From: Mycolicibacterium frederiksbergense
GTDB lineage: Bacteria; Actinomycetota; Actinomycetes; Mycobacteriales; Mycobacteriaceae
Direction: 5' to 3'
Length of the DNA: 64,000 bases
Assembly (NCBI RefSeq): GCF_029893345.1
Contig: NZ_JARXVE010000002.1
Coordinates: forward strand, 62,001 to 126,000
Of this stretch, positions 1-64,000 are shown in pieces. Made by a program: the position numbers and the translations under genes. The notes beneath the pieces were generated by a model. That model was not told where the DNA came from. It saw only the letters and a program-made list of their open reading frames with translations, and made no database searches. Numbering within the stretch: the stretch's first letter is position 1; the number at the start of each line of letters is the position of its first letter.

Positions 1-1
1 G

Positions 2-1249
2 GCCCTGATGTCGTCCAACCGCCCCGAGTTCGTCGTGGCGTTGCGGGCAATCTGGGGCCTGGGCGCGGCGGCCGTGCTGATCAGCCCGGCCTGGAAGGCT
101 GCCGAGGTCGCCCACGCAGTTGCCCTCACTGCGCCCACGCACGCGGTCGGGGACCACGAGGTGCTGGCAGCGCAGATGCCGATGCTGCACCTCGATGAAC
201 CGATCACGCCGGGCCGTCGGGAACTCGGCCCGCCCGATCCGGATGCCGACGCCTTGTTCGTCTTCAGCTCCGGGACCACGGGTCTGCCCAAGGCGGTTCG
301 GCACACTCACCGCGGATTCGCCGCGGCCATCGGTCACTGGCGCGACGCGCTCGGGTTCACTCGCGCCGACCGCATGCAGATCATGACGCCGCCGTCGCAC
401 ATCCTGGGTTTGCTCAATATCGCCATGGTGCTCGACACCGGTGCCTGGATGCGGCTGCACCGGCGCTTTGATGTCGAGACGATGCTGCGGCACATCGAAT
501 CCGACCGGATCACGATCGAAATGGCCGTGGCGCCAATCGCATTGGCGCTGTCGGCGCATCCCGATCTGGAGCGCTACGATCTGTCCTCGCTGCGCTATGT
601 GATGTGGTGCGCCACCCCGGTCACCCGCAGTGTCGCCGAGGCCGTCACGGACCGCGCCGGTGTGCGGTGGCTGACCGCGTACGGCACCACCGAACTTCCG
701 GTGATCGCCTGCAATCCGCTGGAGGACACCCGCATCGAGACTGTCGGCACCCCGGTGGGCGGGGTCGAGGTGCGCATCGGTGACGACGGGGAGATCCTGG
801 TGCGCTCGGACTCGGTGATGGCCGGATACCTGCCGAACGAGGCCACCGGCGGCGCGCTCCGCGACGGCTGGTATCGCACCGGTGACGTCGGCTACCTCGA
901 TGGCGACGGCTATCTGCACATCACCGACCGGTCCAAGGAGATGGTCAAGGTCCGGGGATTCCAGGTGGCGCCGGCCGAGATCGAGGCGGTGCTGCACGGG
1001 CATCCGGCGGTAGCCGACTGCGCGGTGTACGGCGTGGCCGATGCGGCCGACGGGGAGGCCGTGGTGGCCGCCGTGACGACTAGTTCCGCGGTGTCGGCCG
1101 AGGAGCTCATGGACCTGGTCGGTGATCGGCTGGCCTCGTACAAGCGGCCCAGCCGCGTGGAGTTCGTAACCGAGATACCCCGGTTACCTTCCGGAAAGGT
1201 ATTGCGACGAGTGCTGAAGGAGCGGCATGGACGTTCGTCTGACGGCTGA
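2..1249 (+). CDS. acyl-CoA ligase / AMP-binding protein (5' end outside window)
   Basis: Class I adenylate-forming ligase that would activate a carboxylic acid to its CoA thioester. Counting from the ATG at 8, the fragment shows the phosphate-binding loop SSGTTGLPKAV at residues 87-97, a YGTTE motif, the YRTGD motif of the nucleotide pocket, and the C-terminal catalytic lysine in PSGKVLRR at about residue 397. The reading frame is open through the first bases of the window, and roughly 90 residues of a normal 500-residue ligase are missing, so the true start lies upstream and the ATG at 8 is internal. Its end overlaps the next gene by 23 nt, which points to one operon with the two acyl-CoA dehydrogenases and the crotonase. 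Substrate unknown. Confidence 0.93.
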   Translation, partial: ALMSSNRPEFVVALRAIWGLGAAAVLISPAWKAAEVAHAVALTAPTHAVGDHEVLAAQMPMLHLDEPITPGRRELGPPDPDADALFVFSSGTTGLPKAVRHTHRGFAAAIGHWRDALGFTRADRMQIMTPPSHILGLLNIAMVLDTGAWMRLHRRFDVETMLRHIESDRITIEMAVAPIALALSAHPDLERYDLSSLRYVMWCATPVTRSVAEAVTDRAGVRWLTAYGTTELPVIACNPLEDTRIETVGTPVGGVEVRIGDDGEILVRSDSVMAGYLPNEATGGALRDGWYRTGDVGYLDGDGYLHITDRSKEMVKVRGFQVAPAEIEAVLHGHPAVADCAVYGVADAADGEAVVAAVTTSSAVSAEELMDLVGDRLASYKRPSRVEFVTEIPRLPSGKVLRRVLKERHGRSSDG

Positions 1250-2048
1250 ACAGCAGCAGCTGCGAGAGGCCGCAGCGAAACTGGCCGACGATCTCGGGCC
1301 GGGTTCGGTCCAGGAATTGTCGGATGAAAGCCGGATCACCCGGTTGGAGAGCACGGTCGCCGCAACCGAGTGGCGCACCCTGCGCTCCGACGGTGCCACC
1401 GGCGTTGAGGTGGCGATCATCGCCGAGGAGTTCGGACGCGGTCTGGTCGACGTGCCCTTCCTCGGGCCGGTACTCGCCGACGATCTGGCGCGCCGGCTCG
1501 GTCGTGCCGTGCAGGTCGGCACCGAGGAAGCCGCCACCGCCGGTGTGGATCTGACTCGCAGCACGGTGGGCGTGGTCGAATCACCGGCAGAACTCGGTGA
1601 GCTGTCGAGCGGGGAGGCGCTGCGCTGGCAGGCTCTGGCGCTGGCGGCCACGAGCGCGGATCTCGTCGGTGCCGCCCGGGGCGCACATGCGCTGGCTGTT
1701 GACTACGCGAAAGTCCGTGAGCAGTACGGCTCGTCGATCGGTTCGTATCAGGCCGTCGCGCACCTGCTCGCCGAGGGGCTGGCCCTGATCGAGGGTTCGA
1801 TCAGCGTGCTGCGGCACGCGGCGTGGGCCGTTGACGAACTCGATCCGGCCGAGGCCGTTCGCGCCGGGCAGATCGCCAAGATCTATTGCGCCCGCGCCGC
1901 ACGCACTGTGTGCGAGACCGCGATCCAGGTGCACGGCGGCATCGGAAACACCTGGGAATGCCTGGCGCATGTGTATCTGCGTCGCGTCCTGACCTCAACC
2001 GAGTTGTGGCCCGTTGGACTGGAGGACATCGATCTTGGACTTTCGTGA
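1227..2048 (+). CDS. acyl-CoA dehydrogenase, short subunit
   Basis: A 273-residue acyl-CoA dehydrogenase-fold protein, clearly shorter than the usual 380-400 residues. It keeps the C-terminal signature QVHGGIGNTWE (about residues 232-242) that packs on FAD. The central beta domain is reduced. ATG at 1227 has an AGGAG ribosome site just upstream and lies inside the end of the ligase gene. The next gene, a full-length acyl-CoA dehydrogenase, starts inside this one. A short plus a long dehydrogenase co-translated is the arrangement of the mycobacterial heteromeric (alpha2beta2) enzymes known from steroid side-chain beta-oxidation, so the two are probably one enzyme. That pairing is inferred. Confidence 0.9.
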   Translation: MDVRLTAEQQQLREAAAKLADDLGPGSVQELSDESRITRLESTVAATEWRTLRSDGATGVEVAIIAEEFGRGLVDVPFLGPVLADDLARRLGRAVQVGTEEAATAGVDLTRSTVGVVESPAELGELSSGEALRWQALALAATSADLVGAARGAHALAVDYAKVREQYGSSIGSYQAVAHLLAEGLALIEGSISVLRHAAWAVDELDPAEAVRAGQIAKIYCARAARTVCETAIQVHGGIGNTWECLAHVYLRRVLTSTELWPVGLEDIDLGLS

Positions 2049-3126
2049 TTCACCCGAGGAAGCTGCCTTCCGGGACCGGTTGCGGGCCTGGCTGGCGGAC
2101 AACGCCGCGTCCTTCAAGGCCTCCGGCGACGATTACTGGGCCAGGATGGGCGAGTGGCACCAGGCGCTTTATGCCGCAGGGTTTTTCGGCACCTCGTGGC
2201 CCGTGGAGTTCGGTGGCCAGGACCTGGCGCCGGTGTACGACGTCATTGTCGACGAGGAGCTGGCCCGGGCCGGCGCCCCGCCGCGGCCCAGCCTGGGTTA
2301 CCTGGTCGTCGGCCTGGGCCATCACGGCAGCAAGGAACTGCAACAACGGTTCCTGCCCGGGATGATCAACGGCACCGAGCGCTGGTGCCAGGGCTTTTCC
2401 GAACCCGGCGCCGGTTCTGACCTGGCCTCATTGACCACCACGGCGACCCGGGACGGCGACAACTACATCATCCACGGACACAAGATCTGGACCAGCTACT
2501 CCGATGTGGCGGACTGGTGCCTGGTGCTGGCCCGCACCGATAAGAATGTGGCACGACACAAGGGCATTTCGGCGTTCATCGTGTCGATGCACCAGGACAC
2601 CATCGAGCAGCGGCCGCTGCAGATGATCAACGGTGTCACCACGGAGTTCGGTCAGGTGGCCTTCGACGGCGCGGTGGTGCCGGCCGCGCAGATGGTCGGT
2701 GAGCCGGGTGAGGGTTGGCGGTTGGCGATGACGGTGGTCAGTCACGAACGCGAACCCTCGACGCTGGGCTACTCGGCCCGGTACGGAAAGCTGGTGCGCG
2801 AGATGGCGTCTCGCATCGGCGATGGCAAAACGCCGGAGGATCTGGCCTGGGCTGGAGTGCAGGCCGAGATGCTGCGGTTGCACGTGCGTCGGCGGCTGTC
2901 CGAACAGCTCGACGGCATCAACCACGGACCGCAGGGTTCGCTGGACAAGCTACTGATGACCTGGGTCGAGCAGTCGGTCGGGCATGCCGCGCTCGCGGTG
3001 ACCGGAACCAAGGATCCCGAGTTGCTCAGCGCCTATCTGTACAGCCGGGCGCAGAGCGTCATGGGCGGTACGTCGCAGATCCAGAAGAACATCATCGCGT
3101 CACGAATCCTCGGGCTTGGGGTGTGA
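2035..3126 (+). CDS. acyl-CoA dehydrogenase, long subunit
   Basis: FAD-dependent alpha,beta-dehydrogenation of an acyl-CoA. The N-terminal helical domain is followed by the FAD/substrate motif CQGFSEPGAGSDLAS (about residues 120-134), then KIWTSYSD. The C-terminal end is YSRAQSVMGGTSQIQKN, typical of the family. An in-frame TTG lies at 2014, but the TTG at 2035 is preferred: GGAGGA sits at 2021-2026 at correct spacing, and the protein then begins MDFRDSPEE as in relatives. The gene overlaps the 3' end of the short-subunit gene by 14 nt, consistent with translational coupling and a heteromeric enzyme. About 363 residues. Confidence 0.92.
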   Translation: MDFRDSPEEAAFRDRLRAWLADNAASFKASGDDYWARMGEWHQALYAAGFFGTSWPVEFGGQDLAPVYDVIVDEELARAGAPPRPSLGYLVVGLGHHGSKELQQRFLPGMINGTERWCQGFSEPGAGSDLASLTTTATRDGDNYIIHGHKIWTSYSDVADWCLVLARTDKNVARHKGISAFIVSMHQDTIEQRPLQMINGVTTEFGQVAFDGAVVPAAQMVGEPGEGWRLAMTVVSHEREPSTLGYSARYGKLVREMASRIGDGKTPEDLAWAGVQAEMLRLHVRRRLSEQLDGINHGPQGSLDKLLMTWVEQSVGHAALAVTGTKDPELLSAYLYSRAQSVMGGTSQIQKNIIASRILGLGV

Positions 3127-3159
3127 TGAGCGCTCGCGCGAAGAACAGAGGATACTGAA

Positions 3160-3924
3160 ATGTACGGAATGCCAGACGAAATCGACGTGCAGGCCGACGG
3201 TGCGCTGCGCATCATCACGCTGAACCGGCCAGATGAACTCAATGCGGTCAACGACAATCTGCATGTCGGGCTCGCCCGGTTGTGGGCAGCGCTCAACGAG
3301 GACGCCGACGCACGCGCAGCGGTGATCACCGGTGCGGGCCGGGCATTCTCGGCCGGTGGCGACTTCAACTACCTCGACGAGCTGCGACGCGACGAAGCCT
3401 TGCGGCAGAAGACGATCAAGCACGGACGTGATCTGGTCATCGGCATGGTGCGCTGCCGGATCCCGGTTATCGCCGCGGTCAACGGCCCGGCGGTGGGGCT
3501 CGGCTGTAGTTTGGCCGCGCTGTCCGATGTGGTCTACATGGCCGAGACCGCGCACTTCGCCGACCCGCATGTGCAGATCGGCCTGGTGGCCGCCGACGGT
3601 GGTCCATTGGTGTGGGGTTCGCAGATAAGCCTGTTGCAGGCCAAGGAGTTCGCCCTGACCGGGGTGCGGATCAAGGCTCAGCGGGCAGTGGAACTCGGGT
3701 TGGCCAACCATGTGGTTGCCGATCCGCTCAGCGAGGCGATCGCGTGCGCCAAGAAGCTCATTGATCTCCCCCAACAGGCGGTCGAGGCCACCAAGCGATT
3801 GATGAACATTCAGCTGGAGCAGCAGGTGATGGCGTCGCTGGACTACGCCAATCTCGCCGAGTACGTGTCGTTCGGCACCGCCGATTTCAATCGGATCGTG
3901 GACGGACTGGTCGCCAAGGACTGA
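3160..3924 (+). CDS. enoyl-CoA hydratase/isomerase family (crotonase fold)
   Basis: Crotonase-fold protein of 254 residues, last gene of the ligase-dehydrogenase operon. The oxyanion-hole segments are present: RAFSAGGDF (residues 61-69) and NGPAVGLGCS (108-117). The two glutamates that act as acid/base in classical enoyl-CoA hydratase are not there: the GGGCE position reads GLGCS and the QPE position reads DPH (about residue 136-137). So it is a crotonase by fold, but hydration by the standard mechanism is doubtful. Start ATG 3160 follows AGAGG. A long inverted repeat just downstream closes the operon. Confidence 0.88.
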   Translation: MYGMPDEIDVQADGALRIITLNRPDELNAVNDNLHVGLARLWAALNEDADARAAVITGAGRAFSAGGDFNYLDELRRDEALRQKTIKHGRDLVIGMVRCRIPVIAAVNGPAVGLGCSLAALSDVVYMAETAHFADPHVQIGLVAADGGPLVWGSQISLLQAKEFALTGVRIKAQRAVELGLANHVVADPLSEAIACAKKLIDLPQQAVEATKRLMNIQLEQQVMASLDYANLAEYVSFGTADFNRIVDGLVAKD

Positions 3925-3932
3925 CTATTGCA

Positions 3933-3996
3933 CCGCGAGCGACCGCAAAGGTACGCAATTTACGGCGTGTTGGCGTACAGACACGGTCGCTCGCGG
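3933..3996. terminator. long intergenic hairpin, probable bidirectional terminator
   Basis: CCGCGAGCGACCG (3933-3945) is the perfect reverse complement of CGGTCGCTCGCGG (3984-3996). Inside the loop GTACGC (3951-3956) can pair with GCGTAC (3973-3978). It sits between convergent genes (crotonase + and SDR -). No T-run follows, as usual in mycobacteria. A 13-bp direct repeat, GCTCGCGGGGCAG, follows at 3989-4001 and 4009-4021. Confidence 0.7.
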
Positions 3997-4025
3997 GGCA
4001 GAAGGTTAGCTCGCGGGGCAGGGGG

Positions 4026-4766
4026 CTAAAGGGCAATGGCTTCGGAGCGCTGGACGGTGCCGGTGACGCCGCTGGCATCCTGGCCGGCCAGCAGCACGGC
4101 CGCGCGTCCCATCGCCTCGGGCGGTTCGATCATCTCCGGCGGAATCTGCAGTCCGTTGCCGCCGGCCTGCCAGCCTTCGGTGAGCACCACCCGTGACGGG
4201 CTCAGGCAGTTGACCGCAATGTTGTCCGAACGCAGATCGGCCGCCAGCCCGAGGTAAAGCCGTTCGGCGGCCGCCTTGGACACCCAGTAGGCGTTGGCGC
4301 CATGTTCGATCATGTCGACACCCGTGGTGGTGATCGCGATGAGTGACCCGCCGCCGCGCTTGCGCACCTCGGGGATGACGGCCTTGGTCACCAGGAACAC
4401 CCCGGTGAGGTTGACGTCGAGACACAGTTGCCAGCGTTTGAGCGGGGTCGTCTCTACCGGGCCGAGCCACAGCACACCGGCGTTGGCCACCAGGATGTCG
4501 ATGCCGCCGAATTCCGACACCGTCGCCGCGACGGCCTGGTTCACCGATGCCTCGTCGGTGACATCGCAGGCCACCGGCAGCGCGCGTCCTCCCGCGGCGT
4601 TGATGTCCGCGGCCACCGACCCGATGGTGCCGGGCAGTTTGCCCTGTTCCTCGGAGCGGGCGGCCACGGCCACCGCGGCACCCTCGGCGGCCAGTGCCCG
4701 AGCGATCGTTGCGCCGATGCCGCGGCTGGCGCCGGCGACGAAGGCGACTTTTCCGGTGAGTGTCAT
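4026..4766 (-). CDS. short-chain dehydrogenase/reductase
   Basis: Classical SDR, 246 residues, NAD(P)-dependent oxidoreductase of unknown substrate. Cofactor loop AGASRGIG near residues 11-18, NAG motif, and the active-site YWVSK. The residue normally occupied by the catalytic serine falls in ITTTG, so threonine appears to replace it; this may still work or may alter activity. The protein ends QRSEAIAL rather than the common GG-containing tail. It lies 9 nt after the SDR at 4776-5540 on the same strand and is probably co-transcribed from the promoter at 5541-5619. Confidence 0.9.
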   Translation of the reverse strand: MTLTGKVAFVAGASRGIGATIARALAAEGAAVAVAARSEEQGKLPGTIGSVAADINAAGGRALPVACDVTDEASVNQAVAATVSEFGGIDILVANAGVLWLGPVETTPLKRWQLCLDVNLTGVFLVTKAVIPEVRKRGGGSLIAITTTGVDMIEHGANAYWVSKAAAERLYLGLAADLRSDNIAVNCLSPSRVVLTEGWQAGGNGLQIPPEMIEPPEAMGRAAVLLAGQDASGVTGTVQRSEAIAL

Positions 4767-4775
4767 CGAGTCAGA

Positions 4776-5540
4776 TCACTTGGGCGGGAAGCGTAGGGCC
4801 CCATCCAGGCGGATGATTTCGCCGTTGAGATAGTCGTTCTCGATGATGCTCTGGGCCAGTCGGGCGTACTCGGGCGAGCGGCCCATGCGCTTGGGGAACG
4901 GCACTTGCGGGCCCCAGTATTGCTCCAGCTGGTCGGCCGCCTTGCCGTAGGCCGGGGTGTTGATGGTGCCGGGGGCGATGGTGACCACCCGGATGCCCAG
5001 CGGCGAGAGGTCGCGCGCGGCCACCAGGGTCATGCCGAGAACGCCACCCTTGGCGGCCGAGTAGGGCAGCTGGCCGATTTGGCCCTCGTACCCGGCGATC
5101 GAAGCGGTGGTGATGATGACGCCGCGGGCGCCTTCTTCCAGCGGCTCGGTCTTGGCGATCGCCGCGGCCGACAGTCGCATCACGTTGAATACCGCGGTGA
5201 GGTAGAACTCGATGGTCGTCTTGAATCCGTCGAGGGGAAGCGGTGATCCGTCCTTGCCCACCAGCCGGCCGCCGCTGGCCGGACCGCCGTGGGTGTCCAC
5301 CGAAATGCGAAGTGGACCAAGAGCTTCGGCCTCGGCGATGGCCGCGAGCACCGACTCCTCGGAGGTGGCGTCGGTGCGTACGTAGCGCACGCCCAGCTCC
5401 TTCTCCAGCTCGGCGCCCTTCTCATCGGCCAGGTCCGCGACAACTACCTTGGCGCCTGCGTCATGCAGGCGGCGGACCGTTGCCTCGCCCAGGCCACCCG
5501 CACCGCCGACAACGATCGCGGAGCTACCGGCGATTTGCAT
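4776..5540 (-). CDS. SDR, 3-hydroxyacyl-CoA dehydrogenase type II-like
   Basis: 254-residue SDR resembling the HSD10/3-hydroxyacyl-CoA dehydrogenase type II group: GGAGGLG cofactor loop, GGPASGG segment, long alpha-helical insert, TTASIAGYEGQIGQLPYSAAK-type active site (Ser...Tyr-x3-Lys) and the tail IRLDGALRFPPK. The likely reaction is oxidation of a 3-hydroxyacyl-CoA or hydroxysteroid, inferred from family. The ATG at 5540 is chosen because AGAAGGGG precedes it; an in-frame extension to 5588 would run through the operator at 5578-5592. First gene of a two-SDR operon, divergent from the MeaB gene. Confidence 0.9.
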   Translation of the reverse strand: MQIAGSSAIVVGGAGGLGEATVRRLHDAGAKVVVADLADEKGAELEKELGVRYVRTDATSEESVLAAIAEAEALGPLRISVDTHGGPASGGRLVGKDGSPLPLDGFKTTIEFYLTAVFNVMRLSAAAIAKTEPLEEGARGVIITTASIAGYEGQIGQLPYSAAKGGVLGMTLVAARDLSPLGIRVVTIAPGTINTPAYGKAADQLEQYWGPQVPFPKRMGRSPEYARLAQSIIENDYLNGEIIRLDGALRFPPK

Positions 5541-5577
5541 AGGGTTCCCCTTCTTGCAACTGACACTCTCGGACTGT

Positions 5578-5592
5578 GAGAATAGCATTCTC
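5578..5592. promoter_or_regulatory. GAGAA-N5-TTCTC palindrome (site 1)
   Basis: GAGAATAGCATTCTC, a perfect 5+5 inverted repeat, lies in the divergent promoter region between the SDR operon (start 5540, minus) and the mini-ORF/MeaB gene (start 5620, plus). It is one of seven close copies in the window and is probably a repressor operator. TAGCAT inside it (5583-5588) fits a mycobacterial -10 hexamer TANNNT. Confidence 0.65.
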
Positions 5593-5619
5593 TTGCCGGG
5601 TGAACCAGGGAGAAGGTCA

Positions 5620-5658
5620 ATGCCTGAAGCCGTGATCGTGTCCGCGGCGGCGCCATGA
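5620..5658 (+). other. 12-codon mini-ORF resembling a thiolase N-terminus
   Basis: ATG 5620 follows a strong AGGGAGAAGG ribosome site and encodes MPEAVIVSAAAP, then TGA at 5656-5658. MPEAVIVSA is how many acetyl-CoA acetyltransferases begin, where an R-T/S-P-IG segment normally follows. Here the frame ends at once. The TGA overlaps the MeaB start codon as ATGA, so the mini-ORF could act as a translated leader. It is either a deletion remnant of a thiolase or a chance match in a leader peptide. Confidence 0.45.
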
Positions 5659-6563
5659 GGCGCGGCTCCGTAGTGTCATCGGTGATGGCCGGCCCAAGCA
5701 ACATCGAGGAGCTCATCACCGCTGCGCGCGGCGGATCGCAGCGCGCCGTCGGGCGGTTGTTGAGCCTGGTCGAAAGCGACCGTCGCGACGAGGTGCTGGC
5801 GGTGCTGCCCCCGGCCTCGCCGCGCGTCATCGGGATCACCGGACCACCCGGCGCCGGAAAGTCCACCACGGTGGGTGTGCTCGTCGGTGCGTACCGGGAA
5901 CGTGGTCTGCGGGTGGCAGTGCTCGCGGTCGATCCGTCCTCGCCGTACAGCGGCGGCGCACTGCTCGGTGACCGGATCCGGATGGCCGCTCACATCAACG
6001 ATCCCGATGTGCTGATCCGGTCGGTGGCCACCCGCGGGCATCTGGGTGGGCTGGCCGCCGCGGTGCCCGCGGCGATCCGGCTGCTGGCCGCCCTGTCCTA
6101 CGACCTGATCGTGTTGGAGTCCGTGGGCGTGGGGCAGTCTGAGATCGAGATCGCCGCGATCGCCGATCCGACGGTGGTGATCCTCAATCCCGGCGCCGGT
6201 GACGCGGTGCAGGCCGCCAAGGCCGGCCTGCTGGAGGTCGCCGATCTGGTGGTGGTGAACAAGGCCGACCGTGAGGGTGCCGATCAGACCGCCCGCGACC
6301 TGCGCGCCGAGGCCGGCGTGCCGGTGCTCAAACTCGTTGCGGCACAGGGGGAGGGGCTGGCCGAGCTGGTGGCGGCCATCGATGCCCATCACCGGGCCGA
6401 CACCGCGCAGCGGCGCGCCGCGCGGGCCCGCACCCAGATCCTGTCGTTGGCCCAGACATTGCTGCGTCAGCACGCCGAACTGGACCGGCTGGCCGCCGCG
6501 GTGGCCGAGGGTGAGAGCGACGCCTACACCGCGGCCGAGCAGTTGTTCATCAACCGGCAATAG
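5655..6563 (+). CDS. meaB: MeaB/ArgK-type G3E GTPase
   Basis: 302-residue P-loop GTPase of the MeaB/ArgK group, which in known cases protects or loads B12-dependent acyl-CoA mutases. Walker A GPPGAGKST at residues 63-71, AVDPSS switch segment, ESVGVGQSE and the NKAD base-specificity motif. Compared with canonical MeaB (about 320-335 residues) it is short, and ETVGVGQ reads ESVGVGQ. No methylmalonyl-CoA-type mutase is in the window, so its partner is elsewhere or it serves a different enzyme. ATG 5655 overlaps the mini-ORF stop; an alternative ATG lies at 5685. Promoter region holds palindrome site 1. Ends 9 nt from the convergent flavoprotein gene. Confidence 0.85.
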   Translation: MRRGSVVSSVMAGPSNIEELITAARGGSQRAVGRLLSLVESDRRDEVLAVLPPASPRVIGITGPPGAGKSTTVGVLVGAYRERGLRVAVLAVDPSSPYSGGALLGDRIRMAAHINDPDVLIRSVATRGHLGGLAAAVPAAIRLLAALSYDLIVLESVGVGQSEIEIAAIADPTVVILNPGAGDAVQAAKAGLLEVADLVVVNKADREGADQTARDLRAEAGVPVLKLVAAQGEGLAELVAAIDAHHRADTAQRRAARARTQILSLAQTLLRQHAELDRLAAAVAEGESDAYTAAEQLFINRQ

Positions 6564-6572
6564 CCGAGGGCG

Positions 6573-8222
6573 TCAGGACACCGATTTGCCGGTGGCGGCG
6601 GTGAATCCGCTGCGGTAACCGAACACCAGCGCGGGGCCGAGCGTGCCACCGGCCCCGCCATAGGCTTTCCCGGTCACCCCGGCCATGGCGTTGCCCGCAG
6701 CGAACAGGCCGGGGATCGGGCCACCGTTGACGTGCAGGACGCGGCCGTCGCGGTCGGTGCGCGGCCCGCCCTTGGTGCCCATCGCGCCGATCTTGACCGG
6801 CACCGCGTAGAACGGTGCGGTGTCGACAGGTCCCAGCGTCTGGCCGGCCGGGGTGGCCGCCGAATTGTCGCCCCAGTACCCGTCGTAGGCACTGGATCCG
6901 CGGCCGAAATCGGGGTCGATCTCGGCCACGACGTTGTCGTTCCAGCGTTGCAGGGTCTCGGCCAGACCATCCGGGTCGATACCGGTCTTGGCGCCGAGTT
7001 CGGCGAGGTCGGCCGATTCGCAGAACCAGTCCGGCACCGGGTCGCCCGGATTGACGCCGAGGAATCCGTAGCGCTGCAGGTGCACCGAGTCGAACACGAT
7101 CCAGGCGGGATCGTTGGCGTAACCGATCTTGGGATCCAGGTACTGGAATGCGCCGGCCATCGAGTTGTATTCACCGGCCTCGTTGAGGAAGCGCTTGCCG
7201 GCCCGGTTGACGATGACGCTGCGGGGCCGGGTGCGTTCCAGCCGTACGCTGCGGCTGCGCGGATGACCGTCGATGGTGTCACCGGGGAGCTGCACGATCG
7301 GAACCCACCACGCCTCACCCATGTTGGCCAGATCGGCGCCGTGGGCCATGGCCATCCGCAGCCCGTCGCCGGTGTTGTTCGGCGGTGACACCGCGCCGCG
7401 CATGGGGCCGCGCAGATAGGCCTCGACCAGCTTGGCGTCCCATTCGAACCCGCCGGTGGCCAGCACCACCCCGCTGCGCGCGCGCACGTGGATGTCGGCG
7501 CCGTCGACGCTGATGCGCACCCCGGTGATGCCGTCGGCGTCGCCGATCAGCTCCATCGCGCGGGCCTCGGTGGCCAGCCGCACGCCACGGTCGAGCAGGC
7601 CACGCAGCAGGCCGGCGATCAGGGCGGTGCCGGCCACGCACAGGTCGGCGTCGGGATCGTCGTAGACCGCGTGAATCCGGGCGCGGGTTTCCGCGTCGAT
7701 TCCGACGTTGCTGAAATCGGCTGGGAACGAGGTGATCCGGTCTCGCCAGCCACCGAGCTTGGCCTGATCCACCGGGCCGGCACTCAGCGAGCGACCACCT
7801 CCCGGCCGCCCGCCGGGCAGTTCGGGCTTGTAATCGGGAAAGCCCTCGGCGACGGCGAAGCGCAGATCGCTGTGTTCCTCGACGAAATCGAGCATCGCCG
7901 GGCCGGTCCGCACGAAGGTGTCCACCAGGTCGGCGTCCATGTAGCCCAGCGATTGGGCCTGTAGATAGTCCACCGCGTCGGAGACCGGCAGCGGCCCGTC
8001 GGTGCTGCGGTCATGGGCCGGGATCCACACGATGCCGCCGGAGACCGCCGTCGTGCCGCCGACCGTGGGCGCCTTCTCGTAGACCGCGACCGCCGCGCCG
8101 TTGACCGCGGCGGTGAGCGCGGCGGTCAGCCCGGCGCCCCCGCTGCCCAGTACTACGACGTCGAACTCATCGTCCCAGTGGACTTCGTTGTGCCGGTGAG
8201 ATTCGGTACGGGTCACTGTCAT
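6573..8222 (-). CDS. FAD-dependent dehydrogenase, 3-ketosteroid Delta1-dehydrogenase-like
   Basis: 549-residue flavoprotein of the fumarate reductase/KstD superfamily. N-terminal dinucleotide fold GSGGAGLTAAL, then GGTTAVSGGIVWIP, and C-terminal AYGGAGGTLGPAL, which supplies the Tyr and Gly (Tyr-x3-Gly) that in KstD stabilise the 3-keto group. Predicted to dehydrogenate a cyclic ketone next to the carbonyl; the true substrate is unknown. ATG 8222 is used (GAGAAGGGA in front) rather than the longer frame to 8276 that would overlap the IclR gene. Lies 7 nt behind the IclR gene, so the two form an operon. Convergent with meaB. Confidence 0.88.
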   Translation of the reverse strand: MTVTRTESHRHNEVHWDDEFDVVVLGSGGAGLTAALTAAVNGAAVAVYEKAPTVGGTTAVSGGIVWIPAHDRSTDGPLPVSDAVDYLQAQSLGYMDADLVDTFVRTGPAMLDFVEEHSDLRFAVAEGFPDYKPELPGGRPGGGRSLSAGPVDQAKLGGWRDRITSFPADFSNVGIDAETRARIHAVYDDPDADLCVAGTALIAGLLRGLLDRGVRLATEARAMELIGDADGITGVRISVDGADIHVRARSGVVLATGGFEWDAKLVEAYLRGPMRGAVSPPNNTGDGLRMAMAHGADLANMGEAWWVPIVQLPGDTIDGHPRSRSVRLERTRPRSVIVNRAGKRFLNEAGEYNSMAGAFQYLDPKIGYANDPAWIVFDSVHLQRYGFLGVNPGDPVPDWFCESADLAELGAKTGIDPDGLAETLQRWNDNVVAEIDPDFGRGSSAYDGYWGDNSAATPAGQTLGPVDTAPFYAVPVKIGAMGTKGGPRTDRDGRVLHVNGGPIPGLFAAGNAMAGVTGKAYGGAGGTLGPALVFGYRSGFTAATGKSVS

Positions 8223-8229
8223 TCCCTTC

Positions 8230-8955
8230 TCAGTACAGGATCGCCGATAGTTCGTTCGCTGCTCGGACCACCGCATCCTTGCCGCCCAATACGACGTCTT
8301 CGCGGTGCGAGATGAGGTTGATGCAGGTGGGCGGCGACGGCGGGCGCCGGCGCACGGGCACCGCCAGGCCGTAGGTGTTCGGTTCGATCTCGCCGTGGGT
8401 GATCACCCAGCCCTGCTCGCGGGTCTGACGTACCAGTTCGCGTTCACCGGGCCGCGGCGGCATGCTCGCCAGCAATGCCGCGCCGGCGGCGCCACGGTCG
8501 AGCGGATGGCGGCTGCCCTCGTGGAAGGACAGTTGGTAGAAGACCTGCGTCGGCACGATCACCGCGACGGCCACCTGCTGATCGCCCTCGGCCACCAGTA
8601 GAGACACCGTGCTGCCGAGCTCGTCGGCCAGGGCGCGCAGCGTCGGGATGCTGAGCTGACGCATGTTGTTGTCGAAGGACGAACCGAGTGCGGCCAGGCC
8701 GGCGCCGGGCCGATAGCGGCCATCCTCACCCTTTGCCACGTAACGGAATTGGCTCAGGGTGGCCAGCAGCCGGTAGGCGATCGTGCGATGGGCTCCGATG
8801 TGTTCGGCGACCTGCTGCACGGTCAAGCCGGTCGGCGCCGCGGCAATGGCCGCAAGGGCGCTCAGGCCGCGCGCCAACGTCTGGGAACCGGGCGCTCCGG
8901 TGGGAGCCTCGTCGGTCTTCGATTTCGCCTGCGGCTGGGTTGCCTTGGCCGGCAT
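8230..8955 (-). CDS. IclR-family transcriptional regulator
   Basis: 241-residue regulator: N-terminal winged helix (GLSALAAIAAAPTGLTVQQV, then EHIGAHRTIAYRLL) and the C-terminal IclR effector-binding domain. ATG 8955 follows GGAGG; the in-frame extension to 9009 crosses the promoter region. It is divergent from the ring-cleavage operon starting at 9085 and co-transcribed with the KstD-like gene, so it most likely controls one or both in response to an aromatic or cyclic pathway compound, as is common for IclR proteins of aromatic catabolism. A proline/lysine-rich N-terminal tail of about 30 residues precedes the DNA-binding domain. Confidence 0.9.
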   Translation of the reverse strand: MPAKATQPQAKSKTDEAPTGAPGSQTLARGLSALAAIAAAPTGLTVQQVAEHIGAHRTIAYRLLATLSQFRYVAKGEDGRYRPGAGLAALGSSFDNNMRQLSIPTLRALADELGSTVSLLVAEGDQQVAVAVIVPTQVFYQLSFHEGSRHPLDRGAAGAALLASMPPRPGERELVRQTREQGWVITHGEIEPNTYGLAVPVRRRPPSPPTCINLISHREDVVLGGKDAVVRAANELSAILY

Positions 8956-9048
8956 CGCGCCCTCCTTGACAGATAGCACCGCGAGAGTGATGCTCTGATA
9001 ATAATGCACTCAGATGTGCGCTATATGAGCAAAGTGCTTACAAATTCA

Positions 9049-9063
9049 GAGAACTTCATTCTC
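9049..9063. promoter_or_regulatory. GAGAA-N5-TTCTC palindrome (site 2)
   Basis: GAGAACTTCATTCTC lies 21 nt before the start of the hydrolase at 9085, in the 129-nt IclR/hydrolase divergent region. A weaker related inverted repeat, GAGAGTGATGCTCTG, is at 8983-8997, nearer the IclR start. Two regulators (IclR and the factor binding the palindrome) may act here. Confidence 0.6.
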
Positions 9064-9084
9064 GCTACTTCTGGAGAGGGGATC

Positions 9085-9996
9085 ATGACGAGCACTGCCG
9101 CCGGGCCGGTATCCGGTTCCGTTTCGGCCACCGAGTTCGAGAGTGTCTGGCGAGACCTGCAGGGCGTCGCGTTCTCGCAGGGCTATCTCGATGTGGATGG
9201 GGTGCGTACCCGCTATCTGCATGCCGGTGACCCGAAACTGCCCGCGTTGGTGCTGCTGCACGGCTCCGGCGGCCATGCCGAGGCCTATGTGCGCAACCTG
9301 CGGTCCCATGCCGAGCACTTTTCGACCTGGTCGATCGACATGTTGGGCCATGGCTATACCGACAAACCCGGTCACCCGCTGGAGGTCGGGCACTACGTCG
9401 CGCACCTGATCGGCTTCCTGGATGCCATCGGCGTTCAGCGCGCCCATATCTCGGGTGAATCGCTGGGCGGTTGGGTGGCCGCGCGGGCCGCTGCCGACCA
9501 CCCCGACCGGATCGACCGACTGGTGCTCAACACCGCAGGCGGGTCGCAGGCCGACCCCGAGGTGATGAAGCGGATCATCACGCTGTCGATGGCGGCGGCG
9601 GAGAACCCGAGCTGGGAGACCGTGCAGGCCCGGATCAAGTGGCTGATGGCCGACAAGTCAAAGGATTACGACGACATCGTGGCCAGCCGTCAGGCGGTGT
9701 ACCGTCAGCCCGGCTTCGTCGCCGCGATGAGCGACATCATGGCCCTGCAGGATCCGGAGATCCGGGCGCGAAACCTGCTGGGGGAGAAGGAGTACGGCTC
9801 GATCACCGCGCCCACCCTGGTGTTGTGGACGAGTGACGACCCCACCGCCGACGTCAGCGAGGGCCGGCGCATCGCCTCCATGATCCCGGGCGCCCGCTTC
9901 GAGGTGATGCCGGACTGCGGGCACTGGCCCCAGTACGAGGACCCCGAGACGTTCAACCGGCTGCATCTGGACTTCCTGCTGGGGAAGCCGGCGTGA
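9085..9996 (+). CDS. mhpC: alpha/beta-hydrolase, meta-cleavage product (C-C bond) hydrolase-like
   Basis: 303-residue MhpC/HsaD-type alpha/beta-hydrolase. Nucleophile Ser126 in GESLGG, acid in TSDDPTADV, catalytic His in CGHWPQYE near the C-terminus, and the HGSGG oxyanion segment at 59-63. Predicted to hydrolyse the vinylogous diketone made by the extradiol dioxygenase encoded two genes downstream. ATG 9085 with GGAGAGGGG is preferred over the upstream frame start at 9004, which would run through the operator. First gene of a seven-gene operon to 17509; overlaps the MhpA gene by 4 nt (GTGA). The gene symbol is by family resemblance. Confidence 0.85.
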
Positions 9997-11684
9997 CCGA
10001 CCAAGAGGTCGACGTCATCATCGTCGGGGCCGGCCCGGTAGGCCTGACCCTGGCGAATGTGCTTGGCATCCAGGGGGTCCGAACCCTCGTGCTGGAGGAA
10101 CGCGACACCCTCATCGACTACCCCCGCGGGGTCGGGCTCGATGACGAATCGCTGCGCACCTTCCAGTCCATCGGCCTGGTGGAGGCAATCGTGCCGCACA
10201 CCGTGCCCAACCAGATCCTGCGGTTCTACGACGGGAACCGGCGGCTGCTGGCCGAAATGGCGCCCCCGGACGCCCGATTCGGCTGGCCCAAGCGCAACGG
10301 GTTCGTTCAGCCGCTGGTCGACGCGCAGCTGCTGGCCGGGCTGGACCGGTTCGAGCATGTGCAGGTGGCCTGGGGTCGCCGGATGGAATCGGCTGTCGAG
10401 ACCGCCGACGGGGTGAAAGTCGAGTTCGGCCCGGACCTGCCGACCGTGCGGGCCCAGTACCTGGTCGGCTGCGACGGTGGGCGCAGTGCCACCCGCCAGC
10501 TCATGGGTGTGTCATTCGACGGCACCACCTCGCCGACCCGCTGGGTGGTGGTCGACCTGGCCAATGATCCGCTGGGCCACCCCAACAGCGAGGTCGGCGC
10601 CGATCCGGACCGGCCCTATGCCTCGATCTCCATCGCCCACGGGATCCGGCGGTTCGAATTCATGATCCACGCCGACGAAACCGATGAGCAGGCCGAGGAT
10701 CCGGAGTTCGTGGCACGGCTGCTGGCCCCGTTCGTCCCGTACCCGGACAAGGTCGACGTGATCCGCCGCCGGGTCTACACCCACCATTCCCGCATCGCCG
10801 GAAACTTCCGCAAGGGCAGGTTCATGCTGGCCGGTGACGCCGCGCACCTGATGCCGGTGTGGCAGGGGCAGGGCTACAACAGCGGCATCCGGGACGCGGC
10901 CAACCTCGGCTGGAAACTGGCCGCGGTGGTCAACGGCCAGGCCGGTGATGCGCTGCTGGACAGCTACGATGCCGAACGCCGAAAGCACGCCCGGGCCATG
11001 ATCGACCTGTCCACCTTGGTGGGGCGGGTCATCTCACCCACCAACCGCAGGCTGGCAGTGATGCGGGACAAGCTTATTCGGGGTGCTTCGGTGGTCCCGG
11101 CGCTCAAGCGCTATGTGCTGGAGATGCGGTTCAAACCGATGCCTCGGTATGACCAGGGCGCGGTCTACCACCCGAAGCCGCCGACGGAGAACTCGCCGGC
11201 CGGCACCTTGTTCATCCAGCCGCGGGTAGACACCCGGGAACAGTCCGATGTGCTGCTCGACGATGTGATCGGCCCTGGTTTCGCGGTGCTGTGCTGGAAC
11301 AACAACCCGCGCGCCCTGTTCGGTCCCGAGGCGTACGCGCGGTGGAAAGCATTGGGCGCGAAGTTCATTGCCGCTCGGCCGCAGACTCAGCTGTTCTGGA
11401 CCGGACATGATGACGACGACGATGACGGATCCGTGGTGATCGTCGGTGACCGCACCGGGGCGCTCAAATCCTGGTTCGACGTGCACGCCGAATCGGTTCT
11501 GGTGCTGCGCCCCGACCGGTGCATCGCCGGGGCCGACATTGCCCAGCGTGCCCCCGAATTGAGTGCGGCTCTGTTCGACGTTCTGCATCTGGTGGAGGAA
11601 GGAGTGAACGGTGCCAGTAGCCCTGTGCTGTATGTCCCACAGCCCACTGCTGAATCTTCCGGGACCGTCGGCCGAACTCCTTGA
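9993..11684 (+). CDS. mhpA: FAD-dependent phenol hydroxylase, MhpA type
   Basis: 563-residue class A flavin monooxygenase like 3-(3-hydroxyphenyl)propionate hydroxylase. FAD fold [11 protein letters not shown] near residue 11-21, CDGGRSATR, and the [18 protein letters not shown] ribose-binding/active-site motif. It would add a second ortho hydroxyl to a phenolic ring using NAD(P)H and O2, giving the catechol for MhpB. An unusual run of six aspartates occurs in the C-terminal domain ([10 protein letters not shown], about 11407-11432). The 3' end overlaps the dioxygenase gene by 74 nt. GTG start 9993 overlaps the hydrolase stop. Confidence 0.9.
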
Positions 11685-12555
11685 CGAGATCGGCTCGGCG
11701 ATCTCCCGGGCCCGGGATTTCGTCGCCGACTACGACCCCGAGCTGGTCGTCACCTTTTCCCCGGATCACTACAACGGGTTCTTCTACCGGCTGATGCCGC
11801 CGTTCTGTATCGGCACCGCCGCGGCCGGGGTGGGGGATTACGGGACGCACAAGGGGGCACTCGATGTCGCCGGTGACATAGCGCAGGCGTGTGCTCAGGC
11901 GCTGTGGGAATCCGGGGTCGACATCGCCATCTCGACGAGCATGGACGTCGATCATGGCACCGTGCAGCCCCTGCAGGAGCTGTTCGGCGCCGCGACTGCC
12001 CGCCCGATCGTGCCGATCTTCATCAACTCGGTCGCCACCCCGCTGGGTCCGTTGTCGCGGTCCCGCGCGCTCGGTGCGGCCGTGGGTGCCTACCTGGCCA
12101 CGCTGGACAAGCGGGTGCTGGTGCTGGGATCCGGTGGGCTGTCGCACGATCCGCCGGTACCGACGCTGGCCACCGCACCGCCGCCGGCGCTGGACCGGAT
12201 CGTGCACGGGGTTCCGATGACCGATGAGCAGCGGATGGCCCGGCAGAGCGCGGTGACCCAGGCCGCCCAGGACTTCGCCCACGGCGAGAGTGCGCTGCGG
12301 CCGCTCAATCCGGAGTGGGACCACAGTCTGCTGGAGATTTTCGACCAGGGCCGGCTTACCGAACTCGATGGCTGGTCCAACACCTTCATCGCCGCCGAAG
12401 GGGGCAACTCGGCCCACGAAATCCGTACCTGGGTGGCCGCGTTCGCGGCGCTCGCAGTCAATGGGCCGTACCGGACCGGACATCACTTCTACCGGTCGGC
12501 ACCGGAATTGATCGCAGGATTCGCAATCAGAACGGCGGTAGGAATCGCAGCATGA
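11611..12555 (+). CDS. mhpB: class III extradiol dioxygenase, MhpB (2,3-dihydroxyphenylpropionate 1,2-dioxygenase) type
   Basis: 314 residues, the same length as E. coli MhpB and similar along its length (CMSHSPL start, [42 protein letters not shown]-like [12 protein letters not shown]). The two conserved active-site histidines fall at His115 (MDVDHG) and His179 (GLSHDP), as in MhpB. The enzyme would cleave the catechol ring next to the hydroxyls with non-haem Fe(II). GTG start 11611 follows AGGAAGGAG and lies inside the MhpA gene. Its stop overlaps the next ATG. Neighbouring MhpA and MhpC homologues support a meta-cleavage route; MhpD/E-type enzymes are not in the window. Confidence 0.94.
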
Positions 12556-14342
12556 TTTCAGAACACTTCGACCACACCGTGGACGTGCTCGTCGTCGGAT
12601 CCGGGGGCGGCGGTATGACGGCTGCACTGGCCGCCGACGCGGCCGGCCTCGACACTCTTGTGGTCGAGAAGTCCTCGCACTTCGGTGGTTCCACCGCGCT
12701 GTCGGGCGGTGGTATCTGGGTGCCCGGGGCGCCGTCGCAGCGCAGGGCCGGTTATGTCCCGTCCCCGGACGGGGTGTTCGACTACCTCAAGCGGATCACC
12801 GAAGGCACGGTCAGCGACGCCCGGTTGCGCCAGTACGTCGAGGCCGCACCGGAGATGATGGACTTCCTGGAGCGCAACAGCGATTGGTTCGAATTCGTCT
12901 GGAAACCCGGATACGCCGATTACTACCCGGAGCTGCCCGGCGGCTCCGCGCAGGGCAGCACGATCAACGTCCCGGCCATCGATCTGCGCAAACTCGGCGA
13001 GCATGATCAGGAACTGCTCGCTCCGCTGGCGTTGGCGCCGAAGGGGATCTGGTTCGCGCCCAAGGATCTTCGGCTGTTCTATCAGATCCGGCAGAACTGG
13101 CGCGGTAAGGCGGTGCTGCTGAAGCTGATCTGGCGGATGATCCGGGCCCGGGTGTTCGGCGACCGGATGGCGGCCATCGGCCAGTCGCTGGCCGCTCGGA
13201 TGCGATTGGCGCTCAAGCAGCACGACATCCCGCTGTGGCTCGATGCGCCGATGACCTCTCTGATCGCCGATGCGGACGGCGCGGTGCTCGGTGCCGTCGT
13301 CGAAAGAGACGGGCGCGCGATCAGGATCCGGGCCACCGGTGGGGTGATCCTGGCCTCCGGCGGATTCGACCACGACATGGCGTGGCGCAAAGAACATCTG
13401 CCGGTGCTGCACAAGGATTGGAGTTTCGGCAACCCGGCGGCCACCGGCGATGGCATCCGGGCGGGTGAAAAGGTCGGTGGCGCCACCGAATTGCTCGATG
13501 AGGCGTGGTGGTTTCCGGCCATCTGCTGGCCCGACGGCCGGCTGCAGTTCATGCTCAACGAGCGGATGATGCCGGCACAGTTCGTGGTCAACGGCGAGGG
13601 CGAGCGGTTCATCAACGAGGCCGCGCCCTACATGGACTTCGCGCACGCGATGATCGAGGGCCAGCAGTCCGGCATCGACCACATCCCGTGCTGGCTGATC
13701 ACCGACATCGACTCGTTCCACCGATATGTGGTGGCAGGGCACCTGCCCATTCCGAAGATCCCGTTCGCCCCGGTTCCCACCGGGCGCAAGGTGCCTGCGG
13801 CCTGGCTGGAATCCGGCGTGGTCGTCGAGGCGCACAGCTGGGAGGAATTGGCCGGCAAGATCGGCGTGCCCGCGCAGAATCTGCGGGCCACCGCCGAGCG
13901 GTTCAACCAGTTGGCGCACGCCGGCCACGACGACGACTTCAACCGTGGCGACAGCGCCTACGACAACTACTACGGCGACCCGACCCTGCCCAACCCGAAT
14001 CTGCGACCGCTCGGCAAGCCGCCGTACTACGCGTTCCAGATCATCCTCGGCGACCTGGGCACCTCGGGCGGTTTGCGCACAGATGAGCACGCCCGGGTGC
14101 TGCGCGCCGATGAGACGGTGGTGAACGGACTCTACGCCGTGGGCAATGTCTCGGCGGCGGTCATGGGCCGCAGCTACGCCGGGGCCGGCGCGACCATTGG
14201 GCCGGCCATGACCTTCGGGTATGTGGCCGCCCGGCACATCGCCGGACAACGAGCTGAAGGCCCCGCTGCACAACCAGTTTCACGAGGTGCCAACGCACCA
14301 GTCCAGGACGACGTCAGCAACCCCTCAGGAGGAAACCGATGA
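12552..14342 (+). CDS. FAD-dependent 3-ketosteroid Delta1-dehydrogenase-like protein
   Basis: 596-residue KstD-superfamily flavoprotein: [16 protein letters not shown] motif near residue 15, [15 protein letters not shown], and the C-terminal [17 protein letters not shown] with the KstD Tyr-x3-Gly. Predicted to introduce ring unsaturation, possibly aromatising a cyclohexenone-type ring so that MhpA can hydroxylate it. ATG 12552 overlaps the dioxygenase stop by 4 nt (ATGA), after GGTAGGAA. The C-terminal 35 residues are a polar tail ([15 protein letters not shown]...) ending inside the next gene. Second such enzyme in the window besides 6573-8222. Confidence 0.9.
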
Positions 14343-15646
14343 AGATTTCGCTGTTCTACGAGTTCCCACTGCCCCGGCCGTGGAGCGAGGACGACGAGCA
14401 TCAGCTGTTCCAGCACGGCCTGGACGAGGTGGAGGCTGCCGACAAGGCCGGCTTCTCGACGGTCTGGCTCACCGAGCATCACTTCCTGGAGGAGTACTGC
14501 CACTCCACTGCGCCCGAGATGTTCCTGGCCGCGGCCAGCCAGCGCACCAAGGACATCCGGCTGGGCTTCGGTGTGATGCACCTGCCCCCGCCGATCAACC
14601 ACCCGGCCCGGATCGCCGAGCGGATCGCCACCCTGGATCACCTGTCCAACGGGCGGGTGGAGTTCGGCACCGGTGAGGGATCCTCGGTCGCCGAGCTGGG
14701 TGGCTTCGGCATCGACCCCGCCGACAAGCGCACCATGTGGGAAGAAGCCCTCGAGGTGTCGATCCGGTGTATGACCGAAGCCCCGTTCACCGGCTTCAAG
14801 GGCGAGCACGTCGAGATGCCGGCCCGCAACGTGATTCCCAAGCCGCTGCAGAAGCCGCACCCGCCGGTCTGGGTGGCCTGCACCCGCCCGTCCTCGGTGC
14901 AGATGGCGGCGCAGAAGGCGATCGGCGCGCTGAGCTTCGCCTACACCGGGCCCGAGGCGCTCAAGGAGCGGGTTGACGGGTACTACAAGGAATTCGAAGA
15001 GCAGGGCGCGCCCATCACCCCCGCGATCAACCCCAACATCCTGGCCATCGGCGGCGATCTGTCGATGATGGTGGCCCGCTCCGACGATGAGGCACTCAAG
15101 CGCCTGGGTATCGGCGGTGGCTTCTTCTCGTTCGGGATCATGCACTACTACCTGACCGGGATGCACACTCCCGGCCGGACCGAGGTATGGGAGCGTTACG
15201 AGCAGGCGGTCAAGGAGGATCCCACGCTGGCCTACGGTCCCGGCCGCGGCGCCATCGGTTCGCCGGACACCGTGCGCGAATTCCTGCGAAGCTACGAGGC
15301 GAGCGGGGTCGACGAGATCATCCTGCTGCTCAACCCGCGCAGCCATGAGGGCACGATGGAGTCCATCGAGATCATGGGCAAGGAGATCCTGCCCGAGTTC
15401 ATCGAGCGGGACGCAAAGGCGGTGGCGGACAAGGTCAAGCGCCTGGAGCCGGTGATCGAGAAGGTGGAGTCGCGGCGCCGCCCGTCGGACGCCCCGCTGT
15501 TCGATGAGACCTACGCCTTCGGTGGCCTGCCCACCGGCCGAGACAAGTTCACCGCCGGTGAGATTCCCGAGGCGATGGCCGAGATCAACGAGGGCCGAGT
15601 CAAGGCGGCCCGGGCCGAGAAGGAAGCCCGCGGGAAGACGGATTGA
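14339..15646 (+). CDS. LLM-class flavin-dependent monooxygenase
   Basis: 435-residue bacterial luciferase-like TIM-barrel oxidoreductase using FMNH2 or F420. N-terminal [38 protein letters not shown] and the NGRVEFGTGEGSS motif. The C-terminal third (residues about 350-435) is charged and extended compared with the 340-370 residues usual in the family. AGGAGG lies just before ATG 14339, which overlaps the preceding stop. In context it may oxygenate or reduce an intermediate of the ring-cleavage route; the exact step is unknown. Confidence 0.87.
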   Translation: MKISLFYEFPLPRPWSEDDEHQLFQHGLDEVEAADKAGFSTVWLTEHHFLEEYCHSTAPEMFLAAASQRTKDIRLGFGVMHLPPPINHPARIAERIATLDHLSNGRVEFGTGEGSSVAELGGFGIDPADKRTMWEEALEVSIRCMTEAPFTGFKGEHVEMPARNVIPKPLQKPHPPVWVACTRPSSVQMAAQKAIGALSFAYTGPEALKERVDGYYKEFEEQGAPITPAINPNILAIGGDLSMMVARSDDEALKRLGIGGGFFSFGIMHYYLTGMHTPGRTEVWERYEQAVKEDPTLAYGPGRGAIGSPDTVREFLRSYEASGVDEIILLLNPRSHEGTMESIEIMGKEILPEFIERDAKAVADKVKRLEPVIEKVESRRRPSDAPLFDETYAFGGLPTGRDKFTAGEIPEAMAEINEGRVKAARAEKEARGKTD

Positions 15647-15662
15647 GAGGGAGCGGCTGACC

Positions 15663-16508
15663 GTGACGGCACTCGATGAGTTGGTGCGCTACGACGGCAA
15701 ACACGTCGTGGTCACCGGCTGCGGGTCGGGTATCGGCGCCGAGGTCACCCGGCAGTTGGGTGAGCTCGGCGCCCGGGTGACGGGTCTGGACATCCGGCCA
15801 CCCGATCGCCTGCCCGTGGCATTCATCGAACTGGATCTCGCGGACCCGGAGTCCGTGGACCGTGCCGCCGGCGCGGTCGACGGACCGGTGGACGCCCTGT
15901 TCAATGTGGCCGGGGTGTCCTCGGGGATCGGCAATCCGCTGCTCGTGGTGCGGGTCAACTTCCTGGGCACCCGGCAGTTCACCGAGGGGTTGATGGCCCG
16001 CATCCCGGCGGGCGGCGCGATCACCTCGGTGTCCTCGCTGGCAGCATCGGGCTACCGCGAAAACCTCGCGACCACAGCGGGTCTGGTCAAGACCCGGTCG
16101 GTCGCCGCGGGCTTGGCATGGTGTGCCGAGCATCCCGAGGCGCTGGCCGACGGCGGCTACCGGTTGTCCAAGGAGGCGATGATCCTTTACACGATGCACC
16201 AGGCCACCGCACTCGGCGCCCGCGGGATTCGGATCAACTGCACCGCACCCGGGGTGACCGAGACGCCGATTCTCGACCAGTTGCGCTCGGCGTACGGGCA
16301 ACAGTTCCTCGATTCGTTCACCACCCCGCTGGGCCGCAAGTCCGAGGCTGCCGAACAAGCCTCGCTGCTGGCGTTCCTGGGCAGCGCGGCGGCCAGTTAC
16401 ATCACCGGCCAGGTGATCTGGGCCGATGGTGGCATTCTGGCCCAACGTGAGTCGGCCGTGATCGACGCTGCCGCGGATACTGCCGCCGACACTGCGCAGA
16501 GGAGCTGA
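15663..16508 (+). CDS. SDR, coniferyl-alcohol/3-alpha-hydroxysteroid dehydrogenase-like
   Basis: 281-residue SDR. GCGSGIG cofactor loop at about residues 21-27, NVAG, catalytic Ser in SVSSLAAS and YRLSK. About 45 residues separate the Ser strand from the Tyr, an insertion shared with 3-alpha-hydroxysteroid/coniferyl-alcohol dehydrogenase-type SDRs. GTG 15663 is chosen because AGAGGGAG lies 9 nt upstream; the longer frame from 15504 is buried in the LLM gene. The last 20 residues are alanine-rich (AAADTAADTAQRS). Ends 2 nt before the cyclase gene. Confidence 0.85.
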   Translation: MTALDELVRYDGKHVVVTGCGSGIGAEVTRQLGELGARVTGLDIRPPDRLPVAFIELDLADPESVDRAAGAVDGPVDALFNVAGVSSGIGNPLLVVRVNFLGTRQFTEGLMARIPAGGAITSVSSLAASGYRENLATTAGLVKTRSVAAGLAWCAEHPEALADGGYRLSKEAMILYTMHQATALGARGIRINCTAPGVTETPILDQLRSAYGQQFLDSFTTPLGRKSEAAEQASLLAFLGSAAASYITGQVIWADGGILAQRESAVIDAAADTAADTAQRS

Positions 16509-16510
16509 GC

Positions 16511-17509
16511 ATGCTTGCGACGATGAGCGACTTCCGTAAGGTCGCCGACGATGTGCGGAACTGGGGTCGCTGGGGCGATGCCGACGAACTCGGCACCCTG
16601 AACCTGATCACCCCGGACAAGGTCGCCGAGGCCGCGGCACTGGTGAAGCGGGGCAAGGTGATCTCGCTCGGTGGAGACTTCGGCTCCAACGGGCCGCAGG
16701 GGGCGTTCCAGTTCCGGTTCAACCCGATCCACGTCATGACCGTGGACGGTGGCGACGCCGAGACACTGGTCAAGTACGCGCCCGAGTGGGCACGTAATTC
16801 CGTTGCGCAGGAGCTGAGTTCGTTCTTCGTTGACAACCCGTTCCGGTTCAACGACGACATGATCACCATGTCGCTGCAGGCCGCCACCCAATGGGATGCG
16901 CTGTCGCATGTGTATTACGAGGACAAGCTCTACAACGGGTTCCCGGCCGATTCGGTGACCAGCTTCGGTGCTTACCACTGCGGCATCGACAAGGTGGACG
17001 GTAAGGGCATTGTGTCGCGCGGGGTGTTGCTCGATGTGGTCGCGCACCGCGGGGAACAGGTGTTCTGCCAGCCCGGTCGACCTATCACGCCGGCTGAACT
17101 CGATGACATTGCTGCCACGCAAGGTGTGCGGATCGGCCGCGGCGACATTGTGGTGGTGCACACCGGCTGGTGGACGCGGTTTCTGTCCACCGGTGACGGG
17201 CACGAGCCCGGATCGGGCCTGGACTGGCGTTGCGCCTCATGGCTGCACGATCACGAGGTGGCCGCGGTGGCCGCCGACAACCTGATGGTCGAAGACCCCG
17301 ACCCGGCCAACGGTGTCGAAGGCACCTTCCTGCCGATGCACATGCTCTGCCTACGCGATATGGGCCTGATGCTCGGCGAGTACTGGGACCTCACCGGACT
17401 GGCCGCCGACTGCCGCGCCGACGGCGTCTACGAGTTCCAGCTCATCGCACCGCCGTTGAAGGTGGTCGGTGCCGTGGGCGCGCCGGTCAGTCCCATTGCG
17501 ATCAAGTGA
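16511..17509 (+). CDS. cyclase-family hydrolase (PF04199 / kynurenine formamidase-like)
   Basis: 332-residue member of the cyclase/arylformamidase-like family. The metal motif HxGTHxDxxxH appears as QAATQWDALSH: the Asp and last His are kept and the two first His are Gln, a variant seen in a large bacterial subgroup. RGVLLDV and GDIVVVHTGW segments are typical. Could open a lactone or hydrolyse an amide/ester late in the pathway. ATG 16511 follows GAGGAG. Last gene of the 9085-17509 operon. Confidence 0.8.
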   Translation: MLATMSDFRKVADDVRNWGRWGDADELGTLNLITPDKVAEAAALVKRGKVISLGGDFGSNGPQGAFQFRFNPIHVMTVDGGDAETLVKYAPEWARNSVAQELSSFFVDNPFRFNDDMITMSLQAATQWDALSHVYYEDKLYNGFPADSVTSFGAYHCGIDKVDGKGIVSRGVLLDVVAHRGEQVFCQPGRPITPAELDDIAATQGVRIGRGDIVVVHTGWWTRFLSTGDGHEPGSGLDWRCASWLHDHEVAAVAADNLMVEDPDPANGVEGTFLPMHMLCLRDMGLMLGEYWDLTGLAADCRADGVYEFQLIAPPLKVVGAVGAPVSPIAIK

Positions 17510-17589
17510 GATGAAGACTGGTCAGCTGTCCCCAGCGGCCGCGGGTCGCGCCGCCTAAATTTGTCATACTCCTCTGCGATGATGGTGTC

Positions 17590-18843
17590 ATGTCCACCGC
17601 CGCAGCATCTTTGGTCGCTGAGGTGTCTCCTTGTGAGCGGCTTGAGGTGTTGTTCGGGGAGTTGGCGGAGCTGACCGGTCAGCGCAATGCGATCGACGGT
17701 CGTGTGGTGGAGATCGTGGCCGAGATCGAGCGTGACGAACTGTGGGGTGCCACCGGGGCACGGTCGGTCTCGGCATTGGTGGCCTGGAAGACCGGGGTGG
17801 CCCCGCGCAACGCCGATACCGTGGTCGCGGTGGCGCGGAGGCTTGACGGGTTTCCGCGCTGCGCCGAGGGTCTGCGTGAGGGCCGGCTGTCGCTGGATCA
17901 GGTCGGCGCCATCGCCGAAGGCGCGGCCGACGGTTCCGATGCGCACTACGCGGAACTGGCCGCGGTGGCCACGGTCAGCCAGCTGCGTGCCGCGGTCAAG
18001 CTGGAACCCCGACCCGAACCCGATCCGAAGCCTGAACCGCGCCGCGAGTTCAGCAGGACCGAGGGGGACGGGTACACGACCTACCGGATCCGGTTGCCGC
18101 GGCTGGAGGCAGCGAAGTTCGACGCCGGGATGCAGTCGCACCGGGATGCGGTGATCGCGGACTGGAAACGCGAGCACGGCGAGACGGGCGAGGCGGCCCC
18201 AGAGCAGGCGCGGCCGTTCCCGGACAGTGTGGATGCGTTCATGAGCCTGATCGAGGCGGGCTGGGACACCGATGTGGCACGGCGTCCGCACGGCCAGCAC
18301 ACCACGGTAGTGGTACATGTCGACGTCGAGAAACCTGTCGCAGCAATGCATCTGGGTCCGCTGCTGGCCGATGACGAACGCCGGTACCTGACCTGCGACG
18401 CCACCTGCGAGGTGTGGTTGCAACGCCACGGACAGCCGATCGGCGCCGGGCGGACCACCCGAACGGTCAGCCGCCGACTGCGTCGTGCGCTCGAGCATCG
18501 CGATCGCTGCTGTGTGGTGCCCGGCTGCGGGGCCACTCGCGGTTTGCACGCCCATCACATCGTGCACTGGGAGGCCGGCGGCGCCACCGAACTCGACAAC
18601 TTGGTCTTGGTGTGCCCGTATCACCACCGGTCACACCATTCCGGCGGCATCACCATCACCGGATCCGTCCACCAACTCACCATCACCGACGGTATCGGCC
18701 GCCCCTTGGACAACAGATCGCTGGCCCGGCCACCGACCACACCGCCACCCGCGGTCCCACCGTGCCACGGACCCACCGGCGAACGCGCCGAGTGGTGGTG
18801 GTACCAACCGTTCCAACCAAATCCACCACCGACATTCAATTAG
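17590..18843 (+). CDS. DUF222/HNH endonuclease domain protein (13E12 family)
   Basis: 417-residue 13E12-type protein. The N-terminal two thirds is the helical DUF222 region (RSVSALVAWKTG, LSLDQVGAIAEGA). The C-terminal HNH nuclease signature is intact: CVVPGCGATRGLHAHHIVHW...NLVLVCPYHHRSHH, about residues 313-355. A proline-rich tail ends in WWWYQPFQPNPPP. These are high-copy, often strain-variable mycobacterial genes of unknown biological role. ATG 17590 follows a short spacer after the cyclase stop. No flanking repeats or integrase were seen. Confidence 0.9.
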   Translation: MSTAAASLVAEVSPCERLEVLFGELAELTGQRNAIDGRVVEIVAEIERDELWGATGARSVSALVAWKTGVAPRNADTVVAVARRLDGFPRCAEGLREGRLSLDQVGAIAEGAADGSDAHYAELAAVATVSQLRAAVKLEPRPEPDPKPEPRREFSRTEGDGYTTYRIRLPRLEAAKFDAGMQSHRDAVIADWKREHGETGEAAPEQARPFPDSVDAFMSLIEAGWDTDVARRPHGQHTTVVVHVDVEKPVAAMHLGPLLADDERRYLTCDATCEVWLQRHGQPIGAGRTTRTVSRRLRRALEHRDRCCVVPGCGATRGLHAHHIVHWEAGGATELDNLVLVCPYHHRSHHSGGITITGSVHQLTITDGIGRPLDNRSLARPPTTPPPAVPPCHGPTGERAEWWWYQPFQPNPPPTFN

Positions 18844-18918
18844 GTTGGGGTGAAGTGGTTTTCGTAGAAAGCAGCGGCGGCTGACCGGAGCTAAGCACTT
18901 TGGTCACATCGGAAATCG

Positions 18919-18933
18919 GAGAATGGTGTTCTC
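18919..18933. promoter_or_regulatory. GAGAA-N5-TTCTC palindrome (site 3)
   Basis: GAGAATGGTGTTCTC lies 24 nt upstream of the hydrolase start at 18958, between the 13E12 gene and the hydrolase/SDR genes. Same motif as sites 1, 2, 4 and 5. Confidence 0.6.
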
Positions 18934-18957
18934 CATTCTGGACAGCACCAGTATCGT

Positions 18958-19788
18958 GTGGGCGTGACCTTCGTGCGCAAGACCCTCAGGGTCGACGGCC
19001 TGGCCACCAGCTACCTCGAGGCTGGGCAGGGTGAGCCTGTCGTCCTGCTGCACGGTGGCGAGTTCGGCGCCGGTGCCGAACTGGGCTGGGAGCACACCAT
19101 CGGCGCACTGGCCGAGCATTACCGCGTGCTGGCCCCGGACATGTTGGGCTTCGGCGAGAGCGCCAAGGTCATCGACTTCAACGACGGCCGCGGCATGCGG
19201 ATCCGTCACATCGCCCGGTTCTGCGCCGAACTCGGCGTCGCTGCAGCGCATTTCGTCGGTAATTCGATGGGGGCGGTCAACCTGCTCGTCGACGCCACCT
19301 CCGATGCGCCGCGACTGCCGGCGCGGTCGCTGGTGGCGATCTGCGGGGGAGGGGAGATCCAGCGCAACGACCATTCGGTGGCGTTGTACGACTACGACGC
19401 CACCGTGGACGGGATGCGGCGCATCGTCACCGCACTGTTCGCCGATCCGGAATATCCGGCGGATGCGGCCTACGTGCAGCGGCGCTACGAGTCGAGCATC
19501 GCGCCGGGGGCCTGGGAAAGCTTGGCGGCGGCCCGGTTTCGCCGACCCGGACTGGAAGCACCGGCCATGCCGTCGGCACAGCGGGCCTATGACCGCATCG
19601 GTGTGCCGACAGTGATCATCGAGGGGGGTCGTGACAAGCTGCTGCCGACTGGTTGGGCCGCCGAGATCGCCGGCCAGATCGCCGGTGCCCGCAGTGCGGT
19701 GATCGCCGGTGCCGGGCACTGCCCACAGATCGAACAGCCCGCCGCGCTCATCGCGGTGCTGCTGGATTTCCTGAAAGACGTGCAATGA
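18958..19788 (+). CDS. alpha/beta-hydrolase
   Basis: 276-residue alpha/beta-hydrolase related to the meta-cleavage-product hydrolases. LLHGGEFGAGAELGWEHT oxyanion region, nucleophile Ser in GNSMGA, acid in EGGRDKLLP and His in GAGHCPQIE. Substrate unknown; a second C-C or ester hydrolase for the cluster is plausible. The GTG at 18958 has no visible ribosome site, and a GTG two codons later (18964) is also possible, so the message may be leaderless. Followed after 27 nt by an SDR on the same strand. Confidence 0.85.
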   Translation: MGVTFVRKTLRVDGLATSYLEAGQGEPVVLLHGGEFGAGAELGWEHTIGALAEHYRVLAPDMLGFGESAKVIDFNDGRGMRIRHIARFCAELGVAAAHFVGNSMGAVNLLVDATSDAPRLPARSLVAICGGGEIQRNDHSVALYDYDATVDGMRRIVTALFADPEYPADAAYVQRRYESSIAPGAWESLAAARFRRPGLEAPAMPSAQRAYDRIGVPTVIIEGGRDKLLPTGWAAEIAGQIAGARSAVIAGAGHCPQIEQPAALIAVLLDFLKDVQ

Positions 19789-19815
19789 CGAGCGAGAAGC
19801 GGAGCGGGATCGCGC

Positions 19816-20625
19816 ATGAGTAACGAACTGGCCGGAAAAGTCGCGGTGGTCACCGGCGGCGCGGCGGGACTCGGCGAGGGTCTGGCCCGCCGCTTCGCCG
19901 CCGAGGGCGCGCGGGTGATGATCGGTGACGTCGAACGGGACAGCGGCGAGGCCCTGGCTGCCGAGCTCGGCGGAAACGCCGGGTTCCTGGCCACCGATGT
20001 GTCCGATCCGGAGCAGGTCGGCGCGCTGGTGGCGGCCGCGATCGAGCGGTTCGGTGCACTCGACATCATGGTGAACAACGCCGGGGTGTCCGGAACCATG
20101 CACCGGCGTTTCCTCGATGACGATCTGGCGGACTTCCACCACGTGATGGGGGTCAATGTGCTCGGCGTGATGGCCGGCACCCGCGACGCCGCCCGGTACA
20201 TGTCCGCCCACGGTGGCGGTTCGATCATCAACCTGACCTCGATCGGCGGGATCCAGGCCGGCGGGGGAGTGATGACCTACCGGGCGTCCAAGGCCGCCGT
20301 CATCCAGTTCACCAAATCCGCGGCGATCGAATTGGCGCACTACGAGATTCGGGTCAACGCGATCGCGCCGGGCAATATTCGCACGGCCATCGTGGCCAAA
20401 TCGGCCTCGGCCGAGGATCGCGAACGGCTCGAGCAGTTCGAGGAGGGCATCCGGGCCCAGATGCGCGCCGACCGCCCGCTGAAGCGCGAGGGCACCGTCG
20501 ACGACGTCGCCGAGGCCGCGCTGTACTTCGCGGGAGACCGTTCGCGTTACGTCACCGGAACCGTGCTGCCCATCGACGGCGGCACCGTGGCGGGCAAGGT
20601 CATCGTCCGCAAGGAGAAGGCCTAG
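19816..20625 (+). CDS. short-chain dehydrogenase/reductase
   Basis: 269-residue classical SDR. TGGAAGLG cofactor loop at residues 13-20, NNAG, Ser in NLTSIGG and YRASK. Fifteen or so extra residues follow the usual C-terminal end (VAGKVIVRKEKA). Probably co-transcribed with the hydrolase at 18958. Substrate unknown; sits between two operator-bearing promoters in the catabolic cluster. Confidence 0.9.
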   Translation: MSNELAGKVAVVTGGAAGLGEGLARRFAAEGARVMIGDVERDSGEALAAELGGNAGFLATDVSDPEQVGALVAAAIERFGALDIMVNNAGVSGTMHRRFLDDDLADFHHVMGVNVLGVMAGTRDAARYMSAHGGGSIINLTSIGGIQAGGGVMTYRASKAAVIQFTKSAAIELAHYEIRVNAIAPGNIRTAIVAKSASAEDRERLEQFEEGIRAQMRADRPLKREGTVDDVAEAALYFAGDRSRYVTGTVLPIDGGTVAGKVIVRKEKA

Positions 20626-20647
20626 CCGCGGCGCTGTGAGGCGCGGC

Positions 20648-20702
20648 GAGATTGCGTCCAGGGTCGCGTTCCGCCGCTGATCACAGCCCTGTGCGCAATC
20701 TC
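20648..20702. terminator. long imperfect hairpin (mycobacterial intergenic type)
   Basis: GAGATTGCG (20648-20656) pairs with CGCAATCTC (20694-20702), and after a 2-nt mismatch CAGGG (20659-20663) pairs with CCCTG (20687-20691). A second inverted pair, GCTGTGA (20633-20639) with TCACAGC (20681-20687), is interleaved and would compete. Lies after the SDR and before the TetR operon, so it probably ends the upstream transcript. Confidence 0.55.
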
Positions 20703-20735
20703 AACGGACGGCCAGAACAACCAGCTCGGCGATTT

Positions 20736-20753
20736 AAATCAACTGCTTGACTT
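20736..20753. promoter_or_regulatory. candidate operator of the downstream TetR
   Basis: AAATCAACTGCTTGACTT contains TCAA-CTGC-TTGA with matching AA/TT flanks, an 18-bp near-palindrome 16 nt before the TetR start. It differs from the GAGAA-N5-TTCTC sites, so this TetR likely has its own target and autoregulates the TetR-ferredoxin-P450 operon. Confidence 0.5.
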
Positions 20754-20769
20754 AGTGACAGGAGGGGCG

Positions 20770-21447
20770 TTGACTGTAACGGTGACGACAGCCAGTCGGA
20801 CGGCGCGAGCCGACCGGGTCAGCTCCACACAGGAGGCCATCCTCAAGGCGGCCGAACGGCTTTACGCTGAGCACGGAGTGTTCGCGGTGTCGAACCGTCA
20901 GGTCAGTGAGGCCGCGGGGCAGGGCAACAATGCCGCGGTCGGGTATCACTTCGGCACCAAGACCGATCTGGTCCGGGCCATCGAGCACAAGCATCGCGGG
21001 CCGATCGAGGAGCTCCGCGAACAGATGGTGGCGGCGGTCGGAGATTCCACCGACCTGCGGGACTGGGTGGGATGCCTGGTCCAGCCGCTCACCGATCACC
21101 TTGCCGCGCTGGGTAATCCGACCTGGTATGCGCGGTTCGCCGCCCAGGTGATGACTGACCCGTCCTACCACAACATCGTGGTCCGTGACGCGCTGAGCTC
21201 CCCGTCGCTGGTGCAGGTCATCGAGGGGATGAACAGCTGCCTGCCGGATCTGCCCGCCGAGATTCGCGCCGAGCGCAACATCATGGCGCGCAACCTGTTG
21301 ATGCACAGCTGCGCCGATCGGGAACGGGCACTGGCCCAGGGTGCCAAAGTGCCGCGGCCGTCCTGGTCGGGCGCGGCATCGGGGCTGATCGACGCGATCG
21401 TCGGCCTGTGGTTGGCGCCGGTTACTCAAGAAAGCGATCTTCTATGA
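20770..21447 (+). CDS. TetR-family regulator
   Basis: 225-residue TetR repressor: helix-turn-helix ILKAAERLYAEHGVFAVSNRQVSEAAGQGNNAAVGYHF, condensed near residues 20-60, then an alpha-helical ligand domain. TTG 20770 follows GGAGG by 4 nt; a GTG at 20782 is an alternative start, and the GTG at 20755 lies before the ribosome site. The gene ends ATGA-coupled to the ferredoxin, so it is the first gene of the P450 operon and most likely represses it until a pathway compound binds. Confidence 0.87.
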   Translation: MTVTVTTASRTARADRVSSTQEAILKAAERLYAEHGVFAVSNRQVSEAAGQGNNAAVGYHFGTKTDLVRAIEHKHRGPIEELREQMVAAVGDSTDLRDWVGCLVQPLTDHLAALGNPTWYARFAAQVMTDPSYHNIVVRDALSSPSLVQVIEGMNSCLPDLPAEIRAERNIMARNLLMHSCADRERALAQGAKVPRPSWSGAASGLIDAIVGLWLAPVTQESDLL

Positions 21448-21638
21448 AAGTCACTGTCGACCAGGACAAGTGCGTCTCATCGGGGCAGTGCGTGCTCAAC
21501 GCCGGTGAGGTGTTCGACCAGCGCGACGACGACGGCGTGGTCGTCCTTCTGGAACCCGCCCCCGGCCCGGATCAAATCGAGAATGCCCGCCGTGCCGCAG
21601 CGGCCTGCCCAGCCCTAGCCATCCAGATCGAGGAATGA
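21444..21638 (+). CDS. P450-type ferredoxin, [3Fe-4S]
   Basis: 64-residue ferredoxin. Cys10 and Cys16 (CVSSGQC, a CXX?XXC motif with Ser at the variable position) plus Cys55 in CP form the cluster site. Electron donor for the P450 encoded 10 nt downstream. ATG 21444 overlaps the TetR stop. No ferredoxin reductase is encoded nearby, so a general reductase elsewhere must feed it. Confidence 0.92.
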   Translation: MKVTVDQDKCVSSGQCVLNAGEVFDQRDDDGVVVLLEPAPGPDQIENARRAAAACPALAIQIEE

Positions 21639-21648
21639 GTCGTACCGA

Positions 21649-22881
21649 ATGTCTGAAACCCTTGCCGACTCCGTGACCACCGACATCCCGGAATACCCGA
21701 TGGAGCGCGCCGCCGCATGCCCGTTCGCGCCGCCACCGCAGATGCTGGATATGGGCAAGGTCAAAGGTCTTTCCCGGGTGCGCATCTGGGACGGCAGCAC
21801 GCCGTGGCTGATCACCGGCTACGAGGAAGCGCGGGCGCTCTTCGCCGACTCGCGGGTCAGCGTCGACGACCGGCGCTCGGGCTTCCCGCACTGGAACGAG
21901 CACATGCTCTCCACCGTGGACAAGCGGCCACGTTCGGTGTTCACCTCGGATGCCGAGGAGCACACCAGGTTCCGCCGGATGCTGTCCAAGCCGTTCACCT
22001 TCAAGCGCGTCGAGGGCCTGCGGCCGGCCATCCAGAAGATCACCGACGAATGCATCGACAAGATCCTGGCCGGACCCAAGCCGGCCGATATCGTCGCCGA
22101 ACTCGCCCTGCCGGTCCCGACGGTGGTGATCAGCGAAATGCTTGGTGTCCCTTACGCGGACCACGAGTTCTTCCAGGAGCACGCCAACGCCGGCCTGGCC
22201 CGCTACGCAGCCGCGGACGCCATGCAGAAGGGCGCGATGAGCCTGCATCAGTATCTGATCAATCTCGTCGAGGAGAAGCAGGCCAACCCGTCCGAGGATG
22301 CGGTGTCGGACCTGGCCGAGCGGGTGACCGCCGGGGAGATCAGCGTCAAGGAGGCCGCGCAGCTGGGCACCGGCCTGTTGATCGCCGGGCACGAGACGAC
22401 GGCCAACATGATCGGCATCGGGATCCTGGCCCTGCTGCAGAACCCCGAGCAGGCCGATTTCCTGCGCAACGCCGAAGATCCCAAGGTGATCGCCAACGCG
22501 GTCGAAGAGCTGATGCGCTACCTGTCGATCATCCAGAACGGCCAGCGCCGGGTGGCCATCGAGGACATCGAGATCAGCGGCGAGACCATCCGCGGGGGCG
22601 AGGGCATCATCATCGACCTGGCCCCGGCCAACTGGGACGCCAAGGCCTACCCGCAGCCCGAGCAGCTGGATCTGAGCCGCGACGCCGGTCAGCAGTTGGG
22701 CTTCGGCTACGGCCGCCACCAGTGCGTCGGTCAGCAGTTGGCTCGCGCCGAGCTGCAGATCGTGTTCCACACCTTGTTGCGCCGCATCCCGACCCTGGAG
22801 CTGGCCATCCCGTTCGACGAGGTCCCTTTCAAGCACGACCGCCTCGCCTACGGCGTCTACGAACTGCCCGTCGCTTGGTAG
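21649..22881 (+). CDS. cytochrome P450, CYP105-like
   Basis: 410-residue P450 monooxygenase. N-terminal CPFAPPPQM and RIWDGSTPWLITGY resemble the actinobacterial CYP105 group. I-helix GHETTAN, EELMRYL as ExxR, and the haem loop FGYGRHQCVGQQ with Cys359 as iron ligand. Catalyses NAD(P)H/O2-dependent hydroxylation with the adjacent ferredoxin. The family assignment is from motif resemblance only. Second open frames over this region are shadows. Confidence 0.93.
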   Translation: MSETLADSVTTDIPEYPMERAAACPFAPPPQMLDMGKVKGLSRVRIWDGSTPWLITGYEEARALFADSRVSVDDRRSGFPHWNEHMLSTVDKRPRSVFTSDAEEHTRFRRMLSKPFTFKRVEGLRPAIQKITDECIDKILAGPKPADIVAELALPVPTVVISEMLGVPYADHEFFQEHANAGLARYAAADAMQKGAMSLHQYLINLVEEKQANPSEDAVSDLAERVTAGEISVKEAAQLGTGLLIAGHETTANMIGIGILALLQNPEQADFLRNAEDPKVIANAVEELMRYLSIIQNGQRRVAIEDIEISGETIRGGEGIIIDLAPANWDAKAYPQPEQLDLSRDAGQQLGFGYGRHQCVGQQLARAELQIVFHTLLRRIPTLELAIPFDEVPFKHDRLAYGVYELPVAW

Positions 22882-22931
22882 TGGCCGGCGAGCCGGCCCT
22901 CAGCCCCTACAGCCCGATTGGAGTACCTCAG

Positions 22932-24104
22932 ATGACTGCTTCGACGACGCTCTATCCGCCCGAGGGCTTCGGTGCGCCCAAGAATCGCAAGGGCCATGCG
23001 ACGGAAGGAGGCCTCACAGGGCTTCCTGGAGGCACCGAGATCTTCTCGGCCGACAACCACATCTCGGTGGCCGACGACATCTTCTACGAGCGCTTCCCGG
23101 AGGAGCTCAAGGGTGCCGCCCCGCGGATCTGGTACGAGGACGGCGCCTACATGGTCGGTATGAAGAAGGGCAAGGCCTGGACCGGAGGTGATTTCGGCCG
23201 GGTGCTGATGCAGTACGACGACCTGGCCGGCGCCGCGTCGAACAATATCGCGGCGCGCGTCCGCGAGCTCAAAGAGGATGGCATCGACAAGGAACTGGCG
23301 TTCCCCAACGCGGTGCTGGCCCTGTTCCACTACCCGGACAAGGCGCTGCGCGAGCGGGTGTTCCGGATCTACAACGAGCACATCGCCGCCCTGCAGGAGC
23401 AGTCGAACGGGCACTTCTACGGCGTCGGGCTGATCAACTGGTGGGATCCCAAGGGAACCCGCAGCACCCTCGAGGAGCTGAAGTCACTGGGCCTCAAGAC
23501 GTTCCTGCTGCCGCTGAATCCGGGCAAGGACGACGAGGGCAACGTCTACGACTACGGCGGCACCTCGATGGATGCGGTGTGGGATGAGATCGAAGCGGCC
23601 GGCCTCCCGGTCAGCCACCACATCGGTGAGACCCCGCCCAAGACACCGTGTGAGAACAACAGCGTCGTGGTCGGCATGATGGTCAATGTCGACTCGTTCC
23701 GCGAACAGTTCGCCAAGTACGTCTTCTCCGGCATCCTGGATCGCCACCCGTCGCTCAAGATCGGCTGGTTCGAGGGCGGAATCGCCTGGGTGCCCACCGC
23801 ATTGCAGGATGCCGAGCACATGCTGGCCTCCTACCGGCACATGTTCAACCACGAACTGCAGCACCCGGTCCGGCATTACTGGGACCGGCACATGAGCGCT
23901 TCGTTCATGGTGGATCCGTTGGGGCTGCGGCTGATCGACGAGATCGGCGTCGACAACGTGATGTGGTCCAGCGACTACCCGCACAACGAGAGCACGTTCG
24001 GGTACTCGGAGAAGTCACTGGCCACCGTTGTGCAGGCGGTCGGCCCGGAGGCCGCGGTCAAGATCGTGTCCACCAACATCCAGAAGTTCCTGAGGCTGCT
24101 ATGA
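22932..24104 (+). CDS. amidohydrolase 2-family metal-dependent hydrolase
   Basis: 390-residue TIM-barrel amidohydrolase of the ACMSD/resorcylate-decarboxylase-like group (PF04909). SADNHISVADDIF near residue 40 replaces the DxHxH start motif in the SxDxH form, SHHIGETP carries a metal His, and WSSDYPHNEST supplies the catalytic Asp. Members hydrolyse, hydrate or decarboxylate ring acids. ATG 22932 is chosen; the frame is open far upstream but overlaps the P450 out of frame. Stop overlaps the M24 gene ATG (ATGA). Confidence 0.88.
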   Translation: MTASTTLYPPEGFGAPKNRKGHATEGGLTGLPGGTEIFSADNHISVADDIFYERFPEELKGAAPRIWYEDGAYMVGMKKGKAWTGGDFGRVLMQYDDLAGAASNNIAARVRELKEDGIDKELAFPNAVLALFHYPDKALRERVFRIYNEHIAALQEQSNGHFYGVGLINWWDPKGTRSTLEELKSLGLKTFLLPLNPGKDDEGNVYDYGGTSMDAVWDEIEAAGLPVSHHIGETPPKTPCENNSVVVGMMVNVDSFREQFAKYVFSGILDRHPSLKIGWFEGGIAWVPTALQDAEHMLASYRHMFNHELQHPVRHYWDRHMSASFMVDPLGLRLIDEIGVDNVMWSSDYPHNESTFGYSEKSLATVVQAVGPEAAVKIVSTNIQKFLRLL

Positions 24105-25369
24105 GTACCGTCACTCAGACGGGCGTCACCCAGATCGCCCGGACCGGGTACACGTGGCTGGACATTCCAGAGGAACCTGACTTCGCCCGGATGCGCAGAG
24201 AAGTCGGTGTACGCCTGCGCGCCGCGATGGCCGACCAGGGTGTGGATGCGCTGGTGTTGCTCGGCAACGGCAACGTCATGTACGCCACCGGGATCAGCTG
24301 GCCACTGGCCGACGCGGGACTGTCGCATGTCGAGCGGCCGGTGGCGATCGTGCGGGCCGACGACGAACACCCGCACCTGTTCCTGCCGTTCCGGGAGGGT
24401 GCGGCGATGGAGTCGGAGCTGCCCGGCGATCACCTGCACGGGCCGGTCTATCTCGAATTCGACGAGGGCGTAGCCGAATTCGCGAAGATCCTGGCCGGTT
24501 TGGTGTCGGCTGGTGCAACAGTCGCGACCGACGAGTTGACCGGGGCGATGCGGCGGTCCGGCAGTGCGCTGTTCCCCAGCGCGCCGGTGGATGCGGCTCC
24601 GGTGATCGGTGCGGCGAAGCTGGTCAAGACGATCGACCAGATCGCGTGCATCCGGCGAGCCTGTCAGATCACCGAACAAGCCATCGCCGAGATTCAGAAG
24701 TCGCTGGTGCCCGGTGCACGTCAGATCGATCTTTCCGCGGAATTCGTGCGCCGCACTTTCGAACTCGGCGCCACCACCAATATGTTCGACTCGATCTGGC
24801 AGGTCATGCCCACGTCGAGGGCCGAGGGAACCTGGACCACCACCGGCGATCTCGCCCTGCCCCTGCTCACCACGGAGCGTGAGTTGCGGCAGGGCGACGT
24901 GCTGTGGACCGACGTGTCCATCGCCTACCACGGCTACTGCTCCGACCATGGGCGCACCTGGATCGTCGGTCAGGATCTGACGCCGGCTCAGCAGGACCAG
25001 TTCGACAAATGGAGCCGGATCGTCGACGGAGTGCTCTCGGTGACCAAGGCCGGTGCCACCTGCGGTGACCTCGGACGCGCCGCGATCGCGGCCGCCGACG
25101 GACAGAAGCCGTGGCTGCCGCACTTCTACCTGGGCCACGGTATCGGAACGAGCGCTGCCGAAATGCCAATGATCGGAACGGATCTCGGCCAGGAATGGGA
25201 TGACAACTTCGTCTTTCCGGCCGGCATGTTGCTGGTGTTCGAGCCGGTGGTGTGGGAGGACGGCACCGGCGGCTATCGCGGCGAGGAGATCGTGGTGGTC
25301 ACCGAGGGCGGCTGGATGCCGCTGACTGCGTATCCGTACGACCCCTATGAGGTGTCCAGTGGGAATTGA
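24101..25369 (+). CDS. M24-family metallohydrolase, complete metal site
   Basis: 422-residue pita-bread-fold protein of the M24 (creatinase/prolidase) family. All five metal ligands are visible: Asp271 (LWTD), Asp282 (YCSDHGRT), His346 (YLGHGIG), Glu381 (VFEP) and Glu395/396 (RGEE). In a catabolic operon it is more likely an amide/C-N hydrolase, or a DddP-like lyase (also M24 fold), than a peptidase. ATG 24101 overlaps the amidohydrolase stop by 4 nt. The following gene is a paralogue that has lost the metal site. Confidence 0.85.
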   Translation: MSTVTQTGVTQIARTGYTWLDIPEEPDFARMRREVGVRLRAAMADQGVDALVLLGNGNVMYATGISWPLADAGLSHVERPVAIVRADDEHPHLFLPFREGAAMESELPGDHLHGPVYLEFDEGVAEFAKILAGLVSAGATVATDELTGAMRRSGSALFPSAPVDAAPVIGAAKLVKTIDQIACIRRACQITEQAIAEIQKSLVPGARQIDLSAEFVRRTFELGATTNMFDSIWQVMPTSRAEGTWTTTGDLALPLLTTERELRQGDVLWTDVSIAYHGYCSDHGRTWIVGQDLTPAQQDQFDKWSRIVDGVLSVTKAGATCGDLGRAAIAAADGQKPWLPHFYLGHGIGTSAAEMPMIGTDLGQEWDDNFVFPAGMLLVFEPVVWEDGTGGYRGEEIVVVTEGGWMPLTAYPYDPYEVSSGN

Positions 25370-26492
25370 CATCGAGGCCGACGACCGTGCCCTGCGTTTC
25401 AGCCGCCGGGAGCGGGCCATCGCACAGATGGAGGCCTATGACCTCGACATGCTGGTACTCGGCAGGCAGGCCAACGTCCGTTACATCTCCGGGGCCCCGC
25501 AGCTGTGGGTGGTCGGTACCCGACCGTTCGGGCCGATCTGCACGTTCGTCCGCGCCACCGGCGAGATCCATCTGAACAGCACGTGGGACGAAGGCATACC
25601 CGAGGAGATCCCGCACGAGAATCTGTACGGGTTCGCCTGGAACCCGATGACGCTGATCGGGGTGCTACAGAACATCAAGGGCGCTGACACGGCGCGGCGG
25701 GTCGGAACCGACGCTCTGACACCGACCTTCGCCAAGCTGTTGCCGATGGCCTTTCCCCAGGCCGAGCTCGTCGATGGTGAGCAGGCCATGCGCGATGCCC
25801 GCCGGATCAAGACACCGCAGGAGATACGGGCGCTACGGCGTGCGGTGGCAGTCGCCGAGGAGGGCCTGGCACGAGGCGTCGCCGAGCTGATTCCGGGAAC
25901 CACCGAGAAGCGCCTCGCAGGTGCGATATTGGAGGCCGAGGCCGCCGGTGGCGTGAGCACCCCGGCGACTCAGGATGCGGCCTGGGTGATGTCGAAGGAC
26001 CATCCGTGGCGGCGCGCCGAGGGCGACGGCCGGGTGCGTGAGGGCGATCTGGTGGCGTTGTCGGCCGGGGTGCTGGCCGACGGATACGTCGGCGAAGTGG
26101 CCCGCACACTCTACGTCGGTGAGCCGACCGATTCCGTGCGCTCGCTGTACCGGCGCCGGGATGACCTGTGGGACAGGCTGCTCGCGGCGTGCCGACCCGG
26201 TCAGAGGGCGAGTGCACTGCTGGATGCCTATGCGGCTGGCGGTGAGCGGCTACCCGCGATGCCGGTGGCGCACGGTCTCGGGCTGGGCTTCGACCCGCCC
26301 GTGGTGTCGCCCAATCTGCGCGCCACCGCGGAGCAGGATGTGCTCGAAGAGGGCATGGTGCTAGCGCTCACCGGATACGTCTGGGAGCAGGGCGTGGGCG
26401 CGGTGTTCACCCGCGATGCCGTAGTGATCGGTGCGGCCGGACCACAGGTGTTGACCCAGACCCAGCCAGACAGTGAGGCCGCACATGCCTGA
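25359..26492 (+). CDS. degenerate M24-family paralogue (metal ligands lost)
   Basis: 377-residue M24-fold protein from GTG 25359, behind GAGGTG; ATG 25347 is an alternative giving 381 residues. The fold motifs align with the gene before it, but the ligand positions read Ser235 (DLVALSAG), Glu246 (VGEVART), His305 (VAHGLG, kept), Thr338 (LALTGY) and Arg352 (FTRD). Four of five ligands are replaced, so it is probably not a dinuclear metal enzyme. Overlap with both neighbours suggests co-translation and perhaps a heteromer with the intact paralogue. Confidence 0.82.
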   Translation: MGIDIEADDRALRFSRRERAIAQMEAYDLDMLVLGRQANVRYISGAPQLWVVGTRPFGPICTFVRATGEIHLNSTWDEGIPEEIPHENLYGFAWNPMTLIGVLQNIKGADTARRVGTDALTPTFAKLLPMAFPQAELVDGEQAMRDARRIKTPQEIRALRRAVAVAEEGLARGVAELIPGTTEKRLAGAILEAEAAGGVSTPATQDAAWVMSKDHPWRRAEGDGRVREGDLVALSAGVLADGYVGEVARTLYVGEPTDSVRSLYRRRDDLWDRLLAACRPGQRASALLDAYAAGGERLPAMPVAHGLGLGFDPPVVSPNLRATAEQDVLEEGMVLALTGYVWEQGVGAVFTRDAVVIGAAGPQVLTQTQPDSEAAHA

Positions 26493-27444
26493 ACGCCCCA
26501 CCCCGGAGGAGATCATCCTCTACGAGAAGGACCCGAAGACCAAGATCGCCACCATCACGTTCAACCGGCCGGAGTTCCTCAACGCGCCGACGTCGCTGGC
26601 CCGGTTGCGCTATGCCGACGTGCTGCGGGCAGCGAACGCGGACAACGACGTCAAGGTGGTGATCATCCGCGGGGTCGGCGACAACCTGGGCAGTGGTGCC
26701 GACCTGCCGGAGTTCATGGAGGGCAACGACAACCCGGCGGTGCGGCTGGCCGAGCTGCGGCTGGAGGATGACGGCGTCGGTGAGGTGAGCTACCCGCCGA
26801 AAGGCACCTTCCGTAACGGGGCCACCATCAGCGCCTGGTATGCCAACTCACAGGCTGGCAACCGCGCGCTGCAGGACTTCAAGAAAATCAGCATCGTCGA
26901 GGCCAAGGGCTACTGCTACGGCTGGCACTTCTACCAGTGTGCCGACGCCGATCTGGTGATCTCCAGCGACGACGCGTTGTTCGGTCATCCGTCGTTCCGC
27001 TATCACGGCTGGGGTCCGCGGATGTGGACGTGGGTCCAGATGATGGGCTTGCGCAAGTTCCAGGAGATGGTGTTCACCGGCCGGCCCTTCACCGCCGCGG
27101 AGATGTACGACTGCAACTTCCTGAACAAGGTGGTGGCACGGGATCAGCTGGAGGCCGAAGTGCAGAAGTATGCGCTGGCCTGCACCCGGAACCGACCGGT
27201 GGACACCGTCTTTCAGCAGAAGATGTTCTTCGAGATCTTCAAACAGCAGCAGGGCGAGTACATGGGCAGCCTGCTGAGCGCGTTCTTCGAGTCGATGGGC
27301 AACGGCGTGGCCAACGACAGCGACGACGACCTGGACATGTACGAGGCGATCGACAACGGACTGTCCGGTGCGGTCAACGACAACGACAGCAAGTTCCCGC
27401 CAGACTTCCGGCTGTCCAAGAAGAACCGGGCCAAACCCGAATAG
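26485..27444 (+). CDS. crotonase-fold protein, divergent
   Basis: 319-residue crotonase-superfamily protein, longer than the usual 255-270. The FNRPEFLNAP start and the oxyanion segment GVGDNLGSGADLPEF are visible, followed by an insertion of about 45 residues. The second oxyanion segment reads AKGYCYGWHFYQCADADL, and the position of the second catalytic Glu reads GHPSF, so neither hydratase glutamate is present. The acidic C-terminus (NDSDDDLDMYEA) is unusual. ATG 26485 follows GAGG by 6 nt and overlaps the M24 paralogue by 8 nt. Reaction unknown. Confidence 0.82.
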   Translation: MPERPTPEEIILYEKDPKTKIATITFNRPEFLNAPTSLARLRYADVLRAANADNDVKVVIIRGVGDNLGSGADLPEFMEGNDNPAVRLAELRLEDDGVGEVSYPPKGTFRNGATISAWYANSQAGNRALQDFKKISIVEAKGYCYGWHFYQCADADLVISSDDALFGHPSFRYHGWGPRMWTWVQMMGLRKFQEMVFTGRPFTAAEMYDCNFLNKVVARDQLEAEVQKYALACTRNRPVDTVFQQKMFFEIFKQQQGEYMGSLLSAFFESMGNGVANDSDDDLDMYEAIDNGLSGAVNDNDSKFPPDFRLSKKNRAKPE

Positions 27445-27518
27445 CGGCGAAACGGCATTCCGGAAGGAAAAGTTCGAGTACCGGCCTGCTGGAATGCGGT
27501 TTCGGCGAGAGAGCGGAT

Positions 27519-29945
27519 ATGAGTTCACCACTTGACGGGTACACCGTCATCGACCTGTCCAGCGGGATCGCCGGGGCCTACTGCACCAAGATCCTCGCGG
27601 ACGGCGGCGCCGACGTGATCAAAGTCGAAGCACCCGAAGGTGATCCGTTGCGTCGCTGGTCGGCGTCGGGCGCGCAGATCGGCCCGGACGAGGACGGCGC
27701 ACTGTTCGCCTTCCTGGCCGGCGGCAAACGCAGCGTGGTCGTCGACCGCGAGGCCTCCGGTGACCGAGAGTTGCTGGACCGGTTGGCGGCCGCTGCCGAT
27801 GCCGTGGTCTGGTCGCCGGAATCGCCTGTCGCCCAGCTGGTCGCGCCGGAGGACTTGTTTCGGCGGCATCCGCACCTGATCGTCACCACGATCACGCCGT
27901 TCGGGCTGGATGGGCCGTGGAGCGACCGGGCGGCCACCGAGTTCACGCTGCAGGCCTGGTCGGGTGGCGCGATCGGCATCGGCCGCGGTGTGCAGGACCG
28001 GGCGCCGGTATCGGTCGGCGGCCAGGTGGGAGAGTGGGTTGCCGGTGCCTACGCGGCCGCGATGACGCTGGCGTTTCGGGCCCGGGCATTGCGCGACGGC
28101 CACGGCGAACTGATCGATCTTTCCAAGTTGGAGGCGCAAGTCCTGGGCCTGACCTACTACCCGGTCACCTACTTCGAGATGCTGGGTCGCCCATGGCGCA
28201 GTGAGCGCAAGCCGACGGTTCCCGGGATCGCCGAGGCTGCCGACGGTTTGGTGGCACTCGGATGCGGTACCGCGCAGCAGTGGTGGGATCTGTGCGCGAT
28301 GTCGGGCCATGACGAGTGGATCGACGAGACTTCGGAGCTCACCATCACCGAGCAGGCCAACCTGCACGCCGAGGAGCTGTACAGCTGGATACGCGAGCAG
28401 AATAAGGATGAACTCCGTGATCTGGCCAGGGCGTTCCGCATCCCCAATTCTCCAGTGGGCAACGGGGAAAATGTCACTGCCATGGACCATTTCGTGGAGC
28501 GGCAGGCATTCGTCCGCAATCCCCAGCGCGGCTTCATCCAGCCCGCTGCGCCGTACCGACTGTCCGGCGTGGCGCTGCGTGGAGCAGCGCCGGCGCCACG
28601 CCTCGGCGAGCACAACGAGGCGATCCGAGCCGCCCAGCTGACGCCGCGTATTGCCCCGGGCGGTCGGCCCAGCGGGGATCGGCTGCCGTTCAGTGGGTTA
28701 CGGGTGCTCGACATGACGACCTTCTGGGCCGGGCCGTCCTGTACTCACCCGCTCGGCCTGCTCGGTGCCGAGGTGATCCACCTGGAGTCGACTCCTCGAC
28801 CGGACGGCACCCGGTTGATCGCCGGTATTCCGGCCACCGTGGAGCAGTGGTGGGAACGCTCGCCGATCTTCAGCGCGCTCAACACCAACAAGAAGAGCCT
28901 GACCCTGGACTTCCAGACCGAGCAGGGCCGGGATCTGTTGCGCCGGCTGATCGCCACCTGCGACGTAGTGGTGGAGAACTTTACCCCGAGGGTGATCGAA
29001 CAGATCGGGCTCGACTTCGACTCGCTGCGGGCACTGCGCGAGGACATCATCATGGTGCGGATGCCCGGCTTCGGCCTGGACGGGCCGTGGCGGGACAACC
29101 CGGCGTTCGCCTACATCATCGAGGACGCCACCGGGCTGAGCTGGCTCACCGGCTACCCGGACCGCACCCCGTTCGAGCCGTACTCGGTCGGCGACCCCAA
29201 CGCCGGGGTGCATGCGATGTCGGCGCTGATGCTGGCGCTGGAGCACCGTCGCCGCACCGGGGAGCCCGTATTGGTGGAGGCCGCCATGGTCGACGCGGCC
29301 CTCAACATCGCCGCCGAGCAGGTCATCGAGTACTCGGCGTATGGCGCGCTGCTGCAGCGCGACGGCAACCGGGGCCCGGCCGCGGCTCCGCAGAACATCT
29401 ACCAGAGCGCCGAGGTCGACGAGTTCGGCCGCGTCGACAGCTGGGTGGCGATCGCGATCAGCACCGATGCGCAGTGGCGGGCGTTCCGCGAGGCGATAGG
29501 CAGCCCGGACTGGGCCATGGATGCCGAGCTGGACACCGCCGCCGGGCGCCGGGCGCAGCACGACCTGATCGACGAGAAGCTGGCGGCCTGGTGTCTGCCC
29601 CGCAGCGGCGACGAGATCGTCGAGACGCTATGGCCCGCCGGGGTTCCGGTGGCGAAGGTAATGCAACCGCACCGACAGCTGGAGTTGCCGCAGTTGCGGT
29701 TCCGGCGGTTCTTCGAGCACGTCGGGCACCCGGTGAACAACGCCGCCCCGCACAGCACCCTGCCCGTCTCGCTGGCCAACGGGCCACGGGCATTGCACCG
29801 GCAGGCCGCACCGCTGCTCGGCGAGCACAATCACGAACTGTTGACCGAGCTGGGGCTGTCCGAGGACGAGATCGCCGAACTGGCAGAGGACGGCGTGATC
29901 GGCACCGAACCTGGAGTAGGTGGCCGCCGCAAGGCGGCTCGCTGA
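27519..29945 (+). CDS. tandem-fused CaiB/BaiF (family III) CoA-transferase
   Basis: 808 residues, twice the usual 400. Two CaiB/BaiF domains follow each other: residues 1 to about 385 (DGYTVIDLSSGIAGAYCTKILADGGADVIKVE) and about 390 to 800 (SGLRVLDMTTFWAGP...LGAEVIHLE). In this family an Asp carries the CoA thioester intermediate; the second domain keeps it (MVDAALN, Asp592) while the first has Glu205 (SKLEAQ). So only the C-terminal half looks fully catalytic, while the N-terminal half may complete the interlocked dimer. ATG 27519; longer upstream frame overlaps the crotonase gene and is a shadow. Transfers CoA between acids, likely to activate the pathway substrate. Confidence 0.88.
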   Translation: MSSPLDGYTVIDLSSGIAGAYCTKILADGGADVIKVEAPEGDPLRRWSASGAQIGPDEDGALFAFLAGGKRSVVVDREASGDRELLDRLAAAADAVVWSPESPVAQLVAPEDLFRRHPHLIVTTITPFGLDGPWSDRAATEFTLQAWSGGAIGIGRGVQDRAPVSVGGQVGEWVAGAYAAAMTLAFRARALRDGHGELIDLSKLEAQVLGLTYYPVTYFEMLGRPWRSERKPTVPGIAEAADGLVALGCGTAQQWWDLCAMSGHDEWIDETSELTITEQANLHAEELYSWIREQNKDELRDLARAFRIPNSPVGNGENVTAMDHFVERQAFVRNPQRGFIQPAAPYRLSGVALRGAAPAPRLGEHNEAIRAAQLTPRIAPGGRPSGDRLPFSGLRVLDMTTFWAGPSCTHPLGLLGAEVIHLESTPRPDGTRLIAGIPATVEQWWERSPIFSALNTNKKSLTLDFQTEQGRDLLRRLIATCDVVVENFTPRVIEQIGLDFDSLRALREDIIMVRMPGFGLDGPWRDNPAFAYIIEDATGLSWLTGYPDRTPFEPYSVGDPNAGVHAMSALMLALEHRRRTGEPVLVEAAMVDAALNIAAEQVIEYSAYGALLQRDGNRGPAAAPQNIYQSAEVDEFGRVDSWVAIAISTDAQWRAFREAIGSPDWAMDAELDTAAGRRAQHDLIDEKLAAWCLPRSGDEIVETLWPAGVPVAKVMQPHRQLELPQLRFRRFFEHVGHPVNNAAPHSTLPVSLANGPRALHRQAAPLLGEHNHELLTELGLSEDEIAELAEDGVIGTEPGVGGRRKAAR

Positions 29946-29992
29946 GCGGATCCGCGTCCGGATCATGACTTCAGTAGATAGCCTCAATAGCT

Positions 29993-30794
29993 ATGGCTAT
30001 CAACCCTTCTGACATTCTGCTCACCGGACGAGTGGCCGTCGTCACGGGCGGCGGCACCGGTATCGGCCGCGGAATCGCTGCCGGCCTGGCGGCTTTCGGT
30101 GCCTCAGTGGCTAGCCGCGCGACGTAGAAGGTGTGCGCAATCCGCCGAATCGATCGGCGCACTGGGCATCGTCACCGATGTGCGCGACGGCGAGCAGGTG
30201 GATGCGGCCCTGGCGCAGACCGCCGCCGAGCTGGGTCCGGTGCGCATCCTGGTCAACAACGCCGGCGGGGTGTTCTCCTCACCGCTGCTGGAGACCACCG
30301 AGAACGGTTGGGACGCGCTGTACCGAAGCAATCTGCGCCACGTGCTGTTGTGCACGCAACGGGTGGCACGCCGGCTGGTCGCCGACGAATTGCCGGGCAG
30401 CATCATCAATCTCACGTCGATCGAGGGTGTGCGGGCGGCGCCCGGCTATGCCGCGTACGCGGCCGCCAAGGCCGGCGTCATCAACTACACCCAGACCGCG
30501 TCATATGAGCTCGCGCCGAACAACATCCGGGTCAACGCGATCGCGCCCGACCTCACCGTCACCGAAGGACTGTTGGCGCTGTCACCGGATGGGCTACCGG
30601 CGGGCATCGCCGACGCCATCCCGCTGGGTCGGGCTGGTCGCGTCGACGAAATAGCCGGGGCGGCGGTGTTTCTGGCTTCCGATCTGTCCAGTTACATCAC
30701 CGGGCAGACGATTCACGTCGATGGCGGCACCCGGGCTGCGGGCGACTGGTATCGCCACCCACAGACCGGCGAGGCCACATTGGGCCCGGCCTGA
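29993..30794 (+). pseudogene. short-chain dehydrogenase, frameshifted
   Basis: The first 44 codons from ATG 29993 give a normal SDR start with the cofactor loop TGGGTGIGRG and stop at TAG 30125-30127. The rest of an SDR, from CAQSAESIGALG through NNAG, TSIEG, YAAAK and the C-terminal HVDGGTR, continues in another frame, open from 30099 to 30794. About eight residues that normally join the two parts are replaced by the frame-change zone 30110-30135. Either a broken gene or a sequencing error; a downstream start at 30099 alone would lack the cofactor-binding half. Last gene of the P450/M24/CoA-transferase block. Confidence 0.85.
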
Positions 30795-30818
30795 CCCGGC
30801 TTGCGCGGGAAGGTGAGG

Positions 30819-31664
30819 CTACTTGAGGCAGCTTCCCGCGTCCACCGGCAGCGTCACACCGGTGATGTAGCGAGCCTCGTCGGAGGCCAGGAACAGCACG
30901 GCGTTGCTGATGTCGATGGCTTCGACCCACGGGATCGGCAGGGTGTGGAACAGCTGGCAGATCGGCGCCATGTCGTCAGGGCCCGGGTTCTCCAGATCCG
31001 GCCGGAACATCTTGAACGTGCCGTCGTTGTGCAGCATCGGAGTCGCGACATGCGTGGGATGCACGGTGTTGCAACGGATATTGTGCTGGCCCAGCTCCAC
31101 GGCGAAGCCGCGCATCAGGCCGACGACACCGTGCTTGGCGGCGACGTAGTTACCGCAGTGCGGGTAGGCCTTGAGCCCGCCGACCGAGCTGGTCAGGATG
31201 ATCGAGCCGCCGCGGCCACCCGCGATCAGATGTGGCACACCGGCTTTGACCGACTTCCAGACGCCCGACAGGTTGATGTCGATCATCTCGTCCCAGTCCA
31301 GCTGGCTGGTCTCGTGCAGGACGTCGCCACCGTTGCCGATGCCGGCGTTGGCAACGATGATGTCGAGGCGGCCGAGCTGCTCGACACCGCTGTCCACGGC
31401 GGCCTTGATCGCATCGGCGTCGCGCACGTCGACCTCGGCGGTGACAACGCGGCGGTTGAGCCCCTTGATCAGGTTTGCGGTCTCGGCGAGGTCATCAGAG
31501 GTGGAGGCCGGGATAGCGGTCTCCACGCCGGGCCGGATCGGTCCGCAGATGTCGATCGCGATGATATCGGCGCCTTCTTGGGCCAGCCGTATCGCGTGGC
31601 TCCGGCCCTGGCCGCGGGCCGCGCCGGTAACGAACGCGACCTTGCCTTCCACCCGTCCAGTCAT
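30819..31664 (-). CDS. mycofactocin-associated SDR (carveol dehydrogenase type)
   Basis: 281-residue SDR with the features of the mycofactocin-coupled group: GAARGQGRSHAIRLA cofactor region, IIAIDICGPI, an insert before the acidic residue, TSSVGG and YVAAK. In this group NAD(P) is bound so tightly that the redox peptide mycofactocin is thought to be the exchangeable partner. Substrates are often terpene or steroid alcohols, which fits the neighbourhood. ATG 31664 follows CTGGGG. Convergent with the frameshifted SDR. Confidence 0.88.
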   Translation of the reverse strand: MTGRVEGKVAFVTGAARGQGRSHAIRLAQEGADIIAIDICGPIRPGVETAIPASTSDDLAETANLIKGLNRRVVTAEVDVRDADAIKAAVDSGVEQLGRLDIIVANAGIGNGGDVLHETSQLDWDEMIDINLSGVWKSVKAGVPHLIAGGRGGSIILTSSVGGLKAYPHCGNYVAAKHGVVGLMRGFAVELGQHNIRCNTVHPTHVATPMLHNDGTFKMFRPDLENPGPDDMAPICQLFHTLPIPWVEAIDISNAVLFLASDEARYITGVTLPVDAGSCLK

Positions 31665-32064
31665 TGATTACCCCAGTTTCTGTGTTCGTGACGTGCTGCG
31701 CATTCTGCGAAATTTTGTGCAGCTGCTCAGCACTCTGTCACCGGGGCGCCACTGTGTCAACGACAAATACGTTTCAGGCAATTCATACTCTCTGCACAGC
31801 AGAATCATGTTCTCGCCAATGGCTCGGCGACTACCTGTGGCGGGCCCGATGTCGCGCGGATGTCAGTGTGCTTGCGTCGGCATGGCGCACCGCGCCGACT
31901 ACGCGGTCGGCGGTTCCGGGCGCGGATGTTCGATGATCGCGCACCGCGCGTGCGTTCCGGTGGTGCCGGTCGCTCACTGTGCGACGCGATGGCGGTGAGC
32001 CCGGAGATCGGGCACGCGTTTGATAGTAAGGAGAGTTCTATCTCCGAGAGAGGGTAATTCTCAG
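31665..32064. other. 400-nt intergenic region without a convincing gene
   Basis: Lies between the start of the mycofactocin-type SDR and the 3' end of the TetR gene. Open frames here have poor composition and no family match, so none is called. It should hold the SDR promoter. Near the TetR end are two neighbouring inverted repeats: GGAGA-N6-TCTCC (32030-32045) and GAGAG-GGTAA-TTCTC (32048-32062); the latter is a one-mismatch copy of the recurring palindrome, 385 nt from the SDR start. Confidence 0.5.
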
Positions 32065-32784
32065 CTAGCTGGCGGCGAATCCGTGGGCGCAGAAATCCCA
32101 CACCTCGTCAGCGGTGATCGGATGGATCGACGCCTCGTCGGTGCCTCCGCTGGACTGTGCGACGAACATGACGGTCTGCATCGTCATCGCGGCCATCCGT
32201 CGCGGGTTGATCCCCTCGCGCAGCTGGCCGGCCTCGGATGCCTCTTCCATGAGCTCGGTGAGCAGGGCCAACAGTGGGGCGTGGGCGACCTTCACCTCCG
32301 ACGGGTGCGACACGAGCAGCCGTGGTGCGAAGTCGGTGAACAGTGGGCGCTTGGCGGCCGGATCGGGCCGGGACGACTCGAAGAGCAGCTGAATCGCGAC
32401 TTTGAGCCGGCTGATCGGGTCACCATGGGTGGCGGTGGCGGCGCGGATCTGATCGGCCGAGCGGCTCAATGCGTCCTCGAACAGGGCCAGCAGTAGCTCG
32501 TGCTTACCGTCGAACTGCAGGTAGAAGCTGCGCAGCGACTGGCGCGAGCGGTCTACGACTTCTTGGACGGTGAAGTCGGTGCTGCCTTTTTCGATGATGA
32601 TCGCCTGGGCGGCGTCCAGGAACCGCTGCACGCGCTGGGCGGCGCGCAGCTTTGCGGTTTTGATCGACCGCTCGACAGCCCGCTGCTTCCAAGCTGGTTC
32701 TTCGCCAGCGGTGCTCACTGGCGGCTCGGTTGCTTGTCGAGTGGGGAGAGCATGGACTGACTGTACCGGAGAGCGCCTTGCCAT
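32065..32784 (-). CDS. TetR-family regulator, candidate master repressor of the GAGAA-N5-TTCTC sites
   Basis: 239-residue TetR protein with an unusually long N-terminal arm (about 45 residues, basic: RSIKTAKLRAAQRV) before the helix-turn-helix FTVQEVVDRSRQSLRSFYLQF. ATG 32784 is preferred over the TTG at 32811, as AGGGGG lies 12 nt before it. The ligand domain is helical. It is divergent from the crotonase at 32947 with a perfect GAGAA-N5-TTCTC palindrome between them, the classic autoregulation layout. The same palindrome precedes several other operons here, so this is the most likely regulator of them; that is inference. Confidence 0.85.
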   Translation of the reverse strand: MARRSPVQSVHALPTRQATEPPVSTAGEEPAWKQRAVERSIKTAKLRAAQRVQRFLDAAQAIIIEKGSTDFTVQEVVDRSRQSLRSFYLQFDGKHELLLALFEDALSRSADQIRAATATHGDPISRLKVAIQLLFESSRPDPAAKRPLFTDFAPRLLVSHPSEVKVAHAPLLALLTELMEEASEAGQLREGINPRRMAAMTMQTVMFVAQSSGGTDEASIHPITADEVWDFCAHGFAAS

Positions 32785-32840
32785 CGTGTTGCCGGACCCC
32801 CTCGCGGCCAATGTGTCGGAGATCGTAACTTTCTTACGGT

Positions 32841-32855
32841 GAGAATAGTATTCTC
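32841..32855. promoter_or_regulatory. GAGAA-N5-TTCTC palindrome (site 4)
   Basis: GAGAATAGTATTCTC lies between the divergent TetR (start 32784) and crotonase (start 32947). Site 4 differs from site 1 in a single base, in the spacer (TAGTA against TAGCA). TAGTAT inside the site fits a -10 hexamer. Strongest evidence linking the motif to a specific regulator. Confidence 0.7.
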
Positions 32856-32946
32856 ATGACGGGAATTATAGAAGTCCTTTGTGAAGAAGGCCTTCGCGTC
32901 AGATCAGGGCGCCGCCGGGTGGCAGCTGGGAGCAGAAGGAATCCAC

Positions 32947-33729
32947 GTGTACATCGACTACGACGTCGCCGATTCGATCGCCACCATCACGCTCAACCGG
33001 CCTGAGGCCGCCAACGCGCAGAATTCCGAACTGCTCGACGAACTCGACGCCGCCTGGACCCGGGCCGCCGACGATCCGCAGGTCAAGGTGATCGTGTTGC
33101 GGGCCAACGGCAAACACTTCTCCGCGGGACATGACCTGCGCGGCGGCGGACCAGTGCCCGACAAGATCACGCTGGAGTTGCTCATCGAGCACGAATCGCG
33201 GCGCTACCTGGAGTACACGTTGCGATGGCGAAACGTGCCCAAGCCGTCCATTGCCGCGGTGCAGGGGCGGTGTATCTCCGGCGGCCTGCTGCTGTGTTGG
33301 CCGTGCGATCTGATCCTGGCCGCCGACGACGCACTTTTCTCCGACCCCGTGGCGTTGATGGGTATCGGCGGCGTCGAATACCACGGTCACACCTGGGAAC
33401 TCGGCGCCCGCAAGGCCAAGGAAATCCTGTTCACCGGGCGGGCTCTTACCGCCGAAGAGGCCGAGCGGACCGGGATGGTGAACCGGGTGGTGCCGCGCGA
33501 CGAGCTCGACGCCCAGACCGCGGAGCTGGCCGCACAGATCGCCCAGATGCCGTCCTTCGCCCTGCGTCAGGCCAAGCGCGCTGTGAACCAGACCCTGGAC
33601 GTGCAAGGGTTCTATGCCGCCATCCAATCGGTGTTCGATATCCACCAGACCGGGCACGGTAACGCGTTGAGTGTCAGCGGCTGGCCCGTGCTGATGGGTA
33701 TCGACGGGATGAAACAGAACATCAAGTAG
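32947..33729 (+). CDS. enoyl-CoA hydratase/isomerase family (crotonase fold)
   Basis: 260-residue crotonase. LNRPEAANAQN, oxyanion segments KHFSAGHDLR (about residues 57-66) and GRCISGGLLL. The two hydratase glutamates are replaced (Leu in GGLLL, Val in SDPVAL), as in the other crotonases of the window. GTG 32947 with AAGGA in front is preferred over the GTG at 32881, which would add 22 atypical residues. Divergent from the TetR and ending at a strong hairpin, so monocistronic. Confidence 0.87.
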   Translation: MYIDYDVADSIATITLNRPEAANAQNSELLDELDAAWTRAADDPQVKVIVLRANGKHFSAGHDLRGGGPVPDKITLELLIEHESRRYLEYTLRWRNVPKPSIAAVQGRCISGGLLLCWPCDLILAADDALFSDPVALMGIGGVEYHGHTWELGARKAKEILFTGRALTAEEAERTGMVNRVVPRDELDAQTAELAAQIAQMPSFALRQAKRAVNQTLDVQGFYAAIQSVFDIHQTGHGNALSVSGWPVLMGIDGMKQNIK

Positions 33730-33730
33730 T

Positions 33731-33790
33731 GCGAGCAGACGCAGAATCGCACAAATCCGCACGGCGGAGTGCGAGTCTGCGTCTGCTGGC
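33731..33790. terminator. 21-bp-arm hairpin, probable bidirectional terminator
   Basis: 33731-33751 pairs with 33770-33790 with two mismatches (core AGCAGACGCAGA / TCTGCGTCTGCT) around an 18-nt loop. Between the convergent crotonase (+) and acyl-CoA dehydrogenase (-). Same general architecture as the hairpin at 3933-3996. Confidence 0.75.
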
Positions 33791-33809
33791 GCGAGGAAAT
33801 CGAGGAAAG

Positions 33810-34607
33810 TTACAGCTGGGCCAGGCGGGGAGCGGTTCCGCGGGCCCGCAGCCCGGCCCCCGCCTTACGGGTGAGCTCCCTTGAGCTGCCCAGCAGTCCG
33901 TCGAGCACCAACACCCGCTTCACATGGCGGTGTAGCTCGTGCTCGGCGGTGAAACCGATACCGCCGAGCACCTGCTGGCAGTGCTTGGCCGCGGTCAGCG
34001 CGGCCTTGCCGGCGGCGGCCTTGGCCAGCAGCGAGTTCAGGTCGACGTTGTCCGCACCGGGAAGGGTCAGCGTCGCCTCGGCACCTTCGATGGCCACCAG
34101 AGTCTCGGCCAGCCGGTGCCGGACGGCCTGGAACGACGAGATCGGCTTGCCGAACTGCACCCGATCCAGGGCATGCTGGCGAGCCAGGGCCAGCATGGCC
34201 CGAGCCGAACCGACCAGCCACCAGCCCAGGGCGCGGCGCGCCTCGGAGATCCTCAGCAGCTGACCATCCGGCACCCGGCGCAATGGCAGCCCGCCCAGTG
34301 TGGGGTTCTCGGTGTTGGTGCGTTCCCACACCACCCAGGCGCCACCGGCATAGGGCATCGGTGGGGTCCCGCCCGGCAGACCACCGATGGTCTCCAACAG
34401 CACATCGTTGAGAACCGAGGCGTGCGAACCCGTTTCGCCCAGCAGCCGGAACACCAGTGGCAAGGCGATCTCGGGCATGTCGGAAAGCATGTCGGCCCAG
34501 CCCAGTTCGGCCAGCGCAGCGTCCAGCTCGGCGCCGGAAGTCGACAGCATGGTCTTGCGCAGGGTGTCTTCGAGCAATCCGAGTGATTCGTTGTCCAATT
34601 CGGTCAC
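33810..34607 (-). CDS. acyl-CoA dehydrogenase, short subunit
   Basis: 265-residue acyl-CoA dehydrogenase-fold protein. The C-terminal helical domain is clear: RVQFGKPISSFQAVRHRLAET, then QQVLGGIGFTAEHELHRHVKR. The N-terminal part is reduced. GTG 34607 follows AAGGAGTGACCTC. Lies 4 nt after the full-length dehydrogenase 34612-35739, so the two probably form a heteromeric enzyme as proposed for 1227-3126. Last gene of the seven-gene minus-strand Rieske operon. Confidence 0.9.
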   Translation of the reverse strand: MTELDNESLGLLEDTLRKTMLSTSGAELDAALAELGWADMLSDMPEIALPLVFRLLGETGSHASVLNDVLLETIGGLPGGTPPMPYAGGAWVVWERTNTENPTLGGLPLRRVPDGQLLRISEARRALGWWLVGSARAMLALARQHALDRVQFGKPISSFQAVRHRLAETLVAIEGAEATLTLPGADNVDLNSLLAKAAAGKAALTAAKHCQQVLGGIGFTAEHELHRHVKRVLVLDGLLGSSRELTRKAGAGLRARGTAPRLAQL

Positions 34608-34611
34608 GAGG

Positions 34612-35739
34612 TCACTCCTTTCCGAGGTCCAGCAGTCGGCGGGCGATGATGTTGCGCTGTACTTCGGCGGTGCCGCCGTAAATGGTGGCCGCCCGCGAAT
34701 ACAGGAATTCGGTGCGCCAATCGGAGTCTTCGAGCTCGATGACACCGGGGAGTAGATTGCGCGCGGTGTCGTAGAGCAGCTGCTCGGCATTGGCCAGCAG
34801 CACCTTGTCGATCGAGGTGTCCGGCCCCAGCTTGTGGCCTTCGGCCAGCCGGTGCTGGGTGGCCACCGATCGACAGCGCAGTGTGTGCAGGGCCAGGTAG
34901 ACCTCGCCCAGGTCCGAATCCACCACCTGCCCTTGTCGTTTGACCGCTTCGATCAGCGCGTCGAACCGGGAGTGCAGGTAGGCGATGCGCTGCCAGAAGC
35001 AGGTCGAGCGTTCATAGGGCAGCAGATCCATCGCCAGCTGCCAGCCATCGCCGGGCTTGCCCAGCATCCGGCTTGAGTCGACCACCACGTCGTCGAAATA
35101 CACCTCGCAGAACTCGTCGACGTCATGCATGGTCTGCAGCGGCCGCACGGTGATGCCCGGGGTGTCGACATCGACGAAGAACGCGGTGATCGCCTGGTGA
35201 TTGGGGGTGTCCGCATCGCCGGTGCGGGTGAGCAGGATGCACCGGTGCGAGTACTGGGCGAAACTGGTCCAGACCTTCTGGCCATTAATGATGTAGCGGT
35301 CACCCTCCGCGTCCTTTACGGCGCGGGTGGTCAGCGAGGCCAGGTCACTGCCCGAGCCCGGCTCGGAAAACCCTTGGCACCACTGCTCTTCGCCGGACAG
35401 CAGTTTCGGCACCATCTCGGCGGCCAGTTCCTTGGGCGCGTAGTCGATCATCGTCGGCGCCAGCACTTCCAGCATCGAATAAGGACCGGGTTCGGCCAAC
35501 CTGCGGCCCACCACCTCTTCGCCGACGATGGCCCGCAGCATTGCCGGACCGCCCAGTCCGCCGGCATGCTCGGGCCAGCCGTAGCGGCTCCAGCCGCCCT
35601 CGTACAGTGCCTTCTGCACCCGGGCGAACTGGCGCATGTGACCTTGCAGCGAGTGATCCTCCGGCGGGGTCAGGTCATTCTCGGCGAGCCAATCCTGCAG
35701 CGCCGTGCGGAAAGTCGCGGGTTCGAACAGGTCGCTCAT
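34612..35739 (-). CDS. acyl-CoA dehydrogenase, long subunit
   Basis: 375-residue acyl-CoA dehydrogenase. FAD/substrate motif CQGFSEPGSGSDLASL near residues 135-150, KVWTSFAQYSHRC, and C-terminal YGGTAEVQRNIIARRLL. ATG 35739 overlaps the stop of the SnoaL-like gene by 4 nt; the longer frame to 35934 is antisense-like composition inside that gene. Partner of the short subunit at 33810. Confidence 0.92.
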   Translation of the reverse strand: MSDLFEPATFRTALQDWLAENDLTPPEDHSLQGHMRQFARVQKALYEGGWSRYGWPEHAGGLGGPAMLRAIVGEEVVGRRLAEPGPYSMLEVLAPTMIDYAPKELAAEMVPKLLSGEEQWCQGFSEPGSGSDLASLTTRAVKDAEGDRYIINGQKVWTSFAQYSHRCILLTRTGDADTPNHQAITAFFVDVDTPGITVRPLQTMHDVDEFCEVYFDDVVVDSSRMLGKPGDGWQLAMDLLPYERSTCFWQRIAYLHSRFDALIEAVKRQGQVVDSDLGEVYLALHTLRCRSVATQHRLAEGHKLGPDTSIDKVLLANAEQLLYDTARNLLPGVIELEDSDWRTEFLYSRAATIYGGTAEVQRNIIARRLLDLGKE

Positions 35740-36212
35740 CGGGCTTCCGGAGCCGCTGGGTCGACATCGGCAGAAGGTCTGCCGATCGCGTGTGGCCGGC
35801 CGTGGTCGTGATCGCCGCTGCGCCGGATGAAGGTCATCGCACGGGTTTTCAGCCGCCAGCCCTGCGCGGTGCGCACGTAGGTGTCGCGGTAGTAGCCGAT
35901 GCGCATGTCGTGCTTGGAGTGCTCGATGAAGCACAGCGGCTGGGTGCCGGATGCGGAATCGCGGGTGTCGTCGTCGAACTCGATCAGGGCGGTGCCGGTC
36001 ATGAACAGGCCCTTGGGGGCGGCGTCCACCAGCACCGGGAAGCGACTGAGCGGGTAGGTTTCGCCGAATGCGCTATACGTGCCATCGGGGGTGAAAACGC
36101 TGATCAGCCCGTCGATGTCGCCCTGGGTGATGGTCACCGCGTACTTGGCCAGGACTTGCTGGATCTCGACCAGGTCCTCGGTTCGGGTGGGGGAGTCAGT
36201 TGGCTGAGTCAT
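35736..36212 (-). CDS. SnoaL-like / NTF2-fold protein
   Basis: 158-residue protein with the SnoaL-like fold signatures: EIQQVLAKYAVTITQGDIDGLISVFTPDGTY near the N-terminus, and RDTYVRTAQGWRLKTRAM toward the end. Family members are small isomerases, dehydratases or the beta-subunit-like partners of ring-hydroxylating oxygenases; the beta subunit role is attractive as the Rieske gene is in the same operon, but it is shorter than typical beta subunits. Overlaps the amidohydrolase by 17 nt and the dehydrogenase by 4 nt. Confidence 0.8.
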   Translation of the reverse strand: MTQPTDSPTRTEDLVEIQQVLAKYAVTITQGDIDGLISVFTPDGTYSAFGETYPLSRFPVLVDAAPKGLFMTGTALIEFDDDTRDSASGTQPLCFIEHSKHDMRIGYYRDTYVRTAQGWRLKTRAMTFIRRSGDHDHGRPHAIGRPSADVDPAAPEAR

Positions 36213-37449
36213 TGCGGAAGACCTTACCGCCTTTCATTACAAAGGTCACCTGTTGTGTAATGCGAATGTCCTCGAGGGGATTGCCCGGGACCGCGATGAT
36301 GTCGGCCAGCAGCCCTTCGGCCAGCCGGCCCCGGTCGGTGACGTTGATCAGATCGGCGGCGATGGTGGTGGCCGAACGGAGCACCGCGGCCGGGGGCATA
36401 CCCCACTCCACCAGGGTGACGAGTTCGTCGGCGTTCTTGCCGTGCGGGATGGCCGGCGCGTCGGTGCCGACAGCGATCTTGACCCCGGCCTTGTAGGCTG
36501 CCTTGATCGATGTCTCGGCCTTCGGAAACATCTCGGCAGCCTTGTCCTGCAACACCTTCGGCGACTTGGACACGTCCATGGCCTGAGCCAGCCGGCGGGT
36601 GGTGACCAGGAACCGGTCGTTGTCGACCAGCATCTGGATGGCCTCGTCATCCATCAGGAAGCCGTGCTCGATGCAGTCGATGCCACAGGCTACCGCGTGT
36701 TTGACCGCCTCGGCGCCGTGCGTGTGTGCGGCAACCCGCAGTCCGCGCCGGTGCGCCTCATCGACGATGGCCCGGAGTTCTTCGTCCGAATAGTGTTGTG
36801 CGCCAGCCTCTCCGGTCAGCGACATCACCCCACCGGAGCAGCACACCTTGATCAGCTGGGCCCCGTGCTTGATCTGGTAGCGCACCGCCTTGCGGATCTC
36901 GTCGACCCCATTGGCGATGCCTTCCTCGACGGTCAGCTCCAGCACGCCCGGCATGAACGCGGCGAACATGGTCGGGTCGAGATGGCCGCCGGTGGGGGTG
37001 ATCGCATGTCCGGCCGGGATGATGCGCGGTCCGTCGATCCAGCCCGCGTCGATGGCCTTGCCCAGCGCGACGTCGAGCAGATACCCGCCGGTCTTGACGA
37101 ACAACCCGAGGTTGCGCACCGTGGTGAACCCGGCGCGTAGGGTGCGCCGGGCATTACCCACCGCACGCAGCACCCGGGTCGGGGGATCGTCCTGCACCTG
37201 GGACAAGCCCGGGTTCTCGCCCCGGCCGCCCATCAGCAGATTGACCTCCATGTCCATCAGGCCGGGCAGCAGGATGGAGTCACCGAGATCGATGACCTCG
37301 GAATCGTCGGGAACCGAGCCTCCGACGGTGCTTGATTTGTCGGCTCCGCCGACGGCCACAATCCGGTCCTCATCGACATGGACAATGCCGGGACGAATGA
37401 TCGTCCCGGCATCGACGTCGACCAGACCCGCAGCTTTGAGGGTCAACAT
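36196..37449 (-). CDS. imidazolonepropionase-like amidohydrolase lacking the HxH motif
   Basis: 417-residue composite-domain amidohydrolase (N-terminal beta-sandwich, TIM barrel, ILLPGLMD junction). The first metal motif, normally DxHxH, reads MDMEVNL with Glu68 and Asn70. The later positions look normal: Lys in LIKVCCSGG, His in AAHTHG and CIEHG, Asp in GTDAP. It may bind a single metal, or none. ATG 37449; a longer frame to 37521 overlaps the small gene upstream. In operon with the Rieske oxygenase. Confidence 0.85.
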   Translation of the reverse strand: MLTLKAAGLVDVDAGTIIRPGIVHVDEDRIVAVGGADKSSTVGGSVPDDSEVIDLGDSILLPGLMDMEVNLLMGGRGENPGLSQVQDDPPTRVLRAVGNARRTLRAGFTTVRNLGLFVKTGGYLLDVALGKAIDAGWIDGPRIIPAGHAITPTGGHLDPTMFAAFMPGVLELTVEEGIANGVDEIRKAVRYQIKHGAQLIKVCCSGGVMSLTGEAGAQHYSDEELRAIVDEAHRRGLRVAAHTHGAEAVKHAVACGIDCIEHGFLMDDEAIQMLVDNDRFLVTTRRLAQAMDVSKSPKVLQDKAAEMFPKAETSIKAAYKAGVKIAVGTDAPAIPHGKNADELVTLVEWGMPPAAVLRSATTIAADLINVTDRGRLAEGLLADIIAVPGNPLEDIRITQQVTFVMKGGKVFRNDSAN

Positions 37450-37451
37450 GC

Positions 37452-37790
37452 TCAGACCACCGGCTCCCGGACGATCTCGACCCATGCGGCACCACTGTCG
37501 AGCACACGCGGCTGCTTCCATACCTCGACCGGGAAGCTCACCATGACCACGGACTGCATCAGGTGCATCAGGTTCTTGGCGTCCTCGGGCATGCCGTGCA
37601 GTGGGAAGCGGGCATCCAGGTAGACCATGACCTCTTCGAGCCGGGCCATGCCGACGTCGTAGAGGTCCTGCATCTCCTCCATGCTCGAGGCCAGCCGCTT
37701 GGCGTAGCGCTCCGGTTCGGTCGGCAGAATCCAGTCGCCGAATCGCTCCAGGTCTGCGAATTCGGCTGGCAGCTTCTTGTTTTCAGACAT
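37452..37790 (-). CDS. small conserved-looking protein of unknown function
   Basis: 112 residues, acidic and largely helical by eye (PTEPERYAKRLASSMEEM, then QDLYDVGMARLEEVMVYLDA), with no motif I recognise, no signal peptide and no membrane segment. Starts inside the end of the Rieske gene (8-nt overlap) and ends 2 nt before the amidohydrolase, so it is translated with them. Position suggests an accessory or assembly partner of the oxygenase, but this is only inference. Confidence 0.75.
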   Translation of the reverse strand: MSENKKLPAEFADLERFGDWILPTEPERYAKRLASSMEEMQDLYDVGMARLEEVMVYLDARFPLHGMPEDAKNLMHLMQSVVMVSFPVEVWKQPRVLDSGAAWVEIVREPVV

Positions 37791-39117
37791 GCGCGGCGTC
37801 TCTTTCGTTCTTGGTGGCGGCCCCGTTCGTGACGGCCTTCTCGGCTTGTTCCGCCTTGTAGGCGTCCACGTGCTTGTGCGCGGTGTGATGCAGGTGGCGC
37901 AGCAGGATCTCCTGGTCGCACAGCGGGAACTCGGTGACCGCCCGGGTGCCGATCTGGGTCTGGGTGGCCTCCAGGGTGTTGGCGTCCTGGAGCGCGTATT
38001 CCTTGAAGGTCACCGCGGCCAGCTCCTGGCTCAGACGCTGGCGGGTGTTCTTCGGCGGCACGAAATACAGGTTGGTCTCGAAGATGTGGCTGTCCACGCC
38101 GGTGGGCCAATAGTTGTAGGTCAGGTACCAGCCCGGAACCCACAGCAGCAGGGTGAAGTTCGGGAAGAACTCGAAGCTGTCCTGGCCCCACGTCTTCTGG
38201 CGCGCCGGGTTGACGGCCGGCGGCAGCTCGTCGGGCAGGATGCCCTTGATATCGGGACGGTCCCACGGACCGAACAGGCCGCTGTGCAGGATGCGCTCGA
38301 TCGGCTTGACCATGTTCAGGTCCTTCGGCGGGGACATGCCGCCCCAGGACGAGATCATCGAGTGATCGCCCTTGATGTCGTAGTGCAGCGCCTCGAATCC
38401 GACCTTGGCGAGCTTCTCGGCTTCCTCCTTGGTCGCCTGCTTCATGTGCAGGATTGGCGCGTGGTAGAACTCCACGAACGCGTCGATGAACAGCTTCCAG
38501 TTCGCCTTGATCTCGGCCTTGTAGCTGTAGACCTCGGTCATCTCGTGGAACGGGTAGCCCTCCAGTCCTTTGCCGAACTCGCCCATCGAGTCGACCAGCG
38601 GCTGGGCGTCATCGTCGAAGTTGACGAAGATGAAGCCTTGCCACACCTCGCAGCGGACCGGCTTGAGTGGGTAATCGGCCTTGTCCACATCGAAGAACTC
38701 GTCTTCCTGCTGGATGAAGGTCAGGTCGCCGTTGAGTGCATAGCGCCAGGCGTGGTACTTGCAGGTGAACTGGCGGCAGCTGCCCGAGACCTCCTCGCCC
38801 GGGTAGTCGTTCCAGACCAGCTTGTTGCCGCGGTGCCGGCACAGGTTGTAGAAGGCGCGAATCACGCCGTCCTTGTCCTTGTTGATGATGATCGACGTGC
38901 CCGCGCCCACCGACGGCATCTCCCGGGTGAAGTAGCTACCGGTCTTGGGCAGCCGCTCGACGCGCCCGACGTGCAACCAGGTCCTGCGGAAGATCGCCTG
39001 CTGCTCCAGTTTCCAGTGCTCGGGATCGATCGAATCGGTGTAGTCGACCGGGGCGGTGCCCAGTTCGGGCCAGTTCTCGGTCCAGCTGCCGACGGCCGGC
39101 TTGGGGAAGTGCGCCAT
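37783..39117 (-). CDS. Rieske-type ring-hydroxylating oxygenase, alpha subunit
   Basis: 444-residue non-haem iron oxygenase. Rieske [2Fe-2S] ligands Cys93-Arg-His95 and Cys119-Lys-Tyr-His122. Catalytic Fe site FIDAFVEFYHAPILH with His219 and His224, bridging Asp212 and a downstream QDANTLEA carboxylate. No typical beta subunit, ferredoxin or reductase gene is adjacent, though a SnoaL-like gene is in the operon. Acts on aromatic, steroid or terpenoid ring systems. ATG 39117. Second gene of the operon that begins at 39689. Confidence 0.92.
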   Translation of the reverse strand: MAHFPKPAVGSWTENWPELGTAPVDYTDSIDPEHWKLEQQAIFRRTWLHVGRVERLPKTGSYFTREMPSVGAGTSIIINKDKDGVIRAFYNLCRHRGNKLVWNDYPGEEVSGSCRQFTCKYHAWRYALNGDLTFIQQEDEFFDVDKADYPLKPVRCEVWQGFIFVNFDDDAQPLVDSMGEFGKGLEGYPFHEMTEVYSYKAEIKANWKLFIDAFVEFYHAPILHMKQATKEEAEKLAKVGFEALHYDIKGDHSMISSWGGMSPPKDLNMVKPIERILHSGLFGPWDRPDIKGILPDELPPAVNPARQKTWGQDSFEFFPNFTLLLWVPGWYLTYNYWPTGVDSHIFETNLYFVPPKNTRQRLSQELAAVTFKEYALQDANTLEATQTQIGTRAVTEFPLCDQEILLRHLHHTAHKHVDAYKAEQAEKAVTNGAATKNERDAAHV

Positions 39118-39158
39118 TGTCTACCTACCTACTTTCTCTTTCCAAGCCTTCTTCGGGC

Positions 39159-39689
39159 TCAGTGGCCGGATTCCGGCGCGATTCCAAAGGTGTTGTAAGC
39201 CATGGCCATCAGGCCGTAGCCACCAATGGTGAAGACCAGGTCCATGCGCTGACGCTCGGAGAGGTGTTCGCTCAGGGCGGCCCAGGTGCCGTCCGAGATC
39301 TCCGATTGCCCGTCGAGTTCGTCGACGGCGTCGAGCACGAGTTGATCGACCTGCGTGCAGGCGTCTCCGCCCGTGCTACTGGCGATCTGCTCGTCGGTGA
39401 GTCCTTCGGCCTTGCCGATGAATGCGTGGTGCGCCCACTCGTACTCGCACTTGCGGCGGTGGGCGATCCGCAGGATTGCCAACTCGCGCATCTGCGGTTC
39501 CAGTGTTGAACGGAACAGCAGATGATTGCTGAACCGCAGGAAAGCCTTGGTCAGTGCAGGGTGACGGGCCAGTGTCGACAGCGCGGTTCCCGCTCCCTCG
39601 GGGTTGAGCCGCTCCTCCGGGAGCATGACCGAGAGTGCTCGTCGCACGTCGTCGTCCCACTCCTCGGCGGGCAAGGGGGCCAAGCGCAC
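39159..39689 (-). CDS. carboxymuconolactone decarboxylase-family protein
   Basis: 176-residue AhpD/CMD-fold helical protein. Core MRELAILRIAHRRKCEYEWAHH-type helix (condensed) with a single Cys (KCEYEWAHH), i.e. not the CxxC peroxidase form. Function in this operon unknown; members occur widely beside oxygenases. GTG 39689 follows GAGAGGAGAA. First gene of the minus-strand operon 39689 to 33810, 43 nt downstream of palindrome site 5. Confidence 0.85.
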   Translation of the reverse strand: MRLAPLPAEEWDDDVRRALSVMLPEERLNPEGAGTALSTLARHPALTKAFLRFSNHLLFRSTLEPQMRELAILRIAHRRKCEYEWAHHAFIGKAEGLTDEQIASSTGGDACTQVDQLVLDAVDELDGQSEISDGTWAALSEHLSERQRMDLVFTIGGYGLMAMAYNTFGIAPESGH

Positions 39690-39731
39690 GGGGTGGTTCT
39701 CCTCTCGATCATCTCGCTAGCTCTCAAGGGC

Positions 39732-39746
39732 GAGAATCAGGTTCTC
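39732..39746. promoter_or_regulatory. GAGAA-N5-TTCTC palindrome (site 5)
   Basis: GAGAATCAGGTTCTC, perfect arms, in the 236-nt region between the divergent CMD/Rieske operon and the amidohydrolase/beta-oxidation operon, nearer the former. Confidence 0.65.
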
Positions 39747-39852
39747 ATTTCCGACTAAGAGATTTCCATCTTTTGTGTCGATGGTCAACCAGAACCTTCT
39801 GGGTTACGCGGCGACCTGGCTAAATCTGCTCGTCAACCGGCCTGGTGATTGA

Positions 39853-39891
39853 TTCTCGCTAGATGAGAAGCTAGTTTTCTCCTATAGAGAA
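39853..39891. promoter_or_regulatory. array of four alternating TTCTC/GAGAA half-sites
   Basis: TTCTC (39853-39857), GAGAA (39865-39869), TTCTC (39877-39881) and GAGAA (39887-39891) follow each other with gaps of 7, 7 and 5 nt, just before the amidohydrolase start at 39926. Spacing differs from the standard N5, so this could be a modified operator for the plus-strand operon. Confidence 0.45.
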
Positions 39892-39925
39892 CCAATGTGA
39901 TGGCCGGGTGGAACGGAGCGAGGCA

Positions 39926-41221
39926 GTGCACAAAGACGACATGATCTTGATCAGCGTCGATGACCACATCATCGAGCCGCCGAACATGTTCAAGAATCAC
40001 CTGCCGGCGAAGTATCGGGATGAGGCGCCGCGGTTGGTGCACAACCCGGATGGCAGTGATACCTGGCAGTTTCGTGACACGGTGATCCCGAATGTGGCTT
40101 TGAACGCGGTGGCAGGTCGGCCCAAGGAGGAGTACGGCCTGGAGCCTCAGGGGCTCGATGAGATCCGCAAGGGCTGCTATGACCCGGATGAGCGGGTCAA
40201 AGACATGAATGCCGGTGGGGTGCTGGCCACGATGAACTTCCCGTCGTTCCCGGGTTTTGCGGCGCGGTTGTTCGCCACCGAGGACGCCGAGTTTTCGTTG
40301 GCACTGGTGCGGGCCTACAACAATTGGCATATCGACGAGTGGTGCGGGTCGAACCCGGGGCGGTTCATCCCGATGGCGATACCGGCGATCTGGGACCCGC
40401 AACTGTGCGCTGATGAGGTTCGGCGGGTGTCGGCCAAGGGTGTGCATTCGTTGACGTTCACCGAGAACCCGTCGACGCTGGGGTATCCGTCATTCCATGA
40501 TCTGGAGTACTGGAGGCCGCTGTGGCAGGCGTTGGTTGATACCGACACGGTGATGAACGTGCACATCGGGTCGTCGGGCAAGCTGGCGATCACGGCACCG
40601 GATGCACCGATGGATGTGATGATCACGCTGCAGCCGATGAACATCGTGCAGGCGGCGGCGGATTTGTTGTGGTCGGCGCCGATCAAGGAATTCCCGACGC
40701 TCAAGATCGCGCTGTCGGAGGGCGGGACGGGGTGGATCCCGTACTTCCTGGACCGGGTGGATCGCACCTATGAGATGCATTCGACGTGGACGCATCAGGA
40801 CTTCGGCGGCAAGTTGCCCTCGGAGGTGTTCCGGGAGCACTTCATGACCTGTTTCATCTCCGATCCGATCGGGGTGAAGAACCGGCACGAGATCGGGGTG
40901 GACAACATCTGCTGGGAGATGGACTACCCGCACAGCGATTCGATGTGGCCCGGGGCGCCGGAAGAGTTGAGCGCGGTGTTCGACACCTATGCGGTGCCCG
41001 ATGCGGAGATCAACAAGATCACCCACGAAAACGCGATGCGGCTGTACCACTTCGATCCGTTCGCCCACATCCCTCGGGAGCAGGCCACCGTCGGTGCATT
41101 ACGAAAGGCCGCCGAGGGCCATGACGTTTCGATCCGCGCACTGAGCAACAAGGAGAAGACCGGCGTCAGTTTCGCCGACTTCCAGGCCAACGCCAAAGCC
41201 GTGGCCGGCACACGAGACTGA
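39926..41221 (+). CDS. amidohydrolase 2-family metal-dependent hydrolase
   Basis: 431-residue TIM-barrel amidohydrolase (PF04909). SVDDHIIEPPNMF at the N-terminus is the metal-binding start, MNVHIGSSG holds a metal His, and WEMDYPHSDSMWP the catalytic Asp. Related by family to 22932-24104. Reaction could be decarboxylation or C-C/amide hydrolysis of a ring acid. GTG 39926, preceded by GGAGCGAGG, gives the typical MHKDDMILISVDD start; GTG 39908 is possible. First gene of the operon to 46862. Confidence 0.88.
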   Translation: MHKDDMILISVDDHIIEPPNMFKNHLPAKYRDEAPRLVHNPDGSDTWQFRDTVIPNVALNAVAGRPKEEYGLEPQGLDEIRKGCYDPDERVKDMNAGGVLATMNFPSFPGFAARLFATEDAEFSLALVRAYNNWHIDEWCGSNPGRFIPMAIPAIWDPQLCADEVRRVSAKGVHSLTFTENPSTLGYPSFHDLEYWRPLWQALVDTDTVMNVHIGSSGKLAITAPDAPMDVMITLQPMNIVQAAADLLWSAPIKEFPTLKIALSEGGTGWIPYFLDRVDRTYEMHSTWTHQDFGGKLPSEVFREHFMTCFISDPIGVKNRHEIGVDNICWEMDYPHSDSMWPGAPEELSAVFDTYAVPDAEINKITHENAMRLYHFDPFAHIPREQATVGALRKAAEGHDVSIRALSNKEKTGVSFADFQANAKAVAGTRD

Positions 41222-41248
41222 ACGCCAAGAAAGACTAGGAGAGCACCA

Positions 41249-42439
41249 GTGTCGGGCGGTATGAACTTCGAGCTGACCGAGGACCAGCAGCTGATCCGCG
41301 CATCCATCGCAGAGCTGGCGGCCAAGTTCGATGACCACTATTGGATGACCAAGGACCAGGCCCACGAGTTCCCGCAGGAGTTCTACGACGCCATCGCCGG
41401 TGGTGGCTGGCTGGGAATGACCATTCCCGAGGAGTACGGCGGCCACGGCCTGGGCATCACCGAAGCCACCATCCTGGCCGAGGAGGTGGCCCGCTCCGGC
41501 GGGGCGATGAACGCGGCCAGCGCGATCCACATGTCGATCTTCGGCATGCAGCCGGTGGTGGTGTTCGGCTCCGAGGAGATGAAGAAGGCGACGCTGCCGC
41601 GGATCGTCAACGGTGACCTGCATGTGTGCTTCGGTGTCACCGAACCCGGTGCCGGACTGGATACTTCGCGCATCACCACGTTCGCCAAGCGTGACGGCGA
41701 GAGTTATGTGGTCAATGGCCGCAAGGTGTGGATCTCCAAAGCGCTTGAGTCCGAGAAGATCCTGCTACTCACCCGTACCGAGTCCCGCGAGGACGTGGAG
41801 AAGCGCGGGGCAAAGCCGACCGACGGTCTGACTTTGTTCCTGACCGACCTCGACCGCGATCACGTCGACATCCGGCCGATCAACAAGATGGGGCGCAACG
41901 CGGTCAGCTCCAACGAGTTGTTCATCGACGATTTGCGGGTCCCGGTCGAGCACCGGATCGGCGAGGAAGGCAAGGGGTTCAGCTACATCCTGCACGGGCT
42001 CAACCCCGAGCGGATGCTGATCGCCGCCGAGGCGCTCGGCATCGGCCGGGTGGCGCTGGACCGGGCCGTCAAGTACGCCAACGAGCGGGTGGTGTTCGAC
42101 CGGCCGATCGGGATGAACCAGGGCATCCAGTTCCCGTTGGCCGACTCGCTGGCCCGACTCGACGCCGCCGAGCTGATCCTGCGCAAGGCCACCTGGCTCT
42201 ACGACAACGGCAAGCCGTGCGGCCGTGAGGCCAACATGGCCAAATACCTGTGCGCCGACGCGGGATTTGCTGCCGCCGACCGGGCTTTGCAGACGCACGG
42301 CGGGATGGGCTACTCCGAGGAATACAACATCTCCCGGTTCTTCCGGGAGTCCCGTCTGATGAAGATCGCACCGGTGAGCCAGGAGATGATCCTGAACTTC
42401 CTCGCCGCAAACGTTCTCGGCCTGCCCAAGAGCTACTGA
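41249..42439 (+). CDS. acyl-CoA dehydrogenase
   Basis: 396-residue full-length acyl-CoA dehydrogenase. MNFELTEDQQLIRASIAELA helix, GVTEPGAGLDTSRITT FAD/substrate motif, KVWISKALESEK, GFSYILHGLNPERM region with the ER typical of the catalytic segment, and LQTHGGMGYSEEYNISRFFRE. GTG 41249 follows AGGAGAG. Second gene of the plus-strand operon; would supply the first beta-oxidation step for the acyl chain handled by the thiolase and CoA-transferase downstream. Confidence 0.93.
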   Translation: MSGGMNFELTEDQQLIRASIAELAAKFDDHYWMTKDQAHEFPQEFYDAIAGGGWLGMTIPEEYGGHGLGITEATILAEEVARSGGAMNAASAIHMSIFGMQPVVVFGSEEMKKATLPRIVNGDLHVCFGVTEPGAGLDTSRITTFAKRDGESYVVNGRKVWISKALESEKILLLTRTESREDVEKRGAKPTDGLTLFLTDLDRDHVDIRPINKMGRNAVSSNELFIDDLRVPVEHRIGEEGKGFSYILHGLNPERMLIAAEALGIGRVALDRAVKYANERVVFDRPIGMNQGIQFPLADSLARLDAAELILRKATWLYDNGKPCGREANMAKYLCADAGFAAADRALQTHGGMGYSEEYNISRFFRESRLMKIAPVSQEMILNFLAANVLGLPKSY

Positions 42440-42455
42440 GGAGATTTCCAGATCA

Positions 42456-43265
42456 ATGAGGACCTATTTCGACCTGACCGGGCGTTCGGCGCTGGTGACC
42501 GGGGCCGGTGCCGGGATCGGCGCGGCGGTGGCCGAGGCACTGGCCGCCGCCGGCGCCGCGGTGTTGGTCACCGATATCAGCGGTGATGCCGCGGCCGCGG
42601 TCGCGGACCGGATCAACACCGCCGCGGGCGGCGAATCCAGCACTGCCGGAGGCGGCGAATCCAGCACTGCCGCGGGCGGTAAGGCCGACAGCGCCGCACT
42701 GGATGTCAGCGACCGTGACGCCGCGGTGGCGGCCGCGGCGCAGGCAGCCGCGCTCGGCGGGGGAAATCTGCACATCGTGGTCAACAATGCCGGTGTCACC
42801 TCGCCGGCGATGTTCCCGAAGCTGACCGATGAGACATTCCGGGTCACGTTCGACATCCACGTGATGGGCACCTTCCACGTCACCCAGGCCGCACTGCCGC
42901 ATATCCCCACCGACGGGACCGGACGCATCATCAACGTCACCTCGTCGGCCGGGATCACCGGCACCCTGGGCCAGGTGAACTACTCGGCGGCCAAGGCCGG
43001 CCTGATCGGATTCACCAAGTCGCTGGCGCGTGAGCTGGCCGCCAAGAACATCATGGTCAATGCCCTGGCGCCGCTGGCCGCGACGCCGATGACCGAGACC
43101 ATCCGCACCAACGAGAAATTCGCAGCCAACATGATGAACCGCATTCCGCTGAAACGCTGGGCCGAGGCCGACGAGGTCGCGGGCGCGTTTGTCTTCCTGG
43201 CCTCCGATGCCGCCTCCTACATCACCGGGCAGGTGCTGCCGGTCGACGGCGGCATGGTTATGTGA
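42456..43265 (+). CDS. SDR with internal in-frame duplication
   Basis: 269-residue classical SDR. TGAGAGIG cofactor loop, ITSSAG-like NVTSSAG and YSAAK active site, C-terminal VLPVDGGMVM. Between the second beta-alpha unit and the NNAG strand it carries an extra Gly/Ser-rich stretch, GGESSTAGGGESSTAAGG, from a 24-bp tandem repeat (42621-42668). Other SDRs lack this stretch. Otherwise all catalytic elements are intact. ATG 42456 follows TGAGGAGA. Overall about 20 residues longer than usual. Confidence 0.9.
   Translation: MRTYFDLTGRSALVTGAGAGIGAAVAEALAAAGAAVLVTDISGDAAAAVADRINTAAGGESSTAGGGESSTAAGGKADSAALDVSDRDAAVAAAAQAAALGGGNLHIVVNNAGVTSPAMFPKLTDETFRVTFDIHVMGTFHVTQAALPHIPTDGTGRIINVTSSAGITGTLGQVNYSAAKAGLIGFTKSLARELAAKNIMVNALAPLAATPMTETIRTNEKFAANMMNRIPLKRWAEADEVAGAFVFLASDAASYITGQVLPVDGGMVM
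42621..42668 (+). repeat. 24-bp in-frame tandem repeat, two copies
   Basis: Copy 1 at 42621-42644 and copy 2 at 42645-42668, differing at two positions, followed by a partial third unit (GCCGCGGGCGG). Encodes a repeated eight-residue Gly/Ser/Glu unit inside the SDR. Slippage-type expansion likely. Confidence 0.85.
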
Positions 43266-43296
43266 CTTCGTGAGCGAGTTTACGAGCGAACCACGG

Positions 43297-44520
43297 ATGA
43301 TGGACTGTTCCTCTCTGCCGCTGGCCGGAATCACCGTCATCGCGATGGAGCAGGCGGTCTCCGCGCCGATGTGCACCAGGGTGCTCGCCGACTTTGGCGC
43401 CCGGGTGATCAAGATCGAGAATCCCGACGGCGGGGACTTCGCCCGCGACTACGACACCGTCGTCAACGGCATGGCGGCCCACTTCGTGTGGGCCAACCGG
43501 GGCAAGGAATCGATCTCCCTCAATCTGAAATCCGCAGCGGGCATGGAGGTGCTGCACCGGTTGCTCGACGGTGCCGATGCTTTCGTGTCGAACCTGGCTC
43601 CCGGTGCCACAGCCCGTCTGGGTTTGGCGCCCGACGATCTCAAAGTCCGCCATCCACGAGTGATCCCGGTTGAGATCGATGGCTACGGTCCGGGCGGTCC
43701 GCTGTCGCAGAAACGGGCCTACGACCTGCTGGTGCAAGCGGAATCGGGTTCCTGTGCGTCGACCGGCTATGCCGGGATGCCGGCCAAGCCCGGGGCCGCG
43801 GTGGCCGATATCAGCACCGGCCTGTTCTCGGCGCTGTCCATCATGGCGTTGCTGCTCGGCCGGGCCCGTACCGGGGATACCGGTGCCGCGCCGGCCGTGG
43901 CGGTCAGTCTGTTCGACACCATGACCGACATCATGGGATACCAACTCACCTACACCCAGCATTCCGGGATCGACCAACAGCCGTTGGGGATGAGCTCCCC
44001 GGCGGTTGCGCCGTATGGTGCGTTCGGTACTCGCGACGGGCAGACCGTGGTGCTGGGCACCACCAACGACCGGGAATGGCAGCGGTTCGCCAGAGAGATC
44101 ATCGAACGTCCGGATCTGGCCGGCGATCCGCGCTTCGCCACCAACTCCGATCGCTGTGCACATCGCGATGAGCTCAACAAGGCCATCGAATCGTGGTGTG
44201 CCCAGCACGATCTCGACCATATTCAGCGGACCGCCGACATTGCCGGGATCGGTAACTCGCGATACAACCTGCCCAGTGAGGTGATCGCACATCCGCATCT
44301 GAAGGCACGTGACCGGTGGCGACAGGTCGACACGCCGAACGGGGAGATCTCAGCATTACTGCCGCCCCCGGTGATCGCTGGCATGGAGCTGGGAATGGGT
44401 GCGGTGCCGGGACTCGGTGAGCACACTGATGCAATCCTGAGTGGTATCGGCCTGACCGCCGAGCAGATCGCGGTGCTGCGGGAGCAGCGCGCGATCGGTC
44501 CGGCCTACTCACAGTCCTAG
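43297..44520 (+). CDS. CaiB/BaiF (family III) CoA-transferase
   Basis: Single-domain family III CoA-transferase of about 407 residues. LPLAGITVIAMEQAVSAP near the N-terminus, then VLADFGARVIKIENP. The catalytic Asp is present in VSLFDTMTDI. Likely moves CoA onto a pathway acid. Start is uncertain: ATG 43297 or 43300 are used by preference, GTG 43270 would add nine residues; no strong ribosome site. Lies between the SDR and thiolase genes. Confidence 0.88.
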   Translation: MMDCSSLPLAGITVIAMEQAVSAPMCTRVLADFGARVIKIENPDGGDFARDYDTVVNGMAAHFVWANRGKESISLNLKSAAGMEVLHRLLDGADAFVSNLAPGATARLGLAPDDLKVRHPRVIPVEIDGYGPGGPLSQKRAYDLLVQAESGSCASTGYAGMPAKPGAAVADISTGLFSALSIMALLLGRARTGDTGAAPAVAVSLFDTMTDIMGYQLTYTQHSGIDQQPLGMSSPAVAPYGAFGTRDGQTVVLGTTNDREWQRFAREIIERPDLAGDPRFATNSDRCAHRDELNKAIESWCAQHDLDHIQRTADIAGIGNSRYNLPSEVIAHPHLKARDRWRQVDTPNGEISALLPPPVIAGMELGMGAVPGLGEHTDAILSGIGLTAEQIAVLREQRAIGPAYSQS

Positions 44521-44540
44521 CAATCAGATTGGAGCAACCA

Positions 44541-45698
44541 ATGCGCGAAACCGTTATCGTCGAGGCCGTCCGCACCCCGGTCGGCAAGCGCAACGGCGGC
44601 CTGTCCGGATTCCATGCCGCCGACCTGTCCGCACTGGTGCTCGACGCCCTGGTGCAGCGGGCGGGCATCAGTCCCGACATCGTCGACGACGTGATCTGGG
44701 GCTGCGTCTCGCAGGTCGGCGACCAGTCCAGCAATATCGGTCGCTACGCGGTGCTGGCCGCGGGCTGGCCCGAACACATCCCGGGTACCACGGTCAACCG
44801 GGCGTGCGGATCGAGCCAGCAGGCGCTGGATTTCGCGGTCCAGGCGGTGATGTCGGGCCAACAGGATGTCGTGGTCGCCGGCGGGGTCGAGGTGATGAGC
44901 CGGGTGCCGCTGGGCGCGGCTCGTGCCACCGGAACCCCGTATGGGCCGAAAGTCTTTGAGCGGTATCGGGATTTCTCGTTCAACCAGGGGATCTCGGCCG
45001 AGCTGATCGCGCAGAAGTGGGGTCTGTCCCGAACCCGGCTGGACGAGTATTCGGCGGCCTCGCATGAGCGCGCCGCTGCCGCCCAGGACCGCGGTGCCTT
45101 TGAAAATCAGATGATCACCGTGTTCCCCGATCCCGCCGATCAGCTTGATCCGGTAGTGGCCGATGAAGGGGTGCGCCGCGGCACCACGGTGGAGAAGCTG
45201 GCCGGCCTCAAGTCGGCGTTCACCGAGGACGGGGTGATCCATGCCGGTAACTCGTCGCAGATCTCCGACGGTGCCGCGGCATTGCTGGTGATGACTGCGG
45301 AAACCGCCCTGGCACTGGGCCTGTCGCCGATCGTCCGGTATCGGGCGGGTGCGGTGACCGGAGCCGATCCGGTGTTGATGTTGACCGGACCGATCCCGGC
45401 CACCGAGAAGGTGCTGCGCAAGTCGGGCGTGCGACTCGACGAGGTCGGTGTTTTCGAGGTGAACGAGGCCTTCGCTCCGGTGCCGCTGGCCTGGTTGGCC
45501 GAAACCGGTGCAGACGAGGCCAAACTCAACCCGCTCGGCGGTGCCATCGCGCTGGGACACCCGCTCGGCGCGTCGGGTGCGGTGCTGATGACCCGGATGA
45601 TCAACCACATGCGCGACAACGGAATTCGCTACGGACTGCAGACCATGTGTGAGGGCGGCGGCACCGCCAACGCCACACTGGTGGAGCTCGTCGACTAG
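44541..45698 (+). CDS. thiolase (acetyl-CoA acetyltransferase family)
   Basis: 385-residue thiolase. Nucleophile Cys89 in RACGSSQQA, VNEAFA, His340 in GHPLGASG and Cys370 in TMCEGGGTANA, so the whole catalytic set is intact. Cleaves a 3-ketoacyl-CoA with CoA. ATG 44541 after TTGGAGCAACC; the in-frame ATG at 44529 lies before the ribosome site. Completes a beta-oxidation set with the dehydrogenases and SDR of the same operon. Confidence 0.94.
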   Translation: MRETVIVEAVRTPVGKRNGGLSGFHAADLSALVLDALVQRAGISPDIVDDVIWGCVSQVGDQSSNIGRYAVLAAGWPEHIPGTTVNRACGSSQQALDFAVQAVMSGQQDVVVAGGVEVMSRVPLGAARATGTPYGPKVFERYRDFSFNQGISAELIAQKWGLSRTRLDEYSAASHERAAAAQDRGAFENQMITVFPDPADQLDPVVADEGVRRGTTVEKLAGLKSAFTEDGVIHAGNSSQISDGAAALLVMTAETALALGLSPIVRYRAGAVTGADPVLMLTGPIPATEKVLRKSGVRLDEVGVFEVNEAFAPVPLAWLAETGADEAKLNPLGGAIALGHPLGASGAVLMTRMINHMRDNGIRYGLQTMCEGGGTANATLVELVD

Positions 45699-45713
45699 AC
45701 AAGAGGACAACGC

Positions 45714-46862
45714 GTGCAGCGCAATCTGTTCACCGAGGACCACGAGGCATTCCGCACGCTCGCGCGGGATTTCATCGAAAAGGAAGTCGTCCCGGCCTAT
45801 CCCGATTGGGAGAAGGCCGGCCGCATGCCTCGCGATGTCTTCAAGCACATGGGTGAACTCGGCATGCTCGGCATGGCGATCCCCGAGGAGTACGGCGGCG
45901 CGGGTATCGCGGACTACCGGTACAACGTGGTGCTGCAGGAGGAGGCGGCCCGGGCACTGGTGACGCTGTCCACCGTGCGTACCCAGCTTGAGGTGATCCT
46001 GCCGTACTTCCTGCACTACGCGAACGACGAGCAGCGACAGCGGTGGTTCCCGGGGCTGGCCGCGGGCACGCTGCTGACCGCGGTGGCAATGACCGAGCCA
46101 GGGACCGGCTCGGATCTGGCCGGGATGCGCACCACCGCGGTTCGTGACGGTGACGAGTTCGTGCTCAACGGTGCCAAGACCTTCATCACCGGCGGTATCC
46201 AGGCCGACTTGGTGGTCGTGGTGGCGCGAACCTCGACCGATCCGGAGAACCGGCGCAAGGGCCTGACGCTGCTGGTCGTCGAGGACGGTATGCCGGGCTT
46301 CGAGCGGGGCCGCGAGCTGGAGAAGATGGGCTGCAAGGTGCAGGACACCGCGGAGCTGTCGTTCACCGATGTCCGGGTACCCGTGGCCAACGTGCTGGGG
46401 GAGGAGGGCGAGGCGTTCAGCTACCTCGGCCACAACCTGGCCCAGGAGCGGCTGACCGTGGCGGTCGGTTCGGTGGCTCAGGCCCGCTCGGCGATCGCCG
46501 CGGCGATCGGGTACACCAAAGACCGCAAGGCGTTCGGCCAGCCGGTGGCTTCCTTTCAGAACACCAAGTTCGAGCTCGCGGCGTGCTCGACCGAGGTCGA
46601 AGCGGCCCAGGCGATGCTGGACCGGGCGGTCGCTCTGCACGTCGACGGCGAGCTGTCCGGCGCCGACGCGGCCCGGGTGAAGTTGTTCTGCACCGAGATG
46701 CAGGCGCGAGTCATCGATCGTTGCCTGCAGCTCTTCGGCGGGTACGGCTACATGATGGAGTACCCCATCGCCCGGCTCTACACGGATGCCCGGGTGGCGC
46801 GCATCTACGCCGGAACCAGCGAGGTGATGAAGGTGATCATCGCCAAGTCGCTGGGGCTGTGA
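45714..46862 (+). CDS. acyl-CoA dehydrogenase
   Basis: 382-residue acyl-CoA dehydrogenase. EEYGGAGI, MTEPGTGSDLAGMRTT FAD/substrate motif, KTFITGG, GHNLAQERL, RKAFGQPVASFQNTKF, LQLFGGYGYMMEYPI and YAGTSEVMK near the end, the layout of the long-chain/isovaleryl-type enzymes. GTG 45714 follows AAGAGG. Last gene of the operon; 116 nt separate it from the TetR gene, with a clear new promoter. Confidence 0.93.
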   Translation: MQRNLFTEDHEAFRTLARDFIEKEVVPAYPDWEKAGRMPRDVFKHMGELGMLGMAIPEEYGGAGIADYRYNVVLQEEAARALVTLSTVRTQLEVILPYFLHYANDEQRQRWFPGLAAGTLLTAVAMTEPGTGSDLAGMRTTAVRDGDEFVLNGAKTFITGGIQADLVVVVARTSTDPENRRKGLTLLVVEDGMPGFERGRELEKMGCKVQDTAELSFTDVRVPVANVLGEEGEAFSYLGHNLAQERLTVAVGSVAQARSAIAAAIGYTKDRKAFGQPVASFQNTKFELAACSTEVEAAQAMLDRAVALHVDGELSGADAARVKLFCTEMQARVIDRCLQLFGGYGYMMEYPIARLYTDARVARIYAGTSEVMKVIIAKSLGL

Positions 46863-46916
46863 TCGGCGCATTCGGCGCCATGTGACACCCGCCAGAATCT
46901 TCTCGCTCTGAGACAC

Positions 46917-46945
46917 TTGTCACACCCGTCAAACCAACCTACTGT
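46917..46945 (+). promoter_or_regulatory. sigma-70-type promoter for the TetR gene at 46979
   Basis: TTGTCA (46917-46922) and TACTGT (46940-46945) are 17 nt apart, near-consensus for the mycobacterial housekeeping sigma factor. The left arm of the long inverted repeat overlaps the spacer and -10 element. Confidence 0.6.
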
Positions 46946-46967
46946 GTGTTCACTAGGTTGGTTTGAC
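46928..46967. promoter_or_regulatory. 14-bp perfect inverted repeat, TetR autoregulatory operator
   Basis: GTCAAACCAACCTA (46928-46941) and TAGGTTGGTTTGAC (46954-46967) are exact reverse complements around a 12-nt loop, 11 nt before the GTG of the TetR gene. Overlap with the promoter predicts repression of its own transcription. Confidence 0.75.
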
Positions 46968-46978
46968 GAGGGAGTCCG

Positions 46979-47614
46979 GTGACTTCGTTTTCTGGGACGC
47001 GGCCCTACGCGACGCTCTTGGCCAAAGGGGAAGACCGCAGGCAGCGGATACTTTCGGTGGCCGAGAAGATGCTGGCCCGCAATGGGTGGCGTAACACCTC
47101 CCTGGCACAGATCGCCAAGGAGGCGGGGGTCACGTCAGCCGGTCTGCTGCACCATTTCGAGTCCAAGGAGCACCTGCTCAACGCGGTGCTCGACGCGCGG
47201 GACATCGACGACGACACACACGCGGATCGCGCCGGTGACCTCACCGCAGAGATCAAGCGGGTGGCCGAGCGGTTCGTCCGGGCGCCCGAATTGGTCGGCA
47301 CTTTCACGGTGCTGTTGGTGGAGAACATTCAGCCCGATGCTCCACTGCACGATCGTTTGCTCAAACGTCAGCAAGATGCACGCAACATCGTCGCCGACAT
47401 CATCAGGCGCGGCCAGGTCGCCGGCCGCTATCGCACCGACTTCGACGCGGCCACCAAGGCCGTGGAAATCCTCGCGTTCATCAATGGAATGGAGACCTCG
47501 TGGTTACTCGATCCCTCGCTGCCGTTGACGGACGTGTTCAAGGGCTACGCGGAAATGCTGGAACGGGAGATGGCGCAGCAGTCGGGCGGCCGCAACGGGG
47601 CGGTCGACCTGTGA
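46979..47614 (+). CDS. TetR-family regulator
   Basis: 211-residue TetR protein. Helix-turn-helix RILSVAEKMLARNGWRNTSL, then AQIAKEAGVTSAGLLHHF (residues about 22-60), followed by the helical ligand domain. GTG 46979 follows GAGGGAG. The perfect inverted repeat in its promoter marks autoregulation. It could also act on the acyl-CoA dehydrogenase operon upstream, but no second copy of its operator was found in the window. Next gene begins 14 nt after its stop. Confidence 0.9.
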   Translation: MTSFSGTRPYATLLAKGEDRRQRILSVAEKMLARNGWRNTSLAQIAKEAGVTSAGLLHHFESKEHLLNAVLDARDIDDDTHADRAGDLTAEIKRVAERFVRAPELVGTFTVLLVENIQPDAPLHDRLLKRQQDARNIVADIIRRGQVAGRYRTDFDAATKAVEILAFINGMETSWLLDPSLPLTDVFKGYAEMLEREMAQQSGGRNGAVDL

Positions 47615-47628
47615 GATTGGAGGACGAC

Positions 47629-48132
47629 ATGCGGTATCGGCTCGATGTGGTCGCACCCTGCGTGGTTGACGCGGTCCGGTTCGCCGGCGGTTGGCTGGTC
47701 GACCGGGTGATGGCCGGCTGGGATGTCACGGTGCTCATCGGTGCCGACGAGGACGTCCGGCCGCTGGCGATTCTGGGCGTGGAGACCATCGACCTGGAGT
47801 CCGTGCTGGAGTCCTGGGAGGATCGTCCGCATCCGCAGACTGTCGCGGTGGCCGCCGATCTGTTCAACAGCGACGAGCGGGTGCGCCGCGGTGTCCTGGG
47901 TGCGCTGGACCAGGGGCACACCGAGGTGACGCTGTGGGGTGACGGGTGTCCGGCGGATCTCAGCGTCGATCCGGTGCGTCACGAACTCTCTGCGGCGGCA
48001 CGCGCTTTCAAGGCGCAGGCGCTGGCTGCGGTCAATCATCCCGAGGCCCTCGGTGTCGGGGACATCGAGTCATTCCGCTGCGGCACCATGATCAGCCGAT
48101 CGGTGCCTGCCGACCTGATTCCGGCCAGCTGA
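47629..48132 (+). CDS. protein of unknown function, linked to TetR gene
   Basis: 167 residues, not recognised. Sequence shows MRYRLDVVAPCVVDAVRFAGGWLVDRVMAGWDVTVLIG, i.e. a mixed alpha/beta start with periodic hydrophobics and an Asp/Glu-rich middle (GADEDVRPLAILGVETIDLE). No signal peptide or membrane helix. ATG 47629 has GGAGG 5 nt upstream; GTG 47611 is an alternative. The tight spacing after the TetR gene suggests joint transcription and control by that TetR. Confidence 0.78.
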   Translation: MRYRLDVVAPCVVDAVRFAGGWLVDRVMAGWDVTVLIGADEDVRPLAILGVETIDLESVLESWEDRPHPQTVAVAADLFNSDERVRRGVLGALDQGHTEVTLWGDGCPADLSVDPVRHELSAAARAFKAQALAAVNHPEALGVGDIESFRCGTMISRSVPADLIPAS

Positions 48133-48389
48133 CCGCCGGCGGCGCCTTCGTTTGCCGCGGTGTCGCGTGGATCACTATTAATCGCCGTGCATCGGCATGC
48201 ATCGCTGCGCATCACAGCACGTCAGTGGCTTACATCACTGATTTCAGATGAACGGACGGTTAATTTCCGCCAACCGACGGTCAAATTCTGCCATCCGAAT
48301 TAATTCGCTGGATTCCCACGTTCCACATGTCAGATCGGCAAGATGCACCACCAAACCGCCTACGCACGTGGAAGAGGGAAGGCACGAAA

Positions 48390-48560
48390 ATGAAGAAGTA
48401 CGGATTTGCCGCAGTGATCGCCACCGGTCTGAGCGCAGCGGTGCTCGGTTTGGCAGCGCCGGCGATGGCCGAACCCGTCAGCCCGGTGGGGCCGACCTAC
48501 ACCGTCGACAACCACGACCAGACCAACACCACGAACGGATGGGTGGATCGGGCCTTCTGA
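48390..48560 (+). CDS. small secreted peptide with Sec signal
   Basis: 56 residues. A typical Sec signal peptide (MKKYGFAAVIATGLSAAVLG, then LAAPAMA) with an AMA/EP cleavage site at about residue 27-28 leaves a mature peptide of about 29 residues, polar, without cysteines, ending NGWVDRAF. ATG 48390 follows AGAGGGAAGG. It has its own AT-richer upstream region and a strong terminator 30 nt downstream, so it is a stand-alone transcript. Function unknown. Confidence 0.8.
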   Translation: MKKYGFAAVIATGLSAAVLGLAAPAMAEPVSPVGPTYTVDNHDQTNTTNGWVDRAF

Positions 48561-48590
48561 TCCACGGCAGAGCAAGCGCTCGTCGATAAT

Positions 48591-48638
48591 CGACGTCCGC
48601 CCCGGTAGGCAGCACGCTGCTAACCGGGGCGGACGTCG
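48591..48638. terminator. 16-bp perfect hairpin terminator
   Basis: CGACGTCCGCCCCGGT (48591-48606) and ACCGGGGCGGACGTCG (48623-48638) pair perfectly; the 16-nt loop can add four pairs. Ends the small secreted-peptide transcript. Confidence 0.85.
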
Positions 48639-48811
48639 TTGTGCACGCCACGTGAATGTCATTGACCGGCAATGGGTTCAATGATCCAGCAGGTGTAACC
48701 AGGGGTGAACCGGTTGGCGACGTGGGACTTTGATCGAGACCGACGCCACCGGCGATCGGGTGGCGTATTGGTGCCCGAGTTGCCAGACGTAATTCTGTTG
48801 TGCGGTAGGGC

Positions 48812-48839
48812 TTGTGGATGAATCACGCGCTGTGGATAA
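48812..48839 (+). promoter_or_regulatory. two DnaA-box-like sequences before the 13E12 gene
   Basis: TGTGGATAA (48831-48839) is the complement of the consensus DnaA box TTATCCACA, and TTGTGGATG (48812-48820) is a near copy 19 nt away. They lie in the 317-nt gap 48561-48877 that otherwise holds only the hairpin and no credible gene. Significance uncertain. Confidence 0.35.
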
Positions 48840-48877
48840 CACCCACGGAGCTCGTTAAACCGAGATAGAATTCGAAC

Positions 48878-50275
48878 ATGTTTTCGAGTACCGTCTCCGA
48901 TCGGGAGACGGTGCTGGCCGTCTACGACGAATACGACGCCGTGTGCGAAAAGATGGCCGCCCTCAACTACGAGGCGATGACCTTGCCCGAGCTGCTCGAC
49001 CTGCAATCGCGCCGCGAACACCAAACCCGGTGTGCCCCGGCCGTTGATCACCGCCTGCTCGGCGAAATCCAATCCCGCACCACCGCCACCGAAATCGGCG
49101 CCAAAAACTGGGCCGATGTGCTGGCTATCCGACTACGCATCAGCCAACGCGAAGCCAAACGCCGCGTCACCGAAGCCGCCGACCTCGGACCCCGCACCAC
49201 CGTCACCGGCGAACCATTGGAGCCCGTGCTGCCCGCCACCGCCGCCGCACAGGCGGCCGGCCACATCAATGCCGAACACGTGGCCGTGATCCAGAAGTTC
49301 TTCGCCAAACCACCGGTGCCGCTCGATGCCGCCACCCATGCCCAAATCGACGAGGATCTGGCCCGCATCGCCACCGGTAATAATCCAGAAACCCTGCGCC
49401 AGTGCGCTGAGCGCATCGCGTTCCTGCTCAATCAGGACGGCGACGAACCCACCGACGAAAAATGCGAGCGCCGCCGCGAATTCACCGTCGGGCCCCAAGA
49501 TGCCGACGGAATGTGCGAGGTGCACGGCCGGCTCACCCCAGAAGCCGCCGCCACCCTCAACCCCTTGCTGACCAAGTACGGTGCCCCCGGGATGTGTAAC
49601 CCCGCCGACGAACATCCCTGCACCACCGGCACACCCAGCCAGGACGCCATCAACGCCGATACCCGCACGGCGGCCCAACGCAATCACGATGCCTTGGTCG
49701 CCATGGGCCGTTCGGTGCTGGCCTCCGGTGAACTCGGCCAACACAACGGGCTCCCGGTCACCGTCGTGGTGTCCACCACCCTGCGCGAACTCGAAACCGC
49801 CGCAGGCATCGGCATCACTGCCAGCGGCACCCACCTGCCCATCGCCGATGTCATCCGCATGGCTGCTCACGCCCACCACTACCTCGCAGTGTTCGAAAAC
49901 CACCGCCAAATACCGCTGTACCTAGGCCGAAGCAAACGCATCGCCACCCCCGCACAACGCCTCGTCCTGCACAACCGCGACCGAGGCTGCACCCGCCCCG
50001 GCTGCACCTGCCCCACCGACCGCTGCCAAACCCACCACGCCAAACAAGACTTCAGCCGAGGCGGGCTCACAGACATCACCGACCTCACCCTGGCCTGCCC
50101 GAAAAGCAACCGCCTCGTCCACGAGAACGGCTGGACCACCCGCATCCGCAACGACGGCCGCGTCGAATGGATACCCCCACCACTACTGGACACCGGCCAA
50201 GACCGCATCAACCACTACTGGCACCCCGAAGAGCTCTTCCACCCATCTGAGGCAGGCGACGCACTGCCACCCTAG
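48878..50275 (+). CDS. DUF222/HNH domain protein (13E12 family), second copy
   Basis: 465-residue 13E12-family protein, only distantly like the copy at 17590. DUF222 region (RLRISQREAKRRVTEAADLG, AAGHINAEHVAVIQKF) then a C-terminal HNH-like domain: CTRPGCTCPTDRCQTHHAKQDFS... LACPKSNRLV. The last HNH His position reads KSN rather than HN/HH, so nuclease activity is less certain than in the first copy. Codon use differs from the neighbours: many CAA, GAA, AAA codons and C-rich coding strand. ATG 48878. Suggests separate ancestry. Confidence 0.88.
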   Translation: MFSSTVSDRETVLAVYDEYDAVCEKMAALNYEAMTLPELLDLQSRREHQTRCAPAVDHRLLGEIQSRTTATEIGAKNWADVLAIRLRISQREAKRRVTEAADLGPRTTVTGEPLEPVLPATAAAQAAGHINAEHVAVIQKFFAKPPVPLDAATHAQIDEDLARIATGNNPETLRQCAERIAFLLNQDGDEPTDEKCERRREFTVGPQDADGMCEVHGRLTPEAAATLNPLLTKYGAPGMCNPADEHPCTTGTPSQDAINADTRTAAQRNHDALVAMGRSVLASGELGQHNGLPVTVVVSTTLRELETAAGIGITASGTHLPIADVIRMAAHAHHYLAVFENHRQIPLYLGRSKRIATPAQRLVLHNRDRGCTRPGCTCPTDRCQTHHAKQDFSRGGLTDITDLTLACPKSNRLVHENGWTTRIRNDGRVEWIPPPLLDTGQDRINHYWHPEELFHPSEAGDALPP

Positions 50276-50279
50276 CGAG

Positions 50280-50520
50280 GTGGAGCCGGTGGTTGTCGAC
50301 AGTGCAGACCCGGGCCGAGTGGTGTGGTCGTCGCTCTGGCGGGAGCGGGCGGACGTGCGGGTGCAGTTCGACCTCGTCGCCGACCAGCATGGCGGAACCG
50401 ACCTGCGCTTGGACGCTGCTCGCTGACGATCCGCTACCCGATGCCGCCTTGGCCAGGGCCATGGGGGCTCGCATCGACCGACTCGTCAATGCCAATCTGC
50501 GGCATACGTACGGCCAATGA
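50280..50520 (+). pseudogene. small SRPBCC-like protein gene with a one-base frameshift
   Basis: From GTG 50280 the frame encodes MEPVVVDSADPGRVVWSSLW...QHGGTDLR and then runs to TGA 50424-50426. Shifting one base at the TT of 50409-50410 restores WTLLADDPLPDAALARAMG...NANLRHTYGQ to the stop at 50520. The joined product, about 79 residues, looks like a small mycobacterial SRPBCC-type protein. An extra T is the simplest explanation: mutation or sequencing error. No function assigned. Confidence 0.75.
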
Positions 50521-50547
50521 TGCTTGTCGTCCCGATGCGGATACCGC

Positions 50548-51513
50548 TTAGGTCAGATCGATGACGACCTTGCCTATCGCGTCCCCGTCGGCCACTTGCT
50601 GCAGCGCGGCTGCGGTCTCGGCCAGCGGATAGACCGCGCCGATGTGTGGCCGCACGGTGCCGGTGGCCAACAACTCCCGTAGTTCGGCTTCGTTGCGGGC
50701 GAATTCGTCCGGTGCAATGTCCTGGAACTGGAAGCCAAGGATATGAATACCCTTGACCAGAACCAGATTCAACGGAATCCGGGGGATGGTGCCCGAGGCG
50801 TAGCCGATCGTGACGAACCGGCCACCGCGGCGCAGCGTCCGCAACGCCGGTTCGGACAGCTCGCCGCCCACCGGGTCGAGGACGGCATGCGCGCCGTCGG
50901 GCAGCGCTTCCCGCAGCGTGGCACGCAGGTCGCCACTGGTGTGGTTGACCAGTGCGGCGGCACCGTAACCGGCTGCCGCAGAAAGTTTCTCATCCGAGGA
51001 GGCCACGGCGGTTACCCGAGCGCCGAGCGCCACCCCGAGCTGCACGGCCGCCAAGCCCACGCCGCCCCCGGCGCCCAGCACGATCACATCGTCACCGGGC
51101 TCGATCCGCGCCACCGAGCGCAGCGCGTGATATGCGGTGCGGTGCGCCACCCCGAAGGCGGCCGCGGTGCGGTCGTCCACGCCATCGGGTATCCGGGCCA
51201 AACCCGCGGCTGGAATGCACACCTGCTCGGCGAAGGCGCCGAACATCCCGGTGCCGGTCACCCGGTCGCCGACGGTGAAACCCTCGGTGTCGCCGGCTAC
51301 TTCGGTCACCACCCCGGCGAACTCGCTGCCCGGGACGAACGGCACCGGCACATTGATCTGGTACCGATCGGCCACCAGTAACACGTCGGGGAAATTGACC
51401 GCGGCCGCGCCGACCCGCACGCGCACCTGGCCTGCACCGAGTGGGGGAGCGGGGAGTTCCTGGACCCGAACCACATCCGGTGGCCCGTACTTCGGGCAGA
51501 CCGCCGCCTTCAC
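50548..51513 (-). CDS. NADPH:quinone oxidoreductase / zinc-independent MDR
   Basis: 321-residue medium-chain dehydrogenase of the quinone oxidoreductase group. N-terminal GroES-like domain (PGSEFAGVV), cofactor fold GAGGGVGLAAVQLG near residue 148, no structural zinc cysteines. Reduces quinones or alpha,beta-unsaturated carbonyls with NADPH. GTG 51513 overlaps the kinase stop by 4 nt. Last gene of the TetR-dehydrogenase-kinase operon. Confidence 0.9.
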   Translation of the reverse strand: MKAAVCPKYGPPDVVRVQELPAPPLGAGQVRVRVGAAAVNFPDVLLVADRYQINVPVPFVPGSEFAGVVTEVAGDTEGFTVGDRVTGTGMFGAFAEQVCIPAAGLARIPDGVDDRTAAAFGVAHRTAYHALRSVARIEPGDDVIVLGAGGGVGLAAVQLGVALGARVTAVASSDEKLSAAAGYGAAALVNHTSGDLRATLREALPDGAHAVLDPVGGELSEPALRTLRRGGRFVTIGYASGTIPRIPLNLVLVKGIHILGFQFQDIAPDEFARNEAELRELLATGTVRPHIGAVYPLAETAAALQQVADGDAIGKVVIDLT

Positions 51514-52562
51514 CGGTAGTCGCTGGACTCGGCGAGTTCGGCGGCCGAGGCCATCAAGTCGGTCACCACGGGTCCGAAGGCCAGCAGCTTCTCATCGTTG
51601 CCGGCCCGCTGAAAGCCCTGTTCCAGCACGATCGCGAGCTTCCACTTGGCCAGCACCAGGTAGTAATCGAGGTCGTCGACCTGGCGTCCGGACACCTTGG
51701 CGTAGTGCGCCACCACATCGTCTCGCGAAGGCATTCCGCGCATATCGACGTAGCCCATCTCGGAGGCTGCCGGGTTTTCAGTGTCCGCCGTCTGATCTGC
51801 TCCTCGCGTGCGCGAAGGCCACGATTGCACCATCCAAGCCAGGTCCAGTTTCGGGTCACCCACCGTGCCCATCTCCCAGTCCACGATGGCGGCCAACGTG
51901 GCCGGGGCGCCGTGGCGGTACATCACATTGGCGAACTGATAATCGCCGTGCATCAGGCCGGGGATGAAGTCGAGCGGTTTGTGGGCCCGCAGCCAGTCGG
52001 TGGCCACCTGCAACCCCGGCAGATCGCGGTTCTTGATCCGGTCGAGAAACCCGATCCAGCGGTCGACCTGGCGTTCGTGGAAGCCGTCGGGCCGGCCTAG
52101 GTCGCCCAGCCCTTTGGCCTGCCAGTCCACCTTGGACAGCAGCGCGATGCCTTCGGCCAATTGGTAACTCAGCCCGGGTCGGGTGCTCAGGTCGGTGTTG
52201 AACGGCTCGGGCCAGCGGCCGTGGGTGTCCATCGGGGACCAGCCGTCGACGAAGCCCATCAGATAGAACGGCCGGCCGAGCACCGAGGCGTCCGGGCAGA
52301 CCCCGATCGCGGCGGTATGCGGGACGTCGGTGCCGTCGAGCGCCTCAATGATGCGCCACTCCCGCAGGATGCCCTTGTCCCGGTCCGGCGGTGCCCCCGG
52401 TGGCGGCATGCGCAGGACACAGGTGTGCTCGCCCCGGCGGATCTCGTAGATGACGTTCTGGGTGCCGCCGGACAGGAAGCGGGCCTCCAGCGGCTCACCC
52501 TTGCCCGTCAGCCCGGCGTTGTCCATCCAATCGGCAAGGCGTACAACATCAATGTGGTTCAC
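51510..52562 (-). CDS. aminoglycoside-phosphotransferase-fold kinase, acyl-CoA dehydrogenase-associated
   Basis: 350-residue APH/choline-kinase-fold protein. Catalytic loop HGDYQFANVMY with the Asp, and metal motif VDWEMGTVGDPKLDLAW. Such kinases next to an ACAD10/11-like acyl-CoA dehydrogenase are thought to phosphorylate 4-hydroxyacyl-CoAs or similar, as in human ACAD10/11, where kinase and dehydrogenase are fused. GTG 52562 overlaps the dehydrogenase stop by 4 nt (GTGA); a longer frame to 53396 is a shadow in that gene. Not an antibiotic-resistance gene by context. Confidence 0.88.
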   Translation of the reverse strand: MNHIDVVRLADWMDNAGLTGKGEPLEARFLSGGTQNVIYEIRRGEHTCVLRMPPPGAPPDRDKGILREWRIIEALDGTDVPHTAAIGVCPDASVLGRPFYLMGFVDGWSPMDTHGRWPEPFNTDLSTRPGLSYQLAEGIALLSKVDWQAKGLGDLGRPDGFHERQVDRWIGFLDRIKNRDLPGLQVATDWLRAHKPLDFIPGLMHGDYQFANVMYRHGAPATLAAIVDWEMGTVGDPKLDLAWMVQSWPSRTRGADQTADTENPAASEMGYVDMRGMPSRDDVVAHYAKVSGRQVDDLDYYLVLAKWKLAIVLEQGFQRAGNDEKLLAFGPVVTDLMASAAELAESSDYR

Positions 52563-53872
52563 AGGTTGCCCACTATGTTCTCGATGTTGGCCTCCAGGTA
52601 CTCGGCGTACTTCGCCTTTGCGGCGTCGCGCTTGCGGGGTATCCACTCGGTGGGCCAGGTGTCGGTGGTCGGTTGGTAGTCGCGTAGCACCTGCCGGGCC
52701 ACCGTGGTCTTGTGCACCTCGGTCGGTCCGTCGGCCAACCCCATCACCGCGGCCCCGGTGACCATGCCGAGGAACGGCATTTCGTTGGTGACGCCGAGCG
52801 CACCATGGACCTGCATTGCCCGCCAGGCGATGTCGTGCAGCACGGTGGGCATCGTCACCTTGACCGCGGCGATGTCCTTGCGGACCTTCTTGTAGTCGTT
52901 GTACTTGTCGATCTCCCACGCGGTGTAGAGCACCATCAGCCGGAACTGCAGCAACTGGGCGTAGGAGTCGGCGATGTAGCCCTGGACGAACTGCTTGTCG
53001 GACAGCCGGCTGCCCTGTGTCTCGCGGCTCAGGGCGCGTTCGCACATCATGTCCAGCGCTTTCTGGGCCAGTCCGATCGTGCGCATCGCGTGGTGAATCC
53101 GGCCGCCGCCCAACCGGGTCTGGGCGATCACGAAGGCTTGTCCCTCGCCGCCCAGCAGGGCTTCGGCGGGCACCCGGACATTGTCGTAATGGATCAGCGC
53201 ATGGCTGCCCCGGTTGTCCGGCTCGCCGTATAGTCCGACGTTGCGGACGATCTTGACGCCGGGAGTGTCGGTGGGCACCAGGAACATCGACATGCCCTGG
53301 TAGGCGCTGACGTCGGGATTGGTCACCACCATGACGATCAGGAACGATGCCGTTGCGGCGTTGGAGGAGAAGAATTTCCAGCCGTTGATCACCCAATCGT
53401 CACCGTCGCGCACCGCGCGGGTGGTGAACAGGGTCGGGTCGGCACCGGCGTGCGGCTCGGTCATCGAGTAACACGAGAACAGCTCGCCCTCGAGCAGCGG
53501 ATGCAGGTAGCGCTGCTTCTGTTCCTCGGTGCCGTAATGCGCGATGATCTCTGCGTTGCCGGTGTCGGGTGCCTGGCAACCGAACACGATCGGTGCCCAC
53601 TGCGAGCGGCCCAGGATCTCGTTGAGCAGCGCGAGCTTGAGTTGCCCGTACCCCTGCCCGCCCAGTTCGGGGCCCAGATGAGTGGCCCACAAACCCTTTT
53701 CGCGTACCTGTTCCTTGAGCGGGTCGATGGCCTGGCGGCGGCTGCCCTCCAACGGAGTGAACTGCAGGTGCGGCCACGCCAGGTCGAGCGGCTCGACCTG
53801 CTCACGTACGAATTCGTCGGCCCAGTCCAGCAATTCCTGATACTGGGGGTCAGTCTCGAAATCCCACGCCAT
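52559..53872 (-). CDS. acyl-CoA dehydrogenase, ACAD10/11-like
   Basis: 437-residue acyl-CoA dehydrogenase, long for the family. SMTEPHAGADPTLFTT motif, FFSSNA, GGGRIHHAMRTIG and VHGALGVTNEMP are typical of the ACAD10/11 group. With the kinase immediately downstream it probably removes a phosphorylated hydroxyl as an unsaturated acyl-CoA is formed. ATG 53872. Second gene behind the TetR, 15 nt after it. Confidence 0.92.
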   Translation of the reverse strand: MAWDFETDPQYQELLDWADEFVREQVEPLDLAWPHLQFTPLEGSRRQAIDPLKEQVREKGLWATHLGPELGGQGYGQLKLALLNEILGRSQWAPIVFGCQAPDTGNAEIIAHYGTEEQKQRYLHPLLEGELFSCYSMTEPHAGADPTLFTTRAVRDGDDWVINGWKFFSSNAATASFLIVMVVTNPDVSAYQGMSMFLVPTDTPGVKIVRNVGLYGEPDNRGSHALIHYDNVRVPAEALLGGEGQAFVIAQTRLGGGRIHHAMRTIGLAQKALDMMCERALSRETQGSRLSDKQFVQGYIADSYAQLLQFRLMVLYTAWEIDKYNDYKKVRKDIAAVKVTMPTVLHDIAWRAMQVHGALGVTNEMPFLGMVTGAAVMGLADGPTEVHKTTVARQVLRDYQPTTDTWPTEWIPRKRDAAKAKYAEYLEANIENIVGNL

Positions 53873-53887
53873 CGGGAGTCCTCCGAT

Positions 53888-54544
53888 CTAGGTGTTGATG
53901 GTGTTGAAGCCGGTGATCATCGCGCCGATATCGCGCGCGACAAGGTCGGTGAACGAGCGGTCGCCGTAACTGCCGCCGGCCCAGTGCCGGACGCCTTCGC
54001 TGACCAGGATCTGGGCCAGCCGGGACAGGTGGGTGACGTCGACGTGCGCGCCGAGCTTGCCGTCGGCCTGGGCGCGGGTGAAGAACTCACCGAACATGTC
54101 GGCGTCCTGGGTCTCCGGATCGACGTCCCCGGCCAGGATCCGGTGCTCGTGCCGGTAGCCCTCCAGGATCGTCTCGACGATCAGATCGGGCGGGTTGCGG
54201 GACATCGACCGCTCCAGGCTGCGCAGTGCCTCGGTGATCACCGCCATCACGTCGTAGTCGCCGATCAGCAGCGATTTGACCCGCTTCTGAGCCAGCCTGG
54301 TGGAGGTCAGGCCCACCTCGAACAGCACGTCCTCTTTGGCCGGGAAATAGAAGTAGAACAACGCCCGGGATACCCCTGCCGCCCGGCAGATATCGGCAAC
54401 CGTGGTCTTCGCGTAGCCGTTGGTGCGCCACAGCGCCATCGCGGCCTGGACCAAGTCACGCTTGGTCTGGTGTGAGCGGGCCCGTTGAAACGACGCCCGA
54501 CGTTGACCGCTGTCAGCAGATTCAGCTGCGGCTACTCGGGGCAT
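53888..54544 (-). CDS. TetR-family regulator
   Basis: 218-residue TetR protein. Helix-turn-helix LVQAAMALWRTNGYAKTTVA, then DICRAAGVSRALFYFYF, followed by the helical ligand domain. Divergent from the SDR at 54608 across 63 nt that contain TTGACGTCTGTCTAA (54578-54592), an imperfect inverted repeat and candidate operator. It leads the dehydrogenase-kinase-oxidoreductase operon and likely represses it and the SDR. Confidence 0.9.
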   Translation of the reverse strand: MPRVAAAESADSGQRRASFQRARSHQTKRDLVQAAMALWRTNGYAKTTVADICRAAGVSRALFYFYFPAKEDVLFEVGLTSTRLAQKRVKSLLIGDYDVMAVITEALRSLERSMSRNPPDLIVETILEGYRHEHRILAGDVDPETQDADMFGEFFTRAQADGKLGAHVDVTHLSRLAQILVSEGVRHWAGGSYGDRSFTDLVARDIGAMITGFNTINT

Positions 54545-54607
54545 ATTCGGACTCTAACAACGGATTCGCCTCTTGAAAATAGTTGACGTCTGTCTAATTA
54601 TCTCTGC

Positions 54608-55360
54608 ATGAATACACCGCTGCAGGGCCGCAGGATTCTGGTCACCGGCGGCGCCTCGGGTATCGGGGCCGCTGCCGTGGACGTGCTCGGTGCCGCGGGC
54701 GCGCACGTAGTAGCCACCTATCACCAGACGCCGCCGCCGGACCGCCGCGGGGTGAGCTGGTTGCAGTGCGACGTCAGGGATGCCGTCGCGGTCGATGTCA
54801 TGGTGGCTTCGGCGGTGCACACGATGGGTGGGCTGGACGTGCTGGTGCACGCGGCGGGCGTGTGGCAGCCGGGCATTCCGGGGCAGATCGATGCTGCTGG
54901 TATCGACCATCTCGTCGATACCAACCTGAAGGCCACCATCTTCACCAACCAGGCCGCACATGCCGCCATGCGCCAGACCGGCGGGCGAATCATCAACTTC
55001 GGCTCGGCCGAGGCTGTGATGGGTAGCCCGATCTCGGCGGTGTATGCGGCCACCAAAGGGGCGGTGCAGGCCTGGACCCGCTCGGCTGCCAAGGCTTGGG
55101 CGGCCGAGCGGGTAACGGTGGTGGCGCTGGCGCCCGCGGTCGAGACCCCCGGCGCGGACCGGCTGCGGGACTTCCTTGGACCCGAGGTGGCCAAGCACAT
55201 CGACCAGCAGCTGAAGATGACGATCCCATTGGGTGGCGCGCTCGGTGACCCGGCTCGTGATCTCGGGCCGGTTCTGGTGTTCCTGGCCGACGAGGGCGCA
55301 GGCTTCATCACCGGCCAGTTGATCGCTGTCGACGGCGGGCTGGCGATGCTGGGCGGGTAG
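54608..55360 (+). CDS. short-chain dehydrogenase/reductase
   Basis: 250-residue SDR. TGGASGIG at about residues 13-20, HAAG in place of NNAG, Ser in NFGSAEA and YAATK. Two modest departures, the His-Ala-Ala-Gly and the GSAE active strand, make the substrate group unclear. Divergent from the TetR; 140 nt before the P450 at 55501, which has its own promoter. Confidence 0.9.
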   Translation: MNTPLQGRRILVTGGASGIGAAAVDVLGAAGAHVVATYHQTPPPDRRGVSWLQCDVRDAVAVDVMVASAVHTMGGLDVLVHAAGVWQPGIPGQIDAAGIDHLVDTNLKATIFTNQAAHAAMRQTGGRIINFGSAEAVMGSPISAVYAATKGAVQAWTRSAAKAWAAERVTVVALAPAVETPGADRLRDFLGPEVAKHIDQQLKMTIPLGGALGDPARDLGPVLVFLADEGAGFITGQLIAVDGGLAMLGG

Positions 55361-55366
55361 CCCGGC

Positions 55367-55381
55367 GAGAATCGAATTCTT
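55367..55381. promoter_or_regulatory. GAGAA-N5-TTCTT near-palindrome (site 6a)
   Basis: GAGAATCGAATTCTT matches the recurring motif at 9 of 10 arm positions, 120 nt before the P450 start. Confidence 0.45.
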
Positions 55382-55455
55382 GCAGCTCAACGTGCCTAGC
55401 TGGAGGTCTGGCGTTGACGGGTAACCGCCGCTGTGGAAATGTTATGTTCATTGAC

Positions 55456-55470
55456 GAGAGGCGCATTCTC
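55456..55470. promoter_or_regulatory. GAGAG-N5-TTCTC near-palindrome (site 6b) in P450 promoter
   Basis: GAGAGGCGCATTCTC, 9 of 10 arm positions. TTGACG (55451-55456) immediately before it is a good -35; TACAGT (55472-55477) is a possible -10 with a short 15-nt spacer. A protein bound here would cover the promoter of the P450-ferredoxin operon. Confidence 0.55.
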
Positions 55471-55500
55471 ATACAGTGATGTATCGAACGGGAGCAGCGT

Positions 55501-56781
55501 ATGGCGATCGACCCAACCGGTATCGATTTTTTCCGCGATGAACGATTGGTCGACGACCCGTATCCGTTCTTCGAGGCCCTGCGCGACAAGTGCCCCGTCA
55601 CCCGCGAAGACCACTACAACGTGACCATGGTGACCGGTTGGGACGAGGCCGTGCAGGTCTACAACGACGCGGACACCTTCTCCTCGTGCCTCTCGGTCAC
55701 CGGCCCGTTTCCGGGTTTCCCGGTCCCGCTGGAAGGCCGCAGCACCGAGGACGTCACCGCGCTCATCGACAAGCACCGCGACGAGCTGCCGTTCAGTGAC
55801 CAGCTGCCCACGCTGGATCCGCCCACCCATACCGACCACCGCTCACTGTTGATGCGGTTGATCACGCCCAAGCGCCTCAAGGAGAACGAGGACGCCATGT
55901 GGCAGCTGGCCGACGACGTGCTCGACGGCTTCCTGGCGCCGGGTCGCGGTGAGTTCATCAAGGGTTTCGCCGGCCCGTTCACGCTGCTGGTGATCGCCGA
56001 CCTGCTGGGCATTCCCGCCGAGGACCGCGACGGCTTTGTGCAGGGCATCAAACAGCACTCCGGCGGTGGCATCGGCAGCACCAGCAGCGAGTCGCTGTCG
56101 CACAGCCCATTGGAGTTCCTCTACGAGCAGTTCGCCAACTACACCTCCGATCGCAGGGCCAACCCGCGTGACGATGTGCTGACCGGCCTGGCGCAGGCCA
56201 CCTTCCCGGACGGCAGCATCCCCGACGTCGGAGACGTGGCCCGGGTAGCGACCAACGTGTTCTCGGCCGGGCAGGAGACCACGGTCCGGCTGCTCAGCAC
56301 CGCGCTGAAGGTGTTGGGGGAGCGCCCCGACATCCAGCAGCGGTTGCGCGACGATCGCAGCCTCATCCCCAATTTCATTGAAGAGGCGCTGCGGATCGAG
56401 AGCCCGGTCAAGGGTGACTTCCGGCTGTCCCGCTGCCCGGTCACCGTCGGCGACACCGAATTGACCGCGGGCACCACGGTGATGGTGCTCAACGGGGCGG
56501 CCAACCGCGATCCGCGACGCTTCGAGGATCCCGACACCTTCGACCCGGCCCGCAAGAACGCCCGCCAGCACCTGGCCTTCGGCCGCGGTATTCACAGCTG
56601 CCCCGGAGCGCCGCTGGCGCGCGCCGAAACCCGGGTCGGGATCGAGCGATTGCTGGACCGGACCACCGACATCCGTATCTCCGAGGCCAAGCACGGCTCC
56701 GACGGCGACCGGCGCTACAACTACATCCCCACCTTCATCCTCCGCGGGCTCACCGAGCTGCATCTGGAATTCGACAGCTGA
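55501..56781 (+). CDS. cytochrome P450
   Basis: 426-residue P450. I-helix SAGQETTV (Gln in place of the usual His/Asp before ET), EEALRIESP as ExxR, and haem loop FGRGIHSCPGAPLA with Cys367. The ferredoxin gene overlaps by 1 nt, so the pair is co-translated. ATG 55501 follows GGGAGCAGCGT. Family not assigned. Promoter holds sites 6a and 6b. Confidence 0.93.
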   Translation: MAIDPTGIDFFRDERLVDDPYPFFEALRDKCPVTREDHYNVTMVTGWDEAVQVYNDADTFSSCLSVTGPFPGFPVPLEGRSTEDVTALIDKHRDELPFSDQLPTLDPPTHTDHRSLLMRLITPKRLKENEDAMWQLADDVLDGFLAPGRGEFIKGFAGPFTLLVIADLLGIPAEDRDGFVQGIKQHSGGGIGSTSSESLSHSPLEFLYEQFANYTSDRRANPRDDVLTGLAQATFPDGSIPDVGDVARVATNVFSAGQETTVRLLSTALKVLGERPDIQQRLRDDRSLIPNFIEEALRIESPVKGDFRLSRCPVTVGDTELTAGTTVMVLNGAANRDPRRFEDPDTFDPARKNARQHLAFGRGIHSCPGAPLARAETRVGIERLLDRTTDIRISEAKHGSDGDRRYNYIPTFILRGLTELHLEFDS

Positions 56782-56984
56782 TGCGAGTCAGGGTTGACGA
56801 GGACCGTTGTGCCGGCCACGGCATGTGCCTGACGCTGTGCCCCGAGGTCTTCGCGATGTCAGACGATGGTTGGGCGGTCGCCGATCCCGAAGAGGTCCCT
56901 GTCGGACTCGAGGATGCCGCCCGCGAGGCGGTGCAGAACTGCCCGGAACGGGCGATCAACGCGATCAGCGAAAACACAGACTAG
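56781..56984 (+). CDS. P450-type ferredoxin, [3Fe-4S]
   Basis: 67-residue ferredoxin. Cys10-AGHGM-Cys16 (CXX?XXC with His at the variable position) and CP near residue 53. An extra Cys20 (LTLCPEVF) is unusual for the type. Start overlaps the P450 stop as TGATG. Redox partner of the P450 at 55501. Confidence 0.92.
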   Translation: MRVRVDEDRCAGHGMCLTLCPEVFAMSDDGWAVADPEEVPVGLEDAAREAVQNCPERAINAISENTD

Positions 56985-56999
56985 AGAAAGAGATTCGTC

Positions 57000-57293
57000 G
57001 TGGGCGCAAAAGGTTACGTGATCATCACCGAGGACATCAAGGACCTGGCGGGCATGGGTGAGTATGCGAAGCTGGCGTCGAAGGCGATGGGCGGCGCCAC
57101 GATCGTGGCCGTCGACCAGAAGCCCGAAGTGATCGAGGGTGTCTGGCACGGTACGCAAACCGTGGTGCTGGAGTTCGAGTCCGTCGACGCCGCGCGCGAG
57201 TGGTACTACTCCGACGCCTATCAGAAAGCCGCGAAGGTGCGCCAGGGCGCCGCGGAGTGCAACGGCGTCATCCTCTCCGGTTTCCCTGCCTGA
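57000..57293 (+). CDS. DUF1330-type small protein
   Basis: 97 residues with the dimeric alpha-beta barrel features of DUF1330: KGYVIITEDIKDLAGMGEYA, then TVVLEFESVDAAREWYYSDAYQ. Role unknown; relatives are found beside oxygenases and hydrolases. GTG 57000 follows AAAGAGA, 15 nt behind the ferredoxin, and 13 nt before the LLM gene, all in one operon. Confidence 0.85.
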   Translation: MGAKGYVIITEDIKDLAGMGEYAKLASKAMGGATIVAVDQKPEVIEGVWHGTQTVVLEFESVDAAREWYYSDAYQKAAKVRQGAAECNGVILSGFPA

Positions 57294-57306
57294 TCGGGCG
57301 GCCGCA

Positions 57307-58224
57307 ATGCGTTACAGCATCACGCATCCGATGCACACTCACCCGTACCATCCGGATCTGGTGAGTGGCAGCGGAGTTGCCGCGGTGGCGGCGGCGGCCG
57401 AAGCGGCAGGCTTCGACGGCTTCGGGTTCACCGACCATCCCGCCCCGTCGCAGCGTTGGTTGGATGCCGGCGGTCACGATGCGCTGGACCCGTTCGTGGC
57501 CATGGCCTTCGCCGCGGCCCACACCTCCACGCTGCGCCTGGTGCCCAACATCGTGGTGCTGCCGTACCGAAATCCGTTCGTGGTGGCCAAATCCGGAGCC
57601 ACGCTGGATCTGCTCTCCGGCGGCCGATTCACCCTGGCCGTCGGAGTCGGTTACCTCAAACGGGAATTCGCCGCGCTGGGGGTTTCCTACGACGAGCGGG
57701 CCGAAACGTTCGACGAGGCGCTCGAGGTGATCCGCGGCATCTGGACCACCGACGATTACACCTTCGAGGGCAAGAACTTCAGCGCGCGCGGTATCACCGC
57801 ACACCCGCGACCGGTGGCGAATCCGCATCCGCCGATCTGGATCGGCGGCAACACGTCGGCGGCGCGGGCGCGGGTGGCTAAGCACGGCGACGGTTGGTGT
57901 CCGTTCGCCGCCTCGGCCGGCCTGGCTCAGACCGCGGGGACCGCCGCCATCGACTCACTGGACAAGCTGGCCGCCGGTATAGAGGATCTGCGCGCCCGGT
58001 TGACCGCCGCCGGTCGCGATCCGGACGCTGTCGACATCGTGTTCAACAACTTTGACGGGGGTAACCCCGGCGCCGACGACTTCAACGCGGATGCGTATCT
58101 GGCCGGTGTGGAGAAGCTGGCCGCGCTCGGGGTGACCTGGCTGCATGTGACGCTGCCCGGGGACAGCCTGGCGCATGCGCTGGAAGCCACCGAGAGCTTC
58201 GGCAAGTCGGTGATCGCGGCGTAG
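57307..58224 (+). CDS. LLM-class F420-dependent-type oxidoreductase
   Basis: 305-residue luciferase-like TIM-barrel enzyme. THPYHPDL, GFTDHPAPS, LPYRNPFVVAK, SGGRFTLAVGVGYLKREF and the IWIGGNTSAARARVAKHGDGW segment typical of the F420-using subgroup. Reaction unknown. ATG 57307 has a weak ribosome site, so translation may couple to DUF1330. Ends 7 nt from a convergent hydrolase. Confidence 0.88.
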   Translation: MRYSITHPMHTHPYHPDLVSGSGVAAVAAAAEAAGFDGFGFTDHPAPSQRWLDAGGHDALDPFVAMAFAAAHTSTLRLVPNIVVLPYRNPFVVAKSGATLDLLSGGRFTLAVGVGYLKREFAALGVSYDERAETFDEALEVIRGIWTTDDYTFEGKNFSARGITAHPRPVANPHPPIWIGGNTSAARARVAKHGDGWCPFAASAGLAQTAGTAAIDSLDKLAAGIEDLRARLTAAGRDPDAVDIVFNNFDGGNPGADDFNADAYLAGVEKLAALGVTWLHVTLPGDSLAHALEATESFGKSVIAA

Positions 58225-58231
58225 CCGCGAA

Positions 58232-58999
58232 TCAAGCTGGCGTCAGGGCGGCAACCGGCGTCGTCGTGGTGGCGTGCACCAGCAGCTCGGCCAACTCGCG
58301 AGGGCGGCTCAGGAAAGGCGAGTGCGACGTGTCGATCGTGAGCTGCTCAACGCCCAGGCGTTGGGTCACGGTGTCGGCCAGCCAGCGCGGCATGGAGCGG
58401 TCCTGCAGGCACCGGACGAAACTGCGCGGCAGATCCGCCGCCCAGAACTGCGGCACCGACACTGGAGTCACCGTGGTGTCGCCGAACCGTTCGGGGCCCA
58501 GGCGCTCGAAAGCCCAACGCGCCGTTGCCTCGTCACAATCGTGATAGAAGTAGCGCCACGCCCCGTCGAAGTCGGCGAAGTGCATCGCGCCGTCCGCATC
58601 GAAATGCAGGTAACCCAGCATCTCGCCGACGTCGCCGTCGAACTCGCTTCCCAGGTCATCTTCGGCCGAGCGCATCGCCATCGCCTCGGGGTAGGTTCGG
58701 CCCTCCCGGGGGAGCGCCGCGGCGAGATAGACGATGTGGCGCACCAGTTCAGGGGCGGCATCGGCGGCCAGCGTGGCGTCGAACCCACCGCCGGAATGCC
58801 CCACCAGTACATCCCCGGGTTGCATCACCTCGAGGATCGCGTCCCGCCGATTGGCCAGGGTCGATTCCTCATTGACCCGGGCGCCGTGACCTGGCAGGTC
58901 CACGGCGATGCCGTCGTGACCGAACCGCTGCACCTCGGCGATGGTGTGCTCCCAGCACCAGGCGGCATGAAAACCGCCGTGCACGAAGACAAACCGCAT
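58232..58999 (-). CDS. alpha/beta-hydrolase (EstC/hydroxynitrile-lyase-like)
   Basis: 255-residue alpha/beta-hydrolase of the short group that begins FVFVHGGFHAAWCWE. Nucleophile Ser in GHSGGG (about residue 70), late His in DTSHSPFLSRP. Esterase-type activity is likely. ATG 58999; a longer frame to 59164 overlaps the ferredoxin gene. Third gene of the P450 operon 60416 to 58232. Confidence 0.88.
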   Translation of the reverse strand: MRFVFVHGGFHAAWCWEHTIAEVQRFGHDGIAVDLPGHGARVNEESTLANRRDAILEVMQPGDVLVGHSGGGFDATLAADAAPELVRHIVYLAAALPREGRTYPEAMAMRSAEDDLGSEFDGDVGEMLGYLHFDADGAMHFADFDGAWRYFYHDCDEATARWAFERLGPERFGDTTVTPVSVPQFWAADLPRSFVRCLQDRSMPRWLADTVTQRLGVEQLTIDTSHSPFLSRPRELAELLVHATTTTPVAALTPA

Positions 59000-59013
59000 A
59001 CCCCGTGACCGGA

Positions 59014-59214
59014 CTATTCGTCTTTGATCGAGATGGCCTGCCGGGGGCATTGCCGGACCGCTTCGCGGATCTGTTCCTCGTTCTCCGGCGTCACGTCCTC
59101 TTGCAGGATGTGCAGGTAGTCCTGATCGTCGAGGTGGAATACCTCGGGGATGATGCCCATGCACACCGCATTGCTCTCGCAGATCTCGAAGTCGACGTGG
59201 ACTTTCTTACTCAT
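59014..59214 (-). CDS. P450-type ferredoxin, [3Fe-4S]
   Basis: 66-residue ferredoxin. Cys12-ESNAV-Cys18 (Asn at the variable position of CXX?XXC) and Cys56 in CP. ATG 59214 overlaps the P450 stop by 1 nt (TGATG); a longer in-frame extension into the P450 gene is rejected. Partner of the P450 at 59214-60416. Confidence 0.92.
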   Translation of the reverse strand: MSKKVHVDFEICESNAVCMGIIPEVFHLDDQDYLHILQEDVTPENEEQIREAVRQCPRQAISIKDE

Positions 59215-60416
59215 CACCTCAACACCCTTACCGGAACGTGGGAGTAGCCCGCCACGTTCTGCATCTGAACCCGTTGCAGCTGTTCCCATTTCACCTCGTA
59301 ACGAGGCATGAAGTCGAGCAGCTTCTCCAGTGCGATGGCGCTTTCCATCCGGGCCAGGGCCGCGCCGAGACAGCTGTGGATGCCGTAGCCCAGACCTAGG
59401 TTCTGTGCCTCGGTGCGGTCCCGCTCGATGTCGAATTCATCGGCGTCGGTGAACGCATCGGGATCGCGGTTGGCCGCCGCACTGATCAGGAACACCGCCT
59501 TGCCCGCCGGGATGGTGCCGCTGGGCACGTGGGCTTCCTTGAGTGTGTAGCGCACGTTGTACTGCACCGGCCCCTCGTAGCGCAGCAGCTCCTCGACGGC
59601 GGCCGGGACCTTCTCGCGGTCGTCGAGCAGTTTCTGCCACTGCTCCGGATTGCGCGCGAACAACACGATCGCGGTCCCGATGAGCTTGGTGACGGTCTCG
59701 GCGCCGGCCCCACCGAGCAGGGTTGCGAACCCGGTGATCTCGATATCGTCCAGGCGGCGCATCTGGCCGTCCTCACCGGGGATCTCCGCGGCGATCAGTC
59801 GGCTGATCATGTCGTCCTGCGGGTCCTCCCGGCGCTTCTGCACCAACCCGTAGTAGTACATCGCGGTGTCGATGTTGGCCTGCATGCCGGCCTCGGAGTA
59901 ACCGATCTGCCCGGGCTCGCGGGACAGGCTGATGTCGATCCAGTGCCGGACCTGCTGGCGGTACTCCGGATCGACCCCGGCCATCCGGGTGATGACCTCG
60001 ACCGGGAACGGGCCGGAGAAGTCCTGCACCACATCGAACTCGTCGGAATCGATCAGGCCGAGGTGATGATCGATCTGCTCGACCACGGTGTCACGCTGCG
60101 CCTGGATCATGCGCGGGGTGAACGCCTTGTTCAGCAGGCTGCGCATGTGCCGATGATCGGGCGGGTCCATGAAGATGATCGACTTCTGCGGCGGCTCGTC
60201 GCCCTGCACCATGGCCAGGTCGCAGCCGCGCGACGAGGAGAACGTCTCGTGGTCCTTCAGCGCCGCCGAAACATCCGAGTGCCGGGTCAGCGCGTAGAAA
60301 TCAAGTTCCTCGTTGTAGTACAGCGGTGCGTCATCGCGCATCCGTCGGTACATGTCGAACGGGTTGTTGAAGAACTCCTCGGAGAACGGGTCGAAAATCA
60401 CCTGGGCCTTGGTCAT
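59214..60416 (-). CDS. cytochrome P450
   Basis: 400-residue P450. I-helix GGAGAETVTKL, EELLRYEGP as ExxR, haem loop LGYGIHSCLGAALA with Cys349. ATG 60416 has a GGAGGAGGAACC ribosome site. First gene of the P450-ferredoxin-hydrolase operon. Third P450 of the window; family not assigned. Confidence 0.93.
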   Translation of the reverse strand: MTKAQVIFDPFSEEFFNNPFDMYRRMRDDAPLYYNEELDFYALTRHSDVSAALKDHETFSSSRGCDLAMVQGDEPPQKSIIFMDPPDHRHMRSLLNKAFTPRMIQAQRDTVVEQIDHHLGLIDSDEFDVVQDFSGPFPVEVITRMAGVDPEYRQQVRHWIDISLSREPGQIGYSEAGMQANIDTAMYYYGLVQKRREDPQDDMISRLIAAEIPGEDGQMRRLDDIEITGFATLLGGAGAETVTKLIGTAIVLFARNPEQWQKLLDDREKVPAAVEELLRYEGPVQYNVRYTLKEAHVPSGTIPAGKAVFLISAAANRDPDAFTDADEFDIERDRTEAQNLGLGYGIHSCLGAALARMESAIALEKLLDFMPRYEVKWEQLQRVQMQNVAGYSHVPVRVLR

Positions 60417-60474
60417 TGGCTGGTTCCTCCTCCACCGCGGGCTGGGCCGGAAGGGCTGCGACGCGTTACGGGAA

Positions 60475-60499
60475 ACTGTTGAACTGTAAAGCTAACAGT
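60475..60499. promoter_or_regulatory. inverted repeat upstream of the minus-strand P450
   Basis: ACTGTT (60475-60480) and AACAGT (60494-60499) frame an AT-richer segment 59 nt before the P450 start. ACAGTT also occurs inside on the minus strand. Candidate operator; not the GAGAA-N5-TTCTC motif. Confidence 0.35.
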
Positions 60500-60565
60500 A
60501 ATCCTCTTGGGAACGTTTGGAAAGCGCAAAAATGCGCGCTGATCAGGTCGCGGCGATGTGCGGAC

Positions 60566-61366
60566 TCAGTGCGGCGCGGCGCCGGAGGTGACCTCGAGCA
60601 GGTCGTCGAACGGGCGCAGGTCGCTGCCCAGTTCGGCCACCGTTCTGCGGACCACTGCCACGTCTTTGCCGATGAACTCGCCGACCCGGGCGATGAACGC
60701 GTCGGCCGAACCGGTGGCGGCGATACCGCTGAGCGCGCGGCTGCCCGCGCTGCCGTGGGTGAGTGCGGTCAGCAGCGTCGCCTCGTCGACGCCCAGTTGG
60801 CCGCCCAGCCGGACCCCCTCGGCCACCAGGCCGATCTGCGCGGCGAACAACGTGTTGTTGACCAGTTTCACGCGTTCGCCGCTGCCGATCGGACCGACAT
60901 GCAGCACGGGGTCGGCGTAGCACTCCAGTACCGAGCGGGCCCGGGCCACCGCGTCCTCGTCGCCGCCGGCGAACACCGTCACCGTTCCCGCCGCGATGTC
61001 GTGCGGTCCGCCGCTGACCGGGGCGTCGACCACTCCGACGCCGCGTGCGGCCCCGCGCTGCGCGAGGGCTTCGGCGGTACTGGGGCTGCCGGTGGTGTGC
61101 AGCACCAGCACCGAGCCGGGGTGCATCGCCTCGATCAGCTCCGGGCAGAGCTCACGCACTTGGTCGTCGGTGAACACGCAGACGATCGTCACCTCGGCGT
61201 CGCGGACGGCCTCGGCGGCCGTCGGCACCGCAATGGCGCCCAGTTCGGCCACTGCATCCCGCTTTTCGGCGTCGCGACCCACCGCGTGCACCTGGTGTCC
61301 GGCCTCGACGAGGCGGCGCACCATCGGCGCCCCCATCCGTCCGGCCCCGACAAACCCGACACGCAT
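60566..61366 (-). CDS. 3-hydroxyisobutyrate dehydrogenase-family NAD-dependent enzyme (copy A)
   Basis: 266-residue beta-hydroxyacid dehydrogenase. N-terminal MRVGFVGAGRMGAPMVRRL, substrate loop DAPVSGGPHDIAAGT, catalytic Lys region ERVKLVNNTL, and a C-terminal helical domain KDVAVVR. Oxidises a beta-hydroxyacid or reduces the semialdehyde. ATG 61366 overlaps the stop of copy B by 1 nt (TGATG). Paralogue of the gene before it. Confidence 0.9.
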   Translation of the reverse strand: MRVGFVGAGRMGAPMVRRLVEAGHQVHAVGRDAEKRDAVAELGAIAVPTAAEAVRDAEVTIVCVFTDDQVRELCPELIEAMHPGSVLVLHTTGSPSTAEALAQRGAARGVGVVDAPVSGGPHDIAAGTVTVFAGGDEDAVARARSVLECYADPVLHVGPIGSGERVKLVNNTLFAAQIGLVAEGVRLGGQLGVDEATLLTALTHGSAGSRALSGIAATGSADAFIARVGEFIGKDVAVVRRTVAELGSDLRPFDDLLEVTSGAAPH

Positions 61367-62196
61367 CAGCGGGGGTGGTTCATGATGGCCAGGGCATTGT
61401 CCGCGGCCTGGAAAACGGTCCGGTAGACGGCGCCTTCTGGAACAGAGGCGTTGTCGGCCAGGCTGGCGGCGTGCCGGCAATCCTTCTGCAGCAGGGCCCC
61501 GGCGATCGGCGCCAGGTTGTCCAACGTGCCGCCGAACATCGCGATGCTGTTGAGCGCCTTGCTGGTGGCCGAACCGCGCGAGATCACCTCGCACAGCGCC
61601 TGACGCGGAACGCCAAGCGCTTCACCGAGTTCCAACGCGCTCATGGCGGCACCCAGGTTGGCGCTGAACAGCAGGTTGTTCAGGATCTTGGCGACCTGTC
61701 CGCTGCCGACCGGGCCCAGATGCACGATGGGATCGGCGTAGGTGGCGAACACCGGGCGAACACGCTCGACGATGTCTTCCTCGCCGCCGACCATCACCAG
61801 CAGGGTGCCGGCCAATGCCGCCGGCTCGCCACCGCTCACCGGGGCGTCGATGACCGTAACGCCCTGAGCCGCAGCCTTTTCGGCAATCTCGCGACAGGTG
61901 TTGGGGTGCACGGTGGAGTGAATGGCGACGATGCCGCCCGGAGCCAGCCCGGCCAACACCCCGTTGTCACCGTCGAGCACCTGGCGGACGTCGTCATCGC
62001 CGACCACGCACAGACAGACCAGGTCACTGGCGGCGGCCAGCTCGGCCGGGGAACCGGCGGTCTTGGCCCCGGTGTCGGCGAAAGGCTCAAGGGCAGCGGG
62101 GCGGCGCGCCCACAGAGTGGTCTCGAAGCCGCCTTCGGCGATCCGCCGGGCCATCGGCGCTCCCTGGCTGCCCAGCCCGATAAAACCGACTCTCAT
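61366..62196 (-). CDS. 3-hydroxyisobutyrate dehydrogenase-family NAD-dependent enzyme (copy B)
   Basis: 276 residues, same family as copy A. MRVGFIGLGSQGAPMARR cofactor loop (GLGSQG), substrate loop DAPVSGGEPAALAGT, catalytic Lys in GQVAKILNN and C-terminal LQKDCRHAASLA. ATG 62196 follows GGAGGCAGG. Overlaps the hydrolase stop by 1 nt. Two adjacent diverged copies suggest either two stereo- or chain-specific steps or a heteromer. Confidence 0.9.
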   Translation of the reverse strand: MRVGFIGLGSQGAPMARRIAEGGFETTLWARRPAALEPFADTGAKTAGSPAELAAASDLVCLCVVGDDDVRQVLDGDNGVLAGLAPGGIVAIHSTVHPNTCREIAEKAAAQGVTVIDAPVSGGEPAALAGTLLVMVGGEEDIVERVRPVFATYADPIVHLGPVGSGQVAKILNNLLFSANLGAAMSALELGEALGVPRQALCEVISRGSATSKALNSIAMFGGTLDNLAPIAGALLQKDCRHAASLADNASVPEGAVYRTVFQAADNALAIMNHPR

Positions 62197-63062
62197 CAAC
62201 CTGCCTCCACTTCCACATCGGTGCGGACACGATCCGCTACGCACTCATCGGCAAATGCCAACACCCGGTGGTGGTACGTGCCCGCGGTCAGCCCCAGGCT
62301 GAGGTTGTGTCCGCTGTCGGCGAGTTCGCCGACCTCCACCCGTGATGACGCACCGAACATGGCCGCGATTTCGGCCAGCGCGGCGGAATCGGACTCCCAT
62401 ACGCTTTCGTGGTCACCGGCCGTGAATTGCACTGGGACGGTGATCTGCCCGGCCAACTCCGGAAAGTCCTGTGCTGCCCAGGTTTTGATGACTTGACCCT
62501 CGTACGAGGTGCCCGCCGAGGACAATCCGGCCCCGATGACATCGGCCGGATACAACCGCGCGGGTTCCCACAGTAGGTCCCGCAATCCACGGGGCCGATG
62601 GTCGACCGAGGCATTCTTGAGGATCTCGTGCGCATCGGCGTGATACCGGCGACCCGTGCCCGCCAGCGAAACTCCGAGCAGATCGCCGCTGACGGCCATC
62701 CGGATCGCCAGCTCACAGCCCATCGAATGGCCCAGCACGAACATCGGACCCGATCCGGCGATGCGTTCGGCGGCGCCGAACACCAGGGCGACTCGCTGAT
62801 CGGGGTGTGCCATCGCGTCCGGATAGGCAGCCGACGCACCGTAGCCGGGGCGATCCAGGGCGATCACCGTGTACCCCTGGGCGACCGCCGTCCGCAGCAG
62901 CGACAGTTCCGGATGGCCGGGGCAGTCGAAGTAGGCCGATGTGGTGGCCCCGCCGTGCAGTGCGATCAGGACGGCCCGCGGCTCGGCGGCCTCGGCGACC
63001 AGCGCCGACATCGGGACGCCGTCGACCATCACCACCCTGGGGTGCGGAGCTGTTTTACTCAT
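62196..63062 (-). CDS. alpha/beta-hydrolase
   Basis: 288-residue alpha/beta-hydrolase. ALHGGATTSAYFD oxyanion region, nucleophile Ser in LGHSMGCELA, His in DSGHNLSLG. ATG 63062 has no strong ribosome site, so it may depend on coupling to the upstream thiolase-like gene 14 nt away. First intact gene of the hydrolase-dehydrogenase set. Substrate unknown. Confidence 0.87.
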   Translation of the reverse strand: MSKTAPHPRVVMVDGVPMSALVAEAAEPRAVLIALHGGATTSAYFDCPGHPELSLLRTAVAQGYTVIALDRPGYGASAAYPDAMAHPDQRVALVFGAAERIAGSGPMFVLGHSMGCELAIRMAVSGDLLGVSLAGTGRRYHADAHEILKNASVDHRPRGLRDLLWEPARLYPADVIGAGLSSAGTSYEGQVIKTWAAQDFPELAGQITVPVQFTAGDHESVWESDSAALAEIAAMFGASSRVEVGELADSGHNLSLGLTAGTYHHRVLAFADECVADRVRTDVEVEAG

Positions 63063-63076
63063 GGGGTGCGCATGGT

Positions 63077-64000
63077 TCAGTCGTCCCGGCGCATCAGCAG
63101 GACGCCGCTGGGGGTCAGCCCGCCGCTGCTGGCCACGGCGACGCGGGCGCCCTCGACCTGACGGTCGCCCGCCTCACCGCGCAGCTGGGTGACGGCCTCG
63201 TGGATCAGGCCCATGCCGTGGGTACGGCCGTGCGAGAGCTGCCCGCCGTGGGTGTTGAGCGGAATGACGCCGTCGCGGGCGATGTTGTGGCCACCGTCGA
63301 GGAAATCCTTGGCCTCGCCGATGCCGCAGAAGCCCAGCCCCTCGAGCCAGGACAGGCAGTTGAAGGTGAATCCGTCATAGAGCTCGGCAACGTCGACATC
63401 GCTGGGACGCAACGAGGTTCGCGACCACATGTGTGCGCTCTGACCCAGCACCTGCGGCTCGTGGGTCAACGTGGTCTGGTCCCAGTCGAGCCGCTCGATG
63501 ATCTGGGTGCCCACCGCCTCGAACCGGATCGGCGGCTTGGGGCGGTCGGCGACAGTGTCTATGGCCGAGACTATGACCGCCACCGCGCCGTCGCATGGCA
63601 CATCGCAGTCGTACAGGCCGAACGGGGTGGTGATCATCCGCGCCCCGAGGTAGTCCTCCATCGTCAGCGGGTCGCGGTAGATGGCGGTGGGGTTCAGCGC
63701 GGCGTTGGCCCGCTGATTCAACGCGATCCAGCCCAGCGTCTCCCGGGTGGTGCCGTACCGGTCGAAGTGGCGACCGGCGTTCTGCGCCAACGTGTGTGCC
63801 GCGGAGGTGGCGCCATACGGGTGTTGCCAGCTGTTGGTCCGGCCGCCCATCGGAGGGGTCATCTTGCCCTCCTTGACCAGCTGGCCGAACGTCGCCTCCC
63901 AGAGGGTACGGAAGCACAGCACGTGCCGGGCCATGCCGGTCGCGACGGCCATCATCGCCGCAATCACCGAGCCGCCCGGCCCGAATGTGTCCATGCCGCC
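63077..64000 (-). CDS. thiolase-like / lipid-transfer protein family, N-terminus outside window
   Basis: At least 308 residues of a thiolase-fold protein of the non-decarboxylating SCP-x/lipid-transfer group. GYDCDVPCDGAVAVIVS-like LYDCDVPCDGAVAVI, then AELYDGFTFNCLSWLEGLGFCGIGEA, and NTHGGQLSHGRTHGMGLIHEAV, the His-containing loop of that group. The frame is open to the window edge; the N-terminal part with the usual reactive Cys position is missing, so catalytic status is unknown. The ATG at 63994 is probably internal. Confidence 0.88.
   Translation of the reverse strand, partial: GGMDTFGPGGSVIAAMMAVATGMARHVLCFRTLWEATFGQLVKEGKMTPPMGGRTNSWQHPYGATSAAHTLAQNAGRHFDRYGTTRETLGWIALNQRANAALNPTAIYRDPLTMEDYLGARMITTPFGLYDCDVPCDGAVAVIVSAIDTVADRPKPPIRFEAVGTQIIERLDWDQTTLTHEPQVLGQSAHMWSRTSLRPSDVDVAELYDGFTFNCLSWLEGLGFCGIGEAKDFLDGGHNIARDGVIPLNTHGGQLSHGRTHGMGLIHEAVTQLRGEAGDRQVEGARVAVASSGGLTPSGVLLMRRDD

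Follow-up and report, generated by a model that had tools for sequence, protein, structure and literature searches.

A palindrome shared by catabolic promoters of Mycolicibacterium frederiksbergense as the likely operator of a TetR-family regulator

Catabolic genes and palindrome copies in the window

The window is a 64-kb stretch of the Mycolicibacterium frederiksbergense genome, lying on C2, in which copies of the palindrome GAGAA-N5-TTCTC were found near separate catabolic operons. Gene calls come from our own codon-bias script, not from an annotation, and their starts could be displaced by several codons; a site was scored as intergenic when its centre lay outside every called gene. The leftmost operator, GAGAATAGCATTCTC (5578..5592), lies between two SDR genes on the minus strand (4026..5540; 4776-5540 assigned by Pfam and 4026-4766 by eye) and the gene for a MeaB-type GTPase on the plus strand (5655..6563), all three being candidate targets. 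The next (9049..9063) separates an IclR gene (8230-8955, minus strand) from a ring-cleavage operon on the plus strand (9085..17509) encoding a hydrolase, an MhpA-like hydroxylase, an MhpB-like extradiol dioxygenase, a KSTD-like flavoprotein, a luciferase-like monooxygenase, an SDR (by eye) and one further gene. The IclR regulator and a 3-ketosteroid-dehydrogenase-like flavoprotein with NCBIfam matches under the cut-off (6573..8955, minus strand) are possible targets as well. A third operator (18919..18933) is found upstream of an alpha/beta-hydrolase gene at 18958 and an SDR gene at 19816, the latter identified by eye (18958..20625, plus strand), both candidate targets.

Further along, the operator GAGAATAGTATTCTC (32841..32855) occupies the divergent promoter between TetR-A, a TetR-family regulator of 239 aa (32065..32784, minus strand, from the ATG at 32784), and a crotonase, annotated here as an enoyl-CoA hydratase (32881..33729, plus strand), which is a candidate target. 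Beyond TetR-A lies another candidate target, a mycofactocin-coupled SDR gene (30819..31652, minus strand; TIGR03971 over cut-off), with a tandem operator upstream (31778..31814), composed of 31800-31814 (CAGAATCATGTTCTC) and a weaker palindrome at 31778-31792. A further copy (32048..32062) is located just past the TetR-A stop codon and shares one intergenic gap with 31800. The original prediction had placed all copies but this one in promoter regions; the exception does not stand, as 32048 is ~400 bp upstream of the same SDR gene, and in 51 of the 80 loci from relatives a site with no more than one mismatch likewise occurs 700-1500 bp beyond the TetR-A ORF start.

To the right of the crotonase, an operator (39732..39746) lies between two candidate target operons. 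One runs leftward from 39689 (33810..39689, minus strand) and encodes a CMD-domain protein, a Rieske oxygenase alpha subunit, a small ORF, an amidohydrolase-like protein, two acyl-CoA dehydrogenases and a protein with a weak oxygenase small-subunit match. The other runs rightward from 39926 (39926..46862, plus strand) and encodes an amidohydrolase, an acyl-CoA dehydrogenase and a thiolase together with, by eye, an SDR, a CoA-transferase-like protein and a second acyl-CoA dehydrogenase. Upstream of this amidohydrolase there is also a 37-bp tandem (39843..39879), which includes a one-mismatch copy at 39865 and has the inner half-sites ATTCTC-N7-GAGAAG. The last two operators, at 55367..55381 (one mismatch) and 55456..55470 (one mismatch to the pattern as first proposed, two to the longer core described below), precede a cytochrome P450 gene at 55501 and a small downstream ORF that is ferredoxin-like by eye (55501..56984, plus strand), again candidate targets.

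Core, background and tandem arrangement of the palindrome

Every copy listed in the original prediction was recovered in place, five of them perfect (5578, 9049, 18919, 32841 and 39732) and three with one mismatch (32048, 55367 and 55456). Four additional one-mismatch copies were found, two intergenic (31800 and 39865) and two within coding genes (4827 and 16260); the latter were judged to be background. In total, the window contains 12 sites with at most one mismatch, whereas 100 dinucleotide shuffles gave 0.82 on average (sd 0.91) and never more than 4. When every palindrome with 5-base arms and spacers of 0-11 was counted without bias over C2:61-178 kb, a 117-kb stretch that includes the window, GAGAA-N5-TTCTC ranked first by intergenic copies (8/8 intergenic), and it was again first in the window alone (5/5). 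A longer core, GAGAAT-N3-ATTCTC, fits better: the palindrome stands as proposed, with arms that together specify 12 bases rather than 10. Against this core, 4827 has three mismatches and 16260 two, and the list of sites with up to two mismatches includes the second and excludes the first.

By this measure, C2:61-178 kb holds 20 sites where ~1.4 would be expected from the 72 such sites across the remaining ~5.9 Mb. Nineteen of the 20 are intergenic though 92% of the DNA is coding, which is the reverse of the equal density in coding DNA that had been named beforehand as grounds for rejection; the sites lie in promoters rather than in coding DNA, and above chance. Perfect copies number 13 genome-wide: eight in the 117-kb stretch, one intergenic copy at C2:356837, and four outside C2. 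These four were judged to be background, three being in coding sequence and the other intergenic but separated by over 450 bp from the called gene on each side. The predicted regulon comprises 16 intergenic regions over ~115 kb and reaches well beyond the window; 10 of the 16 hold a site with at most one mismatch, and the other six rest on two-mismatch sites. The proposal that separate operons form one regulon is thus retained at a larger size than first suggested.

Many sites are accompanied, at an offset of exactly 22 bp, by another palindrome of weaker match, as at 5556..5570 (22 bp from 5578, 8/12 match) and 32819..32833 (22 bp from 32841). This offset makes the half-sites ATTCTC-N7-GAGAAT face each other, and inner half-site pairs occurred nine times with a spacer of 7 and 0-2 times with each of the 24 other spacers tested in the range 0-24. 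At the offset corresponding to the 32819 palindrome, 80 relatives averaged 8.68 of 12 matches, and among 40 sites from other genera an offset of 22 was again best. The candidate second palindrome is, on this evidence, part of many of the sites.

TetR-A and other candidate binders

TetR-A has a TetR_N helix-turn-helix domain (30.9 bits against a Pfam cut-off of 24) and an all-helical predicted structure (pLDDT 78.7), both as in the TetR family. A PDB fold search with this model placed EthR2, YvdT and the acyl-CoA-responsive FadR proteins among the closest folds, with 15-21% identity for FadR and EthR2. As is typical of TetR-family regulators, TetR-A has a palindrome in its own promoter: the perfect core was present in 81 of 81 close loci (80 named loci and our own, closest relatives only), with 14 of 15 aligned positions invariant and only the centre varying; as a caveat, the TetR-side flank is likewise well conserved.

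TetR-A is carried by 127 of the 148 sampled genomes of the genus, and its presence or absence agrees with that of the motif in 146: both occur in 126 and neither in 20. The two discordant genomes are G049, with TetR-A and no perfect motif but a one-mismatch copy upstream of TetR-A, and G038, which lacks TetR-A and whose only site falls within a called coding gene. These counts ignore kinship, and regulator and targets may merely be lost together, yielding the co-occurrence. In two TetR-A genomes, G022 and G056, the 19 kb around TetR-A are free of sites even when two mismatches are allowed, and each genome has one perfect site elsewhere; a tandem half-site pair is kept near TetR-A in G022, with none in G056.

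In two other genera, all six TetR-A genomes have a perfect core upstream of the TetR-A start; five of these cores are intergenic and one, in G404, extends into the divergent gene at its 5' end as called. The loci are rearranged, such that the neighbour of TetR-A is the orthologue of a different regulon gene. Sites are also found at orthologues of the same targets. The motif and TetR-A move together through these rearranged loci. Among genomes without TetR-A, two of the three from genus g2 had one perfect site (G199) and none (G412). G400, from another genus, gave no TetR-A match at E <= 1e-40; its 11 one-mismatch sites were judged to be background because none is perfect and they are spread over 10 contigs.

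The sites could be shared by more than one regulator, with TetR-A acting on the core set and a paralogue or local regulator on some members, an arrangement we consider improbable. One example would be the IclR regulator (8230-8955), whose divergent promoter contains the 9049 site. Some genomes do have two TetR-A copies of ~80% identity (the site of the second copy in G404 overlaps its 3' end and not its promoter), and three other-genus genomes encode a paralogue of 57-61% identity whose promoter includes a perfect core. A palindrome upstream of korA, GAGAAC-N3-GTTCTC, also persists in G006 and G140, which lack TetR-A. Against this, our genome contains one TetR-A match at E <= 1e-40, a second passing only the looser 1e-20, and a single motif ranks first across the whole stretch. 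A korA upstream site matching at least 11 of 12 positions was present in 5 of 10 TetR-A genomes, made up of our own plus nine more (of which G017, G029 and G056 were picked after the site had been seen), and in 0 of 18 others; leaving out our own genome and those three, the count is 1 of 6. Given this mixed result, korA was left out of the 16 regions.

A second single TetR, TetR-B (C2:168826-169431), is a very unlikely binder. It occurs in 125 of the 148 genomes, almost the same set as TetR-A, and co-occurrence by itself did not separate the two; the TetR-A genomes without TetR-B are G022 and G056, with their one perfect site each, and the one-mismatch site of G049 lies between TetR-A and TetR-B and thus in both promoters. 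The promoters of TetR-B, however, carry another palindrome. In 21 of them (our own and 20 chosen from the 125 genomes, G049 left out) the best match to the motif was just 7-9 of 12, and all 21 contained TGCT-N2-GCA-N2-TGCT-N-AGCA, a 20-bp palindrome with arms TGCTNAGCA-N2-TGCTTAGCA that has one full match in C2:1-365000. A tblastn search of 27 stretches (genome parts) of five other-genus TetR-A genomes also gave a single TetR-B match (55%, G388). TetR-B was set aside on account of its different promoter palindrome. Least probable of all is the Mce3R-like tandem TetR at C2:134964-136277, which lies in the same cluster near an mce-like operon, ~2 kb from the perfect site C2:132707, and has the motif in 99 of the 99 genomes that encode it, but is missing from 28 of the 127 TetR-A genomes, 27 of which keep the motif, and it was rejected on that count; nor is there any site with up to two mismatches in C2:132721-152035, and hence none in its own promoter, and M. 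tuberculosis Mce3R sites are described as 25-bp, asymmetric and non-palindromic (PMC11667970). Judged from sequence, both rival TetRs tested fit less well than TetR-A.

Predicted regulation and comparison with known systems

The promoter core, the co-occurrence and the rearranged loci support well the original suggestion that TetR-A is the likely binder. Very probably, the palindrome is the operator of TetR-A, which would repress its own gene and the promoters of the 16-region regulon and be released by an intermediate of the pathway, probably an acyl-CoA. One TetR-A dimer would bind each palindrome, and at tandem sites two dimers would sit on the same DNA face, two helical turns apart. Within 32841..32855 lies TAGTAT, which may act as a -10 element on either strand (TAGTAT/TACTAT); the operator would cover this shared element at the TetR-A/crotonase promoter, and a bound repressor would bar RNA polymerase from both genes.

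The KstR motif is TNNAACNNGTTNNA. According to PMC3068626, the TetR regulator KstR governs as many as 83 genes in M. smegmatis through a 14-bp inverted palindrome, and KstR2 controls cholesterol ring catabolism through AnCAAGnnCTTGnT in three promoter regions covering 15 genes. The large regulon with a palindromic operator resembles that of KstR. KstR2 is similar to the predicted TetR-A system in being a TetR-type repressor whose palindrome, of 14-15 bp, is found both in its own promoter and in divergent promoters nearby, and in acting on catabolic genes and being conserved across actinomycetes (PMC3068626). The two differ in that the core here is GAGAATnnnATTCTC, which occurs in 16 intergenic regions, in many cases as a 22-bp tandem, and the genes concerned are others, which bears out the view that this is not the KstR2 operator. 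We infer that TetR-A would work like KstR or KstR2 while being distinct from KstR2.

Mce3R, as described in PMC11667970, shares lipid-related genes and an mce transport operon with the present system, which lies in the same genomic neighbourhood, but is a tandem TetR whose sites are asymmetric and non-palindromic; here a single TetR is paired with palindromes in place of a non-palindromic 25-bp operator, and 27 genomes combine TetR-A and the motif without any Mce3R. BkaR is, as described in PMC3920632, an autoregulated mycobacterial TetR with two palindromes in its promoter region, but its core is GTTA(N)T(N4)A(N)TAAC and its targets are branched-chain keto-acid genes. Rv0081 is linked to short words such as GAGAATTC in PMC4757040, different from the present palindrome. 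No description of the motif or of TetR-A was recognised in searches of open-licence PubMed Central texts; should TetR-A have a counterpart in M. tuberculosis, a similar motif may figure among the logos for 30 mycobacterial TetRs in PMC4482099.

Downstream of the sites are genes for CoA ligases, acyl-CoA dehydrogenases, hydratases, a thiolase, a P450, a Rieske oxygenase and MhpA/MhpB-like ring cleavage, together with a series of genes that extends towards an mce transporter. This gene content suggests that a compound with a ring, probably lipid-like, is taken up and degraded, functions that TetR-A would switch on as one unit. Taken jointly, the chances seem even that TetR-A is a KstR-scale master switch, with pairs of TetR dimers on 37-bp tandems governing mce import and full ring-lipid or terpenoid degradation and with a presence in at least two other genera, and that most species sampled from the genus conserve this predicted switch, with its gene order rearranged in the other genera. 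The analysis provides a likely regulator, an exact predicted operator and a member list for ~115 kb of mostly catabolic genes, the same kind of handle that KstR and KstR2 gave on cholesterol. A simple reporter built on this operator could serve in the search for the inducing compound, and an mce-linked substrate would become testable.

Placement of the palindrome and its candidate regulon

The original prediction held that a recurring palindrome, GAGAA-N5-TTCTC, unites separate catabolic operons under a TetR-family regulator encoded at window 32065-32784 on the minus strand (TetR-A). All five perfect copies it listed are present at the coordinates it gave, and with up to one mismatch the window holds 12 copies against 0.82 expected (maximum of 4 in 100 shuffles). 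In an unbiased count of all palindromes with 5- or 6-base arms in C2:61-178 kb (C2 is the contig; the window spans C2:62001-126000, and subtracting 62000 gives the window coordinate), GAGAA-N5-TTCTC ranked first by intergenic copies (8/8), as did the 12-base core GAGAAT-N3-ATTCTC (5/5). With up to two mismatches, the core occurs 94 times in the genome (6.29 Mb in 25 contigs), compared to 13 for the reversed control pattern. Twenty of these sites lie in C2:61-178 kb and two in the remainder of C2:1-365000; the other 72, over ~5.9 Mb, predict ~1.4 per 117 kb. The region is 92% coding by the gene calls made in this analysis, and 19 of its 20 core sites are intergenic, the sole exception being window 16260. 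The motif is a real feature.

The sites fall in 16 intergenic regions: ferredoxin/AMP-ligase (C2 61750), SDR/MeaB (67578), IclR/ring cleavage (71049), hydrolase-SDR (80919), mycofactocin-coupled SDR (93800, 94048), TetR-A/crotonase (94841), CMD-Rieske/amidohydrolase (101732, with a pair at 101843), P450 (117367, 117456), amidohydrolase/acyl-CoA dehydrogenase (132707), SDR/aldehyde dehydrogenase followed by a CoA-transferase-like gene and yrbE/mce-like genes (152035, 152190), two small exported-protein regions (165624 with 165734; 167273), and the regions at 171136, 172582, 174171 and 177023. Domain calls among members include MeaB, Rieske, extradiol dioxygenase, amidohydrolase and P450, and MhpA- and MhpB-type proteins score above NCBIfam cut-offs; the yrbE/mce, AMP-ligase, CoA-transferase and exported-protein labels were assigned by eye from protein starts. 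The mce-like genes, separated from the aldehyde dehydrogenase by a 395-bp gap, are putative members if on a shared transcript. The regulon area also encodes a B12-dependent acyl-CoA mutase (methylmalonyl-CoA-mutase-like large subunit and B12-binding subunit, C2:57478-59387) and the MeaB GTPase (window 5655-6563).

Tandem spacing of the half-sites

Flanking half-sites were seen around the core, and the spacing was therefore tested. Core matches around the 20 sites are highest exactly 22 bp away (4.6/12 on average, versus a background of 2.8), and matches of at least 8/12 at ±22 bp occur at 8/20 sites versus 0.27% of intergenic positions. The second, weaker palindrome creates facing inner half-sites, ATTCTC-N7-GAGAAT, 37 bp overall. 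In C2:1-365000, spacer 7 gave nine such pairs with at least 11/12 matches, all intergenic, versus 0-2 at every other spacer from 0 to 24. Ten of the 16 regions contain a site that departs from the core by no more than one mismatch; of the six relying on two-mismatch sites, four (152035/152190, 165624, 171136, 172582) also carry the tandem pair, while region 177023 has nothing beyond its site and no tandem pair.

Across 80 relatives the 22-bp peak recurs in the TetR-A promoter (8.68/12) and at a site past the TetR-A gene (5.37), and it is seen around 40 sites in other genera (4.8 versus 2.9). At a site lying over 5 kb upstream of TetR-A, present in 73/80 loci, offsets of 27, 22 and 21 scored alike, so the tandem arrangement is not evident at every site. 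Upstream of TetR-A in two loci (L120:9601-9636 and L121:8976-9011) the palindromes, GAGAACATAATTCTC and GAGAGTAGTACTCTC in L121, are 21 bp apart, which is the tandem one base shorter.

TetR-A and rival binders

TetR-A carries a TetR_N domain, and across 23 orthologues its DNA-binding segment hardly varies. Judged by this regulator, the closest named relatives of the genome are Mycolicibacterium and Mycobacterium species. A perfect core was found in the TetR-A promoter at 80/80 loci (the best 80 of 382 related stretches, from named genomes, at 82-94% identity); with our own promoter included, variation is confined to the central base, the other 14 of 15 positions being invariant. Conservation is likewise high in the TetR-A-side flank, which contains the second palindrome, and much lower in the opposite flank. 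Of 148 genomes sampled from the genus, 127 have TetR-A (at 76% identity or more), 127 a perfect core and 126 both (Fisher p = 1.6e-22, kinship ignored). The two exceptions are G049, which has TetR-A with GAGAACGCTATTCTC upstream of it and lacks a perfect copy, and G038, which lacks TetR-A and has its single copy inside a called coding gene.

The association extends to rearranged loci. The divergent partner of TetR-A in G146 is not crotonase but the orthologue of the C2:132756 acyl-CoA dehydrogenase, and sites occur at TetR-A and at the SDR and ferredoxin/ligase orthologues. At order level TetR-A occurs in 42/298 genomes, of which six belong to two other genera; all six have a perfect core upstream of its start and the acyl-CoA dehydrogenase orthologue as its divergent neighbour. 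In the stretches read, their Rieske operon, SDR and ligase/ferredoxin orthologues carry sites in changed gene order. The G404 site at TetR-A extends into the divergent gene's called 5' end, and this genome's second TetR-A copy (63% identity) has a site that overlaps its 3' end. Over 16 family genomes, sites with at most one mismatch number 5-19 in six with TetR-A and 0-11 in ten others. Three other-genus loci (L163, L165, L167) hold a 57-61% TetR-A paralogue near an mce-like operon, with the motif in its own promoter.

Some observations run against TetR-A as the binder. Two genomes, G022 and G056, have TetR-A and, in the 19-kb stretch read around it, no site even when two mismatches are allowed. 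G022 keeps orthologues of the amidohydrolase and acyl-CoA dehydrogenase (C2:101926-104439) beside TetR-A and G056 keeps the thiolase (C2:106541), so loss of all targets is ruled out as the cause. The 37-bp half-site pair is found upstream of TetR-A in G022 and not in G056, whose single perfect site lies upstream of korA. Our genome has a perfect copy at C2:356837-356851, ~190 bp in front of korA, judged by eye to be a 2-oxoacid:ferredoxin oxidoreductase gene. A korA-upstream site of at least 11/12 was found in 5/10 TetR-A genomes, four of those five (our own plus three more) having already been known, versus 0/18 TetR-A-less genomes having korA; two of the 18 keep a 10/12 palindrome, GAGAAC-N3-GTTCTC.

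A second TetR gene (TetR-B, C2:168826-169431) could instead encode the binder. It occurs in 125/148 genomes, and the 23 without it comprise 21 TetR-A-less genomes as well as G022 and G056 (for three of these 23, absence is deduced from their not being among the matches); co-occurrence therefore cannot separate the two regulators, and in G049 one site is common to both promoters. However, 21/21 TetR-B promoters (our own and 20 that we chose from the 125, a set that does not include G049) lack the motif (best 7-9/12) and carry TGCT-N2-GCA-N2-TGCT-N-AGCA. The palindrome here, TGCTGAGCACTTGCTTAGCA at C2:168715-168734 (L022:3715-3734), outside the window and of the same form in 20/20 relatives, is probably TetR-B's own operator. 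The Mce3R-like tandem-TetR gene within the cluster (C2:134964-136277) occurs in 99/148 genomes, always with TetR-A, but is absent from 28 TetR-A genomes of which 27 have the motif. The reading of one regulon with TetR-A as its likely binder is supported and extended by this analysis.

Predicted mechanism and relation to known regulators

The core at the TetR-A/crotonase promoter includes TAGTAT, which reads TACTAT on the opposite strand and is plausibly the -10 hexamer for both directions; conserved bases lie a further 17 bp upstream in each. A repressor bound over a -10 element used in both directions would block TetR-A and crotonase alike. By structure search, the closest folds to TetR-A are EthR2, YvdT and acyl-CoA-binding FadR proteins. 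The model is a medium-confidence monomer (pLDDT 78.7, pTM 0.68, residues 1-36 below 50), so an acyl-CoA ligand, which would fit the gene set, is a guess.

The KstR2 operator, AnCAAGnnCTTGnT, and regulon both differ from those here (PMC3068626), as do the palindromes of MftR (T-N2-GGCA-N5-TGCC-N2-A) and BkaR (PMC3920632) and the Mce3R operator (PMC11667970). An open-access literature search returned no description of the motif or of TetR-A that we recognised. On this evidence, which covers the KstR2, MftR, BkaR and Mce3R operators, the TetR-A system would work like KstR and KstR2, yet with a separate regulator and operator.
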